The position numbers and the translations under genes were made by a program. A stretch of DNA of 64,000 nucleotides from Frigoribacterium faeni (GTDB lineage Bacteria > Actinomycetota > Actinomycetes > Actinomycetales > Microbacteriaceae), in contig NZ_BJUV01000007.1 of assembly GCF_007988805.1 (NCBI RefSeq), positions 1-64,000 on the forward strand. The letters are read 5' to 3'. Of this stretch, positions 1-64,000 are shown piece after piece. Within the stretch, counting starts at the first letter, position 1; every line of letters starts with the position of its first letter. The notes below the pieces were generated by a model. That model made no database searches. It was not told the DNA's origin and saw nothing but the letters and a program-made list of their open reading frames with translations.

Positions 1-28
1 GCTACACCCCGACGGAAGCGGGTGTAGC
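1..28 (-). terminator. Hairpin downstream of the PEP mutase-like gene
   Basis: A 9-bp perfect stem (GCTACACCC, bases 1-9, pairing with bases 20-28) with a 10-nt loop lies 30 bp beyond the stop codon of the minus-strand gene at 58-855. There is no T-tract, which is usual for high-GC actinobacterial terminators. Confidence 0.7.
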
Positions 29-57
29 GCGGGATTCGGGGTGTGGCAGCGCCGCGC

Positions 58-855
58 CTAGAAGGCGAAGCCGAGCTCGGCGGGGTAGTCGCCGCGCGCC
101 GTGAGGGTGGTCGCCGCGTCGCGGAGGTGCGAGAGCGTCAGGCCCATCGACTTCGGGCCGAAGCTGACCCGCGAGACCCCGAGCTCGGCCAGGCGGGCGA
201 GCGGCACCGAGTCGGCGCCCGAGATGACGCTGATCTTGCCGTCGATGCGGTCGAGGGCGGCCTTGACGAGGTCCTCGGTGCCGAGGCCGAGCACGAAGGC
301 GCAGTCGGCTCCGGCCGCGAGGTACGCGTTCGCGCGGGCGACGGCGTCGTCGAAGCTGTCCGGGTCGCCGGCCAGCGCGTCGACCCGGGCGTTGATGACG
401 ATCGGCACGCCGGCCCGGTCGCCGGCCTGGCGGGCGGCGGCGATCTTCGAGACCTGCGTGTCGAGGTCGTAGAGCGGCGCCTTGGCCTGGCCGATGCTGT
501 CCTCGATGTTGAGGCCGGCCGCGCCCTCCTCGATGAGGCGGAACACGTTGTCGAGGGTGCCGGCGGCGTCGGTGGCGTAGGCCTTCTCGAAGTCGACCGA
601 GACGGGCAGGTCGACCGAGCGGATGATGATGCGCGCGGCGGCGAGCATCTCGTCGACGTCGAGCCCCTCGCCGTCCTCGACGCCGTGCGCCTCGCTGATG
701 GAGTGGGAGGCGGTGGCCAGGGCCTTCACGCCGGGTGCGCCCGCGACGACGCGCGCCGTGATGCTGTCCCACACGTTCGTCACGATCAGCGGGTCGCCGG
801 GGATGTGCAGCGAGCGGAGCAGTTCGGCCTTCTCGGCCGTGGAAGAGATCGACAT
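58..855 (-). CDS. Isocitrate lyase / phosphoenolpyruvate mutase family enzyme
   Basis: The 265-residue protein has the TIM-barrel signature of the PEP mutase/isocitrate lyase superfamily, whose members make or break C-C or P-C bonds in 2-oxo acids using Mg2+. Visible landmarks are VDFEKAY (residues 87-93, metal-binding acidic loop), GLNIEDS (114-120) and VINARVDA (153-160). The KKCGH catalytic loop of true isocitrate lyases is not seen, so it belongs to the short carboxyvinyl-carboxyphosphonate mutase/oxaloacetate-decarboxylase-like group and is unlikely to be AceA. The start is the ATG at 855, preceded by a G-rich stretch that is only a weak ribosome binding site. It lies 67 bp downstream of the acetyl-CoA synthetase gene on the same strand and may be co-transcribed with it. 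The exact substrate cannot be told from the sequence. Confidence 0.85.
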   Translation of the reverse strand: MSISSTAEKAELLRSLHIPGDPLIVTNVWDSITARVVAGAPGVKALATASHSISEAHGVEDGEGLDVDEMLAAARIIIRSVDLPVSVDFEKAYATDAAGTLDNVFRLIEEGAAGLNIEDSIGQAKAPLYDLDTQVSKIAAARQAGDRAGVPIVINARVDALAGDPDSFDDAVARANAYLAAGADCAFVLGLGTEDLVKAALDRIDGKISVISGADSVPLARLAELGVSRVSFGPKSMGLTLSHLRDAATTLTARGDYPAELGFAF

Positions 856-922
856 GCCCCCAGCCAACCAGTCCGCGCTGTGCGGCACCACCCCCGCGTC
901 CCGCCCCCGCCCGGGGCCGCCC

Positions 923-2974
923 TCAGCGCAGCGCGCGCTCGCGGATGGCGGCGATCCGGCCGGGCACGGTCTCGTCCTGCAGGCTCGTGGTGTCGCCGAG
1001 CGCCCGCCCGTCCGAGATGTCGCCCAGCAGGCGCCGCATGATCTTGCCCGAGCGGGTCTTGGGCAGATCCGGCACGACCAGCACGGTCGACGGCTTGGCG
1101 ATCGGTCCGATCTGGTCGGCGACGTGGGCGCGCAGCGTCGCCGAGAGCGCGGGGGAGGCCTCGGCCCACACGTCGGGCTCGGCGGCGTCGCCGGCGTCGG
1201 CGACCGCGCCGCCGGCCGGGCGGACGGCCGGCACGACGAACGCGGCGATCGCCTGTCCGGTGCGGTCGTCGGCGACACCGACCACGGCGGCCTCGGCCAC
1301 CAGGGGGTGCGCGACGAGCGACGACTCGATCTCGATGGTCGACAGGCGGTGGCCCGAGACGTTGATGACGTCGTCGACGCGACCGAGCACCCAGATGTCG
1401 CCGTCGGCGTCGTACTTCGCGCCATCGCCGGAGAAGAACCAGCCCTGACGCCAGTACTTCGCCCAGTACGAGTCGCGGTACCGCTCCGGGTCGCCCCAGA
1501 CGGTGCGCGCCAGCGACGGCGGCGTCCGCTGCACGACCAGGTAGCCGCCCGAGCCGTTCGGCACGCGCACCCCGTCGTCGTCGACGACGGCCGTCGACAC
1601 CCCGGGCACGGCGCGCAGCGACGACCCGGGCTTCAGGGTGTCGACCCCGGGCAGCGGGGCCATGACCGTCGCCCCGGTCTCGGACTGCCACCAGGTGTCG
1701 ACGATCGGGCACTCGCCGCGCCCGAACTGCTGGTGGAACCAGACCCATGCCTCGGGGTTGATCGCCTCGCCGACGGTGCCGAGCAGCCGCAGCGACGAGA
1801 GGTCGTAGGTGTCGGGCAGCCCGTCGGGGAACCACGACGACAGCGTCCGCACCAGGGTCGGCGCCGTGTAGTACGTCGTGACGCCGTAGCGCTCGATGAT
1901 CTCGAGGTGCCGGGCCGGATGCGGGGTGTCGGGCGTTCCCTCGTAGATGACCTGGGTCAGCCCGTTCGAGAGCGGCCCGTAGATCTCGTAGGTGTGCGCC
2001 GTGACCCAGGCGAGGTCGGCCGTGCACCAGTGGACGTCGTCGGGCTTGGCGTCGAACACGGCCCAGTGCGTGTAGCTCGCGGCCGTCAGGTACCCGCCGC
2101 TGGTGTGCACGAGCCCCTTGGGCTTGCCGGTGGTGCCGCTCGTGTACATGATGAACAGAGGCGTCTCGGCGTCGAAGGACTCGGGTGAGTCGGTGTCGGG
2201 CTGGGGGTCGACGACGTCGTGCCACCAGAGGTCGCGCCCCTCCGTCCACGGCACGTCGGGCGTCTGCTCGCCCGTGCGGCGGACCACGAGCACGTGCTCG
2301 ATCTCGTTCTCGCCGCTCACGGCGTGGTCGGCGTTCGCCTTGACCGGCACCGCGCCTCCCCGGCGGAACTGGCCGTCGGTCGTGACGAGCAGCTTCGCCC
2401 CCGTGTCCTCCACCCGGAACTTGAGCGCCTCGCCCGAGAAGCCGCCGAAGACGAGCGAGTGGATCGCGCCGATCCGCGCGATGGCCAGCGTCACGACGAT
2501 GGTCTCGGCGATCACGGGCAGGTAGACGACGACCCGGTCGCCCTCGCCGACGCCGAGCGAGCGAAGCCCGTTCGCGGCCTTGATCACCTCGCGCTGCAGC
2601 TGCGCGTAGCTGATGTCGCGGCGGTCGCCGGGCTCGCCCTCGACGTGCAGGGCGATCTTGTCTCCGCGCCCGGCGTCGACGTGCCGGTCGACGCAGTTGA
2701 CGGCCACGTTGAGGCGTCCGCCGGCGAACCAGGTCGCCTCGGGCACGGCCAGCTCGCCGTCCGGCCCCTCGGTGACGGGCGACCACGTGTGGGCGGTGTG
2801 CCACGGAGTGTGCCAGTCGAGGCGTCGCGCCTGCTCCTCCCAGAAGGCGACCGGGTCGGCGGCGGCCCGCTCGTGCTCGGCGGCCGAGACGTTGGCGGTA
2901 GCGGCGAGCCCGGGAGGCGCGGGGAAGGTCCGACGCTCGTCGAGCAGGTTCGAGATGGTGTCGGTCGTGGCCAT
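923..2974 (-). CDS. acsA: Acetyl-CoA synthetase (acetate-CoA ligase, AMP-forming)
   Basis: This 683-residue protein activates acetate to acetyl-AMP and then acetyl-CoA. Its length is normal for Acs (about 650). The N-terminal acetyl-CoA synthetase domain, the AMP-binding P-loop YTSGTTGKPKG (residues 277-287), and the C-terminal RSGKIMRR motif are all present. Lys644 in that motif is the catalytic lysine that is reversibly acetylated in the family. The ATG at 2974 has no Shine-Dalgarno, but a -10-like TAGCAT (bases 2981-2986 read on the minus strand) ends 6 nt before it, so the mRNA is probably leaderless. The gene is divergent from the subtilase gene. Together with the downstream PEP mutase-like enzyme it suggests acetate or small organic acid use. 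Confidence 0.95.
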   Translation of the reverse strand: MATTDTISNLLDERRTFPAPPGLAATANVSAAEHERAAADPVAFWEEQARRLDWHTPWHTAHTWSPVTEGPDGELAVPEATWFAGGRLNVAVNCVDRHVDAGRGDKIALHVEGEPGDRRDISYAQLQREVIKAANGLRSLGVGEGDRVVVYLPVIAETIVVTLAIARIGAIHSLVFGGFSGEALKFRVEDTGAKLLVTTDGQFRRGGAVPVKANADHAVSGENEIEHVLVVRRTGEQTPDVPWTEGRDLWWHDVVDPQPDTDSPESFDAETPLFIMYTSGTTGKPKGLVHTSGGYLTAASYTHWAVFDAKPDDVHWCTADLAWVTAHTYEIYGPLSNGLTQVIYEGTPDTPHPARHLEIIERYGVTTYYTAPTLVRTLSSWFPDGLPDTYDLSSLRLLGTVGEAINPEAWVWFHQQFGRGECPIVDTWWQSETGATVMAPLPGVDTLKPGSSLRAVPGVSTAVVDDDGVRVPNGSGGYLVVQRTPPSLARTVWGDPERYRDSYWAKYWRQGWFFSGDGAKYDADGDIWVLGRVDDVINVSGHRLSTIEIESSLVAHPLVAEAAVVGVADDRTGQAIAAFVVPAVRPAGGAVADAGDAAEPDVWAEASPALSATLRAHVADQIGPIAKPSTVLVVPDLPKTRSGKIMRRLLGDISDGRALGDTTSLQDETVPGRIAAIRERALR

Positions 2975-3195
2975 CCGACGATGCTACGGAGCCGGGCCGG
3001 GAGCCGCGGGCGGCCGGGCAACCGGACGTAACACGGCCCACCCGTCCGGGGTGGAGGAGGAGGCGGGGCGAGAAGGCCTGTGGACAGGTGCGCGGAGCCG
3101 CGCCGCGCCCTAGTCTGAGCAGAACTCCGCTTCGGGCGGCGGTCCGTCCCGGGGGTCGGGCCGCACTCTCTCCCGTCGCGACGACAGGAGCAGAC

Positions 3196-5859
3196 GTGAT
3201 CACATCGACCCGACGCCGGCGCGTGCGCCTCGGCGCCGCCCTGACCCTGGCCGGAGCCCTCGTGCTCGCACCGGTCACCGCCTTCGCGGCCGAGCCGGGC
3301 GCCGACGCCCCGACGACCACGGGGGCCGAGGAGGCGCAGCGGACGACCGAGACCGGCGCCGTCGTCGAGTCTCCCGCCCCCTCCGACACAGCCGCCTCGA
3401 CGCCGGCCGCCGATCCCGCCGATCCGAGCGGGACGCCCGCGTCGACCCCGGCCGCCGAGGCGCCCGCCGCGGACGCGACCGAGGACGCCGCCGAGGCGCC
3501 CGCCCCCGCCGAGACGCCCGTCGCGGACGCGACCGAGGACGCCCCCGACGCGCCCGCCCCCGCCGAGACGCCCGCCGCGACCGACGAGACGGCCGGAGCC
3601 GACGCGCTCGCCGCCGGCGAGCTGATGAACTACGTGGTCAACGTCGACCCGACCGAGCCCGCGACCGCGGCCGCCCGCGACGCCGTCGTGGCGGCCGGCG
3701 GCGTCGTGTTGATGAGCTACCCCGAGATCGGGGTGGTGACCGCGCAGTCGACGGACGACGGGTTCCTCGACGCGATCCGCGCCTCCTCGGGGGTGCAGTC
3801 GGCCGGACCCACGCGTCAGGCCGCCGTCACCGAGGGCGCCGTCCCGACCGGCTGGGCCGGCGGCACGCTCGCCATCGACCGCCCGCGCGCCGAGGGCGGT
3901 GCGACCGCGGCGCCGCTCGAGTCGCAGCAGTGGGACATGACCGCGATCGGCGCCCCCGAGGCGCGTTCGATCGAGCCCGGGGACAGCGATGTGCTGGTCG
4001 GCGTGCTCGACAGCGGCATCGACATCACGCACCCCGACCTCGCCACGCAGGTCGACCCCGCCGCCTCCGTCGGCTGCTCGGTCAACGGCATCCCGGACCA
4101 GGACGTCTCGGCATGGGTCCCCGTCGACGACAGCGAGTCGCACGGCTCGCACGTCGCCGGCACGATCGGCGCGGACGCCGACGGTCAGGGCATCACGGGC
4201 ATCGCGCCCGGCGTCACCCTGGCCAGTGTCAAGGTCGTCAACTACGACGGCTTCATCTACCCCGAGTACGCGCTCTGCGGCTTCATGTGGGCGGCGGCCG
4301 AGGGCATGGACGTCACCAACAACAGCTACTACGTCGACCCGTGGGCGTTCTGGTGCGAGGGTCAGCCGGAGCAGCAGCCCGCGCTCGACGCCGTCGAGAA
4401 GGCCGTCGCCTGGTCGCAGCAGCAGGGCGTGCTGAACGTCGCCGCCGCCGGCAACGAGGACTACGACCTGGCGAACAAGACCACCGAGTCGACGAGCCCC
4501 GACGACGGCGTCTACGACGCCGAGGGGAACCACGTGTCCGGTCCGCGGATCATCGAGGACCGCGACGTCTCGCAGGGCTGCGTCGATCTGCCCGCCGGCG
4601 TCGACGGCGTCGTGACCGTCGCCTCGGTCGCTCAACAGCCGGACGGGTCGGTCGCCAAGTCGTCGTTCTCGAACTACGGCGAGGGCGAGATCGACATCGC
4701 CGCCCCCGGCTCGGCCATCCTCAGCACGGTCTTCGGCGGTCGGTACGACGTCTACAGCGGCACCTCGATGGCGTCGCCGCACGTCGCCGGCGTCGCTGCG
4801 CTGCTGGCCTCGGTGCACCCCGACGCGAGCCCCGCCGAGCTGCAGGCGCTGCTGACCTCTCAGGCGACCGACCTCGGCGACACCGAGCTCTACGGCGCCG
4901 GCCTGGTCGACGCGTTCGCCGCCGTCACCGAGGATCTCGACCTCGGTCCGATTGCCGCCGTCGCCGACGGGACGATCCAGGCGGGTGTGCCGTTCCGGCT
5001 GCGGGGCGCGAATCTCACCCCGGGCGACGTCTTCGCGCTGTCGATCGCGACCGACGGCGGCACGCAGCCCGTCGCCTCCCTCGACTCCGTGTCCGTCGAC
5101 GAGAACGGAGACCTGGACGCCATCGTGACCGTCCCCCCGGAGACGCCGACGGGCCCGGCCGTCCTCTCGCCTCTGGGCGGTGCGACCACGGCGCCGTTCA
5201 CCGTGCTCGTCACGGTCACGGCTCCGCTGGCCGGGCCCGTGGTCACCTCGCCGGCTCAGGGCGCCGAGCTCGAGCCCGGCACGGTCGCCGTCACCGGCAC
5301 GGGCGTTCCGGCCGCCCGGATCCAGGTCGTCCTCGCGACGTCCGGCGGCGACATGCTGCGCTCGGACGACGTCTCCGTGACGGCGGACTCCGCCGCAGCG
5401 GCCCTGGCCGCACCGGCGTCCACGCCCTTCGACCCGGAGCGCTCGCTCACCTTCGGCGAGACCTTCGTCGACGCGGCCGGGGACTGGAGCATCGACTTCA
5501 CGTCGGTCCCGGCGGGCGACTACATCGTCGCGGGTCAGGGCTTCCTGGCGGACGACAGCGTGACCCTGACCGGCCCCGCCGTCGGCTTCTCCGTCGTCGG
5601 CGACGCCGCCGCGGTGCCCGATCCGTCGGCGCCCCCGGCCGTCGACGTCCCCGCCGGCGACGTCCCGCCCGTCGTCGTCCCCGCCGGTGGCCCGACCGCG
5701 CTCGCCTACACGGGCTCGGAATCGACGCCCGTCATGGGGGCCGCCGCCGCCCTCGTGCTGGCCGGACTCGCCTTCACGGTCGCCGCGGCCGTCCGCCGTC
5801 GTCGTCCACGAGCCGAGGAGGCGCGGGTCGGCTCGGTCGCCGACCGCACCACCGACTGA
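3196..5859 (+). CDS. Secreted S8 subtilisin-like protease with LAXTG wall anchor
   Basis: The 887-residue precursor is an exported serine protease. The GTG at 3196 is chosen because AGGAG lies 5 nt upstream and the protein then begins with TRRRRVRL and a hydrophobic signal peptide ending near AFA (about residue 33). A Pro/Ala/Glu/Asp-rich linker with near-repeats follows (about 35-135), then an I9-like prodomain (about 140-205). The S8 triad is Asp272 (VLDSGID), His316 (HGSHVAG) and Ser524 (GTSMASPHVAG), with the oxyanion Asn in AAGNED. C-terminal Ig-like domains precede LAYTG (836-840), a membrane helix and RRRR, which is a class E sortase signal. No sortase gene is in the window. The cytoplasmic tail EEARV is encoded by one copy of the 14-bp dispersed word. 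A TAGTCT at 3111-3116 could be its -10 box. Confidence 0.93.
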   Translation: MITSTRRRRVRLGAALTLAGALVLAPVTAFAAEPGADAPTTTGAEEAQRTTETGAVVESPAPSDTAASTPAADPADPSGTPASTPAAEAPAADATEDAAEAPAPAETPVADATEDAPDAPAPAETPAATDETAGADALAAGELMNYVVNVDPTEPATAAARDAVVAAGGVVLMSYPEIGVVTAQSTDDGFLDAIRASSGVQSAGPTRQAAVTEGAVPTGWAGGTLAIDRPRAEGGATAAPLESQQWDMTAIGAPEARSIEPGDSDVLVGVLDSGIDITHPDLATQVDPAASVGCSVNGIPDQDVSAWVPVDDSESHGSHVAGTIGADADGQGITGIAPGVTLASVKVVNYDGFIYPEYALCGFMWAAAEGMDVTNNSYYVDPWAFWCEGQPEQQPALDAVEKAVAWSQQQGVLNVAAAGNEDYDLANKTTESTSPDDGVYDAEGNHVSGPRIIEDRDVSQGCVDLPAGVDGVVTVASVAQQPDGSVAKSSFSNYGEGEIDIAAPGSAILSTVFGGRYDVYSGTSMASPHVAGVAALLASVHPDASPAELQALLTSQATDLGDTELYGAGLVDAFAAVTEDLDLGPIAAVADGTIQAGVPFRLRGANLTPGDVFALSIATDGGTQPVASLDSVSVDENGDLDAIVTVPPETPTGPAVLSPLGGATTAPFTVLVTVTAPLAGPVVTSPAQGAELEPGTVAVTGTGVPAARIQVVLATSGGDMLRSDDVSVTADSAAAALAAPASTPFDPERSLTFGETFVDAAGDWSIDFTSVPAGDYIVAGQGFLADDSVTLTGPAVGFSVVGDAAAVPDPSAPPAVDVPAGDVPPVVVPAGGPTALAYTGSESTPVMGAAAALVLAGLAFTVAAAVRRRRPRAEEARVGSVADRTTD
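5816..5829 (+). repeat. 14-bp dispersed word, copy 1
   Basis: Exact AGGAGGCGCGGGTC. It encodes part of EEARV in the C-terminal tail of the subtilase. Confidence 0.8.
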
Positions 5860-5877
5860 CCGCGTCATCGATCCACC

Positions 5878-5911
5878 GCGACGGCGGGCGCCCTCGGGCG
5901 CCCGCCGTCGC
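5878..5911 (+). terminator. Strong hairpin terminator after the subtilase gene
   Basis: Bases 5878-5893 and 5896-5911 form a perfect 16-bp GC-rich stem with a 2-nt apparent loop, 18 bp after the stop codon. Confidence 0.85.
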
Positions 5912-6061
5912 TCCGTTCATCCCCCGCCGTTCGGCGACGATCCCTCCCCATGCACCCCTCGTCACCCACGCCTGTGGATAACAGCGCCATGGTCATGGAT
6001 CACGCAGGCATGAGGTATGAAAGCATGTAGCATTCCCTTCGAGTCGTCGTCAGGAGGGTCC

Positions 6062-8314
6062 ATGTCGCAGCAGAGCCGAGCACCGGGTGCGCCGCGCCCC
6101 CCGGGCGCCCGCGGGGCGAAGCCCGCATCGGCCGGAAAGCGCCTCGACATCCAGGGTCTGCGCGCCGTGGCCGTCGTGGCCGTGGTCGTCGAGCACGTCT
6201 CGGGGTGGCCCCGCGGCGGCTTCGTCGGGGTCGACGTCTTCTTCGTCATCTCGGGGTTCCTCATCACCGGGCTGCTCCTGCGCGAGCACGAGCGCACCGG
6301 TCGCATCTCGATGCGCCGCTTCTACCTCCGTCGCGTCAAGCGTCTGATGCCCTCGGCGGCGGTCGTGTTCGTCGTCACGCTCGGCGCCGTGGCCGCCCTG
6401 CTGTCGACCACGAGGCTCGTCTCGTCCGCCGTCGACGCGGGCTGGTCGGCCGTCTTCCTCGCCAACTGGCACGAGGCCGCGCGAGGCGTCGACTACTTCG
6501 CCGCCGACGGCCCGGTGTCGCCGTTCCGGCACTTCTGGTCGTTGTCGGTCGAGGAGCAGTTCTACCTCGTCTGGCCGATGCTGGTGCTGGCGGCCGCCGT
6601 GCTCGCCGGCCGACGTCTGCGCGGCGCGCTCGGCGTCGTCCTCGCCGCGGTCTGCGCCGGCTCCTTCCTCTGGGCCGTCGTCCAGTCCGCCGACGCCCCC
6701 GTCGTCGCGTACTACTCGACGTTCACCCGCACCTGGGAGCTCGGGGCCGGCGCCCTGCTGGCCGTCACCGTCGGGCTCTGGCGATCCGTGCCTCCTGCGC
6801 TCGGGACCGCGCTCGGCTGGATCGGCACGGCGGTCATCGTCGCATCGGTGCTGATGATCGACCAGAGCTGGGGCTTCCCCGGGCCGTGGGCGGCGGTGCC
6901 CGTCGTGGCGACCGTCGCCGTCATCGCCGGCGGCTCCGTGCCGGGCGCGCGTCGACCGTGGCCGCTCACGAACCCGGTCGCCGCCTACCTCGGCGACATC
7001 AGCTACTCGCTCTACCTCTGGCACTGGCCCGCCCTGGTCGTCATCCGCGCCGTCGCGCCCGAGGCGACCGCGGCCGTCTACGTCGCGGCCCTCTCGACGG
7101 CGATCGTGGGGCATCACCTCATCGAGAAGCCCGCGATGGCGGCGTCCTGGGATCTCCGAGCCCGGCTGCGGCGACGCGATCGGCCGCGGACTCCGGGGCG
7201 CCACCGCGAACAGCGGATCGCCGCCGTCGGGGCGCTCGCCGTCGTCACGATGGCCGTGATCGCTCTGGCCGCCGACAACGTCAAGCCGATCGCGGCGCCC
7301 CCCGTGATCACCGCCGGGACGGGCGGGTCGGTCGGCGGGTCCACCGGCGACGGCTCCGGAGGCGCGGGTGGCGACGATGGCGCAGGCGACGGCGCCGCCG
7401 GGGGCGACGACGGGGCCGGTGGCGCGACCGGCGGCGAGCTCGGCCCGCTGCGCACGGCCCTCCGCGAGCAGACGATCGCCGCCCTGGGGGCCACCACCTG
7501 GCCCGACCTCGATCCGCCGATCGACGGCGTCATCCCCGGGGGCGCGAACCTGCCCTGCGGCGACGTCGTCACCGTGGCCCCGGCCGAGCGGTGCACCTTC
7601 GGGGCGGCCGACGCCGCGACCACGATGGTGCTCGTCGGCGACTCGACGGCCGCCCACCAGCTCGACTCGTTCGTGGCACTGACCGAACGGTCCGACGGCG
7701 AGCTGCGGGTCGTCAGCCGCGCGGGCTTCGCCTGCTCGTTCGTGGACCTCGCCTGGGACACGGAGGACACCGAGGCCTGTGCCGATCACCGGGCCGAGAC
7801 GCTCCGACTGATCGAGAGCCTCGAGCCCGACCTCGTCGTGGTGCAGAACACCTACGAGCCCATGCCGCTCGCCGGCGAGGGCCGCGATGCGACCGTCGCC
7901 GAGTTCGCCGACGGCCTCGGGCGCTACCTCGACCGCATCGATCCTCACGTCGGCCGCGTCGTCCACCTCTCGCCGCCACCGCCTGGGGCCAGCATGCGCG
8001 AGTGCTACCGGCCCGGAGGCTCGCCGGTCGACTGCCTCACCCGCGTCGGAGGGCCCTGGCGTGAGCGGGCGGCGGCGATCGGCGCGCTCGCCGCCGACCG
8101 TGGGCAGCCCTGGGTCGACGCTCGGGAGTTCACCTGCGTCGACGACGTCTGCCCGGCGTTCATCGGCGACGACGTGGTCAAGATCGACTACGTGCACTAC
8201 TCGGGGGCGTTCGCGGTCGCGATGGCGCCGGCCCTCGGCGAACGGCTGGCCGTCGACGGCGTCCTGTCGGGTGATCCCGACTCGGACGGCGCGGCCGACG
8301 GTGATTCCCAGTGA
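6062..8314 (+). CDS. Acyltransferase-3 / SGNH membrane O-acyltransferase (OafA type)
   Basis: The 750-residue protein is predicted to O-acylate a surface glycan such as peptidoglycan or an exopolysaccharide. Residues about 20-350 form a multi-helix Acyl_transf_3 domain with the typical RLDIQGLRAVAV opening, GGFVGVDVFFVISGFLIT and SVEEQFYL. A Gly/Asp-rich linker (about 420-455) leads to an extracytoplasmic SGNH domain with GDS (Ser528) and DYVH (Asp709, His712). The ATG at 6062 is chosen over an upstream in-frame ATG at 6017 because AGGAGG lies 4 nt before it. It stands alone between a terminator and the Rpf gene. The acyl acceptor cannot be read from the sequence. Confidence 0.92.
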   Translation: MSQQSRAPGAPRPPGARGAKPASAGKRLDIQGLRAVAVVAVVVEHVSGWPRGGFVGVDVFFVISGFLITGLLLREHERTGRISMRRFYLRRVKRLMPSAAVVFVVTLGAVAALLSTTRLVSSAVDAGWSAVFLANWHEAARGVDYFAADGPVSPFRHFWSLSVEEQFYLVWPMLVLAAAVLAGRRLRGALGVVLAAVCAGSFLWAVVQSADAPVVAYYSTFTRTWELGAGALLAVTVGLWRSVPPALGTALGWIGTAVIVASVLMIDQSWGFPGPWAAVPVVATVAVIAGGSVPGARRPWPLTNPVAAYLGDISYSLYLWHWPALVVIRAVAPEATAAVYVAALSTAIVGHHLIEKPAMAASWDLRARLRRRDRPRTPGRHREQRIAAVGALAVVTMAVIALAADNVKPIAAPPVITAGTGGSVGGSTGDGSGGAGGDDGAGDGAAGGDDGAGGATGGELGPLRTALREQTIAALGATTWPDLDPPIDGVIPGGANLPCGDVVTVAPAERCTFGAADAATTMVLVGDSTAAHQLDSFVALTERSDGELRVVSRAGFACSFVDLAWDTEDTEACADHRAETLRLIESLEPDLVVVQNTYEPMPLAGEGRDATVAEFADGLGRYLDRIDPHVGRVVHLSPPPPGASMRECYRPGGSPVDCLTRVGGPWRERAAAIGALAADRGQPWVDAREFTCVDDVCPAFIGDDVVKIDYVHYSGAFAVAMAPALGERLAVDGVLSGDPDSDGAADGDSQ

Positions 8315-8404
8315 ACGTTGACCTTCACGGGACCGAGCCCATGGGCGTGCCGATCGGGCTGTGGAGAACCCGGTCCGCGCCTCCGGCAGACCGACCGGTC
8401 CGAG

Positions 8405-9306
<902 letters not shown>

Positions 9307-9316
9307 GTCCGGGCGA

Positions 9317-9360
9317 CGACGACGGGGAGGCGCGGGGCGACCCGCGCCTCCCCGTCGTCG
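9317..9360 (+). terminator. 20-bp hairpin terminator after the Rpf-LysM gene
   Basis: Bases 9317-9336 and 9341-9360 are perfectly complementary with a GCGA tetraloop. Both arms contain the GGAGGCGCGGG word, so here the dispersed word forms an inverted pair that works as a terminator. Confidence 0.9.
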
Positions 9361-9400
9361 TGCCTAGGATGGTCCGGACCGCTCCCCGTGGAAGGACCCC

Positions 9401-10576
9401 GTGACGAAGGCCCCCACCGTCTACGACGTGGCCGCGCACGCCGGCGTCTCCATCGCGACCGTGTCGCGGGTGCTCCGCCGACCCGACGACGTCCGACCCG
9501 AGACGCGCACCCGGGTGCTCGGCTCGGTGCGCGCGCTCGGCTACGTGCCGAGCGGCGCGGCCCGGGGGCTGGCCGGCCGGCGTCACGGCGTGCTCGGCCT
9601 GTTCCTCCCGGGGCACGACGCGATCGACGAGCCCGAACCCGACTGGGCCTCGCTCACCGACTCGAGCCGCATCCCCCTGATCGACGACCGCCTCGGCGAC
9701 GATCGCCTCGGTGCCGGCGAGGAGGCGCGGATCGACTCGCCCTCGGCCCTCACGACCGCGCGGCACTGGTCCAACCCCGCCAACCTCTACTTCGACGAGG
9801 TGCTGCGCGGCGCAGAGGTGGAGTCGTGGCGCCGCGGCTTCGCCCTCATGGTCGCCGCCGGACGCGGCTCGAGCCGCGAGGTCATCCTCAACGACATCGC
9901 CGGCCGGGTCGACGGCCTCGCCGTGCTGGCCCAGACCGTGCCGGCCGACCTGCTCGCGCACGTCTCGCGTCGGATCCCCGTGGTGGTGCTCGCCGACTCA
10001 CGGCCCGGCGACGAGCTGGATCACGTGAGCGTCGACAACACCGCGGGCATGCGCGCTCTCACCTCGTTCGTCCTCGAGGAGCACGGCGCCACCGACCTCG
10101 TGTACGTCGCCGGCCCGTCGGACTCGCCCGACGAGGCCGACCGGCACCGGGGCTTCGACGAGGCCGTGGCGACCGGCGCCGCCGACGGGTCCGGCGCCGC
10201 CGTGCGCGTGCGCGTCGAGCGGGGCGAGTTCAGCCGGGTCGGAGGCCGCCGCGCCGCCGAGGCTCTGCTCGTCTCGGGCGAACGACTACCCGACGCCGTG
10301 GTCTGCGCCAACGACCAGTCGGCGCTCGGCGTGCTCGACGTCTTCGCCCGGGCCGGGGTCGACGTGCCCGACCGGGTGCTCGTGACCGGCTTCGACGGGA
10401 TCGAGGCCGGCCGGTTCTCCGCCCCGCGCCTCACGACGGTGCGGCAGCCGATGGGCGAGCTCGGCCGGGTCGCCGTCCGCTCCGTGGTGAGCCGCCTGAC
10501 CGACCCCGGGCTGCCTCCGCAGCGGGTGACCCTGCCCGTCGAGGTCCTGCTGCGCGAGAGCTGCCCTGCGCGCTGA
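9401..10576 (+). CDS. LacI-family transcriptional regulator
   Basis: The 391-residue protein has an N-terminal LacI helix-turn-helix (VYDVAAHAGVSIATVSRVL, residues 7-25) and a periplasmic-binding-protein-like sensor domain ending in the usual VTLPVEVLLRES. It is about 55 residues longer than normal because of an acidic insertion (about 72-128, rich in Asp/Glu/Arg) between the first beta strand and NLYFDEVLRGAE. The GTG at 9401 follows GGAAGGA by 4 nt. TAGGAT (9365-9370) is a possible -10 box. It is separated from the beta-glucoside operon only by the convergent hmp gene and is the nearest candidate regulator for the LacI-type operator at 12386. Its dispersed 14-bp word begins inside the stop codon region. 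Confidence 0.92.
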   Translation: MTKAPTVYDVAAHAGVSIATVSRVLRRPDDVRPETRTRVLGSVRALGYVPSGAARGLAGRRHGVLGLFLPGHDAIDEPEPDWASLTDSSRIPLIDDRLGDDRLGAGEEARIDSPSALTTARHWSNPANLYFDEVLRGAEVESWRRGFALMVAAGRGSSREVILNDIAGRVDGLAVLAQTVPADLLAHVSRRIPVVVLADSRPGDELDHVSVDNTAGMRALTSFVLEEHGATDLVYVAGPSDSPDEADRHRGFDEAVATGAADGSGAAVRVRVERGEFSRVGGRRAAEALLVSGERLPDAVVCANDQSALGVLDVFARAGVDVPDRVLVTGFDGIEAGRFSAPRLTTVRQPMGELGRVAVRSVVSRLTDPGLPPQRVTLPVEVLLRESCPAR

Positions 10577-10588
10577 CCCGCGCCTCCT
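10575..10588 (-). repeat. 14-bp dispersed word, copy 2
   Basis: Exact word in the reverse orientation, overlapping the stop codon of the LacI gene. Further CGCCTCCTCG-like variants follow in tandem to about 10650, giving a pyrimidine-rich tract. Confidence 0.8.
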
Positions 10589-10653
10589 CGCTCCCTCGCC
10601 CCGCGCCTCCTCGTCTCCCCGCCCCGCTCCTCCTCGCGCCCCCTCCTCATCCC

Positions 10654-10715
10654 GATCGAGTGGTCAGAAGATGCTCTTCGTCGGCTGACGACGAGCATCT
10701 TCGGACCACTCGATC
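10654..10715. terminator. Long imperfect palindrome between convergent lacI and hmp
   Basis: GATCGAGTGGTC (10654-10665) pairs with 10704-10715, and inner segments GAAGATGCTC/GAGCATCTTC and CGTC/GACG continue the stem with single mismatches. It lies between two convergent genes and probably ends transcription from both sides. Its arms are less GC-rich than the surroundings. Confidence 0.75.
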
Positions 10716-10742
10716 CCGCACCGGCGCGGGTCGCGGGTCGAG

Positions 10743-12080
10743 TCAGCCGCGCTGGCCGGTGTCGATGCCGGTGACGCTGCCGTCGTCCGGCCCGAACACG
10801 AAGTAGTGCACCCGGTCCGCCTCGACCCCGTGCTCGATCAGGGCGGCGCGGGCGATGGCCATGAACGGCACCGGCCCGCAGAGGAACACCCGGTGCTGCG
10901 GGGTGAGGGCCACCGTGCCGAGGTCGATCGGGTCGAGATAGACGCCGGGGCCGTCGATCGACGCCTCGGCCAGGGCGCTGAGCGCCGACAGCGAGCCCTG
11001 GGTGTAGCTGACCCGCAGGGTGGCGTCCGGCATCGACGCGACGAGGGCCTCGAGCTCGGCGCGGTGCGCGTGCCGCTCCGGCGTCCGCTCGAAGTGCAGC
11101 GCCGTGACCTGCCGTGACGGGTCGGTGCGGGCGAGGTGGTCGAGCATGCCGAGCACCGGCGTGCAGCCGATCCCGGCCGAGACGAACAGCAGCGGGGCGT
11201 CGTCGAGCTGGTCGATGGTGAGCGACCCGATCGGCGGCGACACGTGCACGACGCTGCCGACCCGCACCTCGCGGAGCAGGTGGTTCGACACCTCGCCGTC
11301 GGGCGCGAACCCGCCCCCGTCGAGCACGCGAGCGCTGATCCGCCACTGCTCGTCGTGGCCGCCGCGGAGGCTGTACTGCCGGATCTGGCGGGCGCCGTCG
11401 GCGAGCTCGACCTGAACCGACGCGAACTGCCCGGCCCGGTATCCCGGCAGCGCCTCGCTGTCGGCCGAGACGAGGGTGAGGGCGACGACGTCCTCCGCCT
11501 CGATGCGGTGCTCGGTGACGATCGCCTCGCGCCACTCCTCGTCGGGTTCCAGATCGGCCCGGGTGTACAGGTCGGCGACGCTCGCCGCGACCTCGTCGGT
11601 CACCTGGCGGTACAGCGCCGTCCAGGCGTCGTCCGCCTCCGCGTCGAAGCGGTCCGCCAGGGAGGCGCGGGTCGCCTCCCGCAGATGACCCACGAACACG
11701 TCGTAGTCGCCTCGACGGATGCCCAGCGCCGCGTGGCGCTGGGCCAGGCGCGAGGTGATCTCGGCCGCGGTCGACCCGGCCAGCGTGGGAGCGCCGGCCT
11801 GGTGGGGGGAGGGGTGCAGGGTCGCGGCGGCGCGGGCGCTCGTGCTCGTGCCGCTGCCGGGGGCGGCGTCGATCACGGCCTCGGCGAGGGCGACCACGGT
11901 GCGGGCCAGTTCGCGGGCCTGGCGGCCCTGCGCGTGCTCGCCCCGATTGAACCGGTCGCGCAGCAGATCGGGCCGCGCCGCGAAGAGGCGGTCGTAGAAG
12001 TCGGCGGCGATGTCGTCGGCGTGCGCGGCGACGTCGGGCAGCGTCCGCGCCAGGGCGACGGTCTGCGACGCGGTGACCAT
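10743..12080 (-). CDS. hmp: Flavohemoglobin (nitric oxide dioxygenase)
   Basis: The 445-residue cytoplasmic enzyme detoxifies NO to nitrate with O2 and NAD(P)H. The globin domain has Tyr29 (B10 position, FYDRLF), proximal His116 (RHAALGI) and Tyr126. The reductase part has the FAD motif RQYSL (234-238), the NAD-binding GIGCTPVLGML and a C-terminal YFVFGPD. It is longer than the usual 400 residues because of a roughly 32-residue Ala/Gly/Ser/Thr/Pro-rich insertion (about 72-103) inside the globin domain, before the proximal-histidine helix. The ATG at 12080 is preceded by AGGAGG at 6-7 nt. It is divergent from the ABC operon. No clear NsrR box was recognised. Confidence 0.93.
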   Translation of the reverse strand: MVTASQTVALARTLPDVAAHADDIAADFYDRLFAARPDLLRDRFNRGEHAQGRQARELARTVVALAEAVIDAAPGSGTSTSARAAATLHPSPHQAGAPTLAGSTAAEITSRLAQRHAALGIRRGDYDVFVGHLREATRASLADRFDAEADDAWTALYRQVTDEVAASVADLYTRADLEPDEEWREAIVTEHRIEAEDVVALTLVSADSEALPGYRAGQFASVQVELADGARQIRQYSLRGGHDEQWRISARVLDGGGFAPDGEVSNHLLREVRVGSVVHVSPPIGSLTIDQLDDAPLLFVSAGIGCTPVLGMLDHLARTDPSRQVTALHFERTPERHAHRAELEALVASMPDATLRVSYTQGSLSALSALAEASIDGPGVYLDPIDLGTVALTPQHRVFLCGPVPFMAIARAALIEHGVEADRVHYFVFGPDDGSVTGIDTGQRG

Positions 12081-12260
12081 GGGAGTCCTCCTCGGCGACC
12101 GGGTCGGGGCCCGGCCCGCTCACGATTGTGGCGGCTCGGGGTGTGCGGCGCCTGCGGATGTCTCGACTTCGAATCACCCGGGCCCCGGCGCGGGCCCGGC
12201 TCCGCCCCGGCCCGGGCCCCGGGTCCGCCCCGGCCCCGGACCCGGCTCTCTCGGTGCGGG

Positions 12261-12310
12261 GCGGGTCCGCTGCACGGGCGGCGGGTCCGCTGCACAGGTG
12301 GCGGGTCAGC
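12261..12310 (+). repeat. 20-bp tandem direct repeat, about 2.5 copies
   Basis: Units start at 12261, 12281 and 12301 (partial) with the core GCGGGTCCGCTGCAC. The first two units differ at two or three positions. Confidence 0.8.
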
Positions 12311-12385
12311 GCCGACCCGCCCGCGGTGCACGGAACCCGCCGCCCGGCACGGGAGCAGACGCGCCGCACGCTTGCCGTCACGCCA

Positions 12386-12399
12386 TGTATGCGCTTACA
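12386..12399. promoter_or_regulatory. LacI-family operator upstream of the beta-glucoside operon
   Basis: TGTATGCGCTTACA is a near-perfect palindrome around a central CG, differing at one symmetric pair from TGTAAGCGCTTACA, which is a typical LacI/GalR-family site. It lies 56 bp before the solute-binding protein start, where it could block transcription. Confidence 0.7.
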
Positions 12400-12441
12400 C
12401 TCGTCAGACTCACCTCGACGACGAATGAGAGAACCGTGGCG

Positions 12442-14109
12442 ATGAAGCACACGTCAAGACCCCGCGCGCTGTGGCGCGCCGCGGCGGCCGCCACGGCGGC
12501 GGCCCTGCTGCTGGCAGGCTGCAGCATCCAGATCCGCAGCCAACCCGATCCCTCGATCGGCGCGGACACCATGCTGATCAACGCCGACAAGGGCAACCCG
12601 CAGTTCGAGCGGAACTTCAACCCGTTCCTCACGAACAAGCGCACCGCCTCGACGTGGATCTACGAGCCGCTGCTCGAGATCAACCCGCTCGACGGCGAGA
12701 TCACGCCCTGGCTGGCGAGCCGGACCGACCTGCCCGACGCGCGCACGATCGACATGACGATCCGCGACGGCGTCGAGTGGTCCGACGGCACCCCGATGAC
12801 CCCGGCCGACGTCGTCTACACGTTCGACCTGATCAAGGCGAACCCCACGCTCGACCTCAAGGGCGCCTGGCAGCACATCGACACCATCGAGCAGCAGGGC
12901 GACCACGTGGTCTTCCACCTGCAGACCGACGACGTGCCGGCGATGGAGATCATCGGCCAGACCACGATCGTGCCCGAGCATCTCTGGAGCACCGTCGACG
13001 ACCCGACCACGTTCCGCAACCCCGACCCGGTCGGCACCGGCCCCTTCACGCTCGGCAACTACTCGCCGCAGCAGTACTCGATGGACAGGAACCCGTCGTA
13101 CTGGCAGGCCGAGAAGATCGAGATCGAGCACCTGATCCTCCCCGCGACGAACAACCAGCTCGACACCGTCACGCGCGGCTACGACTGGTCGTACTCGTTC
13201 ATCAGCGACGTCGAGGGCACCTGGGGCGCCGCCAGCCCCGACAACCGGTTCTGGTTCCCGCCGGGCGGCGTGATCGGGCTCGTGCCGAACCTCACCAAGG
13301 CGCCGTTCGACGACGTGAACGTGCGACGGGGCATCGCGCTGGCGCTCGACCGCGGCCCCATCGCCGAGTCGGCGACCGAGGGCTACCTCGAGCCGGCCGG
13401 TCAGACCGGTCTCATCCTGCCGAACCAGGAGGACGACCTCGATCCGTCGATCCCGAACGACGGCATCCTCGAGCAGGACGTCGACGGGGCCCTGGCCGCG
13501 TTCGCCGAGGCCGGCTACACGCAGCAGGGCGACCGGATGGTCGGCCCCGACGGGCAGCAGCTGAGGATCACCATCCTGACGGCCAACGGCTACACCGACT
13601 GGCTGCGCGCGGTGCAGGAGGTGCGGGGCCAGCTGGGCGCGATCGGCATCGACGTGCAGATCCAGGCTCCCCAGCCGGCCGGCTACCAGTCGGCCATCGC
13701 CAACGGCGAGTTCGACATGGCGATGGGCGGCATGGGCAACGGCAACGTCTACCAGGCCTTCAACAACCTGCTCAACAGCGAGTTCGCGACCCCGGTCGGC
13801 GAGACCACCGCCGCCAACTTCGAGCGTTTCAGCGACCCCGAGGTCGATCAGCTGCTCGACGACTGGAAGGCCACGACCGATCCCGAGCAGCAGAAGCGGT
13901 TCGGCTACGAGCTGCAGAACGTCGTCTACGACCAGCTCCCGGTCATCGGCCTGTACTACGGCGGTCTCTGGGGTCTGTTCAACGACTCGAAGTTCACCGG
14001 CTGGCCATCCGCCGAGAACCCCTACATGGCCCCGCAGAACTACGACCAGGCGCCGCTGCTGATCTTCACCAAGCTCAAGCGCGTCTCGAACGAAGGGGAC
14101 GACAAGTGA
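12442..14109 (+). CDS. ABC transporter family-5 solute-binding lipoprotein
   Basis: The 555-residue protein is a lipoprotein (lipobox LLLAGC, Cys27) of the SBP_bac_5 family, which binds oligopeptides or, in several bacteria, cello- and other oligosaccharides. Landmarks are WIYEPLLEI, VEWSDGTPMTPADVVYTFD and GTGPFTL. The context of a GH1 beta-glucosidase favours a beta-glucoside or cello-oligosaccharide ligand over peptides, as for Thermotoga CbtA-like proteins; that is inference. The ATG at 12442 is used; an in-frame GTG at 12436 is an alternative because GAGAG at 12427-12431 fits either start imperfectly. It is the first gene of a six-gene operon behind a LacI-type operator. Confidence 0.88.
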   Translation: MKHTSRPRALWRAAAAATAAALLLAGCSIQIRSQPDPSIGADTMLINADKGNPQFERNFNPFLTNKRTASTWIYEPLLEINPLDGEITPWLASRTDLPDARTIDMTIRDGVEWSDGTPMTPADVVYTFDLIKANPTLDLKGAWQHIDTIEQQGDHVVFHLQTDDVPAMEIIGQTTIVPEHLWSTVDDPTTFRNPDPVGTGPFTLGNYSPQQYSMDRNPSYWQAEKIEIEHLILPATNNQLDTVTRGYDWSYSFISDVEGTWGAASPDNRFWFPPGGVIGLVPNLTKAPFDDVNVRRGIALALDRGPIAESATEGYLEPAGQTGLILPNQEDDLDPSIPNDGILEQDVDGALAAFAEAGYTQQGDRMVGPDGQQLRITILTANGYTDWLRAVQEVRGQLGAIGIDVQIQAPQPAGYQSAIANGEFDMAMGGMGNGNVYQAFNNLLNSEFATPVGETTAANFERFSDPEVDQLLDDWKATTDPEQQKRFGYELQNVVYDQLPVIGLYYGGLWGLFNDSKFTGWPSAENPYMAPQNYDQAPLLIFTKLKRVSNEGDDK

Positions 14110-15086
14110 AGTACGCAGCCCAGAAACTCGGCCTGTTCGTGCTCACGTTGTGGGCCGCCGTCACGCTGAACTTCATCCTGCCGCGGCTGATGCCCGGCAG
14201 TCCGACGGACGCCGCGATCGCGAAGCTCTCGCAGAACGGACCCGTCAGCGATGCGACCCGCGCCGCGATCGAGGCGCAGCTCGGCGTGCCGAGCGGCAAC
14301 GTGCTGCAGCAGTACGTCAGCTACCTCGGTCAGGTGGTGCGTCTCGACTTCGGCACCAGCTACACGTTCTTCCCCGAGACGGTCGGCCACCTGGTCGGTC
14401 AGGCGCTGCCGTTCACGCTGATCCTCGTCGGGGTCTGCACGATCATCGCGTTCGTGCTCGGCACCCTGATCGGCGTCGCGGCGGCCTGGAAGCGCGGCAC
14501 CTGGCTCGACTCGCTGCCCACCCTGTCGGGCAGCTTCATGAGCACGTTCCCGTACTTCTGGACGGCCCTGCTGCTGCTGTTCTTCCTCGGCTACGTGCTG
14601 CACTGGTTCCCGACCACGGGGGCCTACGGCGCGACGACCACGCCCGGGTTCACGCCTGCGTTCATCGGCGACGCGCTGCAGCACGCGGTGCTGCCGGCCA
14701 TCACCATCCTCCTGACGAGTCTCGGCGGCTGGATCCTCGGCATGCGCAACGCGATGATCTCGACGCTGGGCGACGACTACGTCACCTTCGCCGAGGCCAA
14801 CGGTCTGAAGGGCCGCACGGTCGCCGTGCGCTACGCCGCCCGCAACGCGATCCTGCCCAACCTGACCGGCTTCGGCCTCGCCCTCGGCGGCGTGGTCGGC
14901 GGCTCGATCCTCGTGGAGCAGGTGTTCGGCTACCCCGGCATCGGCTACCTGCTGTTCAACGCCGTCATCGGCCAGGACTACCCGCTGATGCAGGCCCTCT
15001 TCCTGATGATCACGGTCAGCGTGCTCGTCGCCAACTTCCTCGTCGACATCTTGTACGGCGTGCTCGACCCAAGGACCCGCCGATGA
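14106..15086 (+). CDS. ABC transporter permease (DppB-like)
   Basis: The 326-residue inner membrane protein has the six-helix DppB/OppB architecture and an EAA-type cytoplasmic loop (EANGLKGRTVAVRYAARN) that contacts the ATPase. The N-terminal helix VLTLWAAVTLNFILPRLMPG is typical. The start is the GTG at 14106, which overlaps the stop of the binding protein by 4 nt (GTGA), indicating translational coupling. It forms the translocation channel with the next gene. Confidence 0.92.
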   Translation: MKYAAQKLGLFVLTLWAAVTLNFILPRLMPGSPTDAAIAKLSQNGPVSDATRAAIEAQLGVPSGNVLQQYVSYLGQVVRLDFGTSYTFFPETVGHLVGQALPFTLILVGVCTIIAFVLGTLIGVAAAWKRGTWLDSLPTLSGSFMSTFPYFWTALLLLFFLGYVLHWFPTTGAYGATTTPGFTPAFIGDALQHAVLPAITILLTSLGGWILGMRNAMISTLGDDYVTFAEANGLKGRTVAVRYAARNAILPNLTGFGLALGGVVGGSILVEQVFGYPGIGYLLFNAVIGQDYPLMQALFLMITVSVLVANFLVDILYGVLDPRTRR

Positions 15087-16042
15087 CCTCCACCGTGTCC
15101 GTCCACCTGCCCGAGGGCGCGCCCCCCACCGGCCCCGCCGAGCAGAAGGCGCCCAGTCGCTGGCTCACCATCGCCCGCATGGGCGCGACCATCTGGTCGA
15201 ACCCCAAGGCGAAGATCGGCGTCGTCATCTTCGGAGTCTTCGTGCTCGTGGCGATCCTCGCTCCGCTGATCGCGCCCTACGGCGGCAGCGAGAACGGCTT
15301 CGAACGCAACGCCGATGCGAGCTGGGCCCACTGGATGGGCACGACCGCGGCAGGCGAGGACGTCCTGAGCCAGCTGATCTACGGCGCCCGCATCAGCGTG
15401 TTCGTCGGCGTCGTCGCCGGCGTCCTGTCGACGCTGGTCGCCGTCGCGATCGGACTGAGCTGGGGCTACATGAAGGGCTTCGGCGGCGACGTCGTCGGGT
15501 TCATCGTGAACCTGTTCCTCGTCATCCCGGGGCTGCCCCTGATGATCGTCATCGCGGCCTACCTGCAGAACGGCGGCATCGCGGTCATCCTCGCGGTGAT
15601 CGTCATCACGGGCTGGGCCTGGGGCGCGCGCGTGCTGCGCAGTCAGACGCAGTCGCTGCGCTCGCGCGACTTCGTCACCGCGGCCCGGTTCTCGGGCGAG
15701 AGCGCCGGTCGCATCGTGTTCCGCGAGATCCTGCCCAACATGACGTCGCTGATCACCGGCTCGTTCTTCGGCGCCGCCACCAGCGCGATCCTCGCCGAGG
15801 CCGGCCTCGAGTTCCTGGGGCTGGGCGACTCGTCGATCGTCAGCTGGGGCACGATCCTCTACTGGGCGCAGAACTCGAACGCCCTGCTCACCGGCCAGTG
15901 GATCCTGCTCTTCGCCCCCGGCCTCTGCATCGCCCTGCTGGCGATGAGCCTGACCCTGATCAACTTCGGCGTCGACGCCGTCGGCAACCCCCGCCTCCGC
16001 GAAGGCGGAGCCAAGCGAACCAAGAAGGAGGCGCGCGCATGA
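15083..16042 (+). CDS. ABC transporter permease (DppC-like)
   Basis: The 319-residue permease has a hydrophilic N-terminus, a first helix near residues 45-65, a periplasmic GTTAAGEDVLSQLIYGAR segment characteristic of DppC/OppC proteins and the EAA loop TAARFSGESAGRIVFREILPN in altered form. The ATG at 15083 overlaps the previous stop as ATGA. The end of the gene carries AAGGAGGCGCG, which supplies the Shine-Dalgarno for the following ATPase gene. Confidence 0.92.
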   Translation: MTSTVSVHLPEGAPPTGPAEQKAPSRWLTIARMGATIWSNPKAKIGVVIFGVFVLVAILAPLIAPYGGSENGFERNADASWAHWMGTTAAGEDVLSQLIYGARISVFVGVVAGVLSTLVAVAIGLSWGYMKGFGGDVVGFIVNLFLVIPGLPLMIVIAAYLQNGGIAVILAVIVITGWAWGARVLRSQTQSLRSRDFVTAARFSGESAGRIVFREILPNMTSLITGSFFGAATSAILAEAGLEFLGLGDSSIVSWGTILYWAQNSNALLTGQWILLFAPGLCIALLAMSLTLINFGVDAVGNPRLREGGAKRTKKEARA

Positions 16043-17826
16043 CCGCCACGGACCTCACCACCGCAGACCGCGCCTCCTCGTCCTCCGACGACGTCCTGTT
16101 GGACGTCCGCGACCTCAGCGTCGTCTACGAGAGCGCCGGCGCCGAACCCGTGCAGGCGGTCGACCACGTGTCGTTCCAGCTGAAGCGGGGCGAGTTCGTC
16201 GGCCTGGTCGGCGAGTCCGGCTCGGGCAAGTCGACGCTCGGTTACGCGCTGACCCGGCTGCAGAAGCCGCCGGCCCGCACCAACGGCGGCAGCATCCGGT
16301 TCGACGGCGCCGACGTGCGCGACCTCGACACCGAGGCCCTGCGTCAGCAGCGCCGGGGCGGCTTCGCGATGGTGCTGCAGTCGGGCATGAACGCGCTCAA
16401 CCCGGTGCGCACCATCCGCAACCACTTCGTCGACGTGTTCAAGGCCCACGGCCATGTGCCGCGCGACCGCTGGCACAGCCGCGCGGCCGAGCTGGTGTCC
16501 AAGGTCGAGCTCGACCCCGGTGTGCTCGCGCGGTTCCCCGGTGAGCTGTCCGGCGGGATGCGCCAGCGCGTCTCGATCGCGCTGGCCCTCTCGCTCGAGC
16601 CGCAGCTGATGGTGTTCGACGAGCCCACCACCGCGCTCGACGTGCTCGTGCAGCACGCCGTGATGGACACCATCATCTCGCTGCAGAGGAGCGAGGGGTT
16701 CACGGCCGTGCTGATCAGCCACGACCTCGGCATCGTGCTCGAGTCGGCCCAGCGGGTGCTCGTGATGCACGAGGGCCGCATCGTCGAGGACGGCCCCTCG
16801 GCCGGCGTGCTCGCCGACCCGCAGGACGATTACACGCGCATGCTGCTCTCGCACTACGCCGATCCCCGTGCCGAGGTCGTCTCGCTGCCCGGGTTCGAGG
16901 ACCGCTCGGTCCGTCGGGCGCGCGGCGACCGACGGGTCGACACGACCACCTCGGTGCCGACGGTCGCGACCCGGGGGCAGCGCGTCGCCCAGCACGCGAT
17001 CACGGTCAGCGGCGTGTCCAAGACCTACGCGCCTCCTCGGCGGGGGGACGACCCCGTCCGGGCCGTCCGCGACGTGTCGTTCACGCTGGAGCCCGGCCAG
17101 TCGCTGGCCCTGGTCGGGCAGAGCGGCTCGGGCAAGAGCACCATCGCGAAGCTCGTCACGGGCGTCGAGAAGCCCACCGGAGGCAGCGTCACGTTCGGCG
17201 ACACCGACGTGACGACGCTGCGGGGCCGCGCCCTGCGGAGCTTCCGCAGCGACGTGCAGATGGTCTTCCAGGACCCGTACGCGGCGCTCAACCCGCTGCA
17301 CACCGTCGAGTACACGCTGACCCGCCCGGTCGTGAACTACACGGGACTGACCGGTCAGGAGGCGCGGCGTCGGGTGCTCGAGCTGCTCGAGACGGTCGGT
17401 CTGACGCCGGTCGAGCAGTTCGCGGCGAAGCTGCCGCACCAGCTCTCGGGCGGGCAGCGTCAGCGCGTCGTGATCGCCCGCGCCCTCGCGAGCGACCCGC
17501 AGGTGATCATCGCCGACGAGCCGGTCTCGATGCTCGACGTCTCGCTGCGGGCCGGCGTGCTGGCCCTCCTCGAGGACCTCCGCGAGCAGTGGGGCGTCTC
17601 GATGCTCTACATCACCCACGACCTGCTGAGCGCCCGCCTGATCACCGACGACATCATGGTGCTCCACCAGGGCGCCGTGGTCGAGCGCGGTCACACGGCC
17701 GAGGTGCTGCAGCGGCCCACCGATCCGTACACGGTGAGGCTGCTCGACGCGGTGCCGAACCCCCGGCGCCGCGCGCAGGAGGCGGCGACCGAGGTGCACC
17801 CGCGCCCCGGGGGTGGTGCGCTCTGA
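16039..17826 (+). CDS. ABC transporter ATPase, two fused nucleotide-binding domains (DppD-DppF)
   Basis: The 595-residue protein contains two complete ATPase domains. Domain 1 has Walker A GESGSGKST (about residues 62-70) and signature LSGGMRQRVSIA. Domain 2 has GQSGSGKST (about 360) and LSGGQRQRVVIARAL. Each is followed by an oligopeptide/dipeptide-type C-terminal extension (QDDYTRMLLSHY and TDPYTVRLLDAVPNP). It therefore replaces separate DppD and DppF subunits and should energise the two permeases. The ATG at 16039 overlaps the previous stop, with AAGGAGG 7 nt upstream. The N-terminal tail TTADRASSSS is encoded over a variant of the dispersed word. Confidence 0.94.
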   Translation: MTATDLTTADRASSSSDDVLLDVRDLSVVYESAGAEPVQAVDHVSFQLKRGEFVGLVGESGSGKSTLGYALTRLQKPPARTNGGSIRFDGADVRDLDTEALRQQRRGGFAMVLQSGMNALNPVRTIRNHFVDVFKAHGHVPRDRWHSRAAELVSKVELDPGVLARFPGELSGGMRQRVSIALALSLEPQLMVFDEPTTALDVLVQHAVMDTIISLQRSEGFTAVLISHDLGIVLESAQRVLVMHEGRIVEDGPSAGVLADPQDDYTRMLLSHYADPRAEVVSLPGFEDRSVRRARGDRRVDTTTSVPTVATRGQRVAQHAITVSGVSKTYAPPRRGDDPVRAVRDVSFTLEPGQSLALVGQSGSGKSTIAKLVTGVEKPTGGSVTFGDTDVTTLRGRALRSFRSDVQMVFQDPYAALNPLHTVEYTLTRPVVNYTGLTGQEARRRVLELLETVGLTPVEQFAAKLPHQLSGGQRQRVVIARALASDPQVIIADEPVSMLDVSLRAGVLALLEDLREQWGVSMLYITHDLLSARLITDDIMVLHQGAVVERGHTAEVLQRPTDPYTVRLLDAVPNPRRRAQEAATEVHPRPGGGAL

Positions 17827-18710
17827 GCACCCTGCGCGACCTCGCCCCGCATCCGGTCTTCGGCGAGCTCCCGGTCGCCCCCGGGGTCGACACGGTCGCG
17901 ATCGACCTGCCCGTCGGCCGGTTGAGCGCCTACCGCGTCGTCCCCGGCGGGGAGTCCCGCGGCACCGTCCTCGTGGTCCCGGGCTACACCGGCTCGAAGG
18001 AGGACTTCCGCGTCACGATGCCGCTGCTGCGCGACGCCGGATTCGAGGTGGTCGCGGTGACGCGGCGGGGTCAGGCGGACTCGGTCGCGCCTCCGTCGCT
18101 CGCCGACCACAGCCTCGCCGAGGAGGCGCGCGACATCGCCCGCATCGCCCCGCTCCTCGCGGACGGTCGCCCCGTGCACCTGCTCGGCCACAGTCTCGGC
18201 GGGGTGATCGGCCGCGCCGCGGTGCTGCTCGACCCCGGCCTGTTCGCCTCGTACACCATGCTCTGCTCGGGTCCGCACGGCTGGCCCGACCGCAAGCACC
18301 TCGAGCGGCACCTCGTCGCCGAGAAGGGGACGTCGGCGTTGTTCGACGCGACGAACCCGGCGACCCTCGGCCTGGCCGACGCCGAGCTCGATCCCGAGCC
18401 GGCGTTCCTGCGGATGCGCATGGCGCGCACGAGCGCCCACAGCGTCGTCGCCGGCGGCGAGATCCTCGAGCTCGCCGACGACACCACGGAGGCGCTCGCC
18501 GCGACGGGCGTGCCCGTCCTGGTCGCGCACGGCGAGTGGGACGCGGCCTGGCCGATCCCCTGGCAGCGCGACATGGCCGACCGGCTCGGCGCCCGCTACG
18601 AGGTGATCGCCGGGGCGTGGCACTCGCCCCAGATCGAGCAGCCGGCGGCCACCGCGGCCCTGCTCGCCGACTTCTGGGGGTCCGTGGCGGACCCGACCCG
18701 CGCCTCCTGA
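17823..18710 (+). CDS. Alpha/beta hydrolase, probable esterase
   Basis: The 295-residue protein is a cytoplasmic serine hydrolase. The triad is Ser124 in LLGHSLGGV, Asp240 in HGEWDAAW and His267 in AWHSP, with the oxyanion motif PGYTGSKED. I find no ATG, GTG or TTG in frame at the expected position. The best start is CTG at 17823, which overlaps the stop of the ATPase gene as CTGA and is preceded by a G-rich stretch. Placement between the transporter and the beta-glucosidase suggests it removes acyl groups from imported glycosides; that is inference. The last codons (TRAS, then stop) are written by a copy of the dispersed 14-bp word. Confidence 0.8.
   Translation: MSTLRDLAPHPVFGELPVAPGVDTVAIDLPVGRLSAYRVVPGGESRGTVLVVPGYTGSKEDFRVTMPLLRDAGFEVVAVTRRGQADSVAPPSLADHSLAEEARDIARIAPLLADGRPVHLLGHSLGGVIGRAAVLLDPGLFASYTMLCSGPHGWPDRKHLERHLVAEKGTSALFDATNPATLGLADAELDPEPAFLRMRMARTSAHSVVAGGEILELADDTTEALAATGVPVLVAHGEWDAAWPIPWQRDMADRLGARYEVIAGAWHSPQIEQPAATAALLADFWGSVADPTRAS
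18695..18708 (-). repeat. 14-bp dispersed word, copy 3
   Basis: Exact word in the reverse orientation at the extreme 3' end of the hydrolase gene. It encodes TRAS just before the stop codon. Confidence 0.8.
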
Positions 18711-18743
18711 CCTCCTTCTCATCACCACCGAAAGGAGCACTCC

Positions 18744-19934
18744 GTGCTCACCTTCCCCGACGGCTTCCTGTGGGGTGCCGCGACCGCGGCGCACCAGATC
18801 GAGGGCAACAACGTCAACAGCAACTGGTGGGTGCACGAGCATACGCCGCGCACGACCATCGTCGAGCCGAGCGGTGACGCCGCCGACAGCTACCACCGGT
18901 TCCGCGACGACATCCGCCTGCTCGCCGAGCTGGGGCTGAACAGCTACCGGTTCAGCATCGAGTGGGCCCGCATCGAGCCCGAGCGCGGCGTCGTCAGCAA
19001 GGCCCAGGTCGCCCACTACCGCCGCATGGTCGAGACCTGCCACGAGTTCGGCATCGAGCCGATCGTCACTCTGATGCACTTCACGGTGCCGCGCTGGTTC
19101 GAGCGCGACGGCTTCTGGCGGGCGCCCGACGCCGCCGACCTGTTCGCGCGCTACACCGAGCTCGCGCTGCCGGTCGTCGCCGAGGGCGTCGAGTACGTCT
19201 GCACCATCAACGAGCCGAACATCGCCGCGATGCTCGCCGGCGGCGAGGACGCCTCGAACCTGGTGGCCTACGGGCTGCCGAACCCCGACCTCGAGGTGGC
19301 CGACGCCCTGCTCGCCTCGCACAGGCGCAGCCGCGAGGTGCTCTCGCAGGTCGCCGGGCTCAAGTCGGGCTGGACCGTCGCGACGCAGGCCTTCAAGGCC
19401 GTCGACGAGCCCGGGGCCGCCGAGAAGACGCGCGAGTACGGCTACGTCCGCGACGACTGGTACAGCGAGATGGCCGCGGGCGACGACTTCGTCGGGGTGC
19501 AGGCCTACACGCAGACCTTCGTCGGGCCCGAGGGGCCCCGGCCGGTCGCCGAGGGGCTCGAGACGACGCTGACCGGGTGGGAGTTCCACCCGCCGGCCGC
19601 GGCCGAGGGCATCCGCAGCGCGTGGGAGCTGTCCGGCCACGTGCCCGTCATGGTCACCGAGAACGGCATCGCGACGGCCGACGACACCCGGCGCATCGCC
19701 TATACGCAGGGTGCGCTGGAGCACATCCACGACACCATCGACGAGGGCATCGAGGTGCTGGGGTACCAGCACTGGAGTGCGCTCGACAACTACGAGTGGG
19801 CCAGCGGATTCCGCCCGACGTTCGGGCTGATCGGCTGGGATCGCGACACGTTCGAGCGCACGCCCAAGCCGAGCGCCCGCTGGTACGGCGGGGTGGCCCG
19901 CGCGAACGGCCTCGAGCGCAGCTCGGCCGTCTGA
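18744..19934 (+). CDS. Glycoside hydrolase family 1 beta-glucosidase
   Basis: The 396-residue cytoplasmic enzyme hydrolyses beta-linked glucosides with retention. The acid/base is Glu157 (TINEPN) and the nucleophile Glu306 (VTENGI). Other GH1 landmarks are FLWGAATAAHQIEG at the N-terminus and YRFSIEWARIEP. It is somewhat shorter than the 440-480 residues usual for the family, with trimmed loops but no lost catalytic part. The GTG at 18744 is preceded by AAAGGAG 6 nt upstream. It is the last gene of the ABC operon and would act on the imported sugar, possibly after the hydrolase has deacylated it. Confidence 0.94.
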   Translation: MLTFPDGFLWGAATAAHQIEGNNVNSNWWVHEHTPRTTIVEPSGDAADSYHRFRDDIRLLAELGLNSYRFSIEWARIEPERGVVSKAQVAHYRRMVETCHEFGIEPIVTLMHFTVPRWFERDGFWRAPDAADLFARYTELALPVVAEGVEYVCTINEPNIAAMLAGGEDASNLVAYGLPNPDLEVADALLASHRRSREVLSQVAGLKSGWTVATQAFKAVDEPGAAEKTREYGYVRDDWYSEMAAGDDFVGVQAYTQTFVGPEGPRPVAEGLETTLTGWEFHPPAAAEGIRSAWELSGHVPVMVTENGIATADDTRRIAYTQGALEHIHDTIDEGIEVLGYQHWSALDNYEWASGFRPTFGLIGWDRDTFERTPKPSARWYGGVARANGLERSSAV

Positions 19935-19980
19935 GACCACGGCGTCGTCGCGTGCCGCGGCGGCGCCGTGCTCCCCGGAG

Positions 19981-20018
19981 CGCAGGAGGCGCGGGTCGGC
20001 CGACCCCCGCCTCCTGCG
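19981..20018. terminator. Hairpin between convergent beta-glucosidase and acetyltransferase genes
   Basis: Bases 19981-19998 and 20001-20018 pair over 18 bp with one mismatch. The left arm contains exact copy 4 of the 14-bp dispersed word (19984-19997). It serves both convergent genes. Confidence 0.85.
19984..19997 (+). repeat. 14-bp dispersed word, copy 4
   Basis: Exact AGGAGGCGCGGGTC in the left arm of the bidirectional terminator. Confidence 0.8.
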
Positions 20019-20024
20019 TTCCGG

Positions 20025-21335
20025 CTAGAAGCCCGTGATGCTGTGCAGGGGCCGATCGGGGGCGAGCATCGCGCGCAGCGTCTGGACGGCGCCCTTGCGC
20101 CGCTCGCGCACCAGGCCCGCGGCGGCGAGCGTGACCGGGTCGACGCCGCCGAGCCAGAGCGACCCGAGGGTCGCCACGTCGAGCTCGACGTCGGCCCGTC
20201 GCACCGCCGCGCGCTTGACCGTCGCGCTGCCGCCCTCGCTCGTCACCCGGAACGTGCCCGCCGCGTGGCCCAGGGCGTCGCCCACCGCGATCGTGACGAC
20301 GCCGTCGGCGGACCACGGTCGGGCCTGCAGGGCGGCCACGGTGTCGAGCACGCGGAACCACACGTGATCCTCGTCGTGGGTCACGCGCAGGGCCCGGCCG
20401 TTCACCAGCGCATGGCTCAGCGGGTCGTGCTGCGGGGCGTCGGCGTACCGCACCGAGGCGATCAGATCGATCGACAGCAGCAGCTGCCACAGGCCGAGGT
20501 ACGCGACGTCCGTCGCGGCGACCAGATCGAGCACGACGAGGGTGTGCGCCTCGTCCGAGCCCTCGACCCGGTACGAGACGTAGCCGTCGACGGCGCCCGC
20601 CGAGTCGCGGTGCACGGCGCCGCGGACGGCCGGATCGGGCGTGCCGTCGGGTCGCTCGCGACCGAGCATGCGGTTCCAGGCGCCCTCGTGCCGGTCGATC
20701 GAGCCGGGCGTGCGGGCGTGGAAGCGGGCGAACACCGCGGGAGCGAGGTCGACGAGCGTCGCGCGCGACACGAGCTCGGTCGTGCCCTCCGGTTCGCTGA
20801 TGAGGCCGGAGGCACGGCGCGGGTCGATCTCGATCGTCCGTTCGCGCACCCCCACCCCGAAGCCGAAGCGGCGGTAGATCGAGCCCTCGCTCGCCGTCAG
20901 GGCCGCGACGGCGAGACCGCCGCTCGCGGCGCGCGCGAGGTCGTCGGTCATCATGCGGCGCAGGATCCCCTTGCGTCGGTGGGTCGGCTGGACGGTGACG
21001 CCCGAGATCAGGTGCGCGTCGAGCAGCCGGCCGCCGCCGACGTTCACCGTCTTGACGAACGACTCGAAGGTGGCGACCGGGAACCCGTCCGCCTCGAGCG
21101 ATCCGTCGCGGGGCTCGCGGAGGTGGACGCCGGTCTCGGTGCGCCCGTCGGCGACCAGCCGTCGCGCGGTGCGCCCGACGGCGGCGGCGTCGAGGGCCGT
21201 CTCGTGGAACCCGAGGGCCTCGGCCGAGACCCACGCGCCCGTCGCCTCGTCGGCGCGGGGCTCGGCCTCGGTCGAATCCGGTCCGAGTGCGGCCGGGAAC
21301 GTGCGGATGTCGTAGTCGTCGTCGAAGGCAGTCAC
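20025..21335 (-). CDS. Eis-like GNAT-family N-acetyltransferase
   Basis: The 436-residue protein looks like the Eis (enhanced intracellular survival) group: an N-terminal GNAT domain, a second degenerate GNAT domain and a C-terminal SCP2-like domain. The acetyl-CoA loop is VTVQPTHRRKGILRRMM, and the protein ends in Phe, whose carboxylate is the catalytic base in Eis enzymes. Mycobacterial Eis acetylates aminoglycosides and protein lysines; the natural substrate here is unknown. The GTG at 21335 has no Shine-Dalgarno but has TAGGCT (21343-21348 on the minus strand) ending 7 nt upstream, so it is probably leaderless. Confidence 0.88.
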   Translation of the reverse strand: MTAFDDDYDIRTFPAALGPDSTEAEPRADEATGAWVSAEALGFHETALDAAAVGRTARRLVADGRTETGVHLREPRDGSLEADGFPVATFESFVKTVNVGGGRLLDAHLISGVTVQPTHRRKGILRRMMTDDLARAASGGLAVAALTASEGSIYRRFGFGVGVRERTIEIDPRRASGLISEPEGTTELVSRATLVDLAPAVFARFHARTPGSIDRHEGAWNRMLGRERPDGTPDPAVRGAVHRDSAGAVDGYVSYRVEGSDEAHTLVVLDLVAATDVAYLGLWQLLLSIDLIASVRYADAPQHDPLSHALVNGRALRVTHDEDHVWFRVLDTVAALQARPWSADGVVTIAVGDALGHAAGTFRVTSEGGSATVKRAAVRRADVELDVATLGSLWLGGVDPVTLAAAGLVRERRKGAVQTLRAMLAPDRPLHSITGF

Positions 21336-21401
21336 GCTCGCAAGCCTAGGGCTGGCCCCCGACGGTGTCGTCGTCCTCCCGACGGAGGCGGGGCGGCCGT
21401 G

Positions 21402-21430
21402 TTGAGATGACCGATCGGCTGAAATATGAT
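21402..21430 (+). promoter_or_regulatory. Housekeeping-type promoter of the DsbA-like/LCP operon
   Basis: TTGAGA (21402-21407), a 17-bp spacer and TATGAT (21425-21430) form one of the clearest sigma-70-like promoters in the window, with transcription expected near 21437 and a short leader. Confidence 0.75.
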
Positions 21431-21461
21431 GTGAGGAATTATCCAGCGACACGGAGGCCTC

Positions 21462-22382
21462 ATGATCGGCGAGAACGACGCACGAGACCCGTCGGAGGGT
21501 CCGGCGCAGAGCAGTCCCGAGAACACGGGTCGTCGCGCGGCGGCCCGCGAGAAGGCCCGCGCCGCGCAGGCCAGGGCGCGCCGACGGGAGCGCACCGCGA
21601 CCCTCCTGGTCCGCGGCGGGGTGGCCGTCGCCGCGCTCGCCATCGTGACGACCCTCGCGCTCGTCCTCGTCACGTCGGCCTCGGCGCCGATCGGCCCCGG
21701 GCCGGCCAACGCGGCATCCGACGGGGTCCGCGTCGGTCCCGGCTTCGTCGTCGAGCGCTCGCCCGCCCGGGAGGCCGACGCCGAGCCCGTGACCTCGGCC
21801 ACCCCCGACGCGTCCGACGTCGCCGACATCGCGATCTACATCGACTACCACTGCCCGTCGTGCCGGCAGTTCGAGCTCGAGAACGCCGACTACCTGAGCG
21901 GCCTGGTCGAGTCCGGCGCCGCCACCGTGCAGATCCATCCGCTCGCCATCACCGACTCGACGTCGCAGGGCACCCGGTACGCGACCCGGGCCGCGGCCGC
22001 CGCGGCCTGCGTGGCCGATCTCGAGCCCGACCGGTTCTGGTCGGTCAACCGGGCCCTCTTCGAGGCGCAGCCCGAGGGCGGCTCGCGCGGGCTCGACGAC
22101 GACGAGCTCACCTCGGTCGTCACCTCGGCGGCCGAGCTCGACGACCCGGCGGCCGTCACCGCGTGCATCGCCGACCAGCGGTTCGCCGGCTGGGTGGCCG
22201 CCGCGACGAAGCGCGCGCTCTCCGGCCCGCTGCCCTACGACTCGGTCGAGTCGATCACGGGGACCCCGACGGTGCTCGTCAACGGCTCGCTCTACGACGC
22301 GTCGACCCAGAGCTTCCCCGAGTTCGTGGTCTCGAAGCTCGGCTCCGCCTACGCGGCCGAGACCGCAGGAGGCGCGGAGTGA
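21462..22382 (+). CDS. Membrane-anchored DsbA-like thiol-disulfide oxidoreductase
   Basis: The 306-residue protein has a basic cytoplasmic N-terminus (about 45 residues), one membrane helix (about 47-71) and an extracytoplasmic thioredoxin-fold domain with the CPSC active site (Cys131, Cys134) and the cis-Pro segment GTPTVLVNG. It resembles actinobacterial DsbA/BdbD-like proteins that oxidise or isomerise disulfides in exported proteins. The ATG at 21462 follows ACGGAGG by 5 nt. Its stop overlaps the GTG of the LCP gene, so the two are co-translated. Confidence 0.9.
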   Translation: MIGENDARDPSEGPAQSSPENTGRRAAAREKARAAQARARRRERTATLLVRGGVAVAALAIVTTLALVLVTSASAPIGPGPANAASDGVRVGPGFVVERSPAREADAEPVTSATPDASDVADIAIYIDYHCPSCRQFELENADYLSGLVESGAATVQIHPLAITDSTSQGTRYATRAAAAAACVADLEPDRFWSVNRALFEAQPEGGSRGLDDDELTSVVTSAAELDDPAAVTACIADQRFAGWVAAATKRALSGPLPYDSVESITGTPTVLVNGSLYDASTQSFPEFVVSKLGSAYAAETAGGAE

Positions 22383-23488
22383 GCGCCCCCACCGGCGACC
22401 GCCCCGCCGACGGCCGCCCCTCGGGCGCCGGATCCGACGACGCCGGGACGGAGGCCGCGGGCCCCGACGCGTTCGCGTCGCTCGGCTTCGAACCCGTGAC
22501 CACGCGGAGCGAGCGGCGTCGTGCCGAGCGGCGCCGGCGGAGGCGCCCCTGGGTGGTGACGACGGTCGTCGCTCTCGTCGTCCTGGTCGGCGTGCCGGTC
22601 GTCGCGGCGCTGCTCGGGTTCGGCTACCTCGTGCACCTGGCGTCCACCTTCGACGACCGCGCGACGACGGTGGTCGGCGCCCTCCCCGAGTACGACGGTC
22701 GTCCGGGTGTCGACGCCGACGGCGCGCTGAACGTCCTGCTGCTCGGGTCCGACACCCGGGGGCGGGGCGACGCCGGTCGGTCGGACGTCATGATGCTCGT
22801 GCACCTGCCCGGCGACCGGTCGAGCATCGAGGTGCTGTCGATCATGCGCGACACCTGGGTCGACGTGCCGGGGCACGGAGAGGCGAAGATCAACGCGGCC
22901 TACAGCTGGGGCGGCGTCCCGCTGACCGTGCAGACGGTCGAGCAGCTGCTCGAGGTGAGGGTCGACCATGTGGCCGAGATCGACTTCGAGGGCTTCCGGG
23001 GCATGACCGAGGCGCTCGGGGGTGTCGACGTCGTCTCCGAGCGGGCGTTCTCCGCGGGCGGACACGGGTTCCGCGAGGGCCTCAACCACCTCGACGGCGA
23101 CGCGGCCCTCGCCTTCGTGCGTGAGCGGTACTCGTTCGCCGACGCCGATCACCAGCGGGTCCGCAATCAGCAGGCGTTCGTCGAGGCCCTGGCGCACGGT
23201 GTCGTCAGCCGCGGCACGCTGACCGACCCGTCCCGAGTCTCGACGTTCGTGGGCGTCATGGCCGAGCACCTGGCGGTCGACGACTCGCTCACCCCTCCCC
23301 GGCTCGCCGAGATCGGCTGGAGCGCCCGCGGCCTGACTCCCGGCGGTCTCCATGCCGTCACGCTCCCGACCCGTGGAGGCGCGATCTCCGCCGACGGGCA
23401 GTCCTCTCTGACGATCGACGAGGTCGGCCTCGAGCAGATCACCTCGGCGCTGCGGGCAGGCGAGCCGCTTCCCGATCCGGCGTCCTGA
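22379..23488 (+). CDS. LytR-CpsA-Psr family glycopolymer ligase
   Basis: The 369-residue protein has a basic cytoplasmic tail, one membrane helix (about 58-85) and an LCP domain with LLLGSDTRG (120-128), RSDVMML and the Arg-rich FVRERYSF motif. LCP enzymes transfer undecaprenyl-linked glycopolymers to peptidoglycan. The GTG at 22379 overlaps the stop of the DsbA-like gene, and CAGGAGG of a dispersed-word variant at about 22366-22372 is its Shine-Dalgarno. It could attach the polysaccharide made by the 55-62 kb cluster, but nothing in the sequence proves this. Confidence 0.92.
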   Translation: MSAPTGDRPADGRPSGAGSDDAGTEAAGPDAFASLGFEPVTTRSERRRAERRRRRRPWVVTTVVALVVLVGVPVVAALLGFGYLVHLASTFDDRATTVVGALPEYDGRPGVDADGALNVLLLGSDTRGRGDAGRSDVMMLVHLPGDRSSIEVLSIMRDTWVDVPGHGEAKINAAYSWGGVPLTVQTVEQLLEVRVDHVAEIDFEGFRGMTEALGGVDVVSERAFSAGGHGFREGLNHLDGDAALAFVRERYSFADADHQRVRNQQAFVEALAHGVVSRGTLTDPSRVSTFVGVMAEHLAVDDSLTPPRLAEIGWSARGLTPGGLHAVTLPTRGGAISADGQSSLTIDEVGLEQITSALRAGEPLPDPAS

Positions 23489-23526
23489 CGGGGCCCGGCG
23501 CCCGACCCGGTCCGCGGCCGTCAGCC

Positions 23527-23577
23527 ACGCGACGAGACCCCGGGCGAGCACGTCGCTCGCCCGGGGTCTCGTCGCGT
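23527..23577 (+). terminator. 22-bp hairpin terminator after the LCP gene
   Basis: Bases 23527-23548 and 23556-23577 form a perfect 22-bp stem with a 7-nt loop. Confidence 0.9.
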
Positions 23578-23614
23578 CAGCCGGTCGAGTGGCGGGTCCG
23601 GCGCGACCTCCGGA

Positions 23615-23791
23615 TCACTCGGCGGGGGTGATCGTCGGCCCGCTGTACGACCCGCCGATCTGGCGGCCGTTCCTGGTCTGGGTCAGTGTGGCGGTGTAGG
23701 TCGCGTTGCCGAGCCAGCGCATGACGGTCCAGTCGCCGTCCTCGTCGGCGTCGCCGATCACGGGGGCGAGGCCGTAGCCGAGGTGCAGCTC
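23615..23791 (-). pseudogene. 3' remnant of an Ig-repeat exoprotein gene
   Basis: Read on the minus strand, this stretch encodes about 58 residues (starting ELHLGYGLAPVIG and ending GPTITPAE, then TGA) that align without gaps to the last residues of the intact gene at 23944-26070 (LHLGYGLAPVIG ... GPTITPAS). The offset is a constant 329 bp. No start codon or signal peptide lies upstream in frame; similarity stops abruptly at about 23791. It looks like the leftover 3' end of a tandem paralog after deletion or recombination. Confidence 0.85.
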
Positions 23792-23862
23792 CGATCGCCG
23801 TCGGCGGCGCCCCGACTGGCGCGGGACGTCGGGCTTCGTCTGTCGTGTCCATGGGACGACGA

Positions 23863-23896
23863 AGCCCCGGAGAGGCGAGATGCGCTCTCCGGGGCT
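23863..23896 (-). terminator. Hairpin downstream of the Ig-repeat exoprotein gene
   Basis: AGCCCCGGAGAG (23863-23874) pairs with 23885-23896 over 12 bp, 48 bp after the stop of the minus-strand gene. Confidence 0.75.
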
Positions 23897-23943
23897 CGTG
23901 AGACCCTCAGTCGGCCTCGGTCGTCGTCCGACGGGTCAGGGCG

Positions 23944-26070
23944 TCAGGACGCCGGGGTGATGGTCGGTCCGGTGTGGGCGCCGCTGAGCTGCTTGCCGTT
24001 CTTCGACTGGATGACGGTCGCCGTGTAGGGGGCGTTTCCGAGCCAGCGGGAGACGCTCCAGTCGCCCTCGGCGTCGGCCGTGCCGATGACGGGGGCGAGG
24101 CCGTAGCCGAGGTGCAGGGCGATGTCGGCGCCGGGGGTGGCCGTGCCGGTGAAGGTGACGTCGCTGCCGGCCAGGAAGGTGCTGCCGTCGGCGGGCGTCG
24201 TCACGACGATCGGGGCCTCGTCGTCGGAGTCGGCGTCACCGATGGTGAAGCCCCGGGTGGTCGTCGGCGTCCCTGCGGAGACCCAGAAGGGCGCCTCCGT
24301 CACGGTCGTCGTGTGCTCGCCGTGGGCCAGCGGCTTCTCGGCCTCGCAGCTCCAGGTGCCGTCTGCCAGCACGTCGGCGCCGCAGACGAGGACCGGCGCC
24401 TTGTCGGCGGCCGTGGTGTCCTCGACGCGGACCTTCGCGCCGGGGATGCCCTCGCCCGTGAAGGTCGGAGACGTGGCGGGGACCGTGGCGCCGTCGGCCG
24501 GCGAGGTGACCTCGAGCGGGAACGTCTCCGGAGCCGAGTTCTTCTCCGTCTCGGCGACCACGAGCTCGGTCGCGGTCGACAGCTCGAGGTTGCGCGTCGA
24601 GAAGAGCTCGATCTCGTCGCCGACGTACTCCTCATCGAGGCGCAGGATGAACGCGCCGTTGTAGGTGAGCTCGGTCGATCCGATGAGCTTGCCGTCCTTC
24701 TTCGCGATGACGCCGGGCGTGAAGAACTCGAACGGCGCGTAGCCGGTCGTCCCCTCGAGGTAGACGTGGCCGCCCTCGTCGGCGACGTGGTGGATGACCG
24801 GCGCCGTCAGCGGAGCGGGGGTGATCGTGTCGGCGATGGGGGTCAGGGGGATGTCGAGAGCCTTGCCGACGGACTGGTCGACGAGGCCGGCGACGGTGGC
24901 GGTCTGGCCGGCGAGGCTCTTCTCCACCCAGAACGAGAATCGCCCGTTGATGCCCTGCTGCTCGTCGCGGTGCTCGCCGACCTCGAGCGAGGCCCGGCTG
25001 GCTCCGGGGATGACGACTCGGACGATCAGGTGGTCGCCCGAGTCTGTGATCGACGACAGGTGCGGGAGAGCGGGGGCCGCGGGCTTCCAGTCGCCGTGGA
25101 CGATCGAGAACGACGAGCCCTCGGTCTGCTCGGTCACCGACGACCAGGTCGGCTTCTCGGTGACGGTGGCCGAGTACTCGCCGTCGGGGAGGCGGGGCGA
25201 GTCGCAGGTCCATTTGCCGTTGGCGAGCACGTTCGTCTCGCAGAGCGTCGCGAACCGCTGGTCGGTCTCGGCGTCGTTCGTCACGACGATCTGCGAGTTG
25301 GGGATCGCCACGCCCGAGAAGGTGACGGCGGGCTCGGCGAGCTCGGCTCCGGCCCAGGGCGAGAGGATGGCCAGCGGGTGCGTGTCGGACGCCGTGTTGG
25401 GCCGGGTCTCGAGGAGGTCGATGGTGTCGACGGCGCTGGACTTGTTGCCGAGGTGAGCCTGGACGCCGATCTGCCGACCGGCGAATTCGGCGGGGATGGT
25501 GAGGGTGAAGGTCCCGTTCACGTCGGGCACGCTGCGGATGGGCATGCCCCCGGTGGATGCGGTCACCTCGAGCTGGTCGAACTGCAGAGGGTCGTACGTG
25601 ACCGTGCCCTCGATGACGAACACCCCCTGGGAGTCCTTCGAGACGCCCAGGACGCGCGGCATGACGGGGATGATGCCGGGGGCGGCGTCCTCGTCGAGGG
25701 TCAGCGCCACATCGATGGACTCGCCCTCGATGCCGCCGGCGAAGGAGGTCAGGGTGGCGGTCTTGCCCAGGTGCGTCTTGTCGATGAGGAACGTGTACCG
25801 GCCGTCGGTCACAGGCTCGACGCTCCCGCCGCCGTCGAACTGCATGCGGACCTGCTCGGCCCACGGGGCGACTCCGAGCAGAGCGATCCGGTCGGCGCCG
25901 TGCTTCTCGATCCGGCTGACGATCGGTGCTGCAGGCCCGGCCGACCTTCCGGCATCGGCGGTCGGCGAGGGGGACGGTGCGGGGCTCGCGGCGGCGACCC
26001 CCGGGGTGATGGCGCCCAGGGCGAGCGCCGCGAGGCTGGCGGAGGCCAGCCCAGTCGTGAGTTTCTTCAT
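23944..26070 (-). CDS. Secreted Ig-like repeat protein
   Basis: The 708-residue protein has a signal peptide (MKKLTTGLASASLAALALG, cleavage near AAA around residue 28) followed by six to seven beta-sandwich repeats of about 90-100 residues. Two repeat types alternate: a divergent set with motifs such as DVNGTFTLTIPAEFAG, and a set with SPADGATVPATSPTFTGEG, VLADGTWSCE and TPGADIAL. There is no LPXTG motif or membrane anchor, so it should be released or held non-covalently. Function is unknown; such proteins often serve as adhesins or matrix components. The ATG at 26070 is preceded by GAGAGAAG. The final repeat resembles those of the two large proteins at 44.5-52.3 kb. Confidence 0.85.
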   Translation of the reverse strand: MKKLTTGLASASLAALALGAITPGVAAASPAPSPSPTADAGRSAGPAAPIVSRIEKHGADRIALLGVAPWAEQVRMQFDGGGSVEPVTDGRYTFLIDKTHLGKTATLTSFAGGIEGESIDVALTLDEDAAPGIIPVMPRVLGVSKDSQGVFVIEGTVTYDPLQFDQLEVTASTGGMPIRSVPDVNGTFTLTIPAEFAGRQIGVQAHLGNKSSAVDTIDLLETRPNTASDTHPLAILSPWAGAELAEPAVTFSGVAIPNSQIVVTNDAETDQRFATLCETNVLANGKWTCDSPRLPDGEYSATVTEKPTWSSVTEQTEGSSFSIVHGDWKPAAPALPHLSSITDSGDHLIVRVVIPGASRASLEVGEHRDEQQGINGRFSFWVEKSLAGQTATVAGLVDQSVGKALDIPLTPIADTITPAPLTAPVIHHVADEGGHVYLEGTTGYAPFEFFTPGVIAKKDGKLIGSTELTYNGAFILRLDEEYVGDEIELFSTRNLELSTATELVVAETEKNSAPETFPLEVTSPADGATVPATSPTFTGEGIPGAKVRVEDTTAADKAPVLVCGADVLADGTWSCEAEKPLAHGEHTTTVTEAPFWVSAGTPTTTRGFTIGDADSDDEAPIVVTTPADGSTFLAGSDVTFTGTATPGADIALHLGYGLAPVIGTADAEGDWSVSRWLGNAPYTATVIQSKNGKQLSGAHTGPTITPAS

Positions 26071-26178
26071 GTCTTCTCTCGGATGAGACGGAAAGGGAGG
26101 ACCGATCGGGGCGGCCAACCGAAATCTTACATTCGAATACGAGAGGAGTGGTGCAGGCGGATGAACGTGCACGATGCG

Positions 26179-26222
26179 CACCGGCGGCGCCGGCAGCGCC
26201 GGCGGCGCAGGCGGGCGCCGGT
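26179..26222 (-). terminator. Possible GC-rich hairpin after the MFS gene
   Basis: ACCGGCG-type sequence at 26180 can pair with CGCCGGT ending at 26222, with several alternative inner stems made of GGCGCC units. It lies just downstream of the MFS stop codon. The structure is ambiguous. Confidence 0.4.
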
Positions 26223-26236
26223 CGTCCGCCCTGAGG

Positions 26237-27619
26237 TCAGTCGATCGAGCGCTGCACCGCCTTGACCGGGAGCATCAGCACGAGTCCGGCCAGCAGCACC
26301 AGGGCGATGCCGACGATGCCGTACCGGGTGTCGTGGGTGACGGAGACGAACAGCGTGAACAGGCCCGGTGCCAGGAAGCTCACCGCCCGCCCGGTCGTCG
26401 CGTACAGCCCGAAGATCTCGCCCTCGCGCCCCGGCGGCGTGATCCGGGCCAGGAACGAACGGCTGGCGGACTGGATGGGCCCGACGAAGAGCGCGAGGGC
26501 GAGGCCGAACACCCAGAACAGGTTCGTCGCGGTGCCGATCGCGAGCACGGCGAAGGCGGCGATCACGAGGCCGATCAGCGACCCGACGATGATCGTCTTG
26601 GCCCCGAGCCGGTCGTCGAGCCAGCCGCCGACGAAGGTGCCGATCCCGGCCACGAGGTTCGCGCCGACCGCGAAGTAGATGACCATGCTCGGCGTGAAGC
26701 CGAACACCTGGGCGGCGATGATCGCGCCGAAGGTGAACACGGCGGCCAGGCCGTCCCGGAACACCGCGCTGGCCAGCAGGAAGAGCAGCACCTGGCGGTT
26801 GGTCCGCCAGAGCTTCGCGATCGTGGACCCGAGGAGGCGGTACGAGCGCCACAGCCCCGCCCGCGCGCGTGCCGCGGTGGCGGGCGGCTCGGGCACCGAG
26901 AGCAGCACCGGCACAGCGAACACGGCGAACCACGCGGCGGAGACGACGATGGCCCAGCGGACGTCCCACGAGCCTCCCTCGGCGCCGGTCGGCACGGCCA
27001 GCAGGCCGCCGCGGCCCTCGACCCCGAAGCTCTGCAGGAACGCGACCAGCAGCAGCAGGAGCAGGACGATCCCGCCGACGTAGCCGAGGCCCCAGCCGAA
27101 TCCCGACACCTTGCCGATGGTCCTCGGCGTCGACACCTGCACGAGCATCGCGTTGTAGTTGACGCTCGCGAACTCGAAGAAGAGGTTGCCGACGGCGAGC
27201 AGGGCCGCGCCGAAGACGAGGTAGCCCGGGGCGGGCGCCACGAAGACCATGGCGGCCATCGCGAGCACGACCAGGCCGGTGTTGATCGCGAGCCAGAGCT
27301 TGCGGCGTCCGGAGCCGTCGCTGCGCTGGCCGAGCACGGGCGCGAGCAGGGCGATCAGCACGCCGGCGATCGTCAGAGCGGTCGAGATGACGGTCGCGTT
27401 CTCGGACTTCGCCAGAACGAGGGCGGGATTGCGCGTGTCGTCGCCCGCCGCGGCGACGACGTCGGGGTCGACGAAGGCTCCGCTGGCCAGATAGGTGCTG
27501 AACACGAACGAGGTGACCACCGCGTTGAACGCGGCGGAGCCCCAGTCCCAGAGCGCCCACGAGATCACGCGTCGACGGGGGATCGGGGCGGTGTCGGCGA
27601 GCGTCTGCGCTGCGGTCAT
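26237..27619 (-). CDS. UMF1-type major facilitator superfamily transporter
   Basis: The 460-residue protein has twelve predicted membrane helices and the opening ISWALWDWGSAAFNAVVTSFVFSTY, which is typical of the UMF1/Atg22-like MFS group. Other landmarks are LGQRSDGSGRRK in the first cytoplasmic loop and RSFLARITPPGREGEIFGLYATTGR. Atg22 of yeast exports amino acids from the vacuole; bacterial substrates are unknown. The ATG at 27619 is used; a TTG at 27628 is possible. No Shine-Dalgarno is seen, and TAGGTT (27627-27632 on the minus strand) lies 7 nt upstream, so it is probably leaderless. It is divergent from the dnaK operon. Confidence 0.9.
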   Translation of the reverse strand: MTAAQTLADTAPIPRRRVISWALWDWGSAAFNAVVTSFVFSTYLASGAFVDPDVVAAAGDDTRNPALVLAKSENATVISTALTIAGVLIALLAPVLGQRSDGSGRRKLWLAINTGLVVLAMAAMVFVAPAPGYLVFGAALLAVGNLFFEFASVNYNAMLVQVSTPRTIGKVSGFGWGLGYVGGIVLLLLLLVAFLQSFGVEGRGGLLAVPTGAEGGSWDVRWAIVVSAAWFAVFAVPVLLSVPEPPATAARARAGLWRSYRLLGSTIAKLWRTNRQVLLFLLASAVFRDGLAAVFTFGAIIAAQVFGFTPSMVIYFAVGANLVAGIGTFVGGWLDDRLGAKTIIVGSLIGLVIAAFAVLAIGTATNLFWVFGLALALFVGPIQSASRSFLARITPPGREGEIFGLYATTGRAVSFLAPGLFTLFVSVTHDTRYGIVGIALVLLAGLVLMLPVKAVQRSID

Positions 27620-27690
27620 GGGGGTCAACCTAGTCGGCGGCGGTGTCCGGCGGGAGCCGCGCCTCCTCGACCCGCGGCCCCCGTTCGAGA

Positions 27691-27711
27691 CTTGAGTGGT
27701 TCTGGCTCAAC
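27691..27711. promoter_or_regulatory. HAIR element 1 (HspR operator) upstream of dnaK
   Basis: CTTGAGT, 7 nt, then GCTCAAC matches the HspR consensus CTTGAGT-N7-ACTCAAG with two differences in the right half. It sits just upstream of the dnaK -35 box. Confidence 0.88.
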
Positions 27712-27726
27712 TTTCAGGTTCACAGC

Positions 27727-27754
27727 TTGACCTCGGCGACGGTCCGAGTAAAGT
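27727..27754 (+). promoter_or_regulatory. dnaK operon promoter
   Basis: TTGACC (27727-27732), a 16-bp spacer and TAAAGT (27749-27754). The -10 box overlaps the left edge of HAIR element 2, so HspR binding would block it. Confidence 0.7.
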
Positions 27755-27773
27755 TGAGCCTGGCCGACTCAAG
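27753..27773. promoter_or_regulatory. HAIR element 2 (HspR operator) at the dnaK promoter
   Basis: GTTGAGC, 7 nt, then a perfect ACTCAAG half-site. It overlaps the proposed -10 box. Confidence 0.9.
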
Positions 27774-27823
27774 GCCGGCCCCCCAAGTTTCCGCATCACC
27801 GCACCACGAAGGAGAAATCGCAC

Positions 27824-29695
27824 ATGGCACGTGCAGTAGGAATCGACCTCGGAACCACCAACTCGGTCGTCAGCGTCCTCGAGGGCGGCGAGCCCACCGT
27901 CATCGCGAACGCCGAGGGTCTCCGCACGACCCCCTCGGTCGTCGCGTTCACCAAGGACGGCGAGGTGCTGGTCGGCGAGACCGCCAAGCGCCAGGCCGTC
28001 ACCAACGTCGACCGCACCATCGCGTCGGTCAAGCGCCACGTCGGCACCGACTGGAAGGTCGAGATCGACGACAAGAAGTACACCCCGCAGGAGATCAGCG
28101 CCCGCATCCTCGGCAAGCTGAAGCGCGACGCCGAGCAGTACCTGGGCGAAGAGGTCACCGACGCGGTCGTCACCGTGCCGGCGTACTTCAATGACTCCGA
28201 GCGTCAGGCCACGAAGGAGGCCGGCGAGATCGCGGGCCTGAACGTGCTCCGCATCATCAACGAGCCCACCGCCGCCGCTCTCGCGTACGGCCTCGACAAG
28301 GGCAAGGAGGACGAGCTCATCCTGGTCTTCGACCTCGGTGGCGGAACCTTCGACGTCTCGCTGCTCGAAGTGGGCAAGGACGACGACTTCTCGACCATCC
28401 AGGTGCGCAGCACCTCGGGTGACAACCGCCTCGGCGGCGACGACTGGGACAACCGCATCGTCGAGCACCTGATCAAGAAGTTCAAGGACAACAACGGCGT
28501 CGACCTGTCGACCGACAAGATCGCGAAGCAGCGCCTCAAGGAGGCCGCCGAGCAGGCCAAGAAGGAGCTGTCGTCGAGCACCTCGACCAGCATCCAGCTG
28601 CCCTACCTCACGCTGACGGCCGACGGCCCGCTCAACCTCGACGAGACCATCTCGCGCTCGCAGTTCGAGCAGTGGACCTCCGATCTGCTCGACCGCACCA
28701 AGAAGCCCTTCAACGACGTCATCAAGGAGGCCGGTGTCAAGGTCGGCGACATCTCGCACGTCGTCCTGGTCGGCGGCTCGACCCGCATGCCCGCCGTGAC
28801 CGAGGTCGTCAAGCAGCTGACCGGCGGCCGCGAGCCCAACAAGGGCGTCAACCCGGACGAGGTCGTCGCCGTGGGCGCCGCTCTCCAGGCAGGCGTGCTG
28901 AAGGGCGAGCGCAAGGACGTCCTGCTCATCGACGTCACCCCGCTCAGCCTCGGCATCGAGACCAAGGGCGGCGCGATGACCAAGCTCATCGAGCGCAACA
29001 CGGCCATCCCGACCAAGCGCAGCGAGACGTTCACCACGGCCGACGACAACCAGCCGTCCGTCGCCATCCAGGTGTTCCAGGGCGAGCGCGAGTTCACCCG
29101 CGACAACAAGAACCTCGGCACCTTCGAGCTGACCGGCATCGCCCCCGCTCCGCGTGGCGTGCCCCAGATCGAGGTCACGTTCGACATCGACGCCAACGGC
29201 ATCGTGCACGTGTCCGCGAAGGACAAGGGGACCGGCACCGAGCAGTCGATGGTCATCTCGGGCGGCTCGTCGCTGTCGAAGGACGACATCGACCGCATGG
29301 TCCGCGAGGCGGAGGAGCACGCCGCCGAAGACAAGGCGCGTCGCGAGGCGAACGAGACCCGCAACAACGCCGAGCAGCTCGTCTACTCGATCGAGAAGCT
29401 GATCAAGGACAACGACGACAAGCTTCCCGCCGACGTCAAGAGCGACGTGCAGGCCGACGTCGACGCGCTCAAGTCCGCCCTCGCCGGCGACGACGAGGCG
29501 GCCATCAAGCCCGCCTTCGACAAGCTGAACGAGAGCCAGCAGAAGCTCGGCCAGGCGATCTACCAGCAGGAGCAGGCCGGCACGCCCGGTGCCGCCGGTG
29601 CCGAGGGCGCTCCCGCCGACGACCAGGCCCCGGCCGACGACGAGGACATCGTCGACGCCGAGGTCGTGGACGACGACGACAACGACAAGAAGTAG
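27824..29695 (+). CDS. dnaK: Hsp70 chaperone DnaK
   Basis: The 623-residue chaperone has the full Hsp70 layout: ATPase phosphate loop [13 protein letters not shown] (6-18), [12 protein letters not shown], the second phosphate motif [11 protein letters not shown], a substrate-binding domain and a lid ending in an acidic tail [11 protein letters not shown]. It works with GrpE (nucleotide exchange) and DnaJ (ATPase stimulation) and in actinobacteria also acts as the co-repressor of HspR. The ATG at 27824 follows AAGGAG by 9 nt. It is the first gene of dnaK-grpE-dnaJ-hspR and is controlled by two HAIR boxes. Confidence 0.99.
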
Positions 29696-29703
29696 GGGCC
29701 CGC

Positions 29704-30402
29704 ATGACTGACGAGCAGAACCGTCCCGAGAACGACGATCAGCCCGAGCCGGTCGTGCGCGACAAGCGTCGTCTCGACCCCGAGACCGGCGAGGTCCGGT
29801 CCGAGTCGACCGCGGAGGTGCCGTCGGAGGACGGCGGCACCGCGGCGGTCGACGGGGTCGACGACCTCCCCTCGGCCGAGGCGCCCGACGTCGAGGTCCC
29901 GAGCGACGCGGAGGCGCCCGAGGGCGCTGCCGAGGCGGCCGCCGAGATGAGCGCGGAAGACGAGGCCATCCTCGACGAGGCCAGCCGCGATCTCGTCGCC
30001 GACATGCGGCAGGACATGCTGCGGGCTCAGGCCGAGCTGGTCAACTTCCGCCGTCGGGTGGAGCGCGACCGCGAGGCCAACCGCGAGGCCGTCGTGGCCG
30101 AGGTCGTCCGCTCGCTGCTCCCGGCGCTCGACGACCTGGCCCGTGCCGAGCAGCACGGCGACCTCGCCGAGGGTCCGATGACCGTCATCGCGCAGAAGAT
30201 CCGCGGAGGGCTCGACAAGTTCGGGCTCGCGCAGGTCGGCGCGAAGGGCGAGGTCTTCGACCCCACCAGGCACGACGCGCTCGTGCAGCTCCCGAGTGCC
30301 GACGTGACCGTCAACACGGTCGCCGACGTGATCGAGCCGGGCTACACGATCGGCGACCGCGTGATCCGCGCGGCGAAGGTCGCCGTCCACACACCGCAGT
30401 AG
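29704..30402 (+). CDS. grpE: Nucleotide exchange factor GrpE
   Basis: The 232-residue protein has a long acidic disordered N-terminus (about 1-85), a coiled coil starting near DMRQDMLRAQAELVNFRRRV and a beta domain ending in GYTIGDRVIRAAKVAVH, all standard for GrpE. It releases ADP from DnaK. The ATG at 29704 lies 8 bp after the dnaK stop. It is followed by a strong hairpin that should reduce read-through into dnaJ. Confidence 0.98.
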   Translation: MTDEQNRPENDDQPEPVVRDKRRLDPETGEVRSESTAEVPSEDGGTAAVDGVDDLPSAEAPDVEVPSDAEAPEGAAEAAAEMSAEDEAILDEASRDLVADMRQDMLRAQAELVNFRRRVERDREANREAVVAEVVRSLLPALDDLARAEQHGDLAEGPMTVIAQKIRGGLDKFGLAQVGAKGEVFDPTRHDALVQLPSADVTVNTVADVIEPGYTIGDRVIRAAKVAVHTPQ

Positions 30403-30429
30403 GCATCACCCGCGACGCAGGTCGCACCG

Positions 30430-30462
30430 GGCGGTGGGCGCCCCGAGAGGGCGCCCACCGCC
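30430..30462 (+). terminator. Hairpin between grpE and dnaJ
   Basis: Bases 30430-30443 and 30449-30462 form a perfect 14-bp stem with a CGAGA loop. It splits the heat-shock operon; a TAGATT at 30499-30504 may provide a new -10 box for dnaJ-hspR. Confidence 0.8.
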
Positions 30463-30522
30463 TCCCACATTCTGTCCGGCCGCCCGTCAGGGGTGGCCTA
30501 GATTCATGAAAGGAGGTGCCGC

Positions 30523-31518
30523 ATGGCGAGTCAGGACTGGTTCGACAAGGACTTCTACGCCGTTCTCGGCGTCTCCAAAGACGTCACCCCCGCCGAGCTC
30601 AAGAAGGTCTACCGCAAGCTCGCGCGCAAGTACCACCCCGACTCCAACCCGGGCGACGCGGCCAGCGAGGCGAAGTTCAAGGAGGTCAGCGAGGCGCACT
30701 CCGTGCTCTCCGACCCCGAGCAGCGCAAGGAGTACGACCAGGTCCGAGCGATGGGCGGCGGTGCGCGATTCACGGCCGGCAGCGGTGGTCAGGGCGGCGG
30801 CGGCTTCGAGGACGTCTTCGGCGGCATGTTCGGTCAGGGCGGCGGCCAGCGGACTCAGTTCCGCCAGGGCGGCGGCGGTGGCTTCGACGACATCTTCGGC
30901 GGCATGTTCGGCGGTGGCGGTGGCTTCGGTCAGACCAGCGGCGGCTACCGCGGGTTCGGCGGTCCGCAGAAGGGCCGCGACATGACCGCCACGACCACGC
31001 TCGACTTCCAGACGGCCGTGGTCGGCGAGACCATCTCGCTGCAGGCCTCCAACGGCAAGCCGATGAAGGTCAAGATCCCCGCCGGCGTGCATGACGGTCA
31101 GAAGATCCGTCTGCGCGGTCGCGGAGAACCGAGCCCCGACGGCGGCGAGGCCGGCGACCTGGTGCTGACGATCGCGGTGCGCAAGCACCCGGTGTTCGAG
31201 CTCGACGGTCAGAACCTCCGCGTCGACGTGCCCGTGACGTTCGCCGAGGCCGCCCTCGGCGCGACGATCGAGGTGCCGACCCTCGGCGGCGACCCCGTCC
31301 GGCTGCGCGTCGTCGCGGGCACGCCGAGCGGCCGGGTGCTCCGCGTCAAGGGCCGCGGCGTCTCGACCAAGGCCGGCACCGGCGACCTGCTCGCCACGGT
31401 CCAGGTCGCGGTCCCCGCGCACCTGAACGACAAGGCGCGCGAGGCCGTGGAGGCCCTGGCGGCCGCGCTGCCGTCCGAGAACCCCCGCGACGATCTGATC
31501 GCCCGCGCACGGGCCTGA
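30523..31518 (+). CDS. dnaJ: DnaJ-family co-chaperone without zinc finger
   Basis: The 331-residue protein has a J domain with HPD (residues 38-40), a long Gly/Phe-rich region (about 75-150, with repeats like FDDIFGGMFGGGGG) and a C-terminal substrate-binding domain (GRDMTATTTLDFQTAV, VKIPAGVHDGQKIRLRG). The four CXXCXGXG zinc-binding repeats of type I DnaJ are absent, so it is a type II (CbpA-like) protein although it occupies the dnaJ position of the operon. AAAGGAGGTG, a near-ideal Shine-Dalgarno, precedes the ATG at 30523. Confidence 0.97.
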   Translation: MASQDWFDKDFYAVLGVSKDVTPAELKKVYRKLARKYHPDSNPGDAASEAKFKEVSEAHSVLSDPEQRKEYDQVRAMGGGARFTAGSGGQGGGGFEDVFGGMFGQGGGQRTQFRQGGGGGFDDIFGGMFGGGGGFGQTSGGYRGFGGPQKGRDMTATTTLDFQTAVVGETISLQASNGKPMKVKIPAGVHDGQKIRLRGRGEPSPDGGEAGDLVLTIAVRKHPVFELDGQNLRVDVPVTFAEAALGATIEVPTLGGDPVRLRVVAGTPSGRVLRVKGRGVSTKAGTGDLLATVQVAVPAHLNDKAREAVEALAAALPSENPRDDLIARARA

Positions 31519-31579
31519 CCCGGAGACGACCCCGAGCCCGAGCAGCACCCGACCCGCTATCGACGATCCGGAGGTGACG

Positions 31580-32023
31580 ATGATGGACCGCACCGACCCC
31601 GCGGCTCACTGGCCGATGGACGAGACCTCGCCGATCTTCGCCATCGCGATGGCGGCCGAGCTCGCGGGCATGCACGCCCAGACGCTGCGGCAGTACGACC
31701 GGCTCGGGCTGGTCGTCCCGCAGCGGACGGCGGGCAAATCGCGGCGCTACTCCATGCGCGACGTCGTGCAGCTGCGCGAGATCGCGCGTCTCGGCGGCGA
31801 GGGCGTATCGCTCGAGGGCATCAAGCGCATCCTCGAGCTCGAGAACCAGGTGACGGCTCTGCAGTCGCGGGTCCGCGAACTCGAGCGCGCCCTGGCCGAC
31901 GAGCTCGTCAACCGCCCGGGCAGCCGGGTCTTCGCCGCTGGCGAGAGCGGCGTCGTGCCGCTCAAGCACGGCACCCGGCCGGCACGCCAGACCTCCGTCG
32001 TCGTCTGGCGTCCGCTCCGCTGA
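31580..32023 (+). CDS. hspR: Heat-shock repressor HspR (MerR family)
   Basis: The 147-residue regulator has a MerR winged helix (FAIAMAAELAGMHAQTLRQYDRLGLV) with RRYSMRDVVQLREI, a coiled coil (about 90-115) and the HspR-typical C-terminus SVVVWRP. HspR binds CTTGAGT-N7-ACTCAAG sites with DnaK as partner. Three such sites are in this window, upstream of dnaK (two) and clpB. The ATG at 31580 is placed 5 nt after GGAGG; GTG 31574 and ATG 31583 are alternatives. Confidence 0.96.
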   Translation: MMDRTDPAAHWPMDETSPIFAIAMAAELAGMHAQTLRQYDRLGLVVPQRTAGKSRRYSMRDVVQLREIARLGGEGVSLEGIKRILELENQVTALQSRVRELERALADELVNRPGSRVFAAGESGVVPLKHGTRPARQTSVVVWRPLR

Positions 32024-32061
32024 GCGCCGCGCCGGGAGGCCCGGGCCGCTAGCGTGACCGC

Positions 32062-33180
32062 ATGAGCGACTCCGCCGACACGCCCGTGCTCGACCTCCTG
32101 CGCGACCTCGTCGCGATCGACTCCACCAGCGGGTCGCCCGGCGAGGCCGAGGTGCTGCTCCGCGTCGCCGCCGAGTTCGAGGGCGTCGAGGAGGCGCGGG
32201 TCGCCTTCGCCCCCGCCCCCGACGGCTCTCCGGCGGCCCTCCTCGTCGCCCCCGCCGGCCTCGACCCCGCGACCCCGCTGCTCGTCTTCGCGGCGCACGC
32301 CGACGTCGTGCCGGTGACCGACGCCTCCGCGTGGTCCACCGATCCGTTCTCGCTGACGCGGGTCGGCGACCGGCTCGTCGGTCGAGGCGCCTCCGACATG
32401 AAGTCCGGACTGGCCGCGGCCGTCGTGGCCGTCCGATCCGCGCTGGCCCGGGGGACGGCCGTCGCGCTCGTCGTGACGACCGGCGAGGAGATCGGCTGCC
32501 TCGGCGCCCCGGCCGGCGCGACCCTCCTGTCCGGGCTCCCGGTCGCCGCGGTGGTCGTCCCCGAGTCCACGGACAACGAGATCGTGCTCGGTCACCGCGG
32601 AGCCCTCTGGCTGACCGTCGCCACGGCCGGCCTCGCGGCCCACGGCAGCACCCCCGACCGCGGTCGCAACGCGGTGCTCGACATGGCCCGCCTGCTGGCC
32701 CGGCTCGAGGAATCGGGGCCGCCGCTCGTCGGGCACCCCGAGCTCGGCGCGGAGACGCTCAACGTGGGGGTGATCGCCGGCGGCAGCGTGCCGAACATCG
32801 TGCCCGACCGCTGCGAGATCCGGGTCGATCACCGGGTCGCCCGCGACGACGTGACGCCGCTGACCGCGTGGTGGCGGGCGCAACCCGAGGTGGTCGACGT
32901 CTCCGTCGACCTCGACCTCGCCGCCGTGTGGACCCGCCGCGACCACCCCTGGCTCGCCGGGCAGGGCGCCCGCGTCTCGCAGCGTCCGGCGTCGTACTTC
33001 ACGGACGCGTCGATCCTCGTGCGGCACCTCGAGGCCGACGTGCCCGTCGTCGTCTGGGGTCCGGGCGACCCGACGGTGGTGCACGGGGTCGACGAGTCCG
33101 TCTCGCGCCAGGCCGTGCTCGACGCGGTCGAGCTGTTCGAGGCGGCGGCTCTCGGCCACGCCGCGCCTCCTGCGCCCTGA
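32062..33180 (+). CDS. M20-family deacylase, probable succinyl-diaminopimelate desuccinylase
   Basis: The 372-residue protein is an M20 metallo-amidohydrolase of the ArgE/DapE group. The di-zinc ligands are His79 with Asp81 (AAHADVV), Asp112 (GRGASDMKSG), the Glu142-Glu143 pair (TTGEEIG) and the late His in VVHGVDE. In actinobacteria DapE removes succinate from N-succinyl-LL-diaminopimelate in lysine and peptidoglycan biosynthesis. Assignment to DapE rather than another M20 enzyme is likely but not certain. TAGCGT ends 6 nt before the ATG and no Shine-Dalgarno is present, so it appears leaderless. A dispersed-word copy (32189-32202) encodes EEARV. Confidence 0.85.
   Translation: MSDSADTPVLDLLRDLVAIDSTSGSPGEAEVLLRVAAEFEGVEEARVAFAPAPDGSPAALLVAPAGLDPATPLLVFAAHADVVPVTDASAWSTDPFSLTRVGDRLVGRGASDMKSGLAAAVVAVRSALARGTAVALVVTTGEEIGCLGAPAGATLLSGLPVAAVVVPESTDNEIVLGHRGALWLTVATAGLAAHGSTPDRGRNAVLDMARLLARLEESGPPLVGHPELGAETLNVGVIAGGSVPNIVPDRCEIRVDHRVARDDVTPLTAWWRAQPEVVDVSVDLDLAAVWTRRDHPWLAGQGARVSQRPASYFTDASILVRHLEADVPVVVWGPGDPTVVHGVDESVSRQAVLDAVELFEAAALGHAAPPAP
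32189..32202 (+). repeat. 14-bp dispersed word, copy 5
   Basis: Exact AGGAGGCGCGGGTC inside the M20 gene, encoding EEARV around residue 43-47. Confidence 0.8.
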
Positions 33181-33196
33181 GTCTCGCCGTGCGTCA

Positions 33197-33260
33197 CGGC
33201 ACCAGGAGACGGGCACGACGCCAGAAGAAGCCCTGGCGCTGTGCCCATCTCCTGGTGCCG
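33197..33260. terminator. Long hairpin between the M20 and LacI genes
   Basis: GGCACCAGGAGA at the left pairs with the right end of the element, followed by inner stems GGGCAC/GTGCCC and GACGCCAG/CTGGCGCT, with single mismatches. It lies between convergent genes and should end both transcripts. Confidence 0.8.
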
Positions 33261-33339
33261 AAGTGCCGAAGTGCCGGAGTGTTGGAGGGCCGGAGGGCCG
33301 GAGGGCCGGAGGGCCGGAACGCCGGAACGCCGGAGCGCC
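33260..33339 (+). repeat. 8-bp tandem repeat, ten units
   Basis: Ten head-to-tail octamers with consensus GGAGGGCC: two GAAGTGCC, one GGAGTGTT, four GGAGGGCC, two GGAACGCC and one GGAGCGCC. Neighbouring units are identical in runs, as expected for slippage or unequal crossing-over. The unit is not a multiple of three and the array is intergenic. Confidence 0.9.
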
Positions 33340-33378
33340 GCGGGCCGAGGCGTGCGACGGGCGCGGCTCGGCGCGGGG

Positions 33379-34383
33379 TCAGCGCGTGCTCTGCCGCCGC
33401 ACGAGCGTCGGCGCGAACGAGACCCGGGCGCCGGCCCCGCCCTCGTCGGCCCCGCCGCGCAGCGAGAGCAGCCGGAGCGCCTCGGCGGCCATCCGGTCGG
33501 TGGGCTGGGCGAGGGTCGTCAACGCCGGGGTCACGTACGACGAGAAGACGATGTCGTCGACCCCGGTCACCTGCAGAGCGGACGGCACCGCGACGCCCGT
33601 CTCACGGGCCGCGCGCAGCACGCCGATCGCGATGAGGTCGTCGGCGCAGACGATCGCGTCGGGCCGGTCGGGTGAGGCGAGCAGCCGCCGTGCGGCCTCG
33701 TCGCCGCTGTCGACCGAGAAGTCGCCGAGCACGACCCCGTCGTCGACGATCCGCAGTCCGAGGTCGGCCGCCCAGCGGCGGAACCCCTCGAGCCGCAGCG
33801 CGGTCGACGAGTTGGTGAGCTCGGAGGTGACGAAGGCGACCGACCGGGCCCCCGCCTCCTTCAGATGCTCCATCACGAGCTTCATCGCCTCGGCGTCGTC
33901 CAGGCCGATCCAGTCGGTGCCGGGCACGTCGACGCGCCGGTCGAGCTGGACGAGGGGGACGGCCCGCGCCGAGCGGGCGACGGCCGCGGCGCTCTCGGTG
34001 TCGTGCACGGGGCTGACGACGATGCCGTCGACGTGCCGTTCGATCAGGGAGCGCAGCTGCTCGGCCTCGACGGCCGGGTCCTGACGCGAGTCGCAGAGGA
34101 AGAGCTGCTTGCCCTCGGCGTGCAGCGCGTTCTCCATGCTGTCGACCAGCGTCGTGAAGAACGGGTTGAGGATGCTCGGCACGACCATGCCGACCGTGTC
34201 GGTGCGACGGGTGCGCAGGGCCCGCGCGATGCCGTTGCCGCTGTAGCCGAGCTCGTCGGCGGCGCGGCGCACTCGGGCCTCGACCTCGCGCCCGACTCGA
34301 CGCGACGACGACATGACCCGCGACACCGTCGCCTGCGAGACGCCGGCCCGCGCGGCGACGTCCGAGATGGTGACGGCGTTCAT
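33379..34383 (-). CDS. LacI-family regulator of the divergent RbsABC-like operon
   Basis: The 334-residue protein has a canonical LacI helix-turn-helix (TISDVAARAGVSQATVSRVM) and a sugar-type sensor domain of normal length. AGGAG lies 4 nt before the ATG at 34383. It is divergent from the transport operon starting at 34651, and the gap contains two copies of an ATCGATT-centred palindrome, one near each promoter. It most likely represses both itself and the operon until the substrate appears. Confidence 0.93.
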   Translation of the reverse strand: MNAVTISDVAARAGVSQATVSRVMSSSRRVGREVEARVRRAADELGYSGNGIARALRTRRTDTVGMVVPSILNPFFTTLVDSMENALHAEGKQLFLCDSRQDPAVEAEQLRSLIERHVDGIVVSPVHDTESAAAVARSARAVPLVQLDRRVDVPGTDWIGLDDAEAMKLVMEHLKEAGARSVAFVTSELTNSSTALRLEGFRRWAADLGLRIVDDGVVLGDFSVDSGDEAARRLLASPDRPDAIVCADDLIAIGVLRAARETGVAVPSALQVTGVDDIVFSSYVTPALTTLAQPTDRMAAEALRLLSLRGGADEGGAGARVSFAPTLVRRQSTR

Positions 34384-34448
34384 GGGCTCCTCGCGTTGTC
34401 GCCGAACGGCGGGCGGGTGGGTCGGTTCATCGTAGCGTCGCGCTGAGT

Positions 34449-34462
34449 GGCAATCGATTGCC
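34449..34462. promoter_or_regulatory. LacI-family operator 1
   Basis: GGCAATCGATTGCC is a perfect 14-bp palindrome 66 bp upstream of the lacI start. Confidence 0.85.
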
Positions 34463-34548
34463 CGCGACCATCCGTCTTTTACATGCTGGTAACAGAAGGG
34501 TGTCGGCGCCCGTAACACCCGGGCGTCACTGTGGTCTCACCCCACCCG

Positions 34549-34562
34549 GGAAATCGATTGCC
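34549..34562. promoter_or_regulatory. LacI-family operator 2
   Basis: GGAAATCGATTGCC matches operator 1 at 13 of 14 positions. Its centre is exactly 100 bp from that of operator 1, and it lies 89 bp upstream of the binding protein start. Confidence 0.85.
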
Positions 34563-34650
34563 AAGCCATCCACCCCCATGGCGGGCGATCGGACCCCGAG
34601 CCTCCGCTCCTCCGCATGCCCCACCCTCGTCCTCTCCAGGAAGGCCCCTC

Positions 34651-35685
34651 ATGCTCTCGACCCGCTCCGTCGCCGCCCTCGCCGTCGGCCTCATCGCCGT
34701 CGGCACCCTCGCCGGCTGCGACTCCACCTCGACCACCGCCACCGGCTCCGCCTCGGGTGAGGCGTCCGGCGCCGCGACCCGACCCGCGCCCACCGACGTC
34801 CCCGAGGCGTGCACGTCCGACGACGGCGGCCCCCTCCAGCTCGGCATGGTCGACATCAACGAGCAGACCGCGTTCTTCACCCAGATGAACCAGGGCGCGC
34901 AGGACGTCGCCGACGAGGCCGGCGCCGAGCTCCAGATCGTCAGCGGCGACAACGACAGCGCCACCCAGGTGACGGCGGTCGAGAACCTCGTCGCGTCCGG
35001 CGTCGACGCGCTGATCGTCGACCCGGTCGACGCGACGGCGCTCGTGCCGGCCCTCACCGCGGCCAAGGCGGCGGGCATCCCCGTCGTCGCCGCCGACGGC
35101 TCGGTCGACGACCCCGACGCCATCGACGCCTACGTCGGCACGGCCAACGTCGACGGCGGCGCGCAGCTCGGCGAGGCGTTCCTCGAGGCCACCGGAGGCA
35201 CGGGCGAGATCGGCATCGTCGGCGCGCTCAGCAGCGCCATCCAGATCCAGCGCCAGGACGGCTTCGTCGACGCCGTCGAGGCGGGCGGCATGACCATCGG
35301 CACGGTCGTCGACGGCCGCAACGTCAACGAGGACGCCCAGACGGCGGCCGAGAACCTGCTGACCGGCGACCCTGAGCTCGAGTACATCTACGCCACCGGC
35401 GAGCCCGCCCTCAACGGCGCCATCGCGGCCGTCAAGAGCCAGGGCGCGCAGGACCGCGTCAGCATCGTCGGCTGGGACCTCTCGGCCGCCGCCGTCGAGG
35501 GCCTCGAGGCCGGGTTCGTCGACAGCGTGATCCAGCAGGACACCTTCGGCTTCGGCAACGAGGCCGCCAAGGCCGCCATCGACCTGGCCTGCGGGACCGG
35601 CGACGTGCCCGCGACCATCGACGTGCCGATCACCATCGTCACGCCCGACAACCTGGCCGACTTCTCGTACTACCTGGAGGGCTGA
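34651..35685 (+). CDS. ABC transporter sugar-type solute-binding lipoprotein (RbsB-like)
   Basis: The 344-residue lipoprotein (Cys23 in GTLAGC) has the type I periplasmic-binding fold: LGMVDINEQTAFFTQMNQGAQ, VSGDNDSATQ, VENLVASGVDALIVDPVD and a C-terminal NEAAKAAIDLA segment. The family binds pentoses, hexoses, inositols and also small molecules such as autoinducer-2 or purines. The ATG at 34651 follows AGGAAGG by 6 nt. It opens an eight-gene unit that includes the transporter and five enzymes, so the ligand is presumably their substrate, but I cannot name it. Confidence 0.92.
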   Translation: MLSTRSVAALAVGLIAVGTLAGCDSTSTTATGSASGEASGAATRPAPTDVPEACTSDDGGPLQLGMVDINEQTAFFTQMNQGAQDVADEAGAELQIVSGDNDSATQVTAVENLVASGVDALIVDPVDATALVPALTAAKAAGIPVVAADGSVDDPDAIDAYVGTANVDGGAQLGEAFLEATGGTGEIGIVGALSSAIQIQRQDGFVDAVEAGGMTIGTVVDGRNVNEDAQTAAENLLTGDPELEYIYATGEPALNGAIAAVKSQGAQDRVSIVGWDLSAAAVEGLEAGFVDSVIQQDTFGFGNEAAKAAIDLACGTGDVPATIDVPITIVTPDNLADFSYYLEG

Positions 35686-36512
35686 TGACGACCCCCGACG
35701 CGATCCCGGCGACGACCGGCGCCTCCGTGACCGACCCGACCCGCGCCTCCTCGTCGGACCGTCGCGACGACACGACGGCTCCGCTCGTCGACCTGCGCGG
35801 CATCCGCAAGTCGTACGGCGCCGTCGACGTGCTGCGCGGCGTCGACCTGACGCTCGCCCGCGGCGAGGTGCTCGGTCTGGTCGGGGACAACGGCGCCGGC
35901 AAGTCGACCCTGATGAAGGTGCTCGCCGGGTCGGTGCAGCACGACGGCGGCGCGATCCGGATCAAGGGCGAGGAGGTGCGGTTCCACTCCCCGAGCGACG
36001 CTCAGGCCCGGGACATCGGCATCGTCTACCAGGACCTCGCGCTCTGCGACAGCCTCAACGTGGCGGCGAACCTGTTCCTGGGGCGCGAGCCGCGGGTCGG
36101 ACCGTTCCTCCGCATCGGCCGGATGCACGAGGAGGCCACGAGCGTGCTGCGCGAGTTCGGCGTGCGGGTCACCTCGACGCACCAGCTCATCTCGCAGCTC
36201 TCGGGCGGACAGCGGCAGTCGGTCGCCATCGCCCGCGCGGCCAGCGTCGACCCCGACATCCTCATCCTCGACGAGCCGACCGCCGCGCTCGCCGTGACCG
36301 AGGTCGAGTCGGTGCTGCGCCTCATCAAGGAGGTGGCGGCGCGCGGCGTCGGAGTGATCCTCATCACCCACCGCCTGCAGGACCTCTTCCGGGTCTGCGA
36401 CCGCATCACCGTGATGTACGAGGGGCGGAGCGTCGACGACGCCCGCATCGACGACCTGACGATCGAGTCGCTGGTCGGCATGATCACGCGAGAAGGGAGC
36501 GCCGCCGCATGA
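35685..36512 (+). CDS. ABC transporter ATPase, single domain (RbsA/FrcA-like)
   Basis: The 275-residue ATPase has Walker A GDNGAGKST, signature LSGGQRQSVAIARA and Walker B ILILDEPTAAL. It carries one nucleotide-binding domain, unlike the duplicated RbsA, and so resembles FrcA-type proteins that dimerise. It contains a long N-terminal tail (about 30 residues) whose segment DPTRASS is written by a dispersed-word copy. The ATG at 35685 overlaps the previous stop by one base. Confidence 0.93.
   Translation: MTTPDAIPATTGASVTDPTRASSSDRRDDTTAPLVDLRGIRKSYGAVDVLRGVDLTLARGEVLGLVGDNGAGKSTLMKVLAGSVQHDGGAIRIKGEEVRFHSPSDAQARDIGIVYQDLALCDSLNVAANLFLGREPRVGPFLRIGRMHEEATSVLREFGVRVTSTHQLISQLSGGQRQSVAIARAASVDPDILILDEPTAALAVTEVESVLRLIKEVAARGVGVILITHRLQDLFRVCDRITVMYEGRSVDDARIDDLTIESLVGMITREGSAAA
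35738..35751 (-). repeat. 14-bp dispersed word, copy 6
   Basis: Exact word in the reverse orientation in the N-terminal tail of the ATPase gene, encoding TRAS. Confidence 0.8.
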
Positions 36513-37600
36513 GCGCAGCGACCGCATCGAACACCGACACCACCGGTCCGGACGGCGGCCACGGCGGCGGAGCCGACGGGCCCGCCGGCGGACACGGCCC
36601 CGGGCCGGCCACCCGCACGAGCCAGCGGCGCTGGCAGGCCCTGCAGCGGGTCAACAAGTCGACGCTGCTGATGCTCGTCGTCACCCTCGTCGTGATCGTC
36701 GCGTTCTCGGTGGCGACCCCGACGTTCCTCACCGGGACGAACCTCCGCAACGTCGCCGTGCAGGTGGCCCCCGCGCTGATCGTCGCCGTCGCCATGACCT
36801 TCGTCATCACGGCGGGCATGATCGACCTCTCGGTCGGCTCGACGCTCGCCCTCGTCTCCGTCGTCGGCGCCAGCCTGCTGCGGACCGGCATGGAGTCCGT
36901 GCTCGTCATCGTGATCTGTCTCGCGGTCGGCGCGCTGTGCGGCCTGGTCAACGGCTGGTTCTCGAGTTACCAGGGCATACCGTCGTTCATCGTCACGCTC
37001 GCGACGATGTCGATCGTGCGCGGCATCGCGCTGTTCATCACCAAGGGCTACTCGGTCGCGATCGGCTCGGGCCTGATCTTCGCCCAGATCGGCCAGGGGC
37101 GCCTGCTCGGCCTCGGCTACCCGGCCTGGCTGGCGCTGATCGCCGTCGTGGTCGGGATCGTCGCGCTGCAGCGGATGCGGTTCGGCCAGTACGTCACCGG
37201 CATCGGCTCGAACGAGGAGTCCGTGCGCCGGGCCGGCGTCGACACCCGGTTCGTCAAGATGATGGCCCTCGTGCTCACCGGGACGGCGGCCGGAGCCGCC
37301 GGCATCATCACGGCCGCCCGTCTGGGCTCGGGCGACGCCAACTCGGGCGTCGACTTCGCGATGACGGTCATCACGGCCGTCGTGATCGGCGGCACGAACC
37401 TGCTGGGCGGCAAGGGCAGCGTCATCGGCACCGCCATCGGCGCCGTGCTGACCGGCGTCATCACCAACGGCCTGACGCTGCTCGGCCTCAGCCCGTACAT
37501 CGTCCCGATCGTCACCGGCAGCCTGCTGATCATCGTCATCTGGATCAACCTGCGCGGCGGCTCGCTGACCGAGCTGCTGCGCCGACGGGTCACGTCGTGA
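36509..37600 (+). CDS. ABC transporter permease (RbsC-like)
   Basis: The 363-residue permease of the BPD_transp_2 family has eight to ten helices and hallmark segments FVITAGMIDLSVGS, GIPSFIVTLATMSIVRG and GGTNLLGGKGSV. A Gly-rich, His-containing N-terminal tail (about 40 residues) precedes the first helix. The ATG at 36509 overlaps the ATPase stop as ATGA. It forms a homodimeric channel with the two preceding gene products. Confidence 0.94.
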   Translation: MSAATASNTDTTGPDGGHGGGADGPAGGHGPGPATRTSQRRWQALQRVNKSTLLMLVVTLVVIVAFSVATPTFLTGTNLRNVAVQVAPALIVAVAMTFVITAGMIDLSVGSTLALVSVVGASLLRTGMESVLVIVICLAVGALCGLVNGWFSSYQGIPSFIVTLATMSIVRGIALFITKGYSVAIGSGLIFAQIGQGRLLGLGYPAWLALIAVVVGIVALQRMRFGQYVTGIGSNEESVRRAGVDTRFVKMMALVLTGTAAGAAGIITAARLGSGDANSGVDFAMTVITAVVIGGTNLLGGKGSVIGTAIGAVLTGVITNGLTLLGLSPYIVPIVTGSLLIIVIWINLRGGSLTELLRRRVTS

Positions 37601-38694
37601 GCCGCGTCGGCGGGTTCGGCGTCGCCGAGACGGGCGTCGTCGACGTGCAGACGGTGCTCGGACCGGTGCCGAGCGACGCGCTCGGCTTCACGCTGCCGCA
37701 CGAGCACCTGATCAACAGCATCGAGGAGGGCGGCCTCGAGCCCGATCCCGACTTCCCCGAGCTGTTCGACGCCCCCGTCACCGCCGACATCGCGTGGCTG
37801 CTGCGCGACCGTCCGCTCGCCTGCCGCGACAACTGCGTGCTCGACGGCGACGACGACGCGGTCGCCGAGCTGATCGCGTTCGGCGGGCTGGGCGGTTCGA
37901 CCGTGATCGAGCTGACGAGCGACGGCCAGGGCCGCGACCCCGGTCGCCTGGCCGGGATCGCGCGCCGCAGCGGCGTGAACGTCGTCACCGGAGGCGGCTG
38001 GTACCTCGAGAGGTTCCACCCGGCGGTCACCGGCAGCGACCCGATCGACGCGCTCGCCGCCCGGTTGATCGAGCAGTACGACGCGGACCCCGCCGTCTCC
38101 GGTCGGCCCCGGTCGGGCGTGATCGGCGAGATCGGCGTCTCGCCTGGATTCACCGAGCGCGAGGAGCGCTCGCTGCGGGCCGCCTGCCGACTCCAGCGGG
38201 AGACGGGCCTGCCGATGTTCGTGCACCTGCCGGGCTTCGTCCGGCACGGCGGGCGCGTGCTCGACGTCGTGCTGCGCGACGAGGGCGTCGACCCCACCGC
38301 GGTCGTGCTCTGCCACATGGACCCCTCGGGCGGCGACCCCGACTACCAGCGCGGCCTCGCCGAGCGCGGCGTGTGGCTCGAGTTCGACATGATCGGCATG
38401 CCGTACCGCTTCTCCCTGCCGGGCGAGGGGCAATCGCCCTCACCCGTCGAGACGGCCGCCGCCATCGCCCGCCTGATCGGCGCCGGATTCGGCGGACGCC
38501 TGCTCTTCAGCCACGACCTGTTCCTCAAGAGCATGCTGCGGCGCCACGGCGGCAACGGCCTCTCGTACATCCCCGCGGTCTTCCTCGACCGGCTGCTCGA
38601 CCTCGGCCTCGACGCCGACGTCGTCCGGGGCGTCAACACCCGCAACGTCCGCGACCTGTTCGAGGGCGCGGCGCTGACCCGCTCGACGAGCTGA
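37597..38694 (+). CDS. Phosphotriesterase-family metal hydrolase
   Basis: The 365-residue protein is an amidohydrolase-superfamily TIM barrel of the phosphotriesterase homology group. Metal ligands are His35 and His37 (LPHEHL), His210 (FVHLPGF), His240 (LCHMDPSG) and Asp307 (SHDLF). The bridging residue appears to be Glu178 (GEIG) instead of the carboxylated lysine of true phosphotriesterases, as in E. coli PHP-like and some lactonase-like members. Family members hydrolyse lactones, N-acyl amides or phosphoesters. The GTG at 37597 overlaps the permease stop. It is probably the first catabolic step for the imported compound; the reaction is unknown. Confidence 0.88.
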   Translation: MSRVGGFGVAETGVVDVQTVLGPVPSDALGFTLPHEHLINSIEEGGLEPDPDFPELFDAPVTADIAWLLRDRPLACRDNCVLDGDDDAVAELIAFGGLGGSTVIELTSDGQGRDPGRLAGIARRSGVNVVTGGGWYLERFHPAVTGSDPIDALAARLIEQYDADPAVSGRPRSGVIGEIGVSPGFTEREERSLRAACRLQRETGLPMFVHLPGFVRHGGRVLDVVLRDEGVDPTAVVLCHMDPSGGDPDYQRGLAERGVWLEFDMIGMPYRFSLPGEGQSPSPVETAAAIARLIGAGFGGRLLFSHDLFLKSMLRRHGGNGLSYIPAVFLDRLLDLGLDADVVRGVNTRNVRDLFEGAALTRSTS

Positions 38695-38788
38695 CCCGGG
38701 GGCCCCACCGACCCGCCGACGCCCGCGTCCGCGACCGGCGCCGCGCCTCCTCGGCTCCCGTCTCCCGTCTCCACAGAAAGGCACCACC

Positions 38789-39538
38789 ATGTCCCGCATC
38801 CTCATCGCCGGCGAGAGCTGGATCACCGCGACCACCCACACCAAGGGCGTCGACGAGTTCACCGCCCACTCGTACACCGAGGGCGTCGCCCAGCTGCGCG
38901 CGGCGCTCCAGGCCGGCGGCCACGAGGTCGTCCACCTGCCGGCGCACCTCGTGTCGACCGGGTTCCCCGAGACCCAGGAGGCGCTGTCCGAGTACGACGT
39001 CGTGGTGCTCTCCGACATCGGCGTCAACTCGCTCCAGCTCGCGCCCGACGTGTTCGAGCGCAGCATCCCCGGTCGCGACCGGGTGCAGGAGCTGGCGCAG
39101 TGGGTGACCGCAGGAGGCGCGCTGCTGATGGTGGGCGGCTATCTGTCGTTCTCGGGCTGGCAGGGCCGTGCCGGGTACGCCCGCACCGAGATCGCCGACG
39201 TGCTGCCGGTGGATCTGCTGATCGGCGACGACCGCGTGGAGCGCCCGGCCGGCGTCGTCGCCACCGTGCTCGACGCCGAGCACCCCGCCCTCGGCGGTGC
39301 GGGGACGGAGTGGCCCGCCCTGCTCGGCTACAACCGCGTCGTCGTTAAGGAGGGGGCCGTCGAGCTCGCCCGTCTCGGGGACGACCCGCTCGTCGTCGTC
39401 GGCGAGGCCGGGGCCGGCCGCACCGCCGTGTTCACCAGCGACTGCTCGCCGCACTGGGCGCCGCCGGCGTTCTGCGACGAGTGGAGCGGCTACGCGAAGG
39501 TGTTCCAGGGGATCGTCGCATGGCTGACCAGCCGCTGA
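38789..39538 (+). CDS. Glutamine amidotransferase-like (ThuA-like fold) protein
   Basis: The 249-residue protein resembles the class I glutamine amidotransferase-like/cytoplasmic DUF1355 group: ILIAGESWIT at the N-terminus, EYDVVVLSDIGVNSLQL and a GGALLMVGGYLSFSGWQG segment where the nucleophile elbow would be. There is no clear Cys nucleophile at the elbow (GGYLSF), so it is probably not a glutaminase; a catalytic or sugar-binding ThuA-like role is possible. The ATG at 38789 has AAAGG 8 nt upstream, after a 94-bp gap. It overlaps the next gene by 19 nt. Confidence 0.75.
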   Translation: MSRILIAGESWITATTHTKGVDEFTAHSYTEGVAQLRAALQAGGHEVVHLPAHLVSTGFPETQEALSEYDVVVLSDIGVNSLQLAPDVFERSIPGRDRVQELAQWVTAGGALLMVGGYLSFSGWQGRAGYARTEIADVLPVDLLIGDDRVERPAGVVATVLDAEHPALGGAGTEWPALLGYNRVVVKEGAVELARLGDDPLVVVGEAGAGRTAVFTSDCSPHWAPPAFCDEWSGYAKVFQGIVAWLTSR

Positions 39539-40212
39539 GCCGTCCCGCGGCGGGCCGCGCACCGGCGGCCGGCCGCGCGGCGGCGCTGGTCGCCCGCTGC
39601 GACGACGCCCTGCGCGCGTCGGCCTCGGTGCGGCTGCTCGCCGAGCTGACCGACGGCAGCGTCGACGCCGAGACCTTCGCCCGCTATCTCGTGGCCGAGC
39701 ACGCCTTCGTCCGCACCGCGGCCCGCCTCGCGGGGTACTGCCTCTGGCAGCAGCCCGAGTGGAGCCTCGCGGTCCGGCACGCCGACGCCGTCGCGGACCT
39801 CGTGGGTCCGCAGGAGGCGTACTTCGCGGCGTCGCTCGCCGACCGGCCCGTCGACGGGGCCGCCGCCACGGCCGTGCTCGACCACGCCTCCGTGCTGCGG
39901 ACCACCGTCGTCGCCGCGCTCGCCGACGGCGGCTACCCGGCCGTGATCGCGAGCCTCGCCGCCGCCGAGACCCTCTATCTGCGCTGGTGCACGGAGGCCG
40001 CTGCCCTCGCCGTCGAGCGACCCGCCGCCGTGCAGCGCTGGATCGACCTGCACACGACGCCGGGGTTCCGGGCCCAGGTGGCGTTCCTGCACGAGCTGCT
40101 CGACGACCTGCCGGCACCGGTGACCGACGCCGAGCTCGACGGGTGGTTCCGCGACATGCTCGTCGCCGAGGACGCCTTCCACGCGAGTCCGTACGTCGAG
40201 GTGGCGCGATGA
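39520..40212 (+). CDS. TenA/PqqC-like helical protein
   Basis: The 230-residue all-helical protein belongs to the TenA (thiaminase II/aminopyrimidine hydrolase) superfamily: YLVAEHAFVRTAARLAGYC, a helix with AAETLYLRWC and a C-terminal MLVAEDAFHAS. By eye the usual catalytic Cys position holds Glu140 (AAETLY), which is the pattern of the TenA_E subgroup, while a Cys147 lies seven residues on. Glu217 would match the catalytic Glu near the C-terminus. No TPP riboswitch is seen upstream, so a role in thiamin salvage is doubtful. The ATG at 39520 lies inside the end of the previous gene. Confidence 0.8.
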   Translation: MADQPLSRPAAGRAPAAGRAAALVARCDDALRASASVRLLAELTDGSVDAETFARYLVAEHAFVRTAARLAGYCLWQQPEWSLAVRHADAVADLVGPQEAYFAASLADRPVDGAAATAVLDHASVLRTTVVAALADGGYPAVIASLAAAETLYLRWCTEAAALAVERPAAVQRWIDLHTTPGFRAQVAFLHELLDDLPAPVTDAELDGWFRDMLVAEDAFHASPYVEVAR

Positions 40213-41402
40213 GGGGCGAGACGGGCCGCGCCTCCTCGGGCACGTCCGCTACCGCCGCATCCGCTGCGACCGCCGCGACCGCCGCCCTGCGGGTCGACGT
40301 CGCGGTCGATCTCGCCGCGGTCGAGGCCCGGCTGACCGGCGCCGGCGTCGCCTTCGAGCGCGTGAGCGTGGGGGCGGAGGCCGTGGTGGTCGTGTCGTCG
40401 TACGGCGGGCGGGTCTACGGCCCGTTCTTCGACGGCGGCGCGCCCGAGAACTGGCTGCCCGACGCCTTCGGGTCCGATGCGGCGTTCCGCGCCCTGCTCG
40501 ACGGCGGCGAGTGGAACGTCGGCGGGGACCGGCTCTGGGTCGGCCCCGAGATCGCGTACATGATCCCCGATCGGGCCGACTACTGGGGCAGCTACACGAT
40601 GCCGCCCTCGCTCGATCCGGGGCGGCACGCGCTGAGCCGCGTCGGCGACGAGGTGACGATGGACCGGACGGTCGACCTGGAGTCGTTCACCGCGCCGACC
40701 GGGTCCGCCCGGGTCGGCCTGCGGCTCCGGGTGCGTCCCGCGGCCCACCCGCTCCGGCACCTCCGCGACGGCGGCACGTCCTCGGCGGTGCGGTACGCCG
40801 GCTACACGACCGAGGTGCGCCTCGACCTCGAGTCCGACGGCGCGCAGGAGGCCGAGTCGTGGGTGCTCAACCAGGTCAGGGGCGGCGGGACGGCGCTCGT
40901 CGCGGCGTCGCTGGGCGTGCAGGTGACCGACTACTACGAGCCCGTCGGCGAGCTGCTGCGCCCGGTCGCCGGGGGAGTGGCCGTGTCGCTCACCGGCGCC
41001 GACCGCTTCAAGATCGGCTTCGCGGCCCCGCAGGTGACGGGTCGGGCCGGTCACCTCCGCTGGGCCGACGGGTCCGGTGCCGACGACACCGCCCCGGACC
41101 TCGTGCTGTTCGTCCGCAGCAGCCCGGTCGACGCGTCCGCCGAGTACTCGGAGGAGCCCGACCCCTCGCCCGGCCGTCGCGGCGACGCGCTGCACCTCTA
41201 CGACGACGACGGCGGTCTCGGCGGCTTCGCCGAGGTCGAGGCGCGCGGCACCCCCGTGCTCGGCCCCCGCCCCGACCCCGTGACCGACCGGTTCACGACC
41301 TGGTGGTTCCGCGGCCCGGTCGCCGACGTCGCCCGGATCGCCCAGCACCTCCTGGGGATCCCCGAGGAGGCGGTGGTCGCCTCCCTGCCCGCGCGTCCCT
41401 GA
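40209..41402 (+). CDS. Uncharacterised protein, possibly galactose-mutarotase-like
   Basis: I do not recognise this 397-residue protein with confidence. After a low-complexity Ala/Thr/Ser tail (about 35 residues) it is rich in beta strands and has WVGPEIAYMIPDRADYWGSY, RTVDLESFTAPTGSARV and TTWWFRGP. Spacing and motif style resemble DUF4380/DUF6786-type proteins with an aldose-epimerase-like beta-sandwich. No signal peptide is present. The ATG at 40209 overlaps the TenA stop as ATGA, so it is translationally coupled and belongs to the same pathway. Confidence 0.65.
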   Translation: MRGETGRASSGTSATAASAATAATAALRVDVAVDLAAVEARLTGAGVAFERVSVGAEAVVVVSSYGGRVYGPFFDGGAPENWLPDAFGSDAAFRALLDGGEWNVGGDRLWVGPEIAYMIPDRADYWGSYTMPPSLDPGRHALSRVGDEVTMDRTVDLESFTAPTGSARVGLRLRVRPAAHPLRHLRDGGTSSAVRYAGYTTEVRLDLESDGAQEAESWVLNQVRGGGTALVAASLGVQVTDYYEPVGELLRPVAGGVAVSLTGADRFKIGFAAPQVTGRAGHLRWADGSGADDTAPDLVLFVRSSPVDASAEYSEEPDPSPGRRGDALHLYDDDGGLGGFAEVEARGTPVLGPRPDPVTDRFTTWWFRGPVADVARIAQHLLGIPEEAVVASLPARP

Positions 41403-41492
41403 CCCGCGCCCCGCCGCCGCGCGCTCTCCCGGGCGCGCTCGTCCGCCCGATGCCCGCGACCGGGCACCCGACCCTCTCTCGCAAGGAACCCC

Positions 41493-42719
41493 ATGACCTC
41501 GACCCGCGCCTCCTCGGCCTCCGCTCCCGACACCGACCCCGACGTCGCCCGCGCGTACGACGACCTCGTCGCGCTCGTGCAGCACGGACCGAGGTTCCAC
41601 GGGACGCCGGGCATCGCCGCCGCCGCGGACTGGCTGGAGGGGCGCCTGACCGCGGTCGGACTGTCCGTCGACCGGCAGTCGGTCGCGCTGCCCGGCTGGC
41701 AGCCCGGGACCGTGCACCGGCTCGTCGTCCGGTCCCCGATCGAGCGCGAGCTGCCGGCCTGGCCGATGCTCTGGAGCGGGTCGACGGACGGCGCCGTGCG
41801 GGGGACGGTCGAGTCGGTCGGACCGCAGGGCCTCTGGGGCGACTCCATGGTCTGGCGCAAGTTCGTCGTCCGCGACGACGCCGGCCGGCCGGTGGCCTAC
41901 CTGCACGCGCGCGACGGCGGACCCGCGGCTCCTCAACCCCTGCCGGCCGGTTCCGACCTCGACGTGGCGCACCTGGCCATCGGACGACTCGACGGTCTGC
42001 AGCTGACCGAGTGGCTGGACGACGGGAGGCCCGTCGTCGTCGAGGCGGAGGTCGACAGCGGGCCCGTCGACGCGGCCGTGAGCGACAACCTGATCGTCGA
42101 CCTCGCCGCGGCCGACGGCGGCTCCGACCCCGCCCGCGGCACGGTCCTGCTCTGCGCCCACTACGACACGTTCTTCAACACCGTCGGCGCCTACGACAAC
42201 GGCAGCGGCACGATCGCCCTGCTCGAGCTCGCCGAACGCTGGGCGGCGAAGGCCCCCGCCGTCCCGGTCCGGCTCGTCTTCTTCACCGCCGAGGAGTGGC
42301 ATCTCGGCGGTTCCCGCCACCACCTCGACGCGGCGTCGGCTGCCGACCTCGAGGCGATCGACTACGTGCTGAACATCGACGGGCTGGGCCGCGGCTCGTT
42401 CGTCGAGGCGTTCGCCGGCCCCGAGGCCTTCTCGACCGCGTTCCGCGACGCCCTGATGGCGTACGCCGCCGGGACGCGGCCCGACCTCGAGCTGGTGACG
42501 CGGTTCCCGCCGACCGTCGGGACCGACGACGCCTCGTTCCACCGGGCCGGCGTGCCCAGCGCGTTCCTGACCTTCAACGACCTCCACCGGCTGCACCAGC
42601 CCGACGACGAGCCGAACCTCGGCATCGCCGCCAACATCGCGTGGACGGTGCCTCTCGCCGAGCACCTCGTGGCGACCCTGCCGCGCCCGACGCGGGTCGC
42701 GCCTCCCGGGATCCTCTGA
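41493..42719 (+). CDS. M28-family metallopeptidase (cytoplasmic)
   Basis: The 408-residue protein is a di-zinc aminopeptidase-fold hydrolase. Ligands are His223 and Asp225 (CAHYDTF), Asp235 (GAYDNGSG), Glu267-Glu268 (FTAEEWHLGGS), Asp296 (NIDGLG) and His368 (RLHQPDDEP). No signal peptide is visible, unlike many M28 enzymes, so it likely cleaves an amide bond in an imported compound. AAGGAA lies 5 nt before the ATG at 41493. Its N-terminal STRASS is written by a dispersed-word copy. It is the last gene of the operon. Confidence 0.88.
   Translation: MTSTRASSASAPDTDPDVARAYDDLVALVQHGPRFHGTPGIAAAADWLEGRLTAVGLSVDRQSVALPGWQPGTVHRLVVRSPIERELPAWPMLWSGSTDGAVRGTVESVGPQGLWGDSMVWRKFVVRDDAGRPVAYLHARDGGPAAPQPLPAGSDLDVAHLAIGRLDGLQLTEWLDDGRPVVVEAEVDSGPVDAAVSDNLIVDLAAADGGSDPARGTVLLCAHYDTFFNTVGAYDNGSGTIALLELAERWAAKAPAVPVRLVFFTAEEWHLGGSRHHLDAASAADLEAIDYVLNIDGLGRGSFVEAFAGPEAFSTAFRDALMAYAAGTRPDLELVTRFPPTVGTDDASFHRAGVPSAFLTFNDLHRLHQPDDEPNLGIAANIAWTVPLAEHLVATLPRPTRVAPPGIL
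41501..41514 (-). repeat. 14-bp dispersed word, copy 7
   Basis: Exact word in the reverse orientation within the first ten codons of the M28 gene, encoding TRAS. Confidence 0.8.
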
Positions 42720-42759
42720 CGGGACGATGCCGGTGGGCCGTCACCGGTAGCGTGTGCGG

Positions 42760-43881
42760 GTGATCGACTTCGACCGGCTCCGCCGATGGCCCGACGTCGA
42801 GGCGCCCGAGCTGGTCGCGCACGACGCCACCGACCGCCTCCTGCTCGACACCGCCGAGGAGGCGCTGGTCGCCCACCCGACGCGGGTCTCGATCATCGGC
42901 GACCGCTACGGAGCGCTGACGCTCGGCGCGGCCGCGCTGGTCGGCGACCATCCGCTGCGGGTCCACCAGGACGGCCGGTCGGGCGAGCTCGCGCTCGCCG
43001 CGAACGCGGAGCGCCTGGGGTCGACGGCCGTGGTCGAGACGCACGCCCTCGACTCCGCGCTCGTGGCCGGGGCGCGGGTCGTGCTGCTGCAGCTGCCGCG
43101 CGGGCTCGACGCCCTCGACGAGACCGCCGAGCTGATCGCCGCGCATGCCCACCCCGACGTGGAGGTGTTCGCGGGCGGTCGCGTCAAGCACATGAGCACG
43201 GCCATGAACGACGTGCTGGGTCGCCGCTTCACCGCCGTGCGGGCGGGCCTGGCGCGGCAGAAGTCGCGGGTGCTCACCGCGACGGGCCCGATCCGAGGAG
43301 GCGCGCCCACCTGGCCGCGCACCGCCCGTCACGGTGAGCTGCTCGTCGTCGCCCACGGTGCGGCGTTCGCCGGGGCCTCCGTCGACATCGGCACCAGGGC
43401 GCTGCTCGCCGCGCTCGACGGCGCACAGGCGCCCGCGGCCCGCCCGGGGCTCCTCGCCGTCGACCTCGGCTGCGGCACCGGCGTCCTCGCGACATCGTGG
43501 GCTCTCGGGCATCCCGACTGGTCGGTCGTCGCGACGGACCAGTCATGGGCGGCGGTCTCGTCGGCCGAGGCGACCGCCGCCGCGAACGGCGTGGGGGACC
43601 GGGTGGAGGTGCGGCGCGACGACGCCGGCGCCTCGCTGGGTGCGGGCTCCGCCGACCTGGTCATGCTCAACCCGCCGTTCCACGTCGGGGCGACGGTGCA
43701 CGCCGGCATCGCGCACAAGCTCTTCGACGCCTCGGCGCGGCTCCTCGCGCCAGGCGGCGAGCTCTGGTGCGTGTGGAACTCGCACCTCGGCTACCGCTCG
43801 GTCCTCGAGCGGACCGTCGGACCGACCCGGCAGGTGTCGCGCACGCCCAAGTTCACCGTGACGGTCTCGACCCGCCGCTGA
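42760..43881 (+). CDS. RsmC-like rRNA guanine-N2 methyltransferase
   Basis: The 373-residue protein has two Rossmann-like halves: a degenerate N-terminal one and a C-terminal class I methyltransferase with the SAM motif VDLGCGTGVLA and the catalytic NPPFH motif. This layout matches RsmC/RlmG enzymes that make m2G in rRNA. GTG at 42760 is chosen because TAGCGT (42748-42753) ends 6 nt before it, giving a leaderless start; GTG 42754 would overlap the -10 region. It stands apart from the preceding operon. Confidence 0.85.
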   Translation: MIDFDRLRRWPDVEAPELVAHDATDRLLLDTAEEALVAHPTRVSIIGDRYGALTLGAAALVGDHPLRVHQDGRSGELALAANAERLGSTAVVETHALDSALVAGARVVLLQLPRGLDALDETAELIAAHAHPDVEVFAGGRVKHMSTAMNDVLGRRFTAVRAGLARQKSRVLTATGPIRGGAPTWPRTARHGELLVVAHGAAFAGASVDIGTRALLAALDGAQAPAARPGLLAVDLGCGTGVLATSWALGHPDWSVVATDQSWAAVSSAEATAAANGVGDRVEVRRDDAGASLGAGSADLVMLNPPFHVGATVHAGIAHKLFDASARLLAPGGELWCVWNSHLGYRSVLERTVGPTRQVSRTPKFTVTVSTRR

Positions 43882-43945
43882 GTCCTGCCGCGGGCCCGCC
43901 CGGAGGCCCACCGAAGGTCGGAGCGCGCCGGTCGGAGGGTGCCGG

Positions 43946-44407
43946 TCAGAGCGCGAGAGAGGCGTCGATGTAAGCGAGGAGGGCCCTGGCGTAGGCGTCC
44001 TCGGCATCCGCGGCGACGAAGACGCGCTCGTCGTGCTCGCCGAACACGACACGCACCTCGTACCGGGGCGACCCGGCTTCCTGCTCGCCGCCGCGAACGG
44101 CCGCGTCGCGGGTGTCGACCTCCCGGCTGAGCGAGCGGAACGACCGTGCGAGGAGGCCGCGCAGCTGGTCTTCGCGGGGCAGCCACAGCGACTGGTCGGC
44201 CGAGACCGAGTCGAGTGCCCATTCGGTCGTGCCGTTGAAGCCGAGCACCGTCCCCGTGGGATGCTCGTGGGCCTCGATGGTCATCTCGCTGATGGTGAAG
44301 ACGTCGCCGACGAACTCCCCGCGGTCGATGACGAAGCGATCGCCGGTGGTCGGATGCCAGCGGAGGCCGGCGTCGTGGAGCCGGCGGGCCAGGGTCACGT
44401 CGAGCAT
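43946..44407 (-). CDS. Small conserved protein of unknown function
   Basis: I do not recognise this 153-residue soluble protein by family. It begins LDVTLARRLHDAGLRWHPT, has FVIDRGEFVGDVFTISEM, and a C-terminal AEDAYARALLAYIDASLAL helix. The phrase WLPREDQLRGLL recalls proteins seen in other Microbacteriaceae. There is no signal peptide or membrane helix. CAGACT (44414-44419 on the minus strand) ends 6 nt before the ATG and no Shine-Dalgarno is seen, so the transcript may be leaderless. It is convergent with the RsmC-like gene. Confidence 0.75.
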   Translation of the reverse strand: MLDVTLARRLHDAGLRWHPTTGDRFVIDRGEFVGDVFTISEMTIEAHEHPTGTVLGFNGTTEWALDSVSADQSLWLPREDQLRGLLARSFRSLSREVDTRDAAVRGGEQEAGSPRYEVRVVFGEHDERVFVAADAEDAYARALLAYIDASLAL

Positions 44408-44462
44408 CGGGCCAGTCTGCGCCTCCCGGCGTGAGAGGGCACCCGTCCTCGGACCGTGGCCT

Positions 44463-44500
44463 GCTCGGGGCGACTCCGTGCGGACGGCGTCGCCCCGAGC
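44463..44500 (-). terminator. Hairpin after the 1131-residue Ig-repeat protein gene
   Basis: GCTCGGGGCGAC (44463-44474) pairs perfectly with 44489-44500, 20 bp after the stop codon. Confidence 0.85.
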
Positions 44501-44519
44501 GGCCTCGGCGCTCGTGTCG

Positions 44520-47500
44520 TCAGCGCTCGTCGGTCGACGCCCTGGGATGCCCGACGGCCTCGGCGGGCCCGAACCGGAACACGGGCAGGGTCTCGGCGTC
44601 GAAGCCGGCGGCCTTCTGGGTGAACTCGAGCGAGTAGACGTGCTCGGGCCCGAACCGGCGGCTGAAGGTCCAGTCGCCGTCCGCGTCGGCGACGGGCGTC
44701 GCGATGCGGGTGCCCGAGGTCGTCACGACCTCGATGGTCGCGAACGGCGTCGCCCGCCCGGAGAACGTCGTGTCGGCGTCTCGGTCGTAGCCCTCCCCGG
44801 GCGCGGGGGAGACGATCTCGAGGCCGCGCCAGACCGGGGCCTTGAGCGTCAGGGTCGTCCGATCCGTCTCGCCGGCGCGCTCCTGCACGATCGTCAGCGC
44901 GTAGTCGCTCCGCGGTCCGTAGTCGCGCTGCACCGCCCAGCGGCCGTCGACCCCGACCTCGGCGGTGCCCATCGCGCCGCCCCACTGGTTCGTGACGGTG
45001 ATGTTCGCCCCCGCCGTGGCCGTGCCCCCGAGGACCAGCGGGCCCGGGCGGTAGGTGTCGCCGTCACGGTGCGTGGTCACCTCGATCGGGGCCAGCGGGA
45101 TGTCGGGTGCCCAGACGAAGCGGACGTCGTCGCCCTGGCCGGTCGTCGCGGCCTGCGTGAGGGTGATGGCGTAGGTGCGGACCGGACCGTATGCGCGGAC
45201 GGTGGACCAGCTGCCGTCGGCCGTCACCCGGGTGCGGAACAGCTCGGCGCCCAGATCGGTGGTGGCCACGACCTCCGTGTGCGGTGTGGCGACGCCGCGG
45301 AACTCGGTCGGCTCGTACGGTCGGTAGCGATCGCCGACCTCCGGGCTGATCAGCTGCAGCTGCCGCCAGGCGGGTGCGCGCAGTCCGAGCCGGATCGTGT
45401 CGCCGTCTCCGCCTCGGGTCTGCGTCACGGTCAGGGCGTAGTCGGCCCGGGGACCCATGTCGCGTCGCACGGACCAGCGTCCGTCGGATCCCACGGTGGT
45501 GCGGCCCATCGACCCTCCCCACTGGTTGGTGATGACGATCGAGGCCCGCGGGGTGCCTGCGCCTTCGAGGGTGACCGGCCCGGGCACGTACTCGCCGCCG
45601 TCGATGTGGCTGGTGACCGTCGTCGGAACCCAGCCGATGACCGGGCTGAGCGCGATCCTGATCTGGTCCGGTTGGCCGTCCGGCGCCGTCTGGGCGACGC
45701 GCACCGTGTAGTCGGCGACGGGACCGAGCTCGGCCGGGGCGCTCCAGTCGCCGGTGGTCTGCGAGGCACGGGTCGCGAACAGGCGACGGTCCCACTGGTT
45801 GGTCGCCGTCACCCAGGCGCCGGGTGTCGCACGTCCTCTGAAGATCGTCGTGCCGGGCACGTACGTGTCGCGCGCGGCGTGGCTGGTGACCGCGAGGGGG
45901 CGGAACGACCCGAGCGGGAGGAGCGTGAACTCCGCGGAGACGGAGCCGCGCCCGTCGACCAGCGTCTGCGTCGCCGTCAGACGGTAGACGGCGGTCGGCC
46001 CCCAGGTGCGATCGATCGACCAGCGGCCCAGGGCGTCGGCCGAGGCGCGGCCCGCCTCGTTGCCCCACTGGTTGCGGACGACGACGCGGGCGTAGGGCGT
46101 CGCCGAGCCCGACAGGGAGGTGACGACGTTCTCGCGGTACCACCCGTCGGCGGGCCCGCCGATGGCCACGGGGGCGATCTCCTGCCGGGCGTCGGGGACG
46201 ACCCGCACCTCGTCGGAGGAGCGCACGTCGCCGCGAGCGCGCTGACTCACGACGACGGCCGTCTCGGCGTGGCCGGGGGCCAGCTCGACCTCAGCCGACC
46301 AGGTGCCGTCGGCCACGGGCACGACCACCGTCGTGTCGTCGGTCGCCACGGTCACCTCGGCGCCGTCCGCGCCCGTGCCGGAGACCGTCGTGAGACCGGG
46401 CGGCACCTGCCCGGTGGCGGGTGTCAGCAGGTCGACGGCGGCCCCGAGGTCGACCTCGACGCGGGCGGCGCCGGCCGGTGCGCCGTCGACGCTCTGCGTC
46501 ACGTCGAGCGCGTGTCGCCCGGGTCCGATGGCCGGGTCGATCTCGAGCGACCACGCCTCGTCGACGACGCGTGTCGAGCCGAGGGTCCGTCCCTCGGTGC
46601 TGACCTCGATCGCGGCGCCGTCGTGTCCGCCCCCGGACACGGTCGCCCGCGGCCCGAGCTCGCGGGGGACCGTCACCTCGGCGGTCACCTCGCGCGGTGG
46701 CACGGTGATCGTGACCGGGGTGGAGCCGACGGCGCGGAAGTCCGACGGCGTCCCCGTGCCGGAGACCCCGAAGCCCACCGACGCGGGTGTGCTCACCGCG
46801 ACCGACCAGCGCACCTCGCCGCCACGCGGGAGGGAGGTGGTGTCGTCGCTCCACGACAGCTCGAAGGAGGCGCGGCGTCCGTCCGTCGAGAAGGTCCCGT
46901 CGGTGAGGTCGAGACCCGGATCGGCCGCCCAGGTCCCTCCGGCGGAGCGCCGATCGGCGCTCAGGACCCGCTGCCCGGGTGCGATGCGCGTGCCCTCGGG
47001 CGCGGTGACCTCGGCCGTCCCCTCCAGGCGGGCGAAGGCGTCCCGGATGCCCACGCCGAACAGCACCGCCGTGTCACCGCCGCGTTCGAGGTCGACGGTG
47101 TCGCCCGCGACCGCGGTGATGCGCCCGCCGTCGACGACGTCGGCGACGAGGGTGGTGGCGTCGAAGAGGTCGCCGGCCACGATCTGCTCGACGTGGACGG
47201 AGTTGCTCCCGGGTGCGAGCCGGGTCGCCGTGAGCTGGAACGTGCCGTTGCCGCGGACGTCGGCGGTGATCCCGCCGATCCGGATCACCGCGTAGGGCGT
47301 CGCCGTGCCGACCACGACGGCGGTCCGGGCGATGTCGTTCACCTGGGCGATCCGGGCGTCGATCGAGCGACGGTCGAACCGCTGATCGGCGAGAGGTGCG
47401 CCGCCGCCGGCCAGGGACGGCCGGAGGCCCGTGCCTGGCCAGACCGCCGGATCGGCCGCCTGGACCCCGCCGAGCCTGACCGCCCCGTCGTCGCTCTGGC

Positions 47501-47915
47501 GGAGCAGGCCGTCGCGGGTCACCCGCCAGGTCGCCGACGGATCGGTGCAGGCCTCGGGCGAGGCGATGAGGGTGGGCTCCGACTCGGTCGGCAGCGGGGC
47601 CAGACAGCCGTCGCCGGTCGGCAGGCTCACCGGTGCGGCCGAGGCGCCGGGGTCGGGGAGGGTCACGCGGGTGGCCGTGGCGAGCGCGTCGGCGGCGTTG
47701 GCGTGGCGCGTGGCCCGGAACGCGTGTCGACCCGCCGTATCCGCTTCGGGGCTCTCTCGATAGGCGATGTAGTCGCCGCCGGTCGTGCGGAAGGCGAGTG
47801 CGCTGACGAAGGGGAGCGGGGTGGGCGTCGCCGCCTGCGCCGATGGCGTCAGCACGCCGCCGACCAGGAGCGCGGTCAGAGCGATCGCGCTCGCCGCCGT
47901 GGGGAGTCGTGTCAT
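44520..47915 (-). CDS. Large secreted Ig-repeat protein A
   Basis: The 1131-residue protein has a signal peptide (ending near AQA, about residue 30), a conserved N-terminal domain (ALAFRTTGGDYIAYRES), two to three Ig-like domains with ELTAPEGT-type motifs, then six tandem repeats of about 91 residues from residue 583 to the end. Repeat motifs are VTSHxDGxxYxPG, TNQWGG, DGRWSVxRxxGP and YALTVTQ. It has no LPXTG or membrane anchor. Function is unknown; adhesin or matrix protein is the best guess. The ATG at 47915 lacks a good Shine-Dalgarno; an upstream ATG at 47975 would spoil the signal peptide. It is a paralog of the 1273-residue protein at 48500-52321. Confidence 0.85.
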   Translation of the reverse strand: MTRLPTAASAIALTALLVGGVLTPSAQAATPTPLPFVSALAFRTTGGDYIAYRESPEADTAGRHAFRATRHANAADALATATRVTLPDPGASAAPVSLPTGDGCLAPLPTESEPTLIASPEACTDPSATWRVTRDGLLRQSDDGAVRLGGVQAADPAVWPGTGLRPSLAGGGAPLADQRFDRRSIDARIAQVNDIARTAVVVGTATPYAVIRIGGITADVRGNGTFQLTATRLAPGSNSVHVEQIVAGDLFDATTLVADVVDGGRITAVAGDTVDLERGGDTAVLFGVGIRDAFARLEGTAEVTAPEGTRIAPGQRVLSADRRSAGGTWAADPGLDLTDGTFSTDGRRASFELSWSDDTTSLPRGGEVRWSVAVSTPASVGFGVSGTGTPSDFRAVGSTPVTITVPPREVTAEVTVPRELGPRATVSGGGHDGAAIEVSTEGRTLGSTRVVDEAWSLEIDPAIGPGRHALDVTQSVDGAPAGAARVEVDLGAAVDLLTPATGQVPPGLTTVSGTGADGAEVTVATDDTTVVVPVADGTWSAEVELAPGHAETAVVVSQRARGDVRSSDEVRVVPDARQEIAPVAIGGPADGWYRENVVTSLSGSATPYARVVVRNQWGNEAGRASADALGRWSIDRTWGPTAVYRLTATQTLVDGRGSVSAEFTLLPLGSFRPLAVTSHAARDTYVPGTTIFRGRATPGAWVTATNQWDRRLFATRASQTTGDWSAPAELGPVADYTVRVAQTAPDGQPDQIRIALSPVIGWVPTTVTSHIDGGEYVPGPVTLEGAGTPRASIVITNQWGGSMGRTTVGSDGRWSVRRDMGPRADYALTVTQTRGGDGDTIRLGLRAPAWRQLQLISPEVGDRYRPYEPTEFRGVATPHTEVVATTDLGAELFRTRVTADGSWSTVRAYGPVRTYAITLTQAATTGQGDDVRFVWAPDIPLAPIEVTTHRDGDTYRPGPLVLGGTATAGANITVTNQWGGAMGTAEVGVDGRWAVQRDYGPRSDYALTIVQERAGETDRTTLTLKAPVWRGLEIVSPAPGEGYDRDADTTFSGRATPFATIEVVTTSGTRIATPVADADGDWTFSRRFGPEHVYSLEFTQKAAGFDAETLPVFRFGPAEAVGHPRASTDER

Positions 47916-47962
47916 GGAGGGGGTGTCTTTCTGATCGACGGTCGGAGTGATTCTCACGAGAC

Positions 47963-47990
47963 TTATTAATGACACATGTTCTGAGAATGC
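47963..47990 (-). promoter_or_regulatory. Shared promoter-region element, copy in front of Ig protein A
   Basis: An AT-rich element in an otherwise GC-rich gap. Its first 21 bp match 17 of 21 bases of the element at 52401-52421 in front of the paralog, including cores AATGACA and GTTCTG. Its last ten bases (CTGAGAATGC) recur exactly at 56832-56841 in front of the Wzz/BY-kinase gene. Confidence 0.55.
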
Positions 47991-48020
47991 GCGACACCGA
48001 TGGGGAGGACGTCGGAGGGA

Positions 48021-48449
48021 TCACTCCACGGCGGTCACGGTGTTCCCGTCTCCGTCGTCGACGACCTCGGGTTCTCCGCCGCGGTGCTCGACCGTGTTGT
48101 CCGCGCCGCCGAAGGCGACGTGGGTCACCTGGTCGACGACGATGGCGTTGCGGTCTCCTTCGACGACGAGCCGATCGACCGCGCCGAGCGTGATGCGACC
48201 CTCGACGCCGACGATGCTCACGGCCGGGCAGTCGCCCAACTCGAAGGGCCCGTCGAGTCCGTCGGAGAGGATCGTCGCGACGCCGTCGACGCATTCGTCG
48301 TAGACGGTCTCGGTCGCCTCGACCGACTCGACGGAGGGGCTCGGCGAGCCGGTCGCCTCGGTGTCGTCCGTGGTCGTGCAGCCGCTCAGGGCCGCAGCCA
48401 GCACGAGGGCCGTCGCGAGACCCAGCGGGCGGGCGATGCTCTTCTTCAT
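48021..48449 (-). CDS. Small lipoprotein with DUF3060-like domain
   Basis: The 142-residue protein is a lipoprotein (lipobox ALSGC) with a short Thr/Ser/Glu linker and a beta-helix-like C-terminal part with regularly spaced hydrophobics (VSIVGVEGRITLGAV, NAIVVDQVTHVAFGG, NTVEHRGG), which resembles DUF3060 proteins. GAGAGAGGAA precedes the ATG at 48449. It sits between the two Ig paralogs on the same strand. Its role is unknown; location suggests a surface partner. Confidence 0.8.
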   Translation of the reverse strand: MKKSIARPLGLATALVLAAALSGCTTTDDTEATGSPSPSVESVEATETVYDECVDGVATILSDGLDGPFELGDCPAVSIVGVEGRITLGAVDRLVVEGDRNAIVVDQVTHVAFGGADNTVEHRGGEPEVVDDGDGNTVTAVE

Positions 48450-48499
48450 GGGGGTTCCTCTCTCTGTGGTCGTGTGTCGCATGAGCCCGTCCGGATCCG

Positions 48500-51400
48500 T
48501 CACCGTTCGGCCGGGAAGTCGGCGGGCGCGAAGCGGAACCGGGGGTGGTCGCCGGTGACCCCGGCGGCGCTCTCCTGGGTGAGATCGATCAGGTACGCGT
48601 ACGACGGACCGTGGAACCTCGTGTTCGACCAGATGCCGTCGCGGTCCGCCGCCGTCTCGAACAGCTGCCCGCCGAGCGACGTCGTGGCTCGGACGATCGC
48701 GAACGGGGTCGCCCGACCGGTCATGGTGAAGGCCTCGCCATCGCCGTAGCCCTCCCCGGGGGCGGGGGCGACGAGCTCGATCTCGGTCCAGACCGGGGCT
48801 CGCAGCTCGAAGCGTCCGATCTCGTCCGTCTGATCGTCCCGGGTCATGACGAGCCGGAGGGCGTAGTCGGCGTCGGGGCCGAAGACCCGTCGCAGAGACC
48901 AGGCGCCGTCGGCGTCGACCACCGGGCGTCCCATCACGGTGCCCCACTGGTTCGTGATCTCGACGACGGCGCCCGGTGCACCGGTGCCGCGCAGTTCGAG
49001 CTCACGGGGCCGATAGGTCTCGCCGTCGACGTGGCTGGTCACGGTGAGGGGTGCCCACGGCAGATCGGGGGCCCAGACGAAGGTGTCGAGGGAGTCGGTC
49101 CGTCCGTCTCGGGCCTGCTGTGCGATGTCGATCCGGTAGACGTTGTCCGGGCCGTAGGCGCGCGTGTTGCGCCAGACGCCGTCGACGTCGGTCTCGACCG
49201 AGAACAGCACGTTGCCGGCCGCCGTCGTGGCCGTGACCGTCGAGTACGGGGTCGCCGTGCCGACGAACTCGCTCGGCTCGCCCGGTGCGTAGCGGTCGCC
49301 CTCGACGGGGCTCGTCAGGGCGAGCGGACGCCAGACCGGCGCCCGGAGCTCGAGCGTCACGACGTCGCTCCGGTCTCGGAACGTCTGGGTGAAGGTGACG
49401 TCGTAGTCGGCGCTGGGTCCGAGCTCGCGGCTGAACGACCACTCGCCCTGGGCGTCGACGGTCGCCTCGCCGATGGGCTGGCTCCACTGGTTCGTCGCGA
49501 CGACGGCGGCGGTGGGCGTGCCGGTGCCGGTGAAGGCGACGCTGCCCGGGCGATACGTCTGCCCGTCGACGTGGCTGGTGACCGCGAGGTCGACGAAGTC
49601 CAGCTCGGGGACGAGCTCGAGGGTGATCCGCCCGGTCGTGCCGTCGGGGGCCTTCTGGGTGATCGTGATCTCGTAGGCGGCGACGGGGCCGAGCATGGTC
49701 TCCGCGGTCCACGCCCCGGCGACCTGGGAGGCGCGGGTCGAGAAGAGCACGCGGTCGTACTGGTTGCGCGCCTCGATGTAGGCGCCCTGCGTGGCCCGCC
49801 CGGCGAAGGTCACGGTGCCGGGGACGTAGGTGCCCCCGTCGCTGTGGCTGGTCACGACGAGCGGCACGAACGAGCCGTCGGCGAACAGCTCGAACACGGG
49901 AGAGGTGGAACCGCGTCCGTCGACGAGGCTCTGGGTGGCCGTCAACGCGTACCGCGCGGACGGACCGAAGGCCCGATCGAAGGCCCAGTCCCCGTTCACG
50001 TCGGCCACGGCGGTGGCCAGCACGGCGCCCCACTGGGCGCGGATCTCGACCGTCGCGTACGGCGTCGCCGTCCCCTGGACGGTCGTGTCCGCCAGGGGCG
50101 TGTAGAAGTGCGACGACGGTTCGGTGACGACGACGCCGCGCAGCTCCTGCGGGCCGTCGGGCACGACCTGCGCCGCGTCCGTCGTCACGAGGTCGCCACG
50201 GGCGTGCTGCGAGGCGGTGACGGGGACGACCGTGTGGCCGGGGCGGATCTCGACCCGTGCCTCCCACCGTCCGTCGTCCGCCACCGTCGCCGTCGCGACG
50301 TCGTCGTCGGCGGTGACCGTGATCTCCGCCCGTGCCGCTCCCGTGCCGCGCACGGTGGTGAGTCCCGGCACGATCTTGCCGTTCTCGGGTTCGATGACGT
50401 CGACGGCGGATCCCAGGTCGACCCGGGCCTCGGCCCGGCCGAAGGGTCGGTCGCCGACGGTCTGCTCGACCACGAAGGTGTGGTCGCCGTGACCGATCGA
50501 GGACGGCAGGGTGATCGACCAGGTCCCGGCGACGACCGCGGTCCGCCCCAGGACGGTGTCCCCTTCGCGGACGGTCACCGTCCCGTCGGCGTCGCCGACG
50601 CCGGAGATCGTGGCCGGCCGGGTGACGTCGTCGTCGAGCACGACCTCGGCCGTCAGGCTCGGAGCGGAGTCGTCGACCCTGACGTCGAACGAGCCCTCGG
50701 CCGATGCCGCTCCGGACGCGCTGCGGACCAGGGCGGCCCCACCGTCGAGGACGTCCCCGGGGCGGACGTCGTCGTCGAGTGTCAGGCGGAAGGCCGCGTA
50801 CTGATGGTCGGCACCCCAGAAGGCGTCCGTCAGGTCGGCGGGACCGTCGATGGTGGCCGTCCGTCGGTCGGCGGAGTAGTCGATCCGGTAGTTCGTCTGT
50901 CGGGCGTCGTCGGTGGTGCGCCGCGCCTCCACGTCGGCGAGCCGGCTGCCCGTCGGAGCCGTCAGGGTCAGCGGGCCGCGGACCTCGGGGGCGCGCACGT
51001 CGCTGCGCCCCCAGTCGGTCGTGCCGCCGGGGACCGCGCCCCCGACGGTCGTGTCGATGGTCGCCGCCCCGACGACGCGCGTCGGCGTGCTGCCGACCGC
51101 TCGGTAGTCGCCCGCCGAGCTGTCGCCCCGGTAGACGTACGACATCTCCGAAGCGACCGGCGCCGCAGAGGCGGGGGTGTCGACGGACAGCGTGTAGCGG
51201 TAGTACTCGTCCGCGGCCAGGGTGCCTCCGTTCGAGGCGAGGTCGAACCTGAGGCTCCGCCCGTCGTCGCCGGGTCGGCCGTTCGTGAGATCGAGCCGGG
51301 TGTCGGGAGTCCACGTCGCCCCCTCGCCCGTCCGGTTCGTCTCGGCGGCGACGGTCGTCTGCTCGGGGGTGAAGGTCGATCCCTCGGGCGCGGTCAGTTC

Positions 51401-52321
51401 GACGACACCGGTCATGCTCGTGCGCGTCGCCCGGTTCTGCACGATGAACGGCACGTCGCTGCGTCCGCCCCGCACGAGGTCGACCCGAGCCGACGGTGCC
51501 GGGACCACGGTCCCGCCGTCGGTGACCGTGACGACGGCCGTCACGGTGTCCTGGTCGACACCGCCGACGCGCTGCGTCACGGGAATCCGGTTCGTCCCGA
51601 CGGCGAGGCCGGTCACCGTCAGGGACCACGCCCCGGTGGCGGCGCTCGCGGTCGTCTGCCGACCCTGCGCGCGGATCTCGGCGCCCTTGGTCGCGGTGCC
51701 GCCGAGGACGGCGGTGCGGGCGATGTCGTTGACCCGGTCCACCCGGACCACGAGCGGTTCGGCGCGGAACCGGGGGTCCGCCAGGGGGTACCCGCCGCCG
51801 GGCAGGAGCAGGGGGCGGAGCCCGGTGTACGGCCACTGGCCCTTGTCGGCGGCCTGGGTGGGCCCCATGGCCTTCGACAGGAGGCTGAACACGACCCGCC
51901 CCTCGGTGGTGACCGACCAGGTGTTCGCTGCGACCAGGCAGTACTTCGGGGAGGCGGACAGGGTCGCGCCGCCCCCGCTGCCGCCGAAGGGCATCAGGCA
52001 GTCGCCGCCGGCGAGTCGCACCTGGGCGGCGCCGCCACCCGCGTCGGGCAGGACGACCGAGTCGGCGGCCGCCGCCGCCGCGGCGTAGGTGGTGTGCGTG
52101 GTGGCGCTGAAGCTGCGCTGCTTCCAGAAGCCGGTGCTCGGTCCGGCCTTGTAGGAGATGAACCCGCCGGAGGGGTTCGAGAACGCGAGCGGGGTCGTGA
52201 ACGACCGGGCCGTCGCCCCGGCCGCAGCGGCCGACCCCGCGGGGAGGGCCAGCCCTCCGAGCAGGGTCACGGCCGCGACCGCGGCGGCGATGGCCGCTCG
52301 GAGGCGTGATCGATGTGTCAT
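48500..52321 (-). CDS. Large secreted Ig-repeat protein B
   Basis: The 1273-residue protein is built like protein A: signal peptide (about 1-34), N-terminal domain with TTPLAFSNPSGGFISYK, several Ig-like domains and six C-terminal repeats of about 91 residues from residue 728. The six repeats correspond in order to those of protein A (for example the second begins VTSHSDGGTYVPG versus VTSHAARDTYVPG). It has an additional middle domain (about 430-560). Two cysteines in the N-terminal domain could pair. No wall anchor is seen. The ATG at 52321 has GAAAGAA as a weak Shine-Dalgarno. Function unknown; secreted adhesin or matrix protein is inferred. Confidence 0.85.
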   Translation of the reverse strand: MTHRSRLRAAIAAAVAAVTLLGGLALPAGSAAAAGATARSFTTPLAFSNPSGGFISYKAGPSTGFWKQRSFSATTHTTYAAAAAAADSVVLPDAGGGAAQVRLAGGDCLMPFGGSGGGATLSASPKYCLVAANTWSVTTEGRVVFSLLSKAMGPTQAADKGQWPYTGLRPLLLPGGGYPLADPRFRAEPLVVRVDRVNDIARTAVLGGTATKGAEIRAQGRQTTASAATGAWSLTVTGLAVGTNRIPVTQRVGGVDQDTVTAVVTVTDGGTVVPAPSARVDLVRGGRSDVPFIVQNRATRTSMTGVVELTAPEGSTFTPEQTTVAAETNRTGEGATWTPDTRLDLTNGRPGDDGRSLRFDLASNGGTLAADEYYRYTLSVDTPASAAPVASEMSYVYRGDSSAGDYRAVGSTPTRVVGAATIDTTVGGAVPGGTTDWGRSDVRAPEVRGPLTLTAPTGSRLADVEARRTTDDARQTNYRIDYSADRRTATIDGPADLTDAFWGADHQYAAFRLTLDDDVRPGDVLDGGAALVRSASGAASAEGSFDVRVDDSAPSLTAEVVLDDDVTRPATISGVGDADGTVTVREGDTVLGRTAVVAGTWSITLPSSIGHGDHTFVVEQTVGDRPFGRAEARVDLGSAVDVIEPENGKIVPGLTTVRGTGAARAEITVTADDDVATATVADDGRWEARVEIRPGHTVVPVTASQHARGDLVTTDAAQVVPDGPQELRGVVVTEPSSHFYTPLADTTVQGTATPYATVEIRAQWGAVLATAVADVNGDWAFDRAFGPSARYALTATQSLVDGRGSTSPVFELFADGSFVPLVVTSHSDGGTYVPGTVTFAGRATQGAYIEARNQYDRVLFSTRASQVAGAWTAETMLGPVAAYEITITQKAPDGTTGRITLELVPELDFVDLAVTSHVDGQTYRPGSVAFTGTGTPTAAVVATNQWSQPIGEATVDAQGEWSFSRELGPSADYDVTFTQTFRDRSDVVTLELRAPVWRPLALTSPVEGDRYAPGEPSEFVGTATPYSTVTATTAAGNVLFSVETDVDGVWRNTRAYGPDNVYRIDIAQQARDGRTDSLDTFVWAPDLPWAPLTVTSHVDGETYRPRELELRGTGAPGAVVEITNQWGTVMGRPVVDADGAWSLRRVFGPDADYALRLVMTRDDQTDEIGRFELRAPVWTEIELVAPAPGEGYGDGEAFTMTGRATPFAIVRATTSLGGQLFETAADRDGIWSNTRFHGPSYAYLIDLTQESAAGVTGDHPRFRFAPADFPAER

Positions 52322-52400
52322 GAGGTTCTTTCGTGGAGGTCGCGCAGGCGACGGGCGGACAGGGCGTGCGAATGACAGATGTCTGCACGGATATTCCACG

Positions 52401-52421
52401 TTATCAATGACATTCGTTCTG
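52401..52421 (-). promoter_or_regulatory. Shared promoter-region element, copy in front of Ig protein B
   Basis: Matches 17 of 21 bases of the element at 47963-47983, with the same spacing of AATGACA and GTTCTG. Next to it, GATATTCCA (52390-52398) recurs at 56817-56825 upstream of the Wzz/BY-kinase gene. Confidence 0.55.
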
Positions 52422-52458
52422 CTCTACCCGCATTGCCAAACGGTGATCCCCGGGTAAA

Positions 52459-52479
52459 CTTGAGTCCGATCAACTCAAG
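52459..52479. promoter_or_regulatory. HAIR element (HspR operator) upstream of clpB
   Basis: Perfect CTTGAGT-N7-ACTCAAG, ending 19 nt before the clpB start codon. It should place clpB under HspR together with the dnaK operon. Confidence 0.95.
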
Positions 52480-52498
52480 TTCTGCGAAAGGCTTCGAC

Positions 52499-54688
<2,190 letters not shown>

Positions 54689-54700
54689 GGAGCGGCGCTG

Positions 54701-55318
54701 CTAGAGCCGACGGGCGGCGGCCACGAATTCGCGGATGAGCCCGAGGTCCTTCACTCCGCGCGAGGACTCGACTCCCGAGCTCACGTCGACCCCGACGGGC
54801 CCGAGTTCGCCGACCAGGCGCTCGACGTTGTCCGGGGCGAGTCCGCCCGCCAGGATCCACGGTCGGTGGGGTGGAGCGGCGAGGAGCGGGGCGGCGTCGA
54901 ACGTCGCCCCGGCACCGGGGTCCGCCGCGTCGATCAGCAGGGCGTCCTCGGCGAAGGCGACCCGCGCCTCCTCGGGCTCGGCGGCGTAGGCGCCGGCGTC
55001 GACGGCTCGGATGACGCGGAACCCCGCCGCGCGGGCCGCCGCGACGTCCGACGGCGTCTCGTCGCCGTGCAGCTGGACGGACCGCACACCCGACCGGACG
55101 GCGAGGTCGAGGACCTCGCCGAGGGGCTGGCCCCGGAACACCCCGACCGTCTCGACCGTGGGCGGCACGCGTTCGGCGAGCCGTCGTGCGCTCGGGGCGT
55201 CGAGGGTCCGAGGGCTTCCCGGCGCGAGGACGAAGCCGACGGCGTCGGCACCGGCCGCGACGGAGGTCTCGACGGCGTCGACGGTCGTCAGTCCGCAGAT
55301 CTTCACCCAGATGCTCAT
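54701..55318 (-). CDS. trpF: Phosphoribosylanthranilate isomerase
   Basis: The 205-residue TIM barrel converts N-(5-phosphoribosyl)anthranilate to CdRP in tryptophan synthesis. The catalytic Cys8 is in VKICGLTT, the catalytic Asp in ALLIDAADPGAG, and phosphate-binding motifs LAGGLAPDNV and VDVSSGVESSRG are intact. No other trp gene is nearby, so trpF is detached from the trp operon. CAGACT ends 7 nt before the ATG at 55318 and no Shine-Dalgarno is visible, so it may be leaderless. A dispersed-word copy encodes EEARV inside the gene. Confidence 0.95.
   Translation of the reverse strand: MSIWVKICGLTTVDAVETSVAAGADAVGFVLAPGSPRTLDAPSARRLAERVPPTVETVGVFRGQPLGEVLDLAVRSGVRSVQLHGDETPSDVAAARAAGFRVIRAVDAGAYAAEPEEARVAFAEDALLIDAADPGAGATFDAAPLLAAPPHRPWILAGGLAPDNVERLVGELGPVGVDVSSGVESSRGVKDLGLIREFVAAARRL
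54959..54972 (-). repeat. 14-bp dispersed word, copy 8
   Basis: Exact word inside trpF, encoding EEARV on the gene's strand. Confidence 0.8.
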
Positions 55319-55365
55319 GCCCACCAGTCTGTCGAACCCGGCTGGACGAGGTGCGCCGTCGACGG

Positions 55366-56781
55366 TCAGTCGTCGTCGAGGCCCAGCGCCGCGGTTCCCG
55401 ACACCCCGACGCCTGTCGTGACGGGCGCCTCGCGGTAGTAGCCCGACCCGTAGGCGTCGGTCGACTTCTTCTTGCTGCGGGTCATCGTCACGACCACGCC
55501 GAGACAGCGGATGCCTGCGATGTCGAACGCGCGGAGGGCGGCCGCGAGGTCCGTGCGCCGGGACCTCTTCGATGCGACGACCATGAGGATGCCGTTGGTG
55601 ACGGCGCCGAGCAGGGTCGCGTCGGCCACGGGCAGCACGGGAGGCGCGTCGATCAGGACGTAGTCGTAGCGCGCGGTCAGGGTCTCGATCAGCAGCTGCA
55701 TCTGCGACGAGCCGAGGAGCTCGCTGGGGTTCGGGGGGATGCTGCCCGCGGGCAGCACGGCGAGCCCGTGCGTGCCCCACTCCTGGAGCGCGTCGTCGAG
55801 CTCGAACCGGCCGATCAGGACGTCGGTCAGGCCGACGGCGCCCTCGAGCCCCATGATGTCGGCCACCCGAGGGCGACGGAGGTCGCCGTCGACGAGCGCC
55901 ACGCGGGCTCCCGTCTCGGACAGCACGACCGCGAGGTTGGTCACCGTCGTGGACTTCCCCTCGGACTGCTGCGCCGAGCTCACGACGAAGGCCCGGTTCG
56001 CGACGCCGTGGTCGATGAACCGGAGATTGGCCCGGATCGTGCGGAACGCCTCGGCCGCCCGGCCGTGCTGCATGTGGCGCACGATCAGCGGGCGTTCGGA
56101 GGTGCCCTTGACGAACGGCACCGAGCCGACGACCGGCGGCGCGAACGACGATTCGACGTCGGAGACCCCGTGGAGGCGCGTGTCGAGCAGGAGGCGCGCC
56201 ACGGCGAGCGAGATCCCGAGCAGGAGTCCGAGCATGGCGCCGATGACGACGTTGGTGCGCAGGGAGGGCGACGATCGGGTCTCAGGGATCTCGGCGGGTT
56301 CGGTCACGAGCAGGGTCACCGACGAGTCCCCCGAGCCCGCCGGACGCTCGATCTCGTTCTCGACGACGTCCCGGAAGCGCTCGCGCACCCGATCGGCGAT
56401 GTCGCGGGCCAGGACCGGATCGGGGTCGGTCGCCGAGATGTCGATGAGCACGCTGCGCGAGGGCGACGACGCCGAGACCTGCCGACGGAGATCGGCCGCG
56501 GTGAGCCCGAGATCGTCGGCGACCGGGTCGAGGACCGTCGACTTGGTGACCAGGTCGAGGTACGAACGGACGCGCTGCTCGGCGGCGTTCCCGCCCTGCA
56601 GCAGATCGTTCGCGCTCTGACTCACGGCGAGATCGACGGAGACGTAGACCTGCGTCGATGACGTGAACATCGGGGCCTGGACCGTGGCGAGGCCGGCCCC
56701 GCCCAGGGCGCCGACGACGAAGGACGCGAGCAGCAGCGGCCAGTTCTTCTTGGCGACGGTGGTGAAGGTGAGTGGGTTCAC
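55366..56781 (-). CDS. Polysaccharide co-polymerase fused to BY-kinase (Wzz/Wzc-like)
   Basis: The 471-residue membrane protein has an N-terminal Wzz domain with helices near residues 15-35 and 180-200, and a C-terminal tyrosine autokinase with Walker A SSAQQSEGKSTT, Walker A' ALVDGDLRRP and Walker B YVLIDAPPVLP. A short Tyr-containing tail (AYGSGYYRE) is the likely autophosphorylation cluster. Such proteins control exopolysaccharide chain length and export. The GTG at 56781 follows GGGAG. It is divergent from the polymerase-flippase-epimerase-glycosyltransferase genes, sharing an AT-rich 130-bp promoter gap with them. Confidence 0.93.
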   Translation of the reverse strand: MNPLTFTTVAKKNWPLLLASFVVGALGGAGLATVQAPMFTSSTQVYVSVDLAVSQSANDLLQGGNAAEQRVRSYLDLVTKSTVLDPVADDLGLTAADLRRQVSASSPSRSVLIDISATDPDPVLARDIADRVRERFRDVVENEIERPAGSGDSSVTLLVTEPAEIPETRSSPSLRTNVVIGAMLGLLLGISLAVARLLLDTRLHGVSDVESSFAPPVVGSVPFVKGTSERPLIVRHMQHGRAAEAFRTIRANLRFIDHGVANRAFVVSSAQQSEGKSTTVTNLAVVLSETGARVALVDGDLRRPRVADIMGLEGAVGLTDVLIGRFELDDALQEWGTHGLAVLPAGSIPPNPSELLGSSQMQLLIETLTARYDYVLIDAPPVLPVADATLLGAVTNGILMVVASKRSRRTDLAAALRAFDIAGIRCLGVVVTMTRSKKKSTDAYGSGYYREAPVTTGVGVSGTAALGLDDD

Positions 56782-56911
56782 GGTGCTCCCTGCGAGTGAC
56801 CGGACGTTGAATATGAGATATTCCAACACAACTGAGAATGCATCACAAGAGCAGAGACGAATCCTCGGATTTCCATTGCTAATATGAACGCGACATACTA
56901 ACATTTCGGGC
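56782..56911. promoter_or_regulatory. AT-rich divergent promoter region of the polysaccharide cluster
   Basis: This 130-bp gap is clearly less GC-rich than its surroundings. On the plus strand TAACAT (56899-56904) ends 7 nt before the polymerase ATG. On the minus side it contains CTGAGAATGC (56832-56841) and GATATTCCA (56817-56825), which also occur in front of the two large Ig-protein genes. Confidence 0.6.
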
Positions 56912-58336
56912 ATGTCCGTATCCACCCCTCTGAGTGCGCGCCGCGCGGCCACCGTCCTGGCCGTGGCGACGGTGCTGGTGTGGACCTTCGCGCACGGGGT
57001 GCCGACGGGCGTCGGGGCCGAGGCGGCGGCCTTCGCGACCGCGGTCGGCGCCGCCGCGGTATGCACGACGGTGCTCGTCGTCTCCGCTCCGCTCGGTCTC
57101 TGGAGCGGCGGTCCGATGTTCTTCGTCGTACTCGCGATCTTCCACGTCCCGCTTCCGGCGTTCCGGCTCCTCGATGCCGAGATGCCCGGAGACGACGTGG
57201 GCTACGTCGCGCTCTGGTTCGTCTCGAGCGATCAGGTCCTCCGAGCCGTGTGGCTCGTCGCGCAGGCCATGCTCGCCTTCACCGCCGGGTATCTCCTCCT
57301 GGCTCGGCGGACGACGGGGCCGGCCCTCTCCGCTCGGTGGCCCGCCCGACCCGAGGTGGACGGCATGGGCGCCTCCCTGGCTGCCGTCGGGACGACGATC
57401 GTGGTCACCACGGTCGTCTACGTGCTCGGCACGATCGCTCTGATGGAGCCGCAGCTCCTGCTGGGCCAGGGCGGCAAGCGGCTCTACGACGCGACCATCG
57501 CCTCCAATCCGTCCCTCACCGTCGGGGCCATGGGCATCCTGATCGGATCGTCGCTCGTCGCTGCGGGTGCGCCGTCCGTCGTCCGCACGGTCGGGCTCGC
57601 GTTCTTCGGCGCCTTCGCGGCCAGCACGCTGGTGATGGGCTCGCGCTCGTCGGCGCTCTACGCCATCGTCGGGCTGGTGGCCGTCCTGGCGCGATCGCGT
57701 CCGATGCCCCGTCAGGTCGTCGCGGTCGTCGCGGTGGTCGCCGGTCTCGTGCTGGTCAACGGGGTGCAGCAGATCCGTGACGAAGGGCTGGCCGAGACGG
57801 GCCTCGTCGAGATCGCCGGCTCGCCGCTGGCGGCCACGGTCGAGATGGGATCGACCCTCCGCCCCGTCATCGAGACCGTGGCCTGGTTCGACAACGGGGA
57901 GTCCCCCCGCCTCGGCGAGACCTTCGTCGCCGGTCCCATCCGGTTCGGCGAGCTCGTCGCCGGTGTCGACCGCCCTTATTCGGCCGTCGACCCGAGGCTG
58001 ATCGGAACGATGCTCCGCGAACGGGTCGAGCACTACGAGATCGGCTACTCGATCGTGGCCGAGGCGTTCCTCAACTTCGGCGCCGTCGGGTCCGCCGTCC
58101 TCTTCGTCGCCCTCGGGCTGCTGTTCGGTCGATGGGACGGCCGTCGTCTCGGATCGCCCACGGTGGCTGCCGTGTACGGGGTGGTCTACACCGCCGTGCT
58201 GGCGACCGTGCGGCAGTCCGCCAGCATCACCGTCACGACCTGCCTCCTCGGTGCGGCGGCCGTGGCCCTGGCGTGGTGGCTCTCGTCCGTCCGCGCGAAG
58301 GGCGCGCGACTCGATTCCTCCGGGGTCGGGCCGTGA
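56912..58336 (+). CDS. Wzy-like O-antigen/exopolysaccharide polymerase
   Basis: The 474-residue protein has about twelve hydrophobic helices and a large extracytoplasmic loop (about 310-370, with NGESPRLGETFVAGP), as in oligosaccharide repeat-unit polymerases. A MGSRSS motif and a late YEIGYSIVAEAFLNFG segment occur in O-antigen polysaccharide polymerases of actinobacteria. Sequence conservation in Wzy is low, so context (Wzz, flippase, epimerase, glycosyltransferase) carries weight. It is probably leaderless, with TAACAT 7 nt before the ATG. Confidence 0.82.
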   Translation: MSVSTPLSARRAATVLAVATVLVWTFAHGVPTGVGAEAAAFATAVGAAAVCTTVLVVSAPLGLWSGGPMFFVVLAIFHVPLPAFRLLDAEMPGDDVGYVALWFVSSDQVLRAVWLVAQAMLAFTAGYLLLARRTTGPALSARWPARPEVDGMGASLAAVGTTIVVTTVVYVLGTIALMEPQLLLGQGGKRLYDATIASNPSLTVGAMGILIGSSLVAAGAPSVVRTVGLAFFGAFAASTLVMGSRSSALYAIVGLVAVLARSRPMPRQVVAVVAVVAGLVLVNGVQQIRDEGLAETGLVEIAGSPLAATVEMGSTLRPVIETVAWFDNGESPRLGETFVAGPIRFGELVAGVDRPYSAVDPRLIGTMLRERVEHYEIGYSIVAEAFLNFGAVGSAVLFVALGLLFGRWDGRRLGSPTVAAVYGVVYTAVLATVRQSASITVTTCLLGAAAVALAWWLSSVRAKGARLDSSGVGP

Positions 58337-59706
58337 GCGCGCGGCCCGCACGCGCCTCCTGGTCGGGCCCCGCCGTGGCGGCCGTCTCCGGCCTCGCCGG
58401 GAAGGGCGTGCAGTTCCTCGCGCTCACCGCGCTCGCCCTCGTCGTCTCGCCGGCCCAGTTCGGACTCTTCTCGCTCGTGCAGGCGCTCGTGTTCGGCGTC
58501 GCCAGTCTCAGCGCTTCGGCGTTCGCGGTCTCCGCGGCGTCCTCGACCGCTCGACGTCGCGACGTCGCGGTCGGTGCCGGCACGACGAGCGCCCCCGACG
58601 GCGTCCTCGACGCCGTGGGTCATTCCCTCCGTGGTCGCCGGCGCTGGTTCGCGCTCGTCGCCCTGGTCGACGGCGTGGTCGTCGCGGTCGGTCTCGCGTT
58701 CGTCTACGGGCACCCCGAGCAGGCCGGCGTCGCGTTCGTGATCGGTGCGGCGGCGGCGGGCATCACCGTGACCGACACGGTCGTCGGCACCCTCGCCGGG
58801 GCGGGTCGCACGGTCGCCACGGCGGTGATCGACGCGTCGAGAGGACTCGCGGGCGGTCTGCTCGCGGTGGTCGGCGGGCTCGCGGGCGGCGCGCTCGGCG
58901 CAGCCTCCGGTCTGGTCGTGCTCGACGCGTCGATCGCCCTCGTCGCCCTGGTCGTCACGGCGTGGCGCGGGAGCGCGGTCCGCCGGGACCGCCCGATGCC
59001 GGGAACCGAGGAGGCGGGGGTGGCGTCCTCGGCGCCCCCTCGGGTCTCCGAGGCCGCATCCGACGCGGAGCGGACCCGGCACGACCGACGCGTGACGCTG
59101 ACCGGCGTGAGCGCCGCCTCCCTCGGGCAGATCGCGCCGTGGGTCCTGCTCTGGTCGCTGCAGGCCGTGGGCGGTCTCGAGGCCGTCGCGACCTTCGGCG
59201 TGGCCAACCGGTTCGCGGCGCTGGTGCTGCTCGTGCCGGTGTACCTCGGCAAGAACCTCGTCGGACGACTGGTCGTCGATCCGGCGACCGGCCGCTCGGT
59301 CCTCCGGGCCGACGTCTTCGTGGCGTGGGTCGGAGGCGTGTGCGTCCTCGCCGCCGTCGCGGCCGGTGCCGTCCAGTGGTTCGCGCTCGGTCCGCTGGCC
59401 GAGCGGTACCCCGGGGTCGCGGCCGTTGGGGTCGTCCTGCTGGCCGCGGCGGTCGTGCGCGGGACGGCCACGAGCCTGTCGATGGTGTGCGCGGCTCGGG
59501 GGCGTCTCGCGGCCTGGGTGCTCAGCGACGTCGCCGCCACCGTCGTCTCGGTGTCCCTCTGCGTCCTCGCGGCGGTGTCGACGGCGGCGGGGGACGCCGA
59601 ATACCTCCTGTACCTCTCCGTGCCGGCCGGGGCCATCGCCTGCGCGCTGGTGCGGGGCGCGAGCCTCATGGGCTCGAATCGATCATCGAAGGTGAATAAA
59701 CAATGA
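58333..59706 (+). CDS. Polysaccharide flippase (Wzx/MATE-like)
   Basis: The 457-residue protein has twelve to fourteen predicted helices and the opening SGLAGKGVQFLALTALALVVSPAQFGLFSLVQ, which is typical of Wzx/polysaccharide biosynthesis flippases. An Arg/Glu-rich cytoplasmic loop lies near residues 215-255. It should move lipid-linked repeat units across the membrane. The GTG at 58333 overlaps the polymerase stop as GTGA. The first residues ARPARASW contain a variant of the dispersed word. Confidence 0.85.
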   Translation: MSARPARASWSGPAVAAVSGLAGKGVQFLALTALALVVSPAQFGLFSLVQALVFGVASLSASAFAVSAASSTARRRDVAVGAGTTSAPDGVLDAVGHSLRGRRRWFALVALVDGVVVAVGLAFVYGHPEQAGVAFVIGAAAAGITVTDTVVGTLAGAGRTVATAVIDASRGLAGGLLAVVGGLAGGALGAASGLVVLDASIALVALVVTAWRGSAVRRDRPMPGTEEAGVASSAPPRVSEAASDAERTRHDRRVTLTGVSAASLGQIAPWVLLWSLQAVGGLEAVATFGVANRFAALVLLVPVYLGKNLVGRLVVDPATGRSVLRADVFVAWVGGVCVLAAVAAGAVQWFALGPLAERYPGVAAVGVVLLAAAVVRGTATSLSMVCAARGRLAAWVLSDVAATVVSVSLCVLAAVSTAAGDAEYLLYLSVPAGAIACALVRGASLMGSNRSSKVNKQ

Positions 59707-59755
59707 GCTGTTCTACCGATCTGGTCGGAATTGGGCCAGACGAACGGGGGCGGTC

Positions 59756-60769
59756 GTGACGGTCCTCATCACCGGCGGTGCCGGATTCATCGGCAGCACG
59801 GTCGCGTCGGCCTGCGCCGACCGCGGACATGAGGTCGTGGTCCTCGACGACCTCTCCACCGGGACCCCCGTCTTCGCCGCGCGGCACCGGTTCTACCGCG
59901 GTGACATCGCCGACGCCGACCTGATCGACCGCATCGTCCGCGAGAACCCCGACATCACGACGGTCGTGCACTGCGCCGCCCGGATCGTCGTACCCGAGTC
60001 GGTCGCCGACCCGTTCGGCTACTTCGACAGCAACGTGGCCCGCACGGTGTCGCTGCTGCAGGGCCTGGCCCGAAACGGGATCGACCGCGTCGTCTTCAGC
60101 TCCTCCGCCGCGATCTACGACACGCCCGCCGACGGGGTCGTCGCCGAGGGCTCCCCGCTCGCGCCGCCGAGCCCGTACGCCGACACGAAGGCGGTCATCG
60201 AGCGGGTCCTCGCAGCCGGTGCGGGTGCCGGCCTCCTGCGGGCCGTTGCCCTGCGCTACTTCAACCCGATCGGGGCGGACCCTCGTCTCCGCACGGGGTT
60301 GCAGGTCCCGACACCGAGCCACGCGCTGGGCAAGCTCATCTCGGCTTGGCGGGCGGACGAGCCCTTCGTCGTCACCGGCACCGACTGGCCCACCCGCGAC
60401 GGCTCGGGGGTGCGCGACTACGTGCACGTCTGGGACCTCGCCGAGGCCCACGCCCTCGTGGTCGATCGGTTCGACGACGTCGTCGACGAGCGGGAGCCCT
60501 TCCGTGCCGTGAACCTCGGCACCGGCCAGGGCACGACCGTCCTGGAGCTCGTCGAGGCGTTCGGTCGGGTGGCGGGCGGCCTGCCCCGCGTCGAGATCGG
60601 GGCCGCCCGCGCCGGTGACACCGCGGGCGCGTTCGCCGACGTCTCCCTCGCTCGCGAGCTCCTCGGGTGGGAGGCGCGGCTGACCGTCGACGAGGGCATC
60701 GCGGACTCGCTGCGCTGGTCCGACCTCGCGCGCCGACAGGGCCTCTTCGCGCCCGCGCCGTCGCCCTGA
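59756..60769 (+). CDS. galE: NAD-dependent epimerase, UDP-glucose 4-epimerase type
   Basis: The 337-residue extended short-chain dehydrogenase has the NAD motif GGAGFIG (residues 7-13), the catalytic SSSAAIYD and Tyr-Lys pair in SPYADTK, and LRYFNPIGADP, all typical of GalE. It interconverts UDP-glucose and UDP-galactose (or the GlcNAc/GalNAc pair) for the polysaccharide. The GTG at 59756 is preceded by a G-rich site. A 49-bp gap with an AATGA-GTTCT stretch separates it from the flippase. Confidence 0.9.
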   Translation: MTVLITGGAGFIGSTVASACADRGHEVVVLDDLSTGTPVFAARHRFYRGDIADADLIDRIVRENPDITTVVHCAARIVVPESVADPFGYFDSNVARTVSLLQGLARNGIDRVVFSSSAAIYDTPADGVVAEGSPLAPPSPYADTKAVIERVLAAGAGAGLLRAVALRYFNPIGADPRLRTGLQVPTPSHALGKLISAWRADEPFVVTGTDWPTRDGSGVRDYVHVWDLAEAHALVVDRFDDVVDEREPFRAVNLGTGQGTTVLELVEAFGRVAGGLPRVEIGAARAGDTAGAFADVSLARELLGWEARLTVDEGIADSLRWSDLARRQGLFAPAPSP

Positions 60770-60824
60770 TCCCCTGCTCACCGCTCATCCCCTTCTCACC
60801 ACCCGAACCCCGACTGGAGCCCCC

Positions 60825-61814
60825 ATGCGTGTCCTCCTCGACGCCGCGATCTTCGGCCTGCCCGACGACTTCCGAGCCCGCAACCTGCAGGAGTCGGGCG
60901 AGTCGCTCCTCCTCGACGGGCTGCTGCGCGCCGGTGTCGACGCCACGCCCGTCGCCCCCGCGCTGCACAACTCGTGGCGCGGCTACGACGTGGTGCACCT
61001 CAACCACCTCACGAGGTCGTGCGTCCGCCTGCTCGCGCCGACCCGGTCCCGGGTCGTCTTCACGCGCCACAAGACGGAGGCGCCGTCGTCCCGTCGGCAG
61101 CAGCGCGTGCTCGAGGGCGCCTACCGGCACAGCGACGCGCTCGTCGTGATGAGCGAGACGGAGCGCGAGCTCGTGCCCTCCTCGGTCGACCGCGACCGGC
61201 TGCACGTCATCGCCAACGGCGTCGAGCAGTCGCACTTCCCCGCCCGCCCCCGTCGGCGTCCGGCCGACGGGCGGCCCTGGCGTCTGCTGTCGGTCGGGCA
61301 GCTGATCGACCTCAAGCGGGTGGACCTGACCGTGCGGCTCGTGGCGGATCTCCGCCGGGCCGGCGTCCGGGTGGAGCTCGACGTGGTGTCTCAGCGCGAG
61401 ACCCTCCGCCCCGAGCTCGAACGGCTCGCGGTCGAGCTCGGCGTGGCCGATGCGATCCGCTTCGTCGGCCCGGCCACCCGGGTGGAGCTCGGGCAGCGCA
61501 TGCTCGACGCCCACTTCCTGGTGCTCGCGTCGCGCACGGAGGCGCAGCCGACCGTCGTCACCGAGGCCGGATTCTCGGCTCTGCCCGTGATCTCGTTCCG
61601 GGTCGGCGGCGTCGTCGAGCAGCTGCCGGCGGCTCATCCCCTGCTCGAGGTGCCCGACGTGCGTGGGCTGCTGCCGCTGACGCTCGACCTGATGCGCGAC
61701 TACGAGCGCGTGTCGGAGGCATTCGCCGAGAACGCCGGACCCCTGCGCGAGCGCTTCTCGATCGAGCGGATGGTCGCCGCCCACCTCGACCTCTACGCGC
61801 GCCTCCTCGGTTGA
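60825..61814 (+). CDS. Family-4 (GT-B) glycosyltransferase
   Basis: The 329-residue protein has the GT-B fold: an N-terminal half with VVHLNHLTRS and a C-terminal nucleotide-sugar half with LLSVGQLIDLKRVDLTVRLV and the SRTEAQPTVVTEAG motif (equivalent to the EX7E region). It should add a sugar to the repeat unit. The ATG at 60825 has only a weak GGAG upstream. It is the last gene of the cluster and is followed by a bidirectional hairpin. Confidence 0.88.
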   Translation: MRVLLDAAIFGLPDDFRARNLQESGESLLLDGLLRAGVDATPVAPALHNSWRGYDVVHLNHLTRSCVRLLAPTRSRVVFTRHKTEAPSSRRQQRVLEGAYRHSDALVVMSETERELVPSSVDRDRLHVIANGVEQSHFPARPRRRPADGRPWRLLSVGQLIDLKRVDLTVRLVADLRRAGVRVELDVVSQRETLRPELERLAVELGVADAIRFVGPATRVELGQRMLDAHFLVLASRTEAQPTVVTEAGFSALPVISFRVGGVVEQLPAAHPLLEVPDVRGLLPLTLDLMRDYERVSEAFAENAGPLRERFSIERMVAAHLDLYARLLG

Positions 61815-61842
61815 GGCGACGTGACGGCGACGGCCACGGAGA

Positions 61843-61872
61843 GCCCGTCGGGTCGTCACCGATCCGACGGGC
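61843..61872. terminator. Hairpin between convergent glycosyltransferase and nitroreductase genes
   Basis: GCCCGTCGG (61843-61851) pairs with 61864-61872 over 9 bp with a 12-nt loop. Confidence 0.7.
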
Positions 61873-61878
61873 CGCCGG

Positions 61879-62481
61879 TCAGTCGCGCGCCAGCACGAGC
61901 TCGCTGAGGGGCAGGCGCGTGCGCGGTGCGACCTCGCGCTCCGCGAGGGCCTCGACGAGCTTGTCGGCGGCGTCGACGACGCCCACCGCGGTGATGGTCA
62001 TCGGCTTGAGGTTCTCCGCGAGGTCGAATGCGGCGACGATGGTGTCCCACTCGACGCCGGCCATCTGGTGGGTGTGCAGCCCCTCGGCCTGGGCCTGGAC
62101 GCTCAGGTGGGCCACTGCCTGGCCGAGGTCGTACTCGGCGTAGGCGCGGACGTCGCCATCGACGGAGGAGGTCTCGGCGATCGCGATGATCAGGGCGGAG
62201 GCGTTGACGGCCCACGCGGCGTTGAAGCCCATGAGCGCGCCCACGACGGTGTCGAAGTGGTGGCTGCCGCGACGCGCGACGACGAACCGACGCGGTTGCG
62301 TGTTGCTGGCCGACGGCGCCCAGCGCGCGGCCTCGAGCAGAGCGTCGATCTGCGCGTCGCTCACGGTGGCGGTGGGGTCGAACGACCGCGGGCTCCAGCG
62401 GGTCTCGAGCTCGCGCACGATCGGGGCGGCGGTCTCCGCGGTGCGGACGGTGGAGGGGAGGGTGGACTCGGAGATCGACAT
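61879..62481 (-). CDS. Nitroreductase-family flavoprotein
   Basis: The 200-residue protein has the FMN-dependent nitroreductase fold: TRWSPRSFD at the N-terminus, EAARWAPSASNTQPRRFVV for FMN binding, a central DLGQAVAHLSVQAQAEGLHTHQM and a short C-terminal LPLSELVLARD. It should reduce nitro compounds, quinones or a similar acceptor using NAD(P)H. The ATG at 62481 is used; the reading frame extends further upstream without a better start. It stands alone, divergent from no clear partner. Confidence 0.9.
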   Translation of the reverse strand: MSISESTLPSTVRTAETAAPIVRELETRWSPRSFDPTATVSDAQIDALLEAARWAPSASNTQPRRFVVARRGSHHFDTVVGALMGFNAAWAVNASALIIAIAETSSVDGDVRAYAEYDLGQAVAHLSVQAQAEGLHTHQMAGVEWDTIVAAFDLAENLKPMTITAVGVVDAADKLVEALAEREVAPRTRLPLSELVLARD

Positions 62482-62592
62482 GGAGCCGGCTTTCTGGGGG
62501 AGGGACGGACACGGTCGGGCGCGACGTCGGGCCACGGTCATCGCAACACGCGATCCGCCGTGAGTATTTCCCGTCGTCTCGACCGCGCCCTC

Positions 62593-62658
62593 CCGCGCCT
62601 CGGCCGGTCGGAGCGACCCGTCCGCCCGGGTCGACCGGCCCTCCCCGAGGAGGCGCGG
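62593..62658 (-). terminator. Possible hairpin after the partial Ig-type gene
   Basis: CCGCGCCTC and GGCCGGTCG at 62593-62610 pair with 62632-62658, with a bulge of nine bases. The right arm holds a GGAGGCGCGG word. Confidence 0.5.
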
Positions 62659-64000
62659 TCAGCTCCGGGCGGTCACGGTCGCCCCGTCGACGGTGCCGGT
62701 CAGGACCCAGTCGAGGGAGCCGCCCCCGGATGGCAGGTCCCGCGGCACGGTGACCGAGGGGGCCCAGCGCAGCTGCGTCCCCGCCGGGAGGCCCAGACCG
62801 CTGGTCGAGCGGACGGTGAACGTGAGGGTGGCGCCGGAGTCGCTGCGGACGGCGCCGTCGACCACGATGGCGTCGGTGGCGACCCACTCGCCGCCGGGCC
62901 GGCGCAGCTCGGTGACCAGCGCCTCCTGATGGTCGGCGAAGCGCGTGCCCGTGGGCGCGGTGAGCTCGAGTGCGCCGGCGAGCGACTCGACGGAGGGACG
63001 GATCTGGACGGCGAACGGCACCTCGCCCGTGCCTCCCTGAGTCAGAGCGACCGTGCCGTCGGCGGGGACGGCCGTGATCGGCTCGACCCGGTCGGTCCGG
63101 ACGGAGATCGGGGTGCTGGCGAGCAGGGTCGATCCGTCGAGCGACGTGATCGCCGCCCACCCGTCGCTCAGCTCCGCATCGGCGGGAGCGTCGGGGTCGA
63201 TGGCGAACGAGACGGCGAGGTAGTTGTCCGCGCCCGGCCCGAAGGTCATCGTGCCCGCGCCGGTCCTGTTGGTCACGGTCACGGTGCGACGGTCGTCGTC
63301 GTACGAGTAGTCCATGGCGGTCCAGCGGTGATCGTCCCGCGTTCGGCGGACCTGGACGTCGGCGATGGCGGTGCCGGCGGGGGCGTCGACGGTGATGATG
63401 CCGTGACGGGCCGGGCTCACCTCGATGCGGGCCAGGCCGGTCGTCCGACCGACGGCTCCGGTCGCCGTCGTCGAGGTCGCTCCCGTGCCCGGCACCGACG
63501 ACGCCTCGACGAGTCTCGAGCCGTCGACTCGGAGCGTGCGTGTCGTCGCGGTGCTGCGCGGCTGCTCGACGTCGTCGGCCCACCAGACCAGACGGGTGCT
63601 CGCCTCGCGGTGGCGGACGACGACGTACCAGCCGTCGCCGACCGTCGTCCCGTCGAACGCGGCGGCCGCCGCGTGAGCGGTCTGCTGGCCCTGCACCGAG
63701 AACGACGCCCTCTCGTCGCCGCGCTCGTCGTAGACCGTCGCCCCGACGTACTCCTGGCCGGGGAAGTAATCATGGGCGGGGTAGCCCGACGAGGCGAACA
63801 GGCGCAGCTCGCTCGTGGCGGGGGCGTAGGCGAGGCGAGCGATGTCGCGGCCGCTGATCCCGACGTAGTGGAACGAGTCACCGGCCCGGACGGTGACCGG
63901 GGTCGTGTAGAACTCGCGCACCCCGGCGTGGTTGACGACGGTCACATCGACCGCCCCCACGCCGGTCCCCGGGCGAACGGCGCGGATCGAGTGATCGGCG
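62659..64000 (-). CDS. Ig-type secreted protein, 3' part (truncated by the window edge)
   Basis: At least 447 residues are readable and the frame runs off the right end, so the start is not in the window. The part seen has an Ig-type fold with VRAGDSFHYVGISGRDI, a lipid- or sugar-protein-like SGYPAHDYFPGQEY, and domains with DAPAGTAIADVQVRRT and ELTAPTGTRFADHQ that match the middle domains of Ig proteins A and B. It ends without the six 91-residue repeats those proteins have and without a wall anchor. It is thus a third large relative of the family. Confidence 0.75.
   Translation of the reverse strand, partial: ADHSIRAVRPGTGVGAVDVTVVNHAGVREFYTTPVTVRAGDSFHYVGISGRDIARLAYAPATSELRLFASSGYPAHDYFPGQEYVGATVYDERGDERASFSVQGQQTAHAAAAAFDGTTVGDGWYVVVRHREASTRLVWWADDVEQPRSTATTRTLRVDGSRLVEASSVPGTGATSTTATGAVGRTTGLARIEVSPARHGIITVDAPAGTAIADVQVRRTRDDHRWTAMDYSYDDDRRTVTVTNRTGAGTMTFGPGADNYLAVSFAIDPDAPADAELSDGWAAITSLDGSTLLASTPISVRTDRVEPITAVPADGTVALTQGGTGEVPFAVQIRPSVESLAGALELTAPTGTRFADHQEALVTELRRPGGEWVATDAIVVDGAVRSDSGATLTFTVRSTSGLGLPAGTQLRWAPSVTVPRDLPSGGGSLDWVLTGTVDGATVTARS

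Follow-up and report, generated by a model that had tools for sequence, protein, structure and literature searches.

Apart from the candidate considered here, we know of self-DNA uptake labels from two Gram-negative families. In the account given in PMC3630211, the DNA uptake sequence (DUS) of the Neisseriaceae is a short, non-palindromic word that reaches about a thousand copies or more, spread over both coding and intergenic DNA. Its inverted pairs are tied to terminators, it occurs as dialects, and the ratio of single-mismatch to exact copies is given as 1.15 and 1.45 in two examples (PMC3630211). The USS of the Pasteurellaceae is described at 200-800 copies per Mb (PMC12616744), with no general orientation bias and with inverted intergenic forms (PMC2346458). 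Among actinobacteria, Micrococcus luteus is described as transforming by means of ComEA/ComEC and tad genes (PMC4322843).

Frigoribacterium carries a short, non-palindromic word of approximately 10-14 bp that is over-represented across the genome. Sequence comparisons suggest that this word is probably a DNA-uptake-sequence-like self label, and the candidate label is possibly the first in Gram-positives. Among the matches listed in a search of open-licence papers, no uptake sequence was reported in Frigoribacterium, Curtobacterium or another actinobacterium. An earlier note on this DNA proposed that the word is a functional oligomer in the manner of Chi or KOPS, a site for protein binding, or a micro-repeat that is spreading; uptake sequences, which it did not name, are a better fit than these options.

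Copies in the window and excess across the genome

The window is the whole stretch of DNA analysed, 64 kb in length. The 14-mer AGGAGGCGCGGGTC occurs in it eight times, exactly at the positions first claimed. The three forward-strand copies lie at 5816..5829, in a predicted coding sequence (CDS 3223-5859, a subtilase), at 19984..19997, which is intergenic, and at 32189..32202, in predicted CDS 32062-33180 (M20 peptidase). The five reverse-strand copies lie at 10575..10588, overlapping the 3' end of predicted CDS 9401-10576 (LacI-type regulator); at 18695..18708, near the 3' end of predicted CDS 17922-18710; at 35738..35751, in predicted CDS 35685-36512; at 41501..41514, near the 5' end of predicted CDS 41493-42719 (M28 peptidase); and at 54959..54972, in predicted CDS 54701-55318, where 8 of the 13 Frigoribacterium genomes aligned keep the core exact. 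When up to one mismatch is allowed, the window holds 19 matches while 100 dinucleotide shuffles give a mean of 0.23 and a maximum of 2. The sub-word GGAGGCGCG occurs 44 times, 36 of them beyond the eight 14-mer copies. The earlier note had put the further sub-word matches at more than thirty; several of its example coordinates are one or two bases off.

The core GGAGGCGCGG has 30 sites in the window (21 in predicted CDS and 9 intergenic), and GGAGGCGCG is divided evenly between the strands (22 each). Outside the 14-mers, core sites in CDS are found at 2350..2359 (-), 7358..7367 (+), 9721..9730 (+), 17358..17367 (+), 50921..50930 (-) and 60670..60679 (+), and on the strand opposite to the CDS at 2913..2922 (+), 3777..3786 (-), 11661..11670 (+), 16068..16077 (-), 33161..33170 (-), 40226..40235 (-), 46866..46875 (+) and 49727..49736 (+). 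The site at 22368..22377 (+) is at the end of CDS 21462-22382, directly before the next predicted start. Intergenic sites lie at 8375..8384 (-), 27657..27666 (-, upstream of the HSP70 gene dnaK), 38741..38750 (-), 62649..62658 (+) and 10601..10610 (-), the last within an array (10577-10641) of 23-bp tandem repeats in which the word recurs.

The whole genome of the same strain (3,377,980 bases) contains 318 copies of the 14-mer, 151 on the forward and 167 on the reverse strand, and no copy of the reversed-word control. Per genome, 15 other members of Frigoribacterium have 85-447 copies, and 21 members of the same family from outside the genus have 0-1. The comparison with Markov models and codon usage proposed in the earlier note shows an excess at order 3, with 176 core sites observed and 8.6 expected in 464 kb of the strain's DNA (approximately 20-fold). 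The excess also survives synonymous-codon shuffling, with 108 core sites in CDS against a mean of 15.8 and a maximum of 28 in 100 runs, and for three genomes 108, 62 and 50 observed against means of 15.8, 6.8 and 6.3. Under a maximal-order model the excess is small: GGAGGCGC is the top 8-mer, at 369 versus 254, and 12-mers are absent from the top list. Such a model takes the sub-word counts as given, so that a word with enriched sub-words no longer stands out in it. We do not take this result for a refutation, yet it is the sole one that matches a higher-order Markov expectation.

Composition, codon usage or ribosome binding could be suggested by the GC-rich genome, by the similarity of AGGAGG to the Shine-Dalgarno sequence and by the slight excess at 10-12 bases in the maximal-order model. 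The order-3 excess, the codon shuffles, the empty reversed control and the near absence of the 14-mer from other genera speak against this explanation, and a Shine-Dalgarno position is found for just 4 of 151 non-CDS sites. We regard the explanation as a whole as having a negligible chance of being correct; all three of its parts, with composition taken at order 3, are rejected on the counts.

Conservation, placement and pairing of sites

In each of the 16 ordered genome comparisons, the fraction of sites that remain exact is greater for the word than for control words matched in composition. Of 52 aligned sites that are not conserved, 35 differ by substitution (a one-base change in 26) and 17 by a gap. 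Readable gap cases resemble local duplication or ambiguous alignment, a few having local 15-bp duplications of the word, and no clean insertion at an empty orthologous site was recognised among the 52, some of the gap alignments being ambiguous. In the strain's own genome the core is intolerant of change, and words with a single mismatch in GGAGGC are near background; the core of genome G006 tolerates one change. At orthologous places, then, the word is conserved more than the controls, and most changes are substitutions. Together with the change-intolerant core of this strain, this conservation argues for a maintained functional oligomer or protein-binding site, as the earlier note had suggested, and gives no support to its third option, a spreading micro-repeat. 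A mobile REP/MITE-like repeat inserted by a transposase would fit the dispersal of the word, the 15-bp duplications and the tandem array at 10577-10641. We consider it highly improbable given the predominance of substitutions, the near-background level of single-mismatch words in the strain's DNA and the location of 108 of 176 core sites within CDS.

These 108 sites occur on both strands, and the remaining 68 are outside CDS; the core is denser between genes than in coding DNA. Spacing is close to random, and no consistent bias in position within genes was found. Twenty samples of a complete chromosome contain 164 sites, and none of the ori/ter splits tried puts more than 56% of them on one side. 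Chi and KOPS are both polar. The word resembles them as an over-represented chromosomal oligomer and differs in being non-polar, and the KOPS-like reading of the earlier note finds no support, ori-to-ter polarity being absent in these splits.

Many non-CDS sites are paired. Among 68, 41 and 42 non-CDS sites, 26, 8 and 11 respectively have a perfect inverted partner no more than 60 nt away, compared with 7 of 244, 2 of 117 and 2 of 95 controls. In the window, a hairpin with a 21-bp stem and a fold of -67.8 kcal/mol (z -7.6) lies at 9316..9361, downstream of predicted CDS 8617-9306. Its arms carry the inverted core pair 9326..9335 (+) and 9342..9351 (-). Of the 68 non-CDS sites in the strain's own DNA, 52 lie nearer to a 3' end; those of G006 have no 3'-end preference (22 versus 20). 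The hairpin pairs, the proximity to 3' ends and the 21-bp stem are what would be expected if the word were an RNA element forming the stems of transcription terminators. We think this very unlikely as an explanation of the word, since most core sites are in CDS and on both strands, and just 26 of the 68 non-CDS sites have a perfect partner. All 10 of the Frigoribacterium genomes aligned at 17358 keep this unpaired CDS site exact, which suggests upkeep without pairing.

Distribution among genera and in mobile DNA

We counted the core in each of 22 named genomes against its reversed-word control. Counts are 926-1576 in six of six Frigoribacterium genomes and 128-827 in ten of ten Curtobacterium genomes, all above the reversed controls, and 40-70 in three Frondihabitans genomes, Galbitalea, Herbiconiux and Salinibacterium, all below them. 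The Frigoribacterium counts correspond to approximately 290-490 per Mb with rounded genome sizes. Two MAGs titled Frigoribacterium (L116 and L117) were taken as mislabelled and excluded from the genus counts; they have no core words and are placed outside Frigoribacterium in the tree, which was built on the 50 labelled sequences out of 68. Frigoribacterium and Curtobacterium have the core in common with different flanks. The form CTGGAGGCGCGG occurs 43 times versus 0.33 in Curtobacterium pusillum AA3, and GGAGTCGCGG reaches 17.7 per 100 kb in G006 and no more than 1.7 in any other genome sampled. Distinct word forms are seen in Frigoribacterium, Curtobacterium and G006. Frondihabitans, inside the clade, is without the word though it is the sister of Frigoribacterium in the tree, which calls for the assumption of either a loss or two gains. 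A candidate Frondihabitans word, CGAAAGACGG, was dropped: approximately 62 kb contain 11 sites, of which a repeat of sequence L077 accounts for four, and the remainder are in apparent coding contexts.

The word is depleted in the mobile elements sampled, which comprise one megaplasmid (220 of 567 kb) and three prophage stretches. The Curtobacterium megaplasmid has two core words in the 220 kb against a Markov expectation of 2.2, which is background, and its host chromosome has 55 in 400 kb. Two 18-kb prophages, both of which interrupt dprA, have none, nor has an 18-kb prophage stretch of genome G004 with a GC content of approximately 0.70. GC explains part of the depletion, because the dprA prophages and the megaplasmid are lower in GC. 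In viral contigs, at least 120 stretches contain the 14-mer and at least 120 its reverse, with one copy each among the matches listed; neither figure bears on depletion. Chromosomal sites of other kinds could also show such conservation and such scarcity on mobile DNA.

The word is dispersed and strand-balanced, its chromosomal sites are conserved, and its core does not tolerate change in the strain's own genome; this would suit a binding site for a hypothetical clade-specific nucleoid or chromosome-organising protein. Known organising sites such as parS or matS occur in much lower numbers or are linked to ori and ter. The 926-1576 copies per genome, the hairpin pairing and the change of flank between sister lineages make such a role unlikely. 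We also give a low probability, lower again, to a Chi-like recombination hot spot with a hypothetical AddAB- or AdnAB-type reader. For a mark of self DNA in repair one would expect a word like this one, which is conserved on the chromosome, specific to the clade and scarce on mobile DNA. Chi is usually polar, however, and neither intergenic density nor hairpin pairing is among its traits; the word has both and lacks orientation bias on the complete chromosome. The RecC family PF04257 has no match in any of 14 genomes (in a control set of 14 known genomes it matched E. coli only). A Chi read by RecBCD is disfavoured by the lack of polarity and of any RecC match in these 14 genomes.

Competence genes and comparison with known systems

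The ComEC and DprA families are present in 14 of 14 genomes and ComEA in 26 of 26. The strain's own genome has Tad genes, with one TadA-type ATPase match and no PilB-type ATPase match. This machinery does not predict the word, because genera that lack the word also have ComEC, the TadA-type ATPase, ComEA and DprA; the presence of ComEA likewise does not track that of the word. An apparent lack of comEA in Frondihabitans proved to be an artefact of short flanks, the gene being intact in two of three genomes and in two frames in the third. Two related prophages interrupt the transformation gene dprA at the same place in two species. The gene is interrupted in the window's own strain, which may not transform at present.

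For the favoured reading, an uptake label, we propose a surface or pilus-associated protein of the Tad/ComEA/ComEC route that would bind free DNA at the word. DNA of close relatives would then be preferentially taken up and recombined. Such biased uptake would lead chromosomes to gain and keep the word and would leave dialects free to diverge between lineages. We lean slightly towards the more specific view that this is a true DUS, with dialects in Frigoribacterium and Curtobacterium and acting through a Tad/Flp-type apparatus, so that a third bacterial family, the first among Gram-positives, would have sequence-specific DNA uptake. If so, DNA self-labelling would have arisen again with a different pilus type, in Actinomycetota, and natural transformation would be implied in these bacteria. 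The origin and loss of uptake sequences would be testable here, because neighbouring genera have a strong, a weaker or no word.

As in the Flp/Tad transformation described for Micrococcus luteus, homologues of ComEA/ComEC/tad are present; the term "uptake sequence" does not appear in the main text of that paper (PMC4322843). The Frigoribacterium word, as a candidate label, differs from the Pasteurellaceae USS in sequence, phylum and pilus type, and the intragenic position bias described for USS is not seen consistently. It shares with USS, as described, a density of hundreds per Mb, the lack of orientation bias and the inverted pairs. Compared with the Neisseriaceae DUS, this candidate is an unrelated GC-rich sequence in Actinomycetota, and its own genome has a TadA-type rather than a PilB-type ATPase match. 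For AGGAGGCGCGG, the single-mismatch to exact ratio in the strain's DNA is 164/120, or 1.37. In copy number, in the presence of both CDS and intergenic sites and in inverted pairs, the word is like the DUS as described for the Neisseriaceae, and its distinct forms may correspond to the DUS dialects.

Abundance of the word and its spread among relatives

The eight exact copies of a 14-mer that the earlier note counted in the window are all present. At up to one mismatch the window holds 19 matches, against a mean of 0.23 and a maximum of 2 in 100 dinucleotide shuffles. Over the whole genome (GCF_007988805.1) exact matches number 318, with 151 on one strand and 167 on the other, and the reversed word does not occur. 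In 464 kb of own DNA (the window and 20 stretches of 20 kb each), the shared 10-base core GGAGGCGCGG occurs 176 times and shows a large excess over the 8.6 expected at order 3. The maximal-order model leaves only a small excess (GGAGGCGC, 369 observed and 254 expected, with no 12-mers among its top-listed words) because it accepts sub-word counts as given. Codon usage fails as an explanation: shuffling synonymous codons within genes gives a mean of 15.8 and a maximum of 28 cores in predicted coding sequences (CDS) of own DNA, where 108 are observed. The corresponding values are 62 versus 6.8 and 50 versus 6.3 in two other genomes, G003 and G006. Coding sequences were predicted by a simple codon-usage gene finder, with no annotation.

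Each of 15 further genomes of the genus carries 85–447 copies of the 14-mer, and counts are 0–1 in each of 21 family genomes from other genera and 0–4 in 23 genomes of the order. The form GGAGNCGCGGGTC is matched in 222 of 299 family genomes, mostly at about the level of the reversed control outside the genus; it is raised beyond the genus in six genomes of genus g53 (16 to 63 copies) and in G186 of genus g5 (38). Among 22 named genomes, GGAGGCGCGG is found 926–1576 times in six Frigoribacterium (control 52–148) and 128–827 times in ten Curtobacterium (control 25–118). Three Frondihabitans, Galbitalea, Herbiconiux and Salinibacterium carry 40–70 copies, fewer in each genome than of the control (52–102). 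The window clusters with named Frigoribacterium in a DnaK-GrpE-DnaJ tree, and its GrpE shares 92% identity with the GrpE of Frigoribacterium sp. CFBP 13712. Curtobacterium, Frondihabitans and Frigoribacterium form one group (support 1.0), within which Frondihabitans is sister to Frigoribacterium (0.997). Since this sister genus has no raised word, one must assume a loss by Frondihabitans or two separate gains. Two metagenome-assembled genomes titled Frigoribacterium (L116, L117) are without the word and fall outside the genus in the tree.

Placement, base requirements and retention

Predicted CDS make up 88–93% of the regions, yet 68 of the 176 own core sites fall outside CDS or span a CDS end; of those inside CDS, 49 are on the gene strand and 59 on the opposite strand. 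These non-CDS sites are closer to a 3' end than to a start in 52/68 cases (33/41 in G003, 22/42 in G006). A perfect reverse-complement partner lies within 60 nt of 26/68, 8/41 and 11/42 of them, respectively, as compared with 7/244, 2/117 and 2/95 for GC-rich control words. Neighbouring copies of GGAGGCGCG within 60 bp are arranged '+-' versus '-+' in ratios of 17:5, 8:1 and 7:1 in three genomes, and an inverted pair at window 9326/9342 has a 21-bp stem. Only 4 of 151 non-CDS sites occupy a Shine-Dalgarno position, positions within genes follow no consistent trend, and the sites are spaced nearly at random (CV 1.21, 1.03 and 0.97 in three genomes). Two tandem arrays were also seen in the window: a 23-bp array that includes the word (10577–10641), 3' of the predicted CDS 9401–10576, and 10.5 copies of the 8-bp unit GCCGGAGG (33257–33340).

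Replication polarity, a trait of KOPS and Chi, is not seen in a complete Frigoribacterium chromosome sampled at 20 places: strand totals are 85 and 79, and at most 56% of sites fall on one side under every ori/ter split tried. On contig G349:C1 the last ~20 among the matches listed, beyond about 349 kb, are all on the plus strand (total 333/340), perhaps a listing effect.

Single-base variants of AGGAGGCGCGG within GGAGGC occur 0 to 5 times each in own DNA, about the background expectation of 0.4 to 5, and the A at -1 and the final two G are preferences. The core is looser in G006, where GGAGTCGCGG occurs 46 times (2.1 expected) at 17.7 per 100 kb, with at most 1.7 in other sampled genomes. 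Frigoribacterium and Curtobacterium have the core in common, and flanks vary among relatives; Curtobacterium pusillum AA3 carries the flank forms CTGGAGGCGCGG (43 versus 0.33 expected) and CTGGAGGCACGG (20 versus 0.2).

When 30 window sites were compared with 14 relatives, 288 of 420 cells were unaligned and the exact core was present in 62 of the 132 aligned cells; the controls were exact in 259/1699 (same-composition words) and 4187/15570 (random places). The exact fraction exceeds the composition control in 16 of 16 ordered genome comparisons, including window–G002 (16/21 versus 51/268), G009–G010 (16/22 versus 86/258) and G013–G005 (15/15 versus 173/241), and by a thin margin in the near-identical G013–G015 (28/29 versus 366/390). 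Against G003, 3/7 window sites are kept (control 23/166). Across 12 ordered comparisons, which count pairs both ways so that sites are not independent, 176 sites are identical, 35 substituted (26 by one base) and 17 gapped; in some of the gap cases the word is duplicated locally as a 15-bp unit.

Low-GC DNA, prophages and transformation genes

Among 201 Frigoribacterium 10-kb windows, the 13 below 68% GC carry 11 core sites in total and those above 71% carry 4.0 to 5.5 each, with expectation dropping about twofold toward low GC. The Curtobacterium megaplasmid pCPAA3 has 2 core sites in 220 of its 567 kb, where order 2 predicts 2.2, and 400 kb of its host's chromosome hold 55 (expectation 6.2); all 58 copies of CCTGGAGGCGCGGTG in this genome are chromosomal.

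The own dprA is split in two by a low-GC, 18.1-kb prophage (G000:C1 about 170,430–188,494, L039–L040) that contains no core word. Its portal protein is 51.6% identical to those of Microbacterium phages. A related prophage occupies the same place in dprA of G010, another Frigoribacterium (G010:C1 about 604,244–622,732; L258, L527), with 68–72% identity over aligned parts; it also has no core word, the single match of the joined stretch falling past the prophage end. Phage portal genes occur in 3 of 16 genus genomes (four matches), two being those of the dprA prophages; the remaining two are in G004 and, as a second match, in G010. Around the portal gene of G004, 18 kb at about 0.70 GC contains neither a core word nor dprA. 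Mobile elements that interrupt competence genes have been portrayed as engaged in an arms race with transformation (PMC4774983). The dprA prophages suggest that transformation matters in the genus; they say nothing on use of the word.

ComEC (PF03772) and T2SSE ATPases were found in 14/14 genomes searched, DprA in 14/14 and ComEA in 26/26, and their presence does not split word-bearing from word-less genera. Ten of the 14 have a T2SSE match near 460 bits, taken as PilB; G000 (own), G002, G003 and G348 are without it and have one TadA-type match near 140 bits each, which in the own genome lies among the T2SSF, DUF4244 and TadE/G-like proteins of a Tad locus. Transformation of Micrococcus luteus is described as using Flp pili with ComEA/ComEC (PMC4322843). 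The own comEA adjoins comEC. In Frondihabitans sucicola, comEA (L214, G339:C1:2957559–2958190) is broken into two parts that differ in reading frame; two further Frondihabitans have an intact gene.

Likeness to uptake sequences

We favour reading the word as a putative uptake-sequence-like label, which we consider fairly probable, and it would be of high interest if uptake were shown. We regard a site that organises the chromosome as unlikely, and a Chi-like site read by another enzyme as slightly less likely again. According to a 2025 paper (PMC12616744), no families other than Neisseriaceae and Pasteurellaceae are known to have such motifs. The word agrees with their DUS and USS in most anatomical features tested here; its role in uptake is putative.
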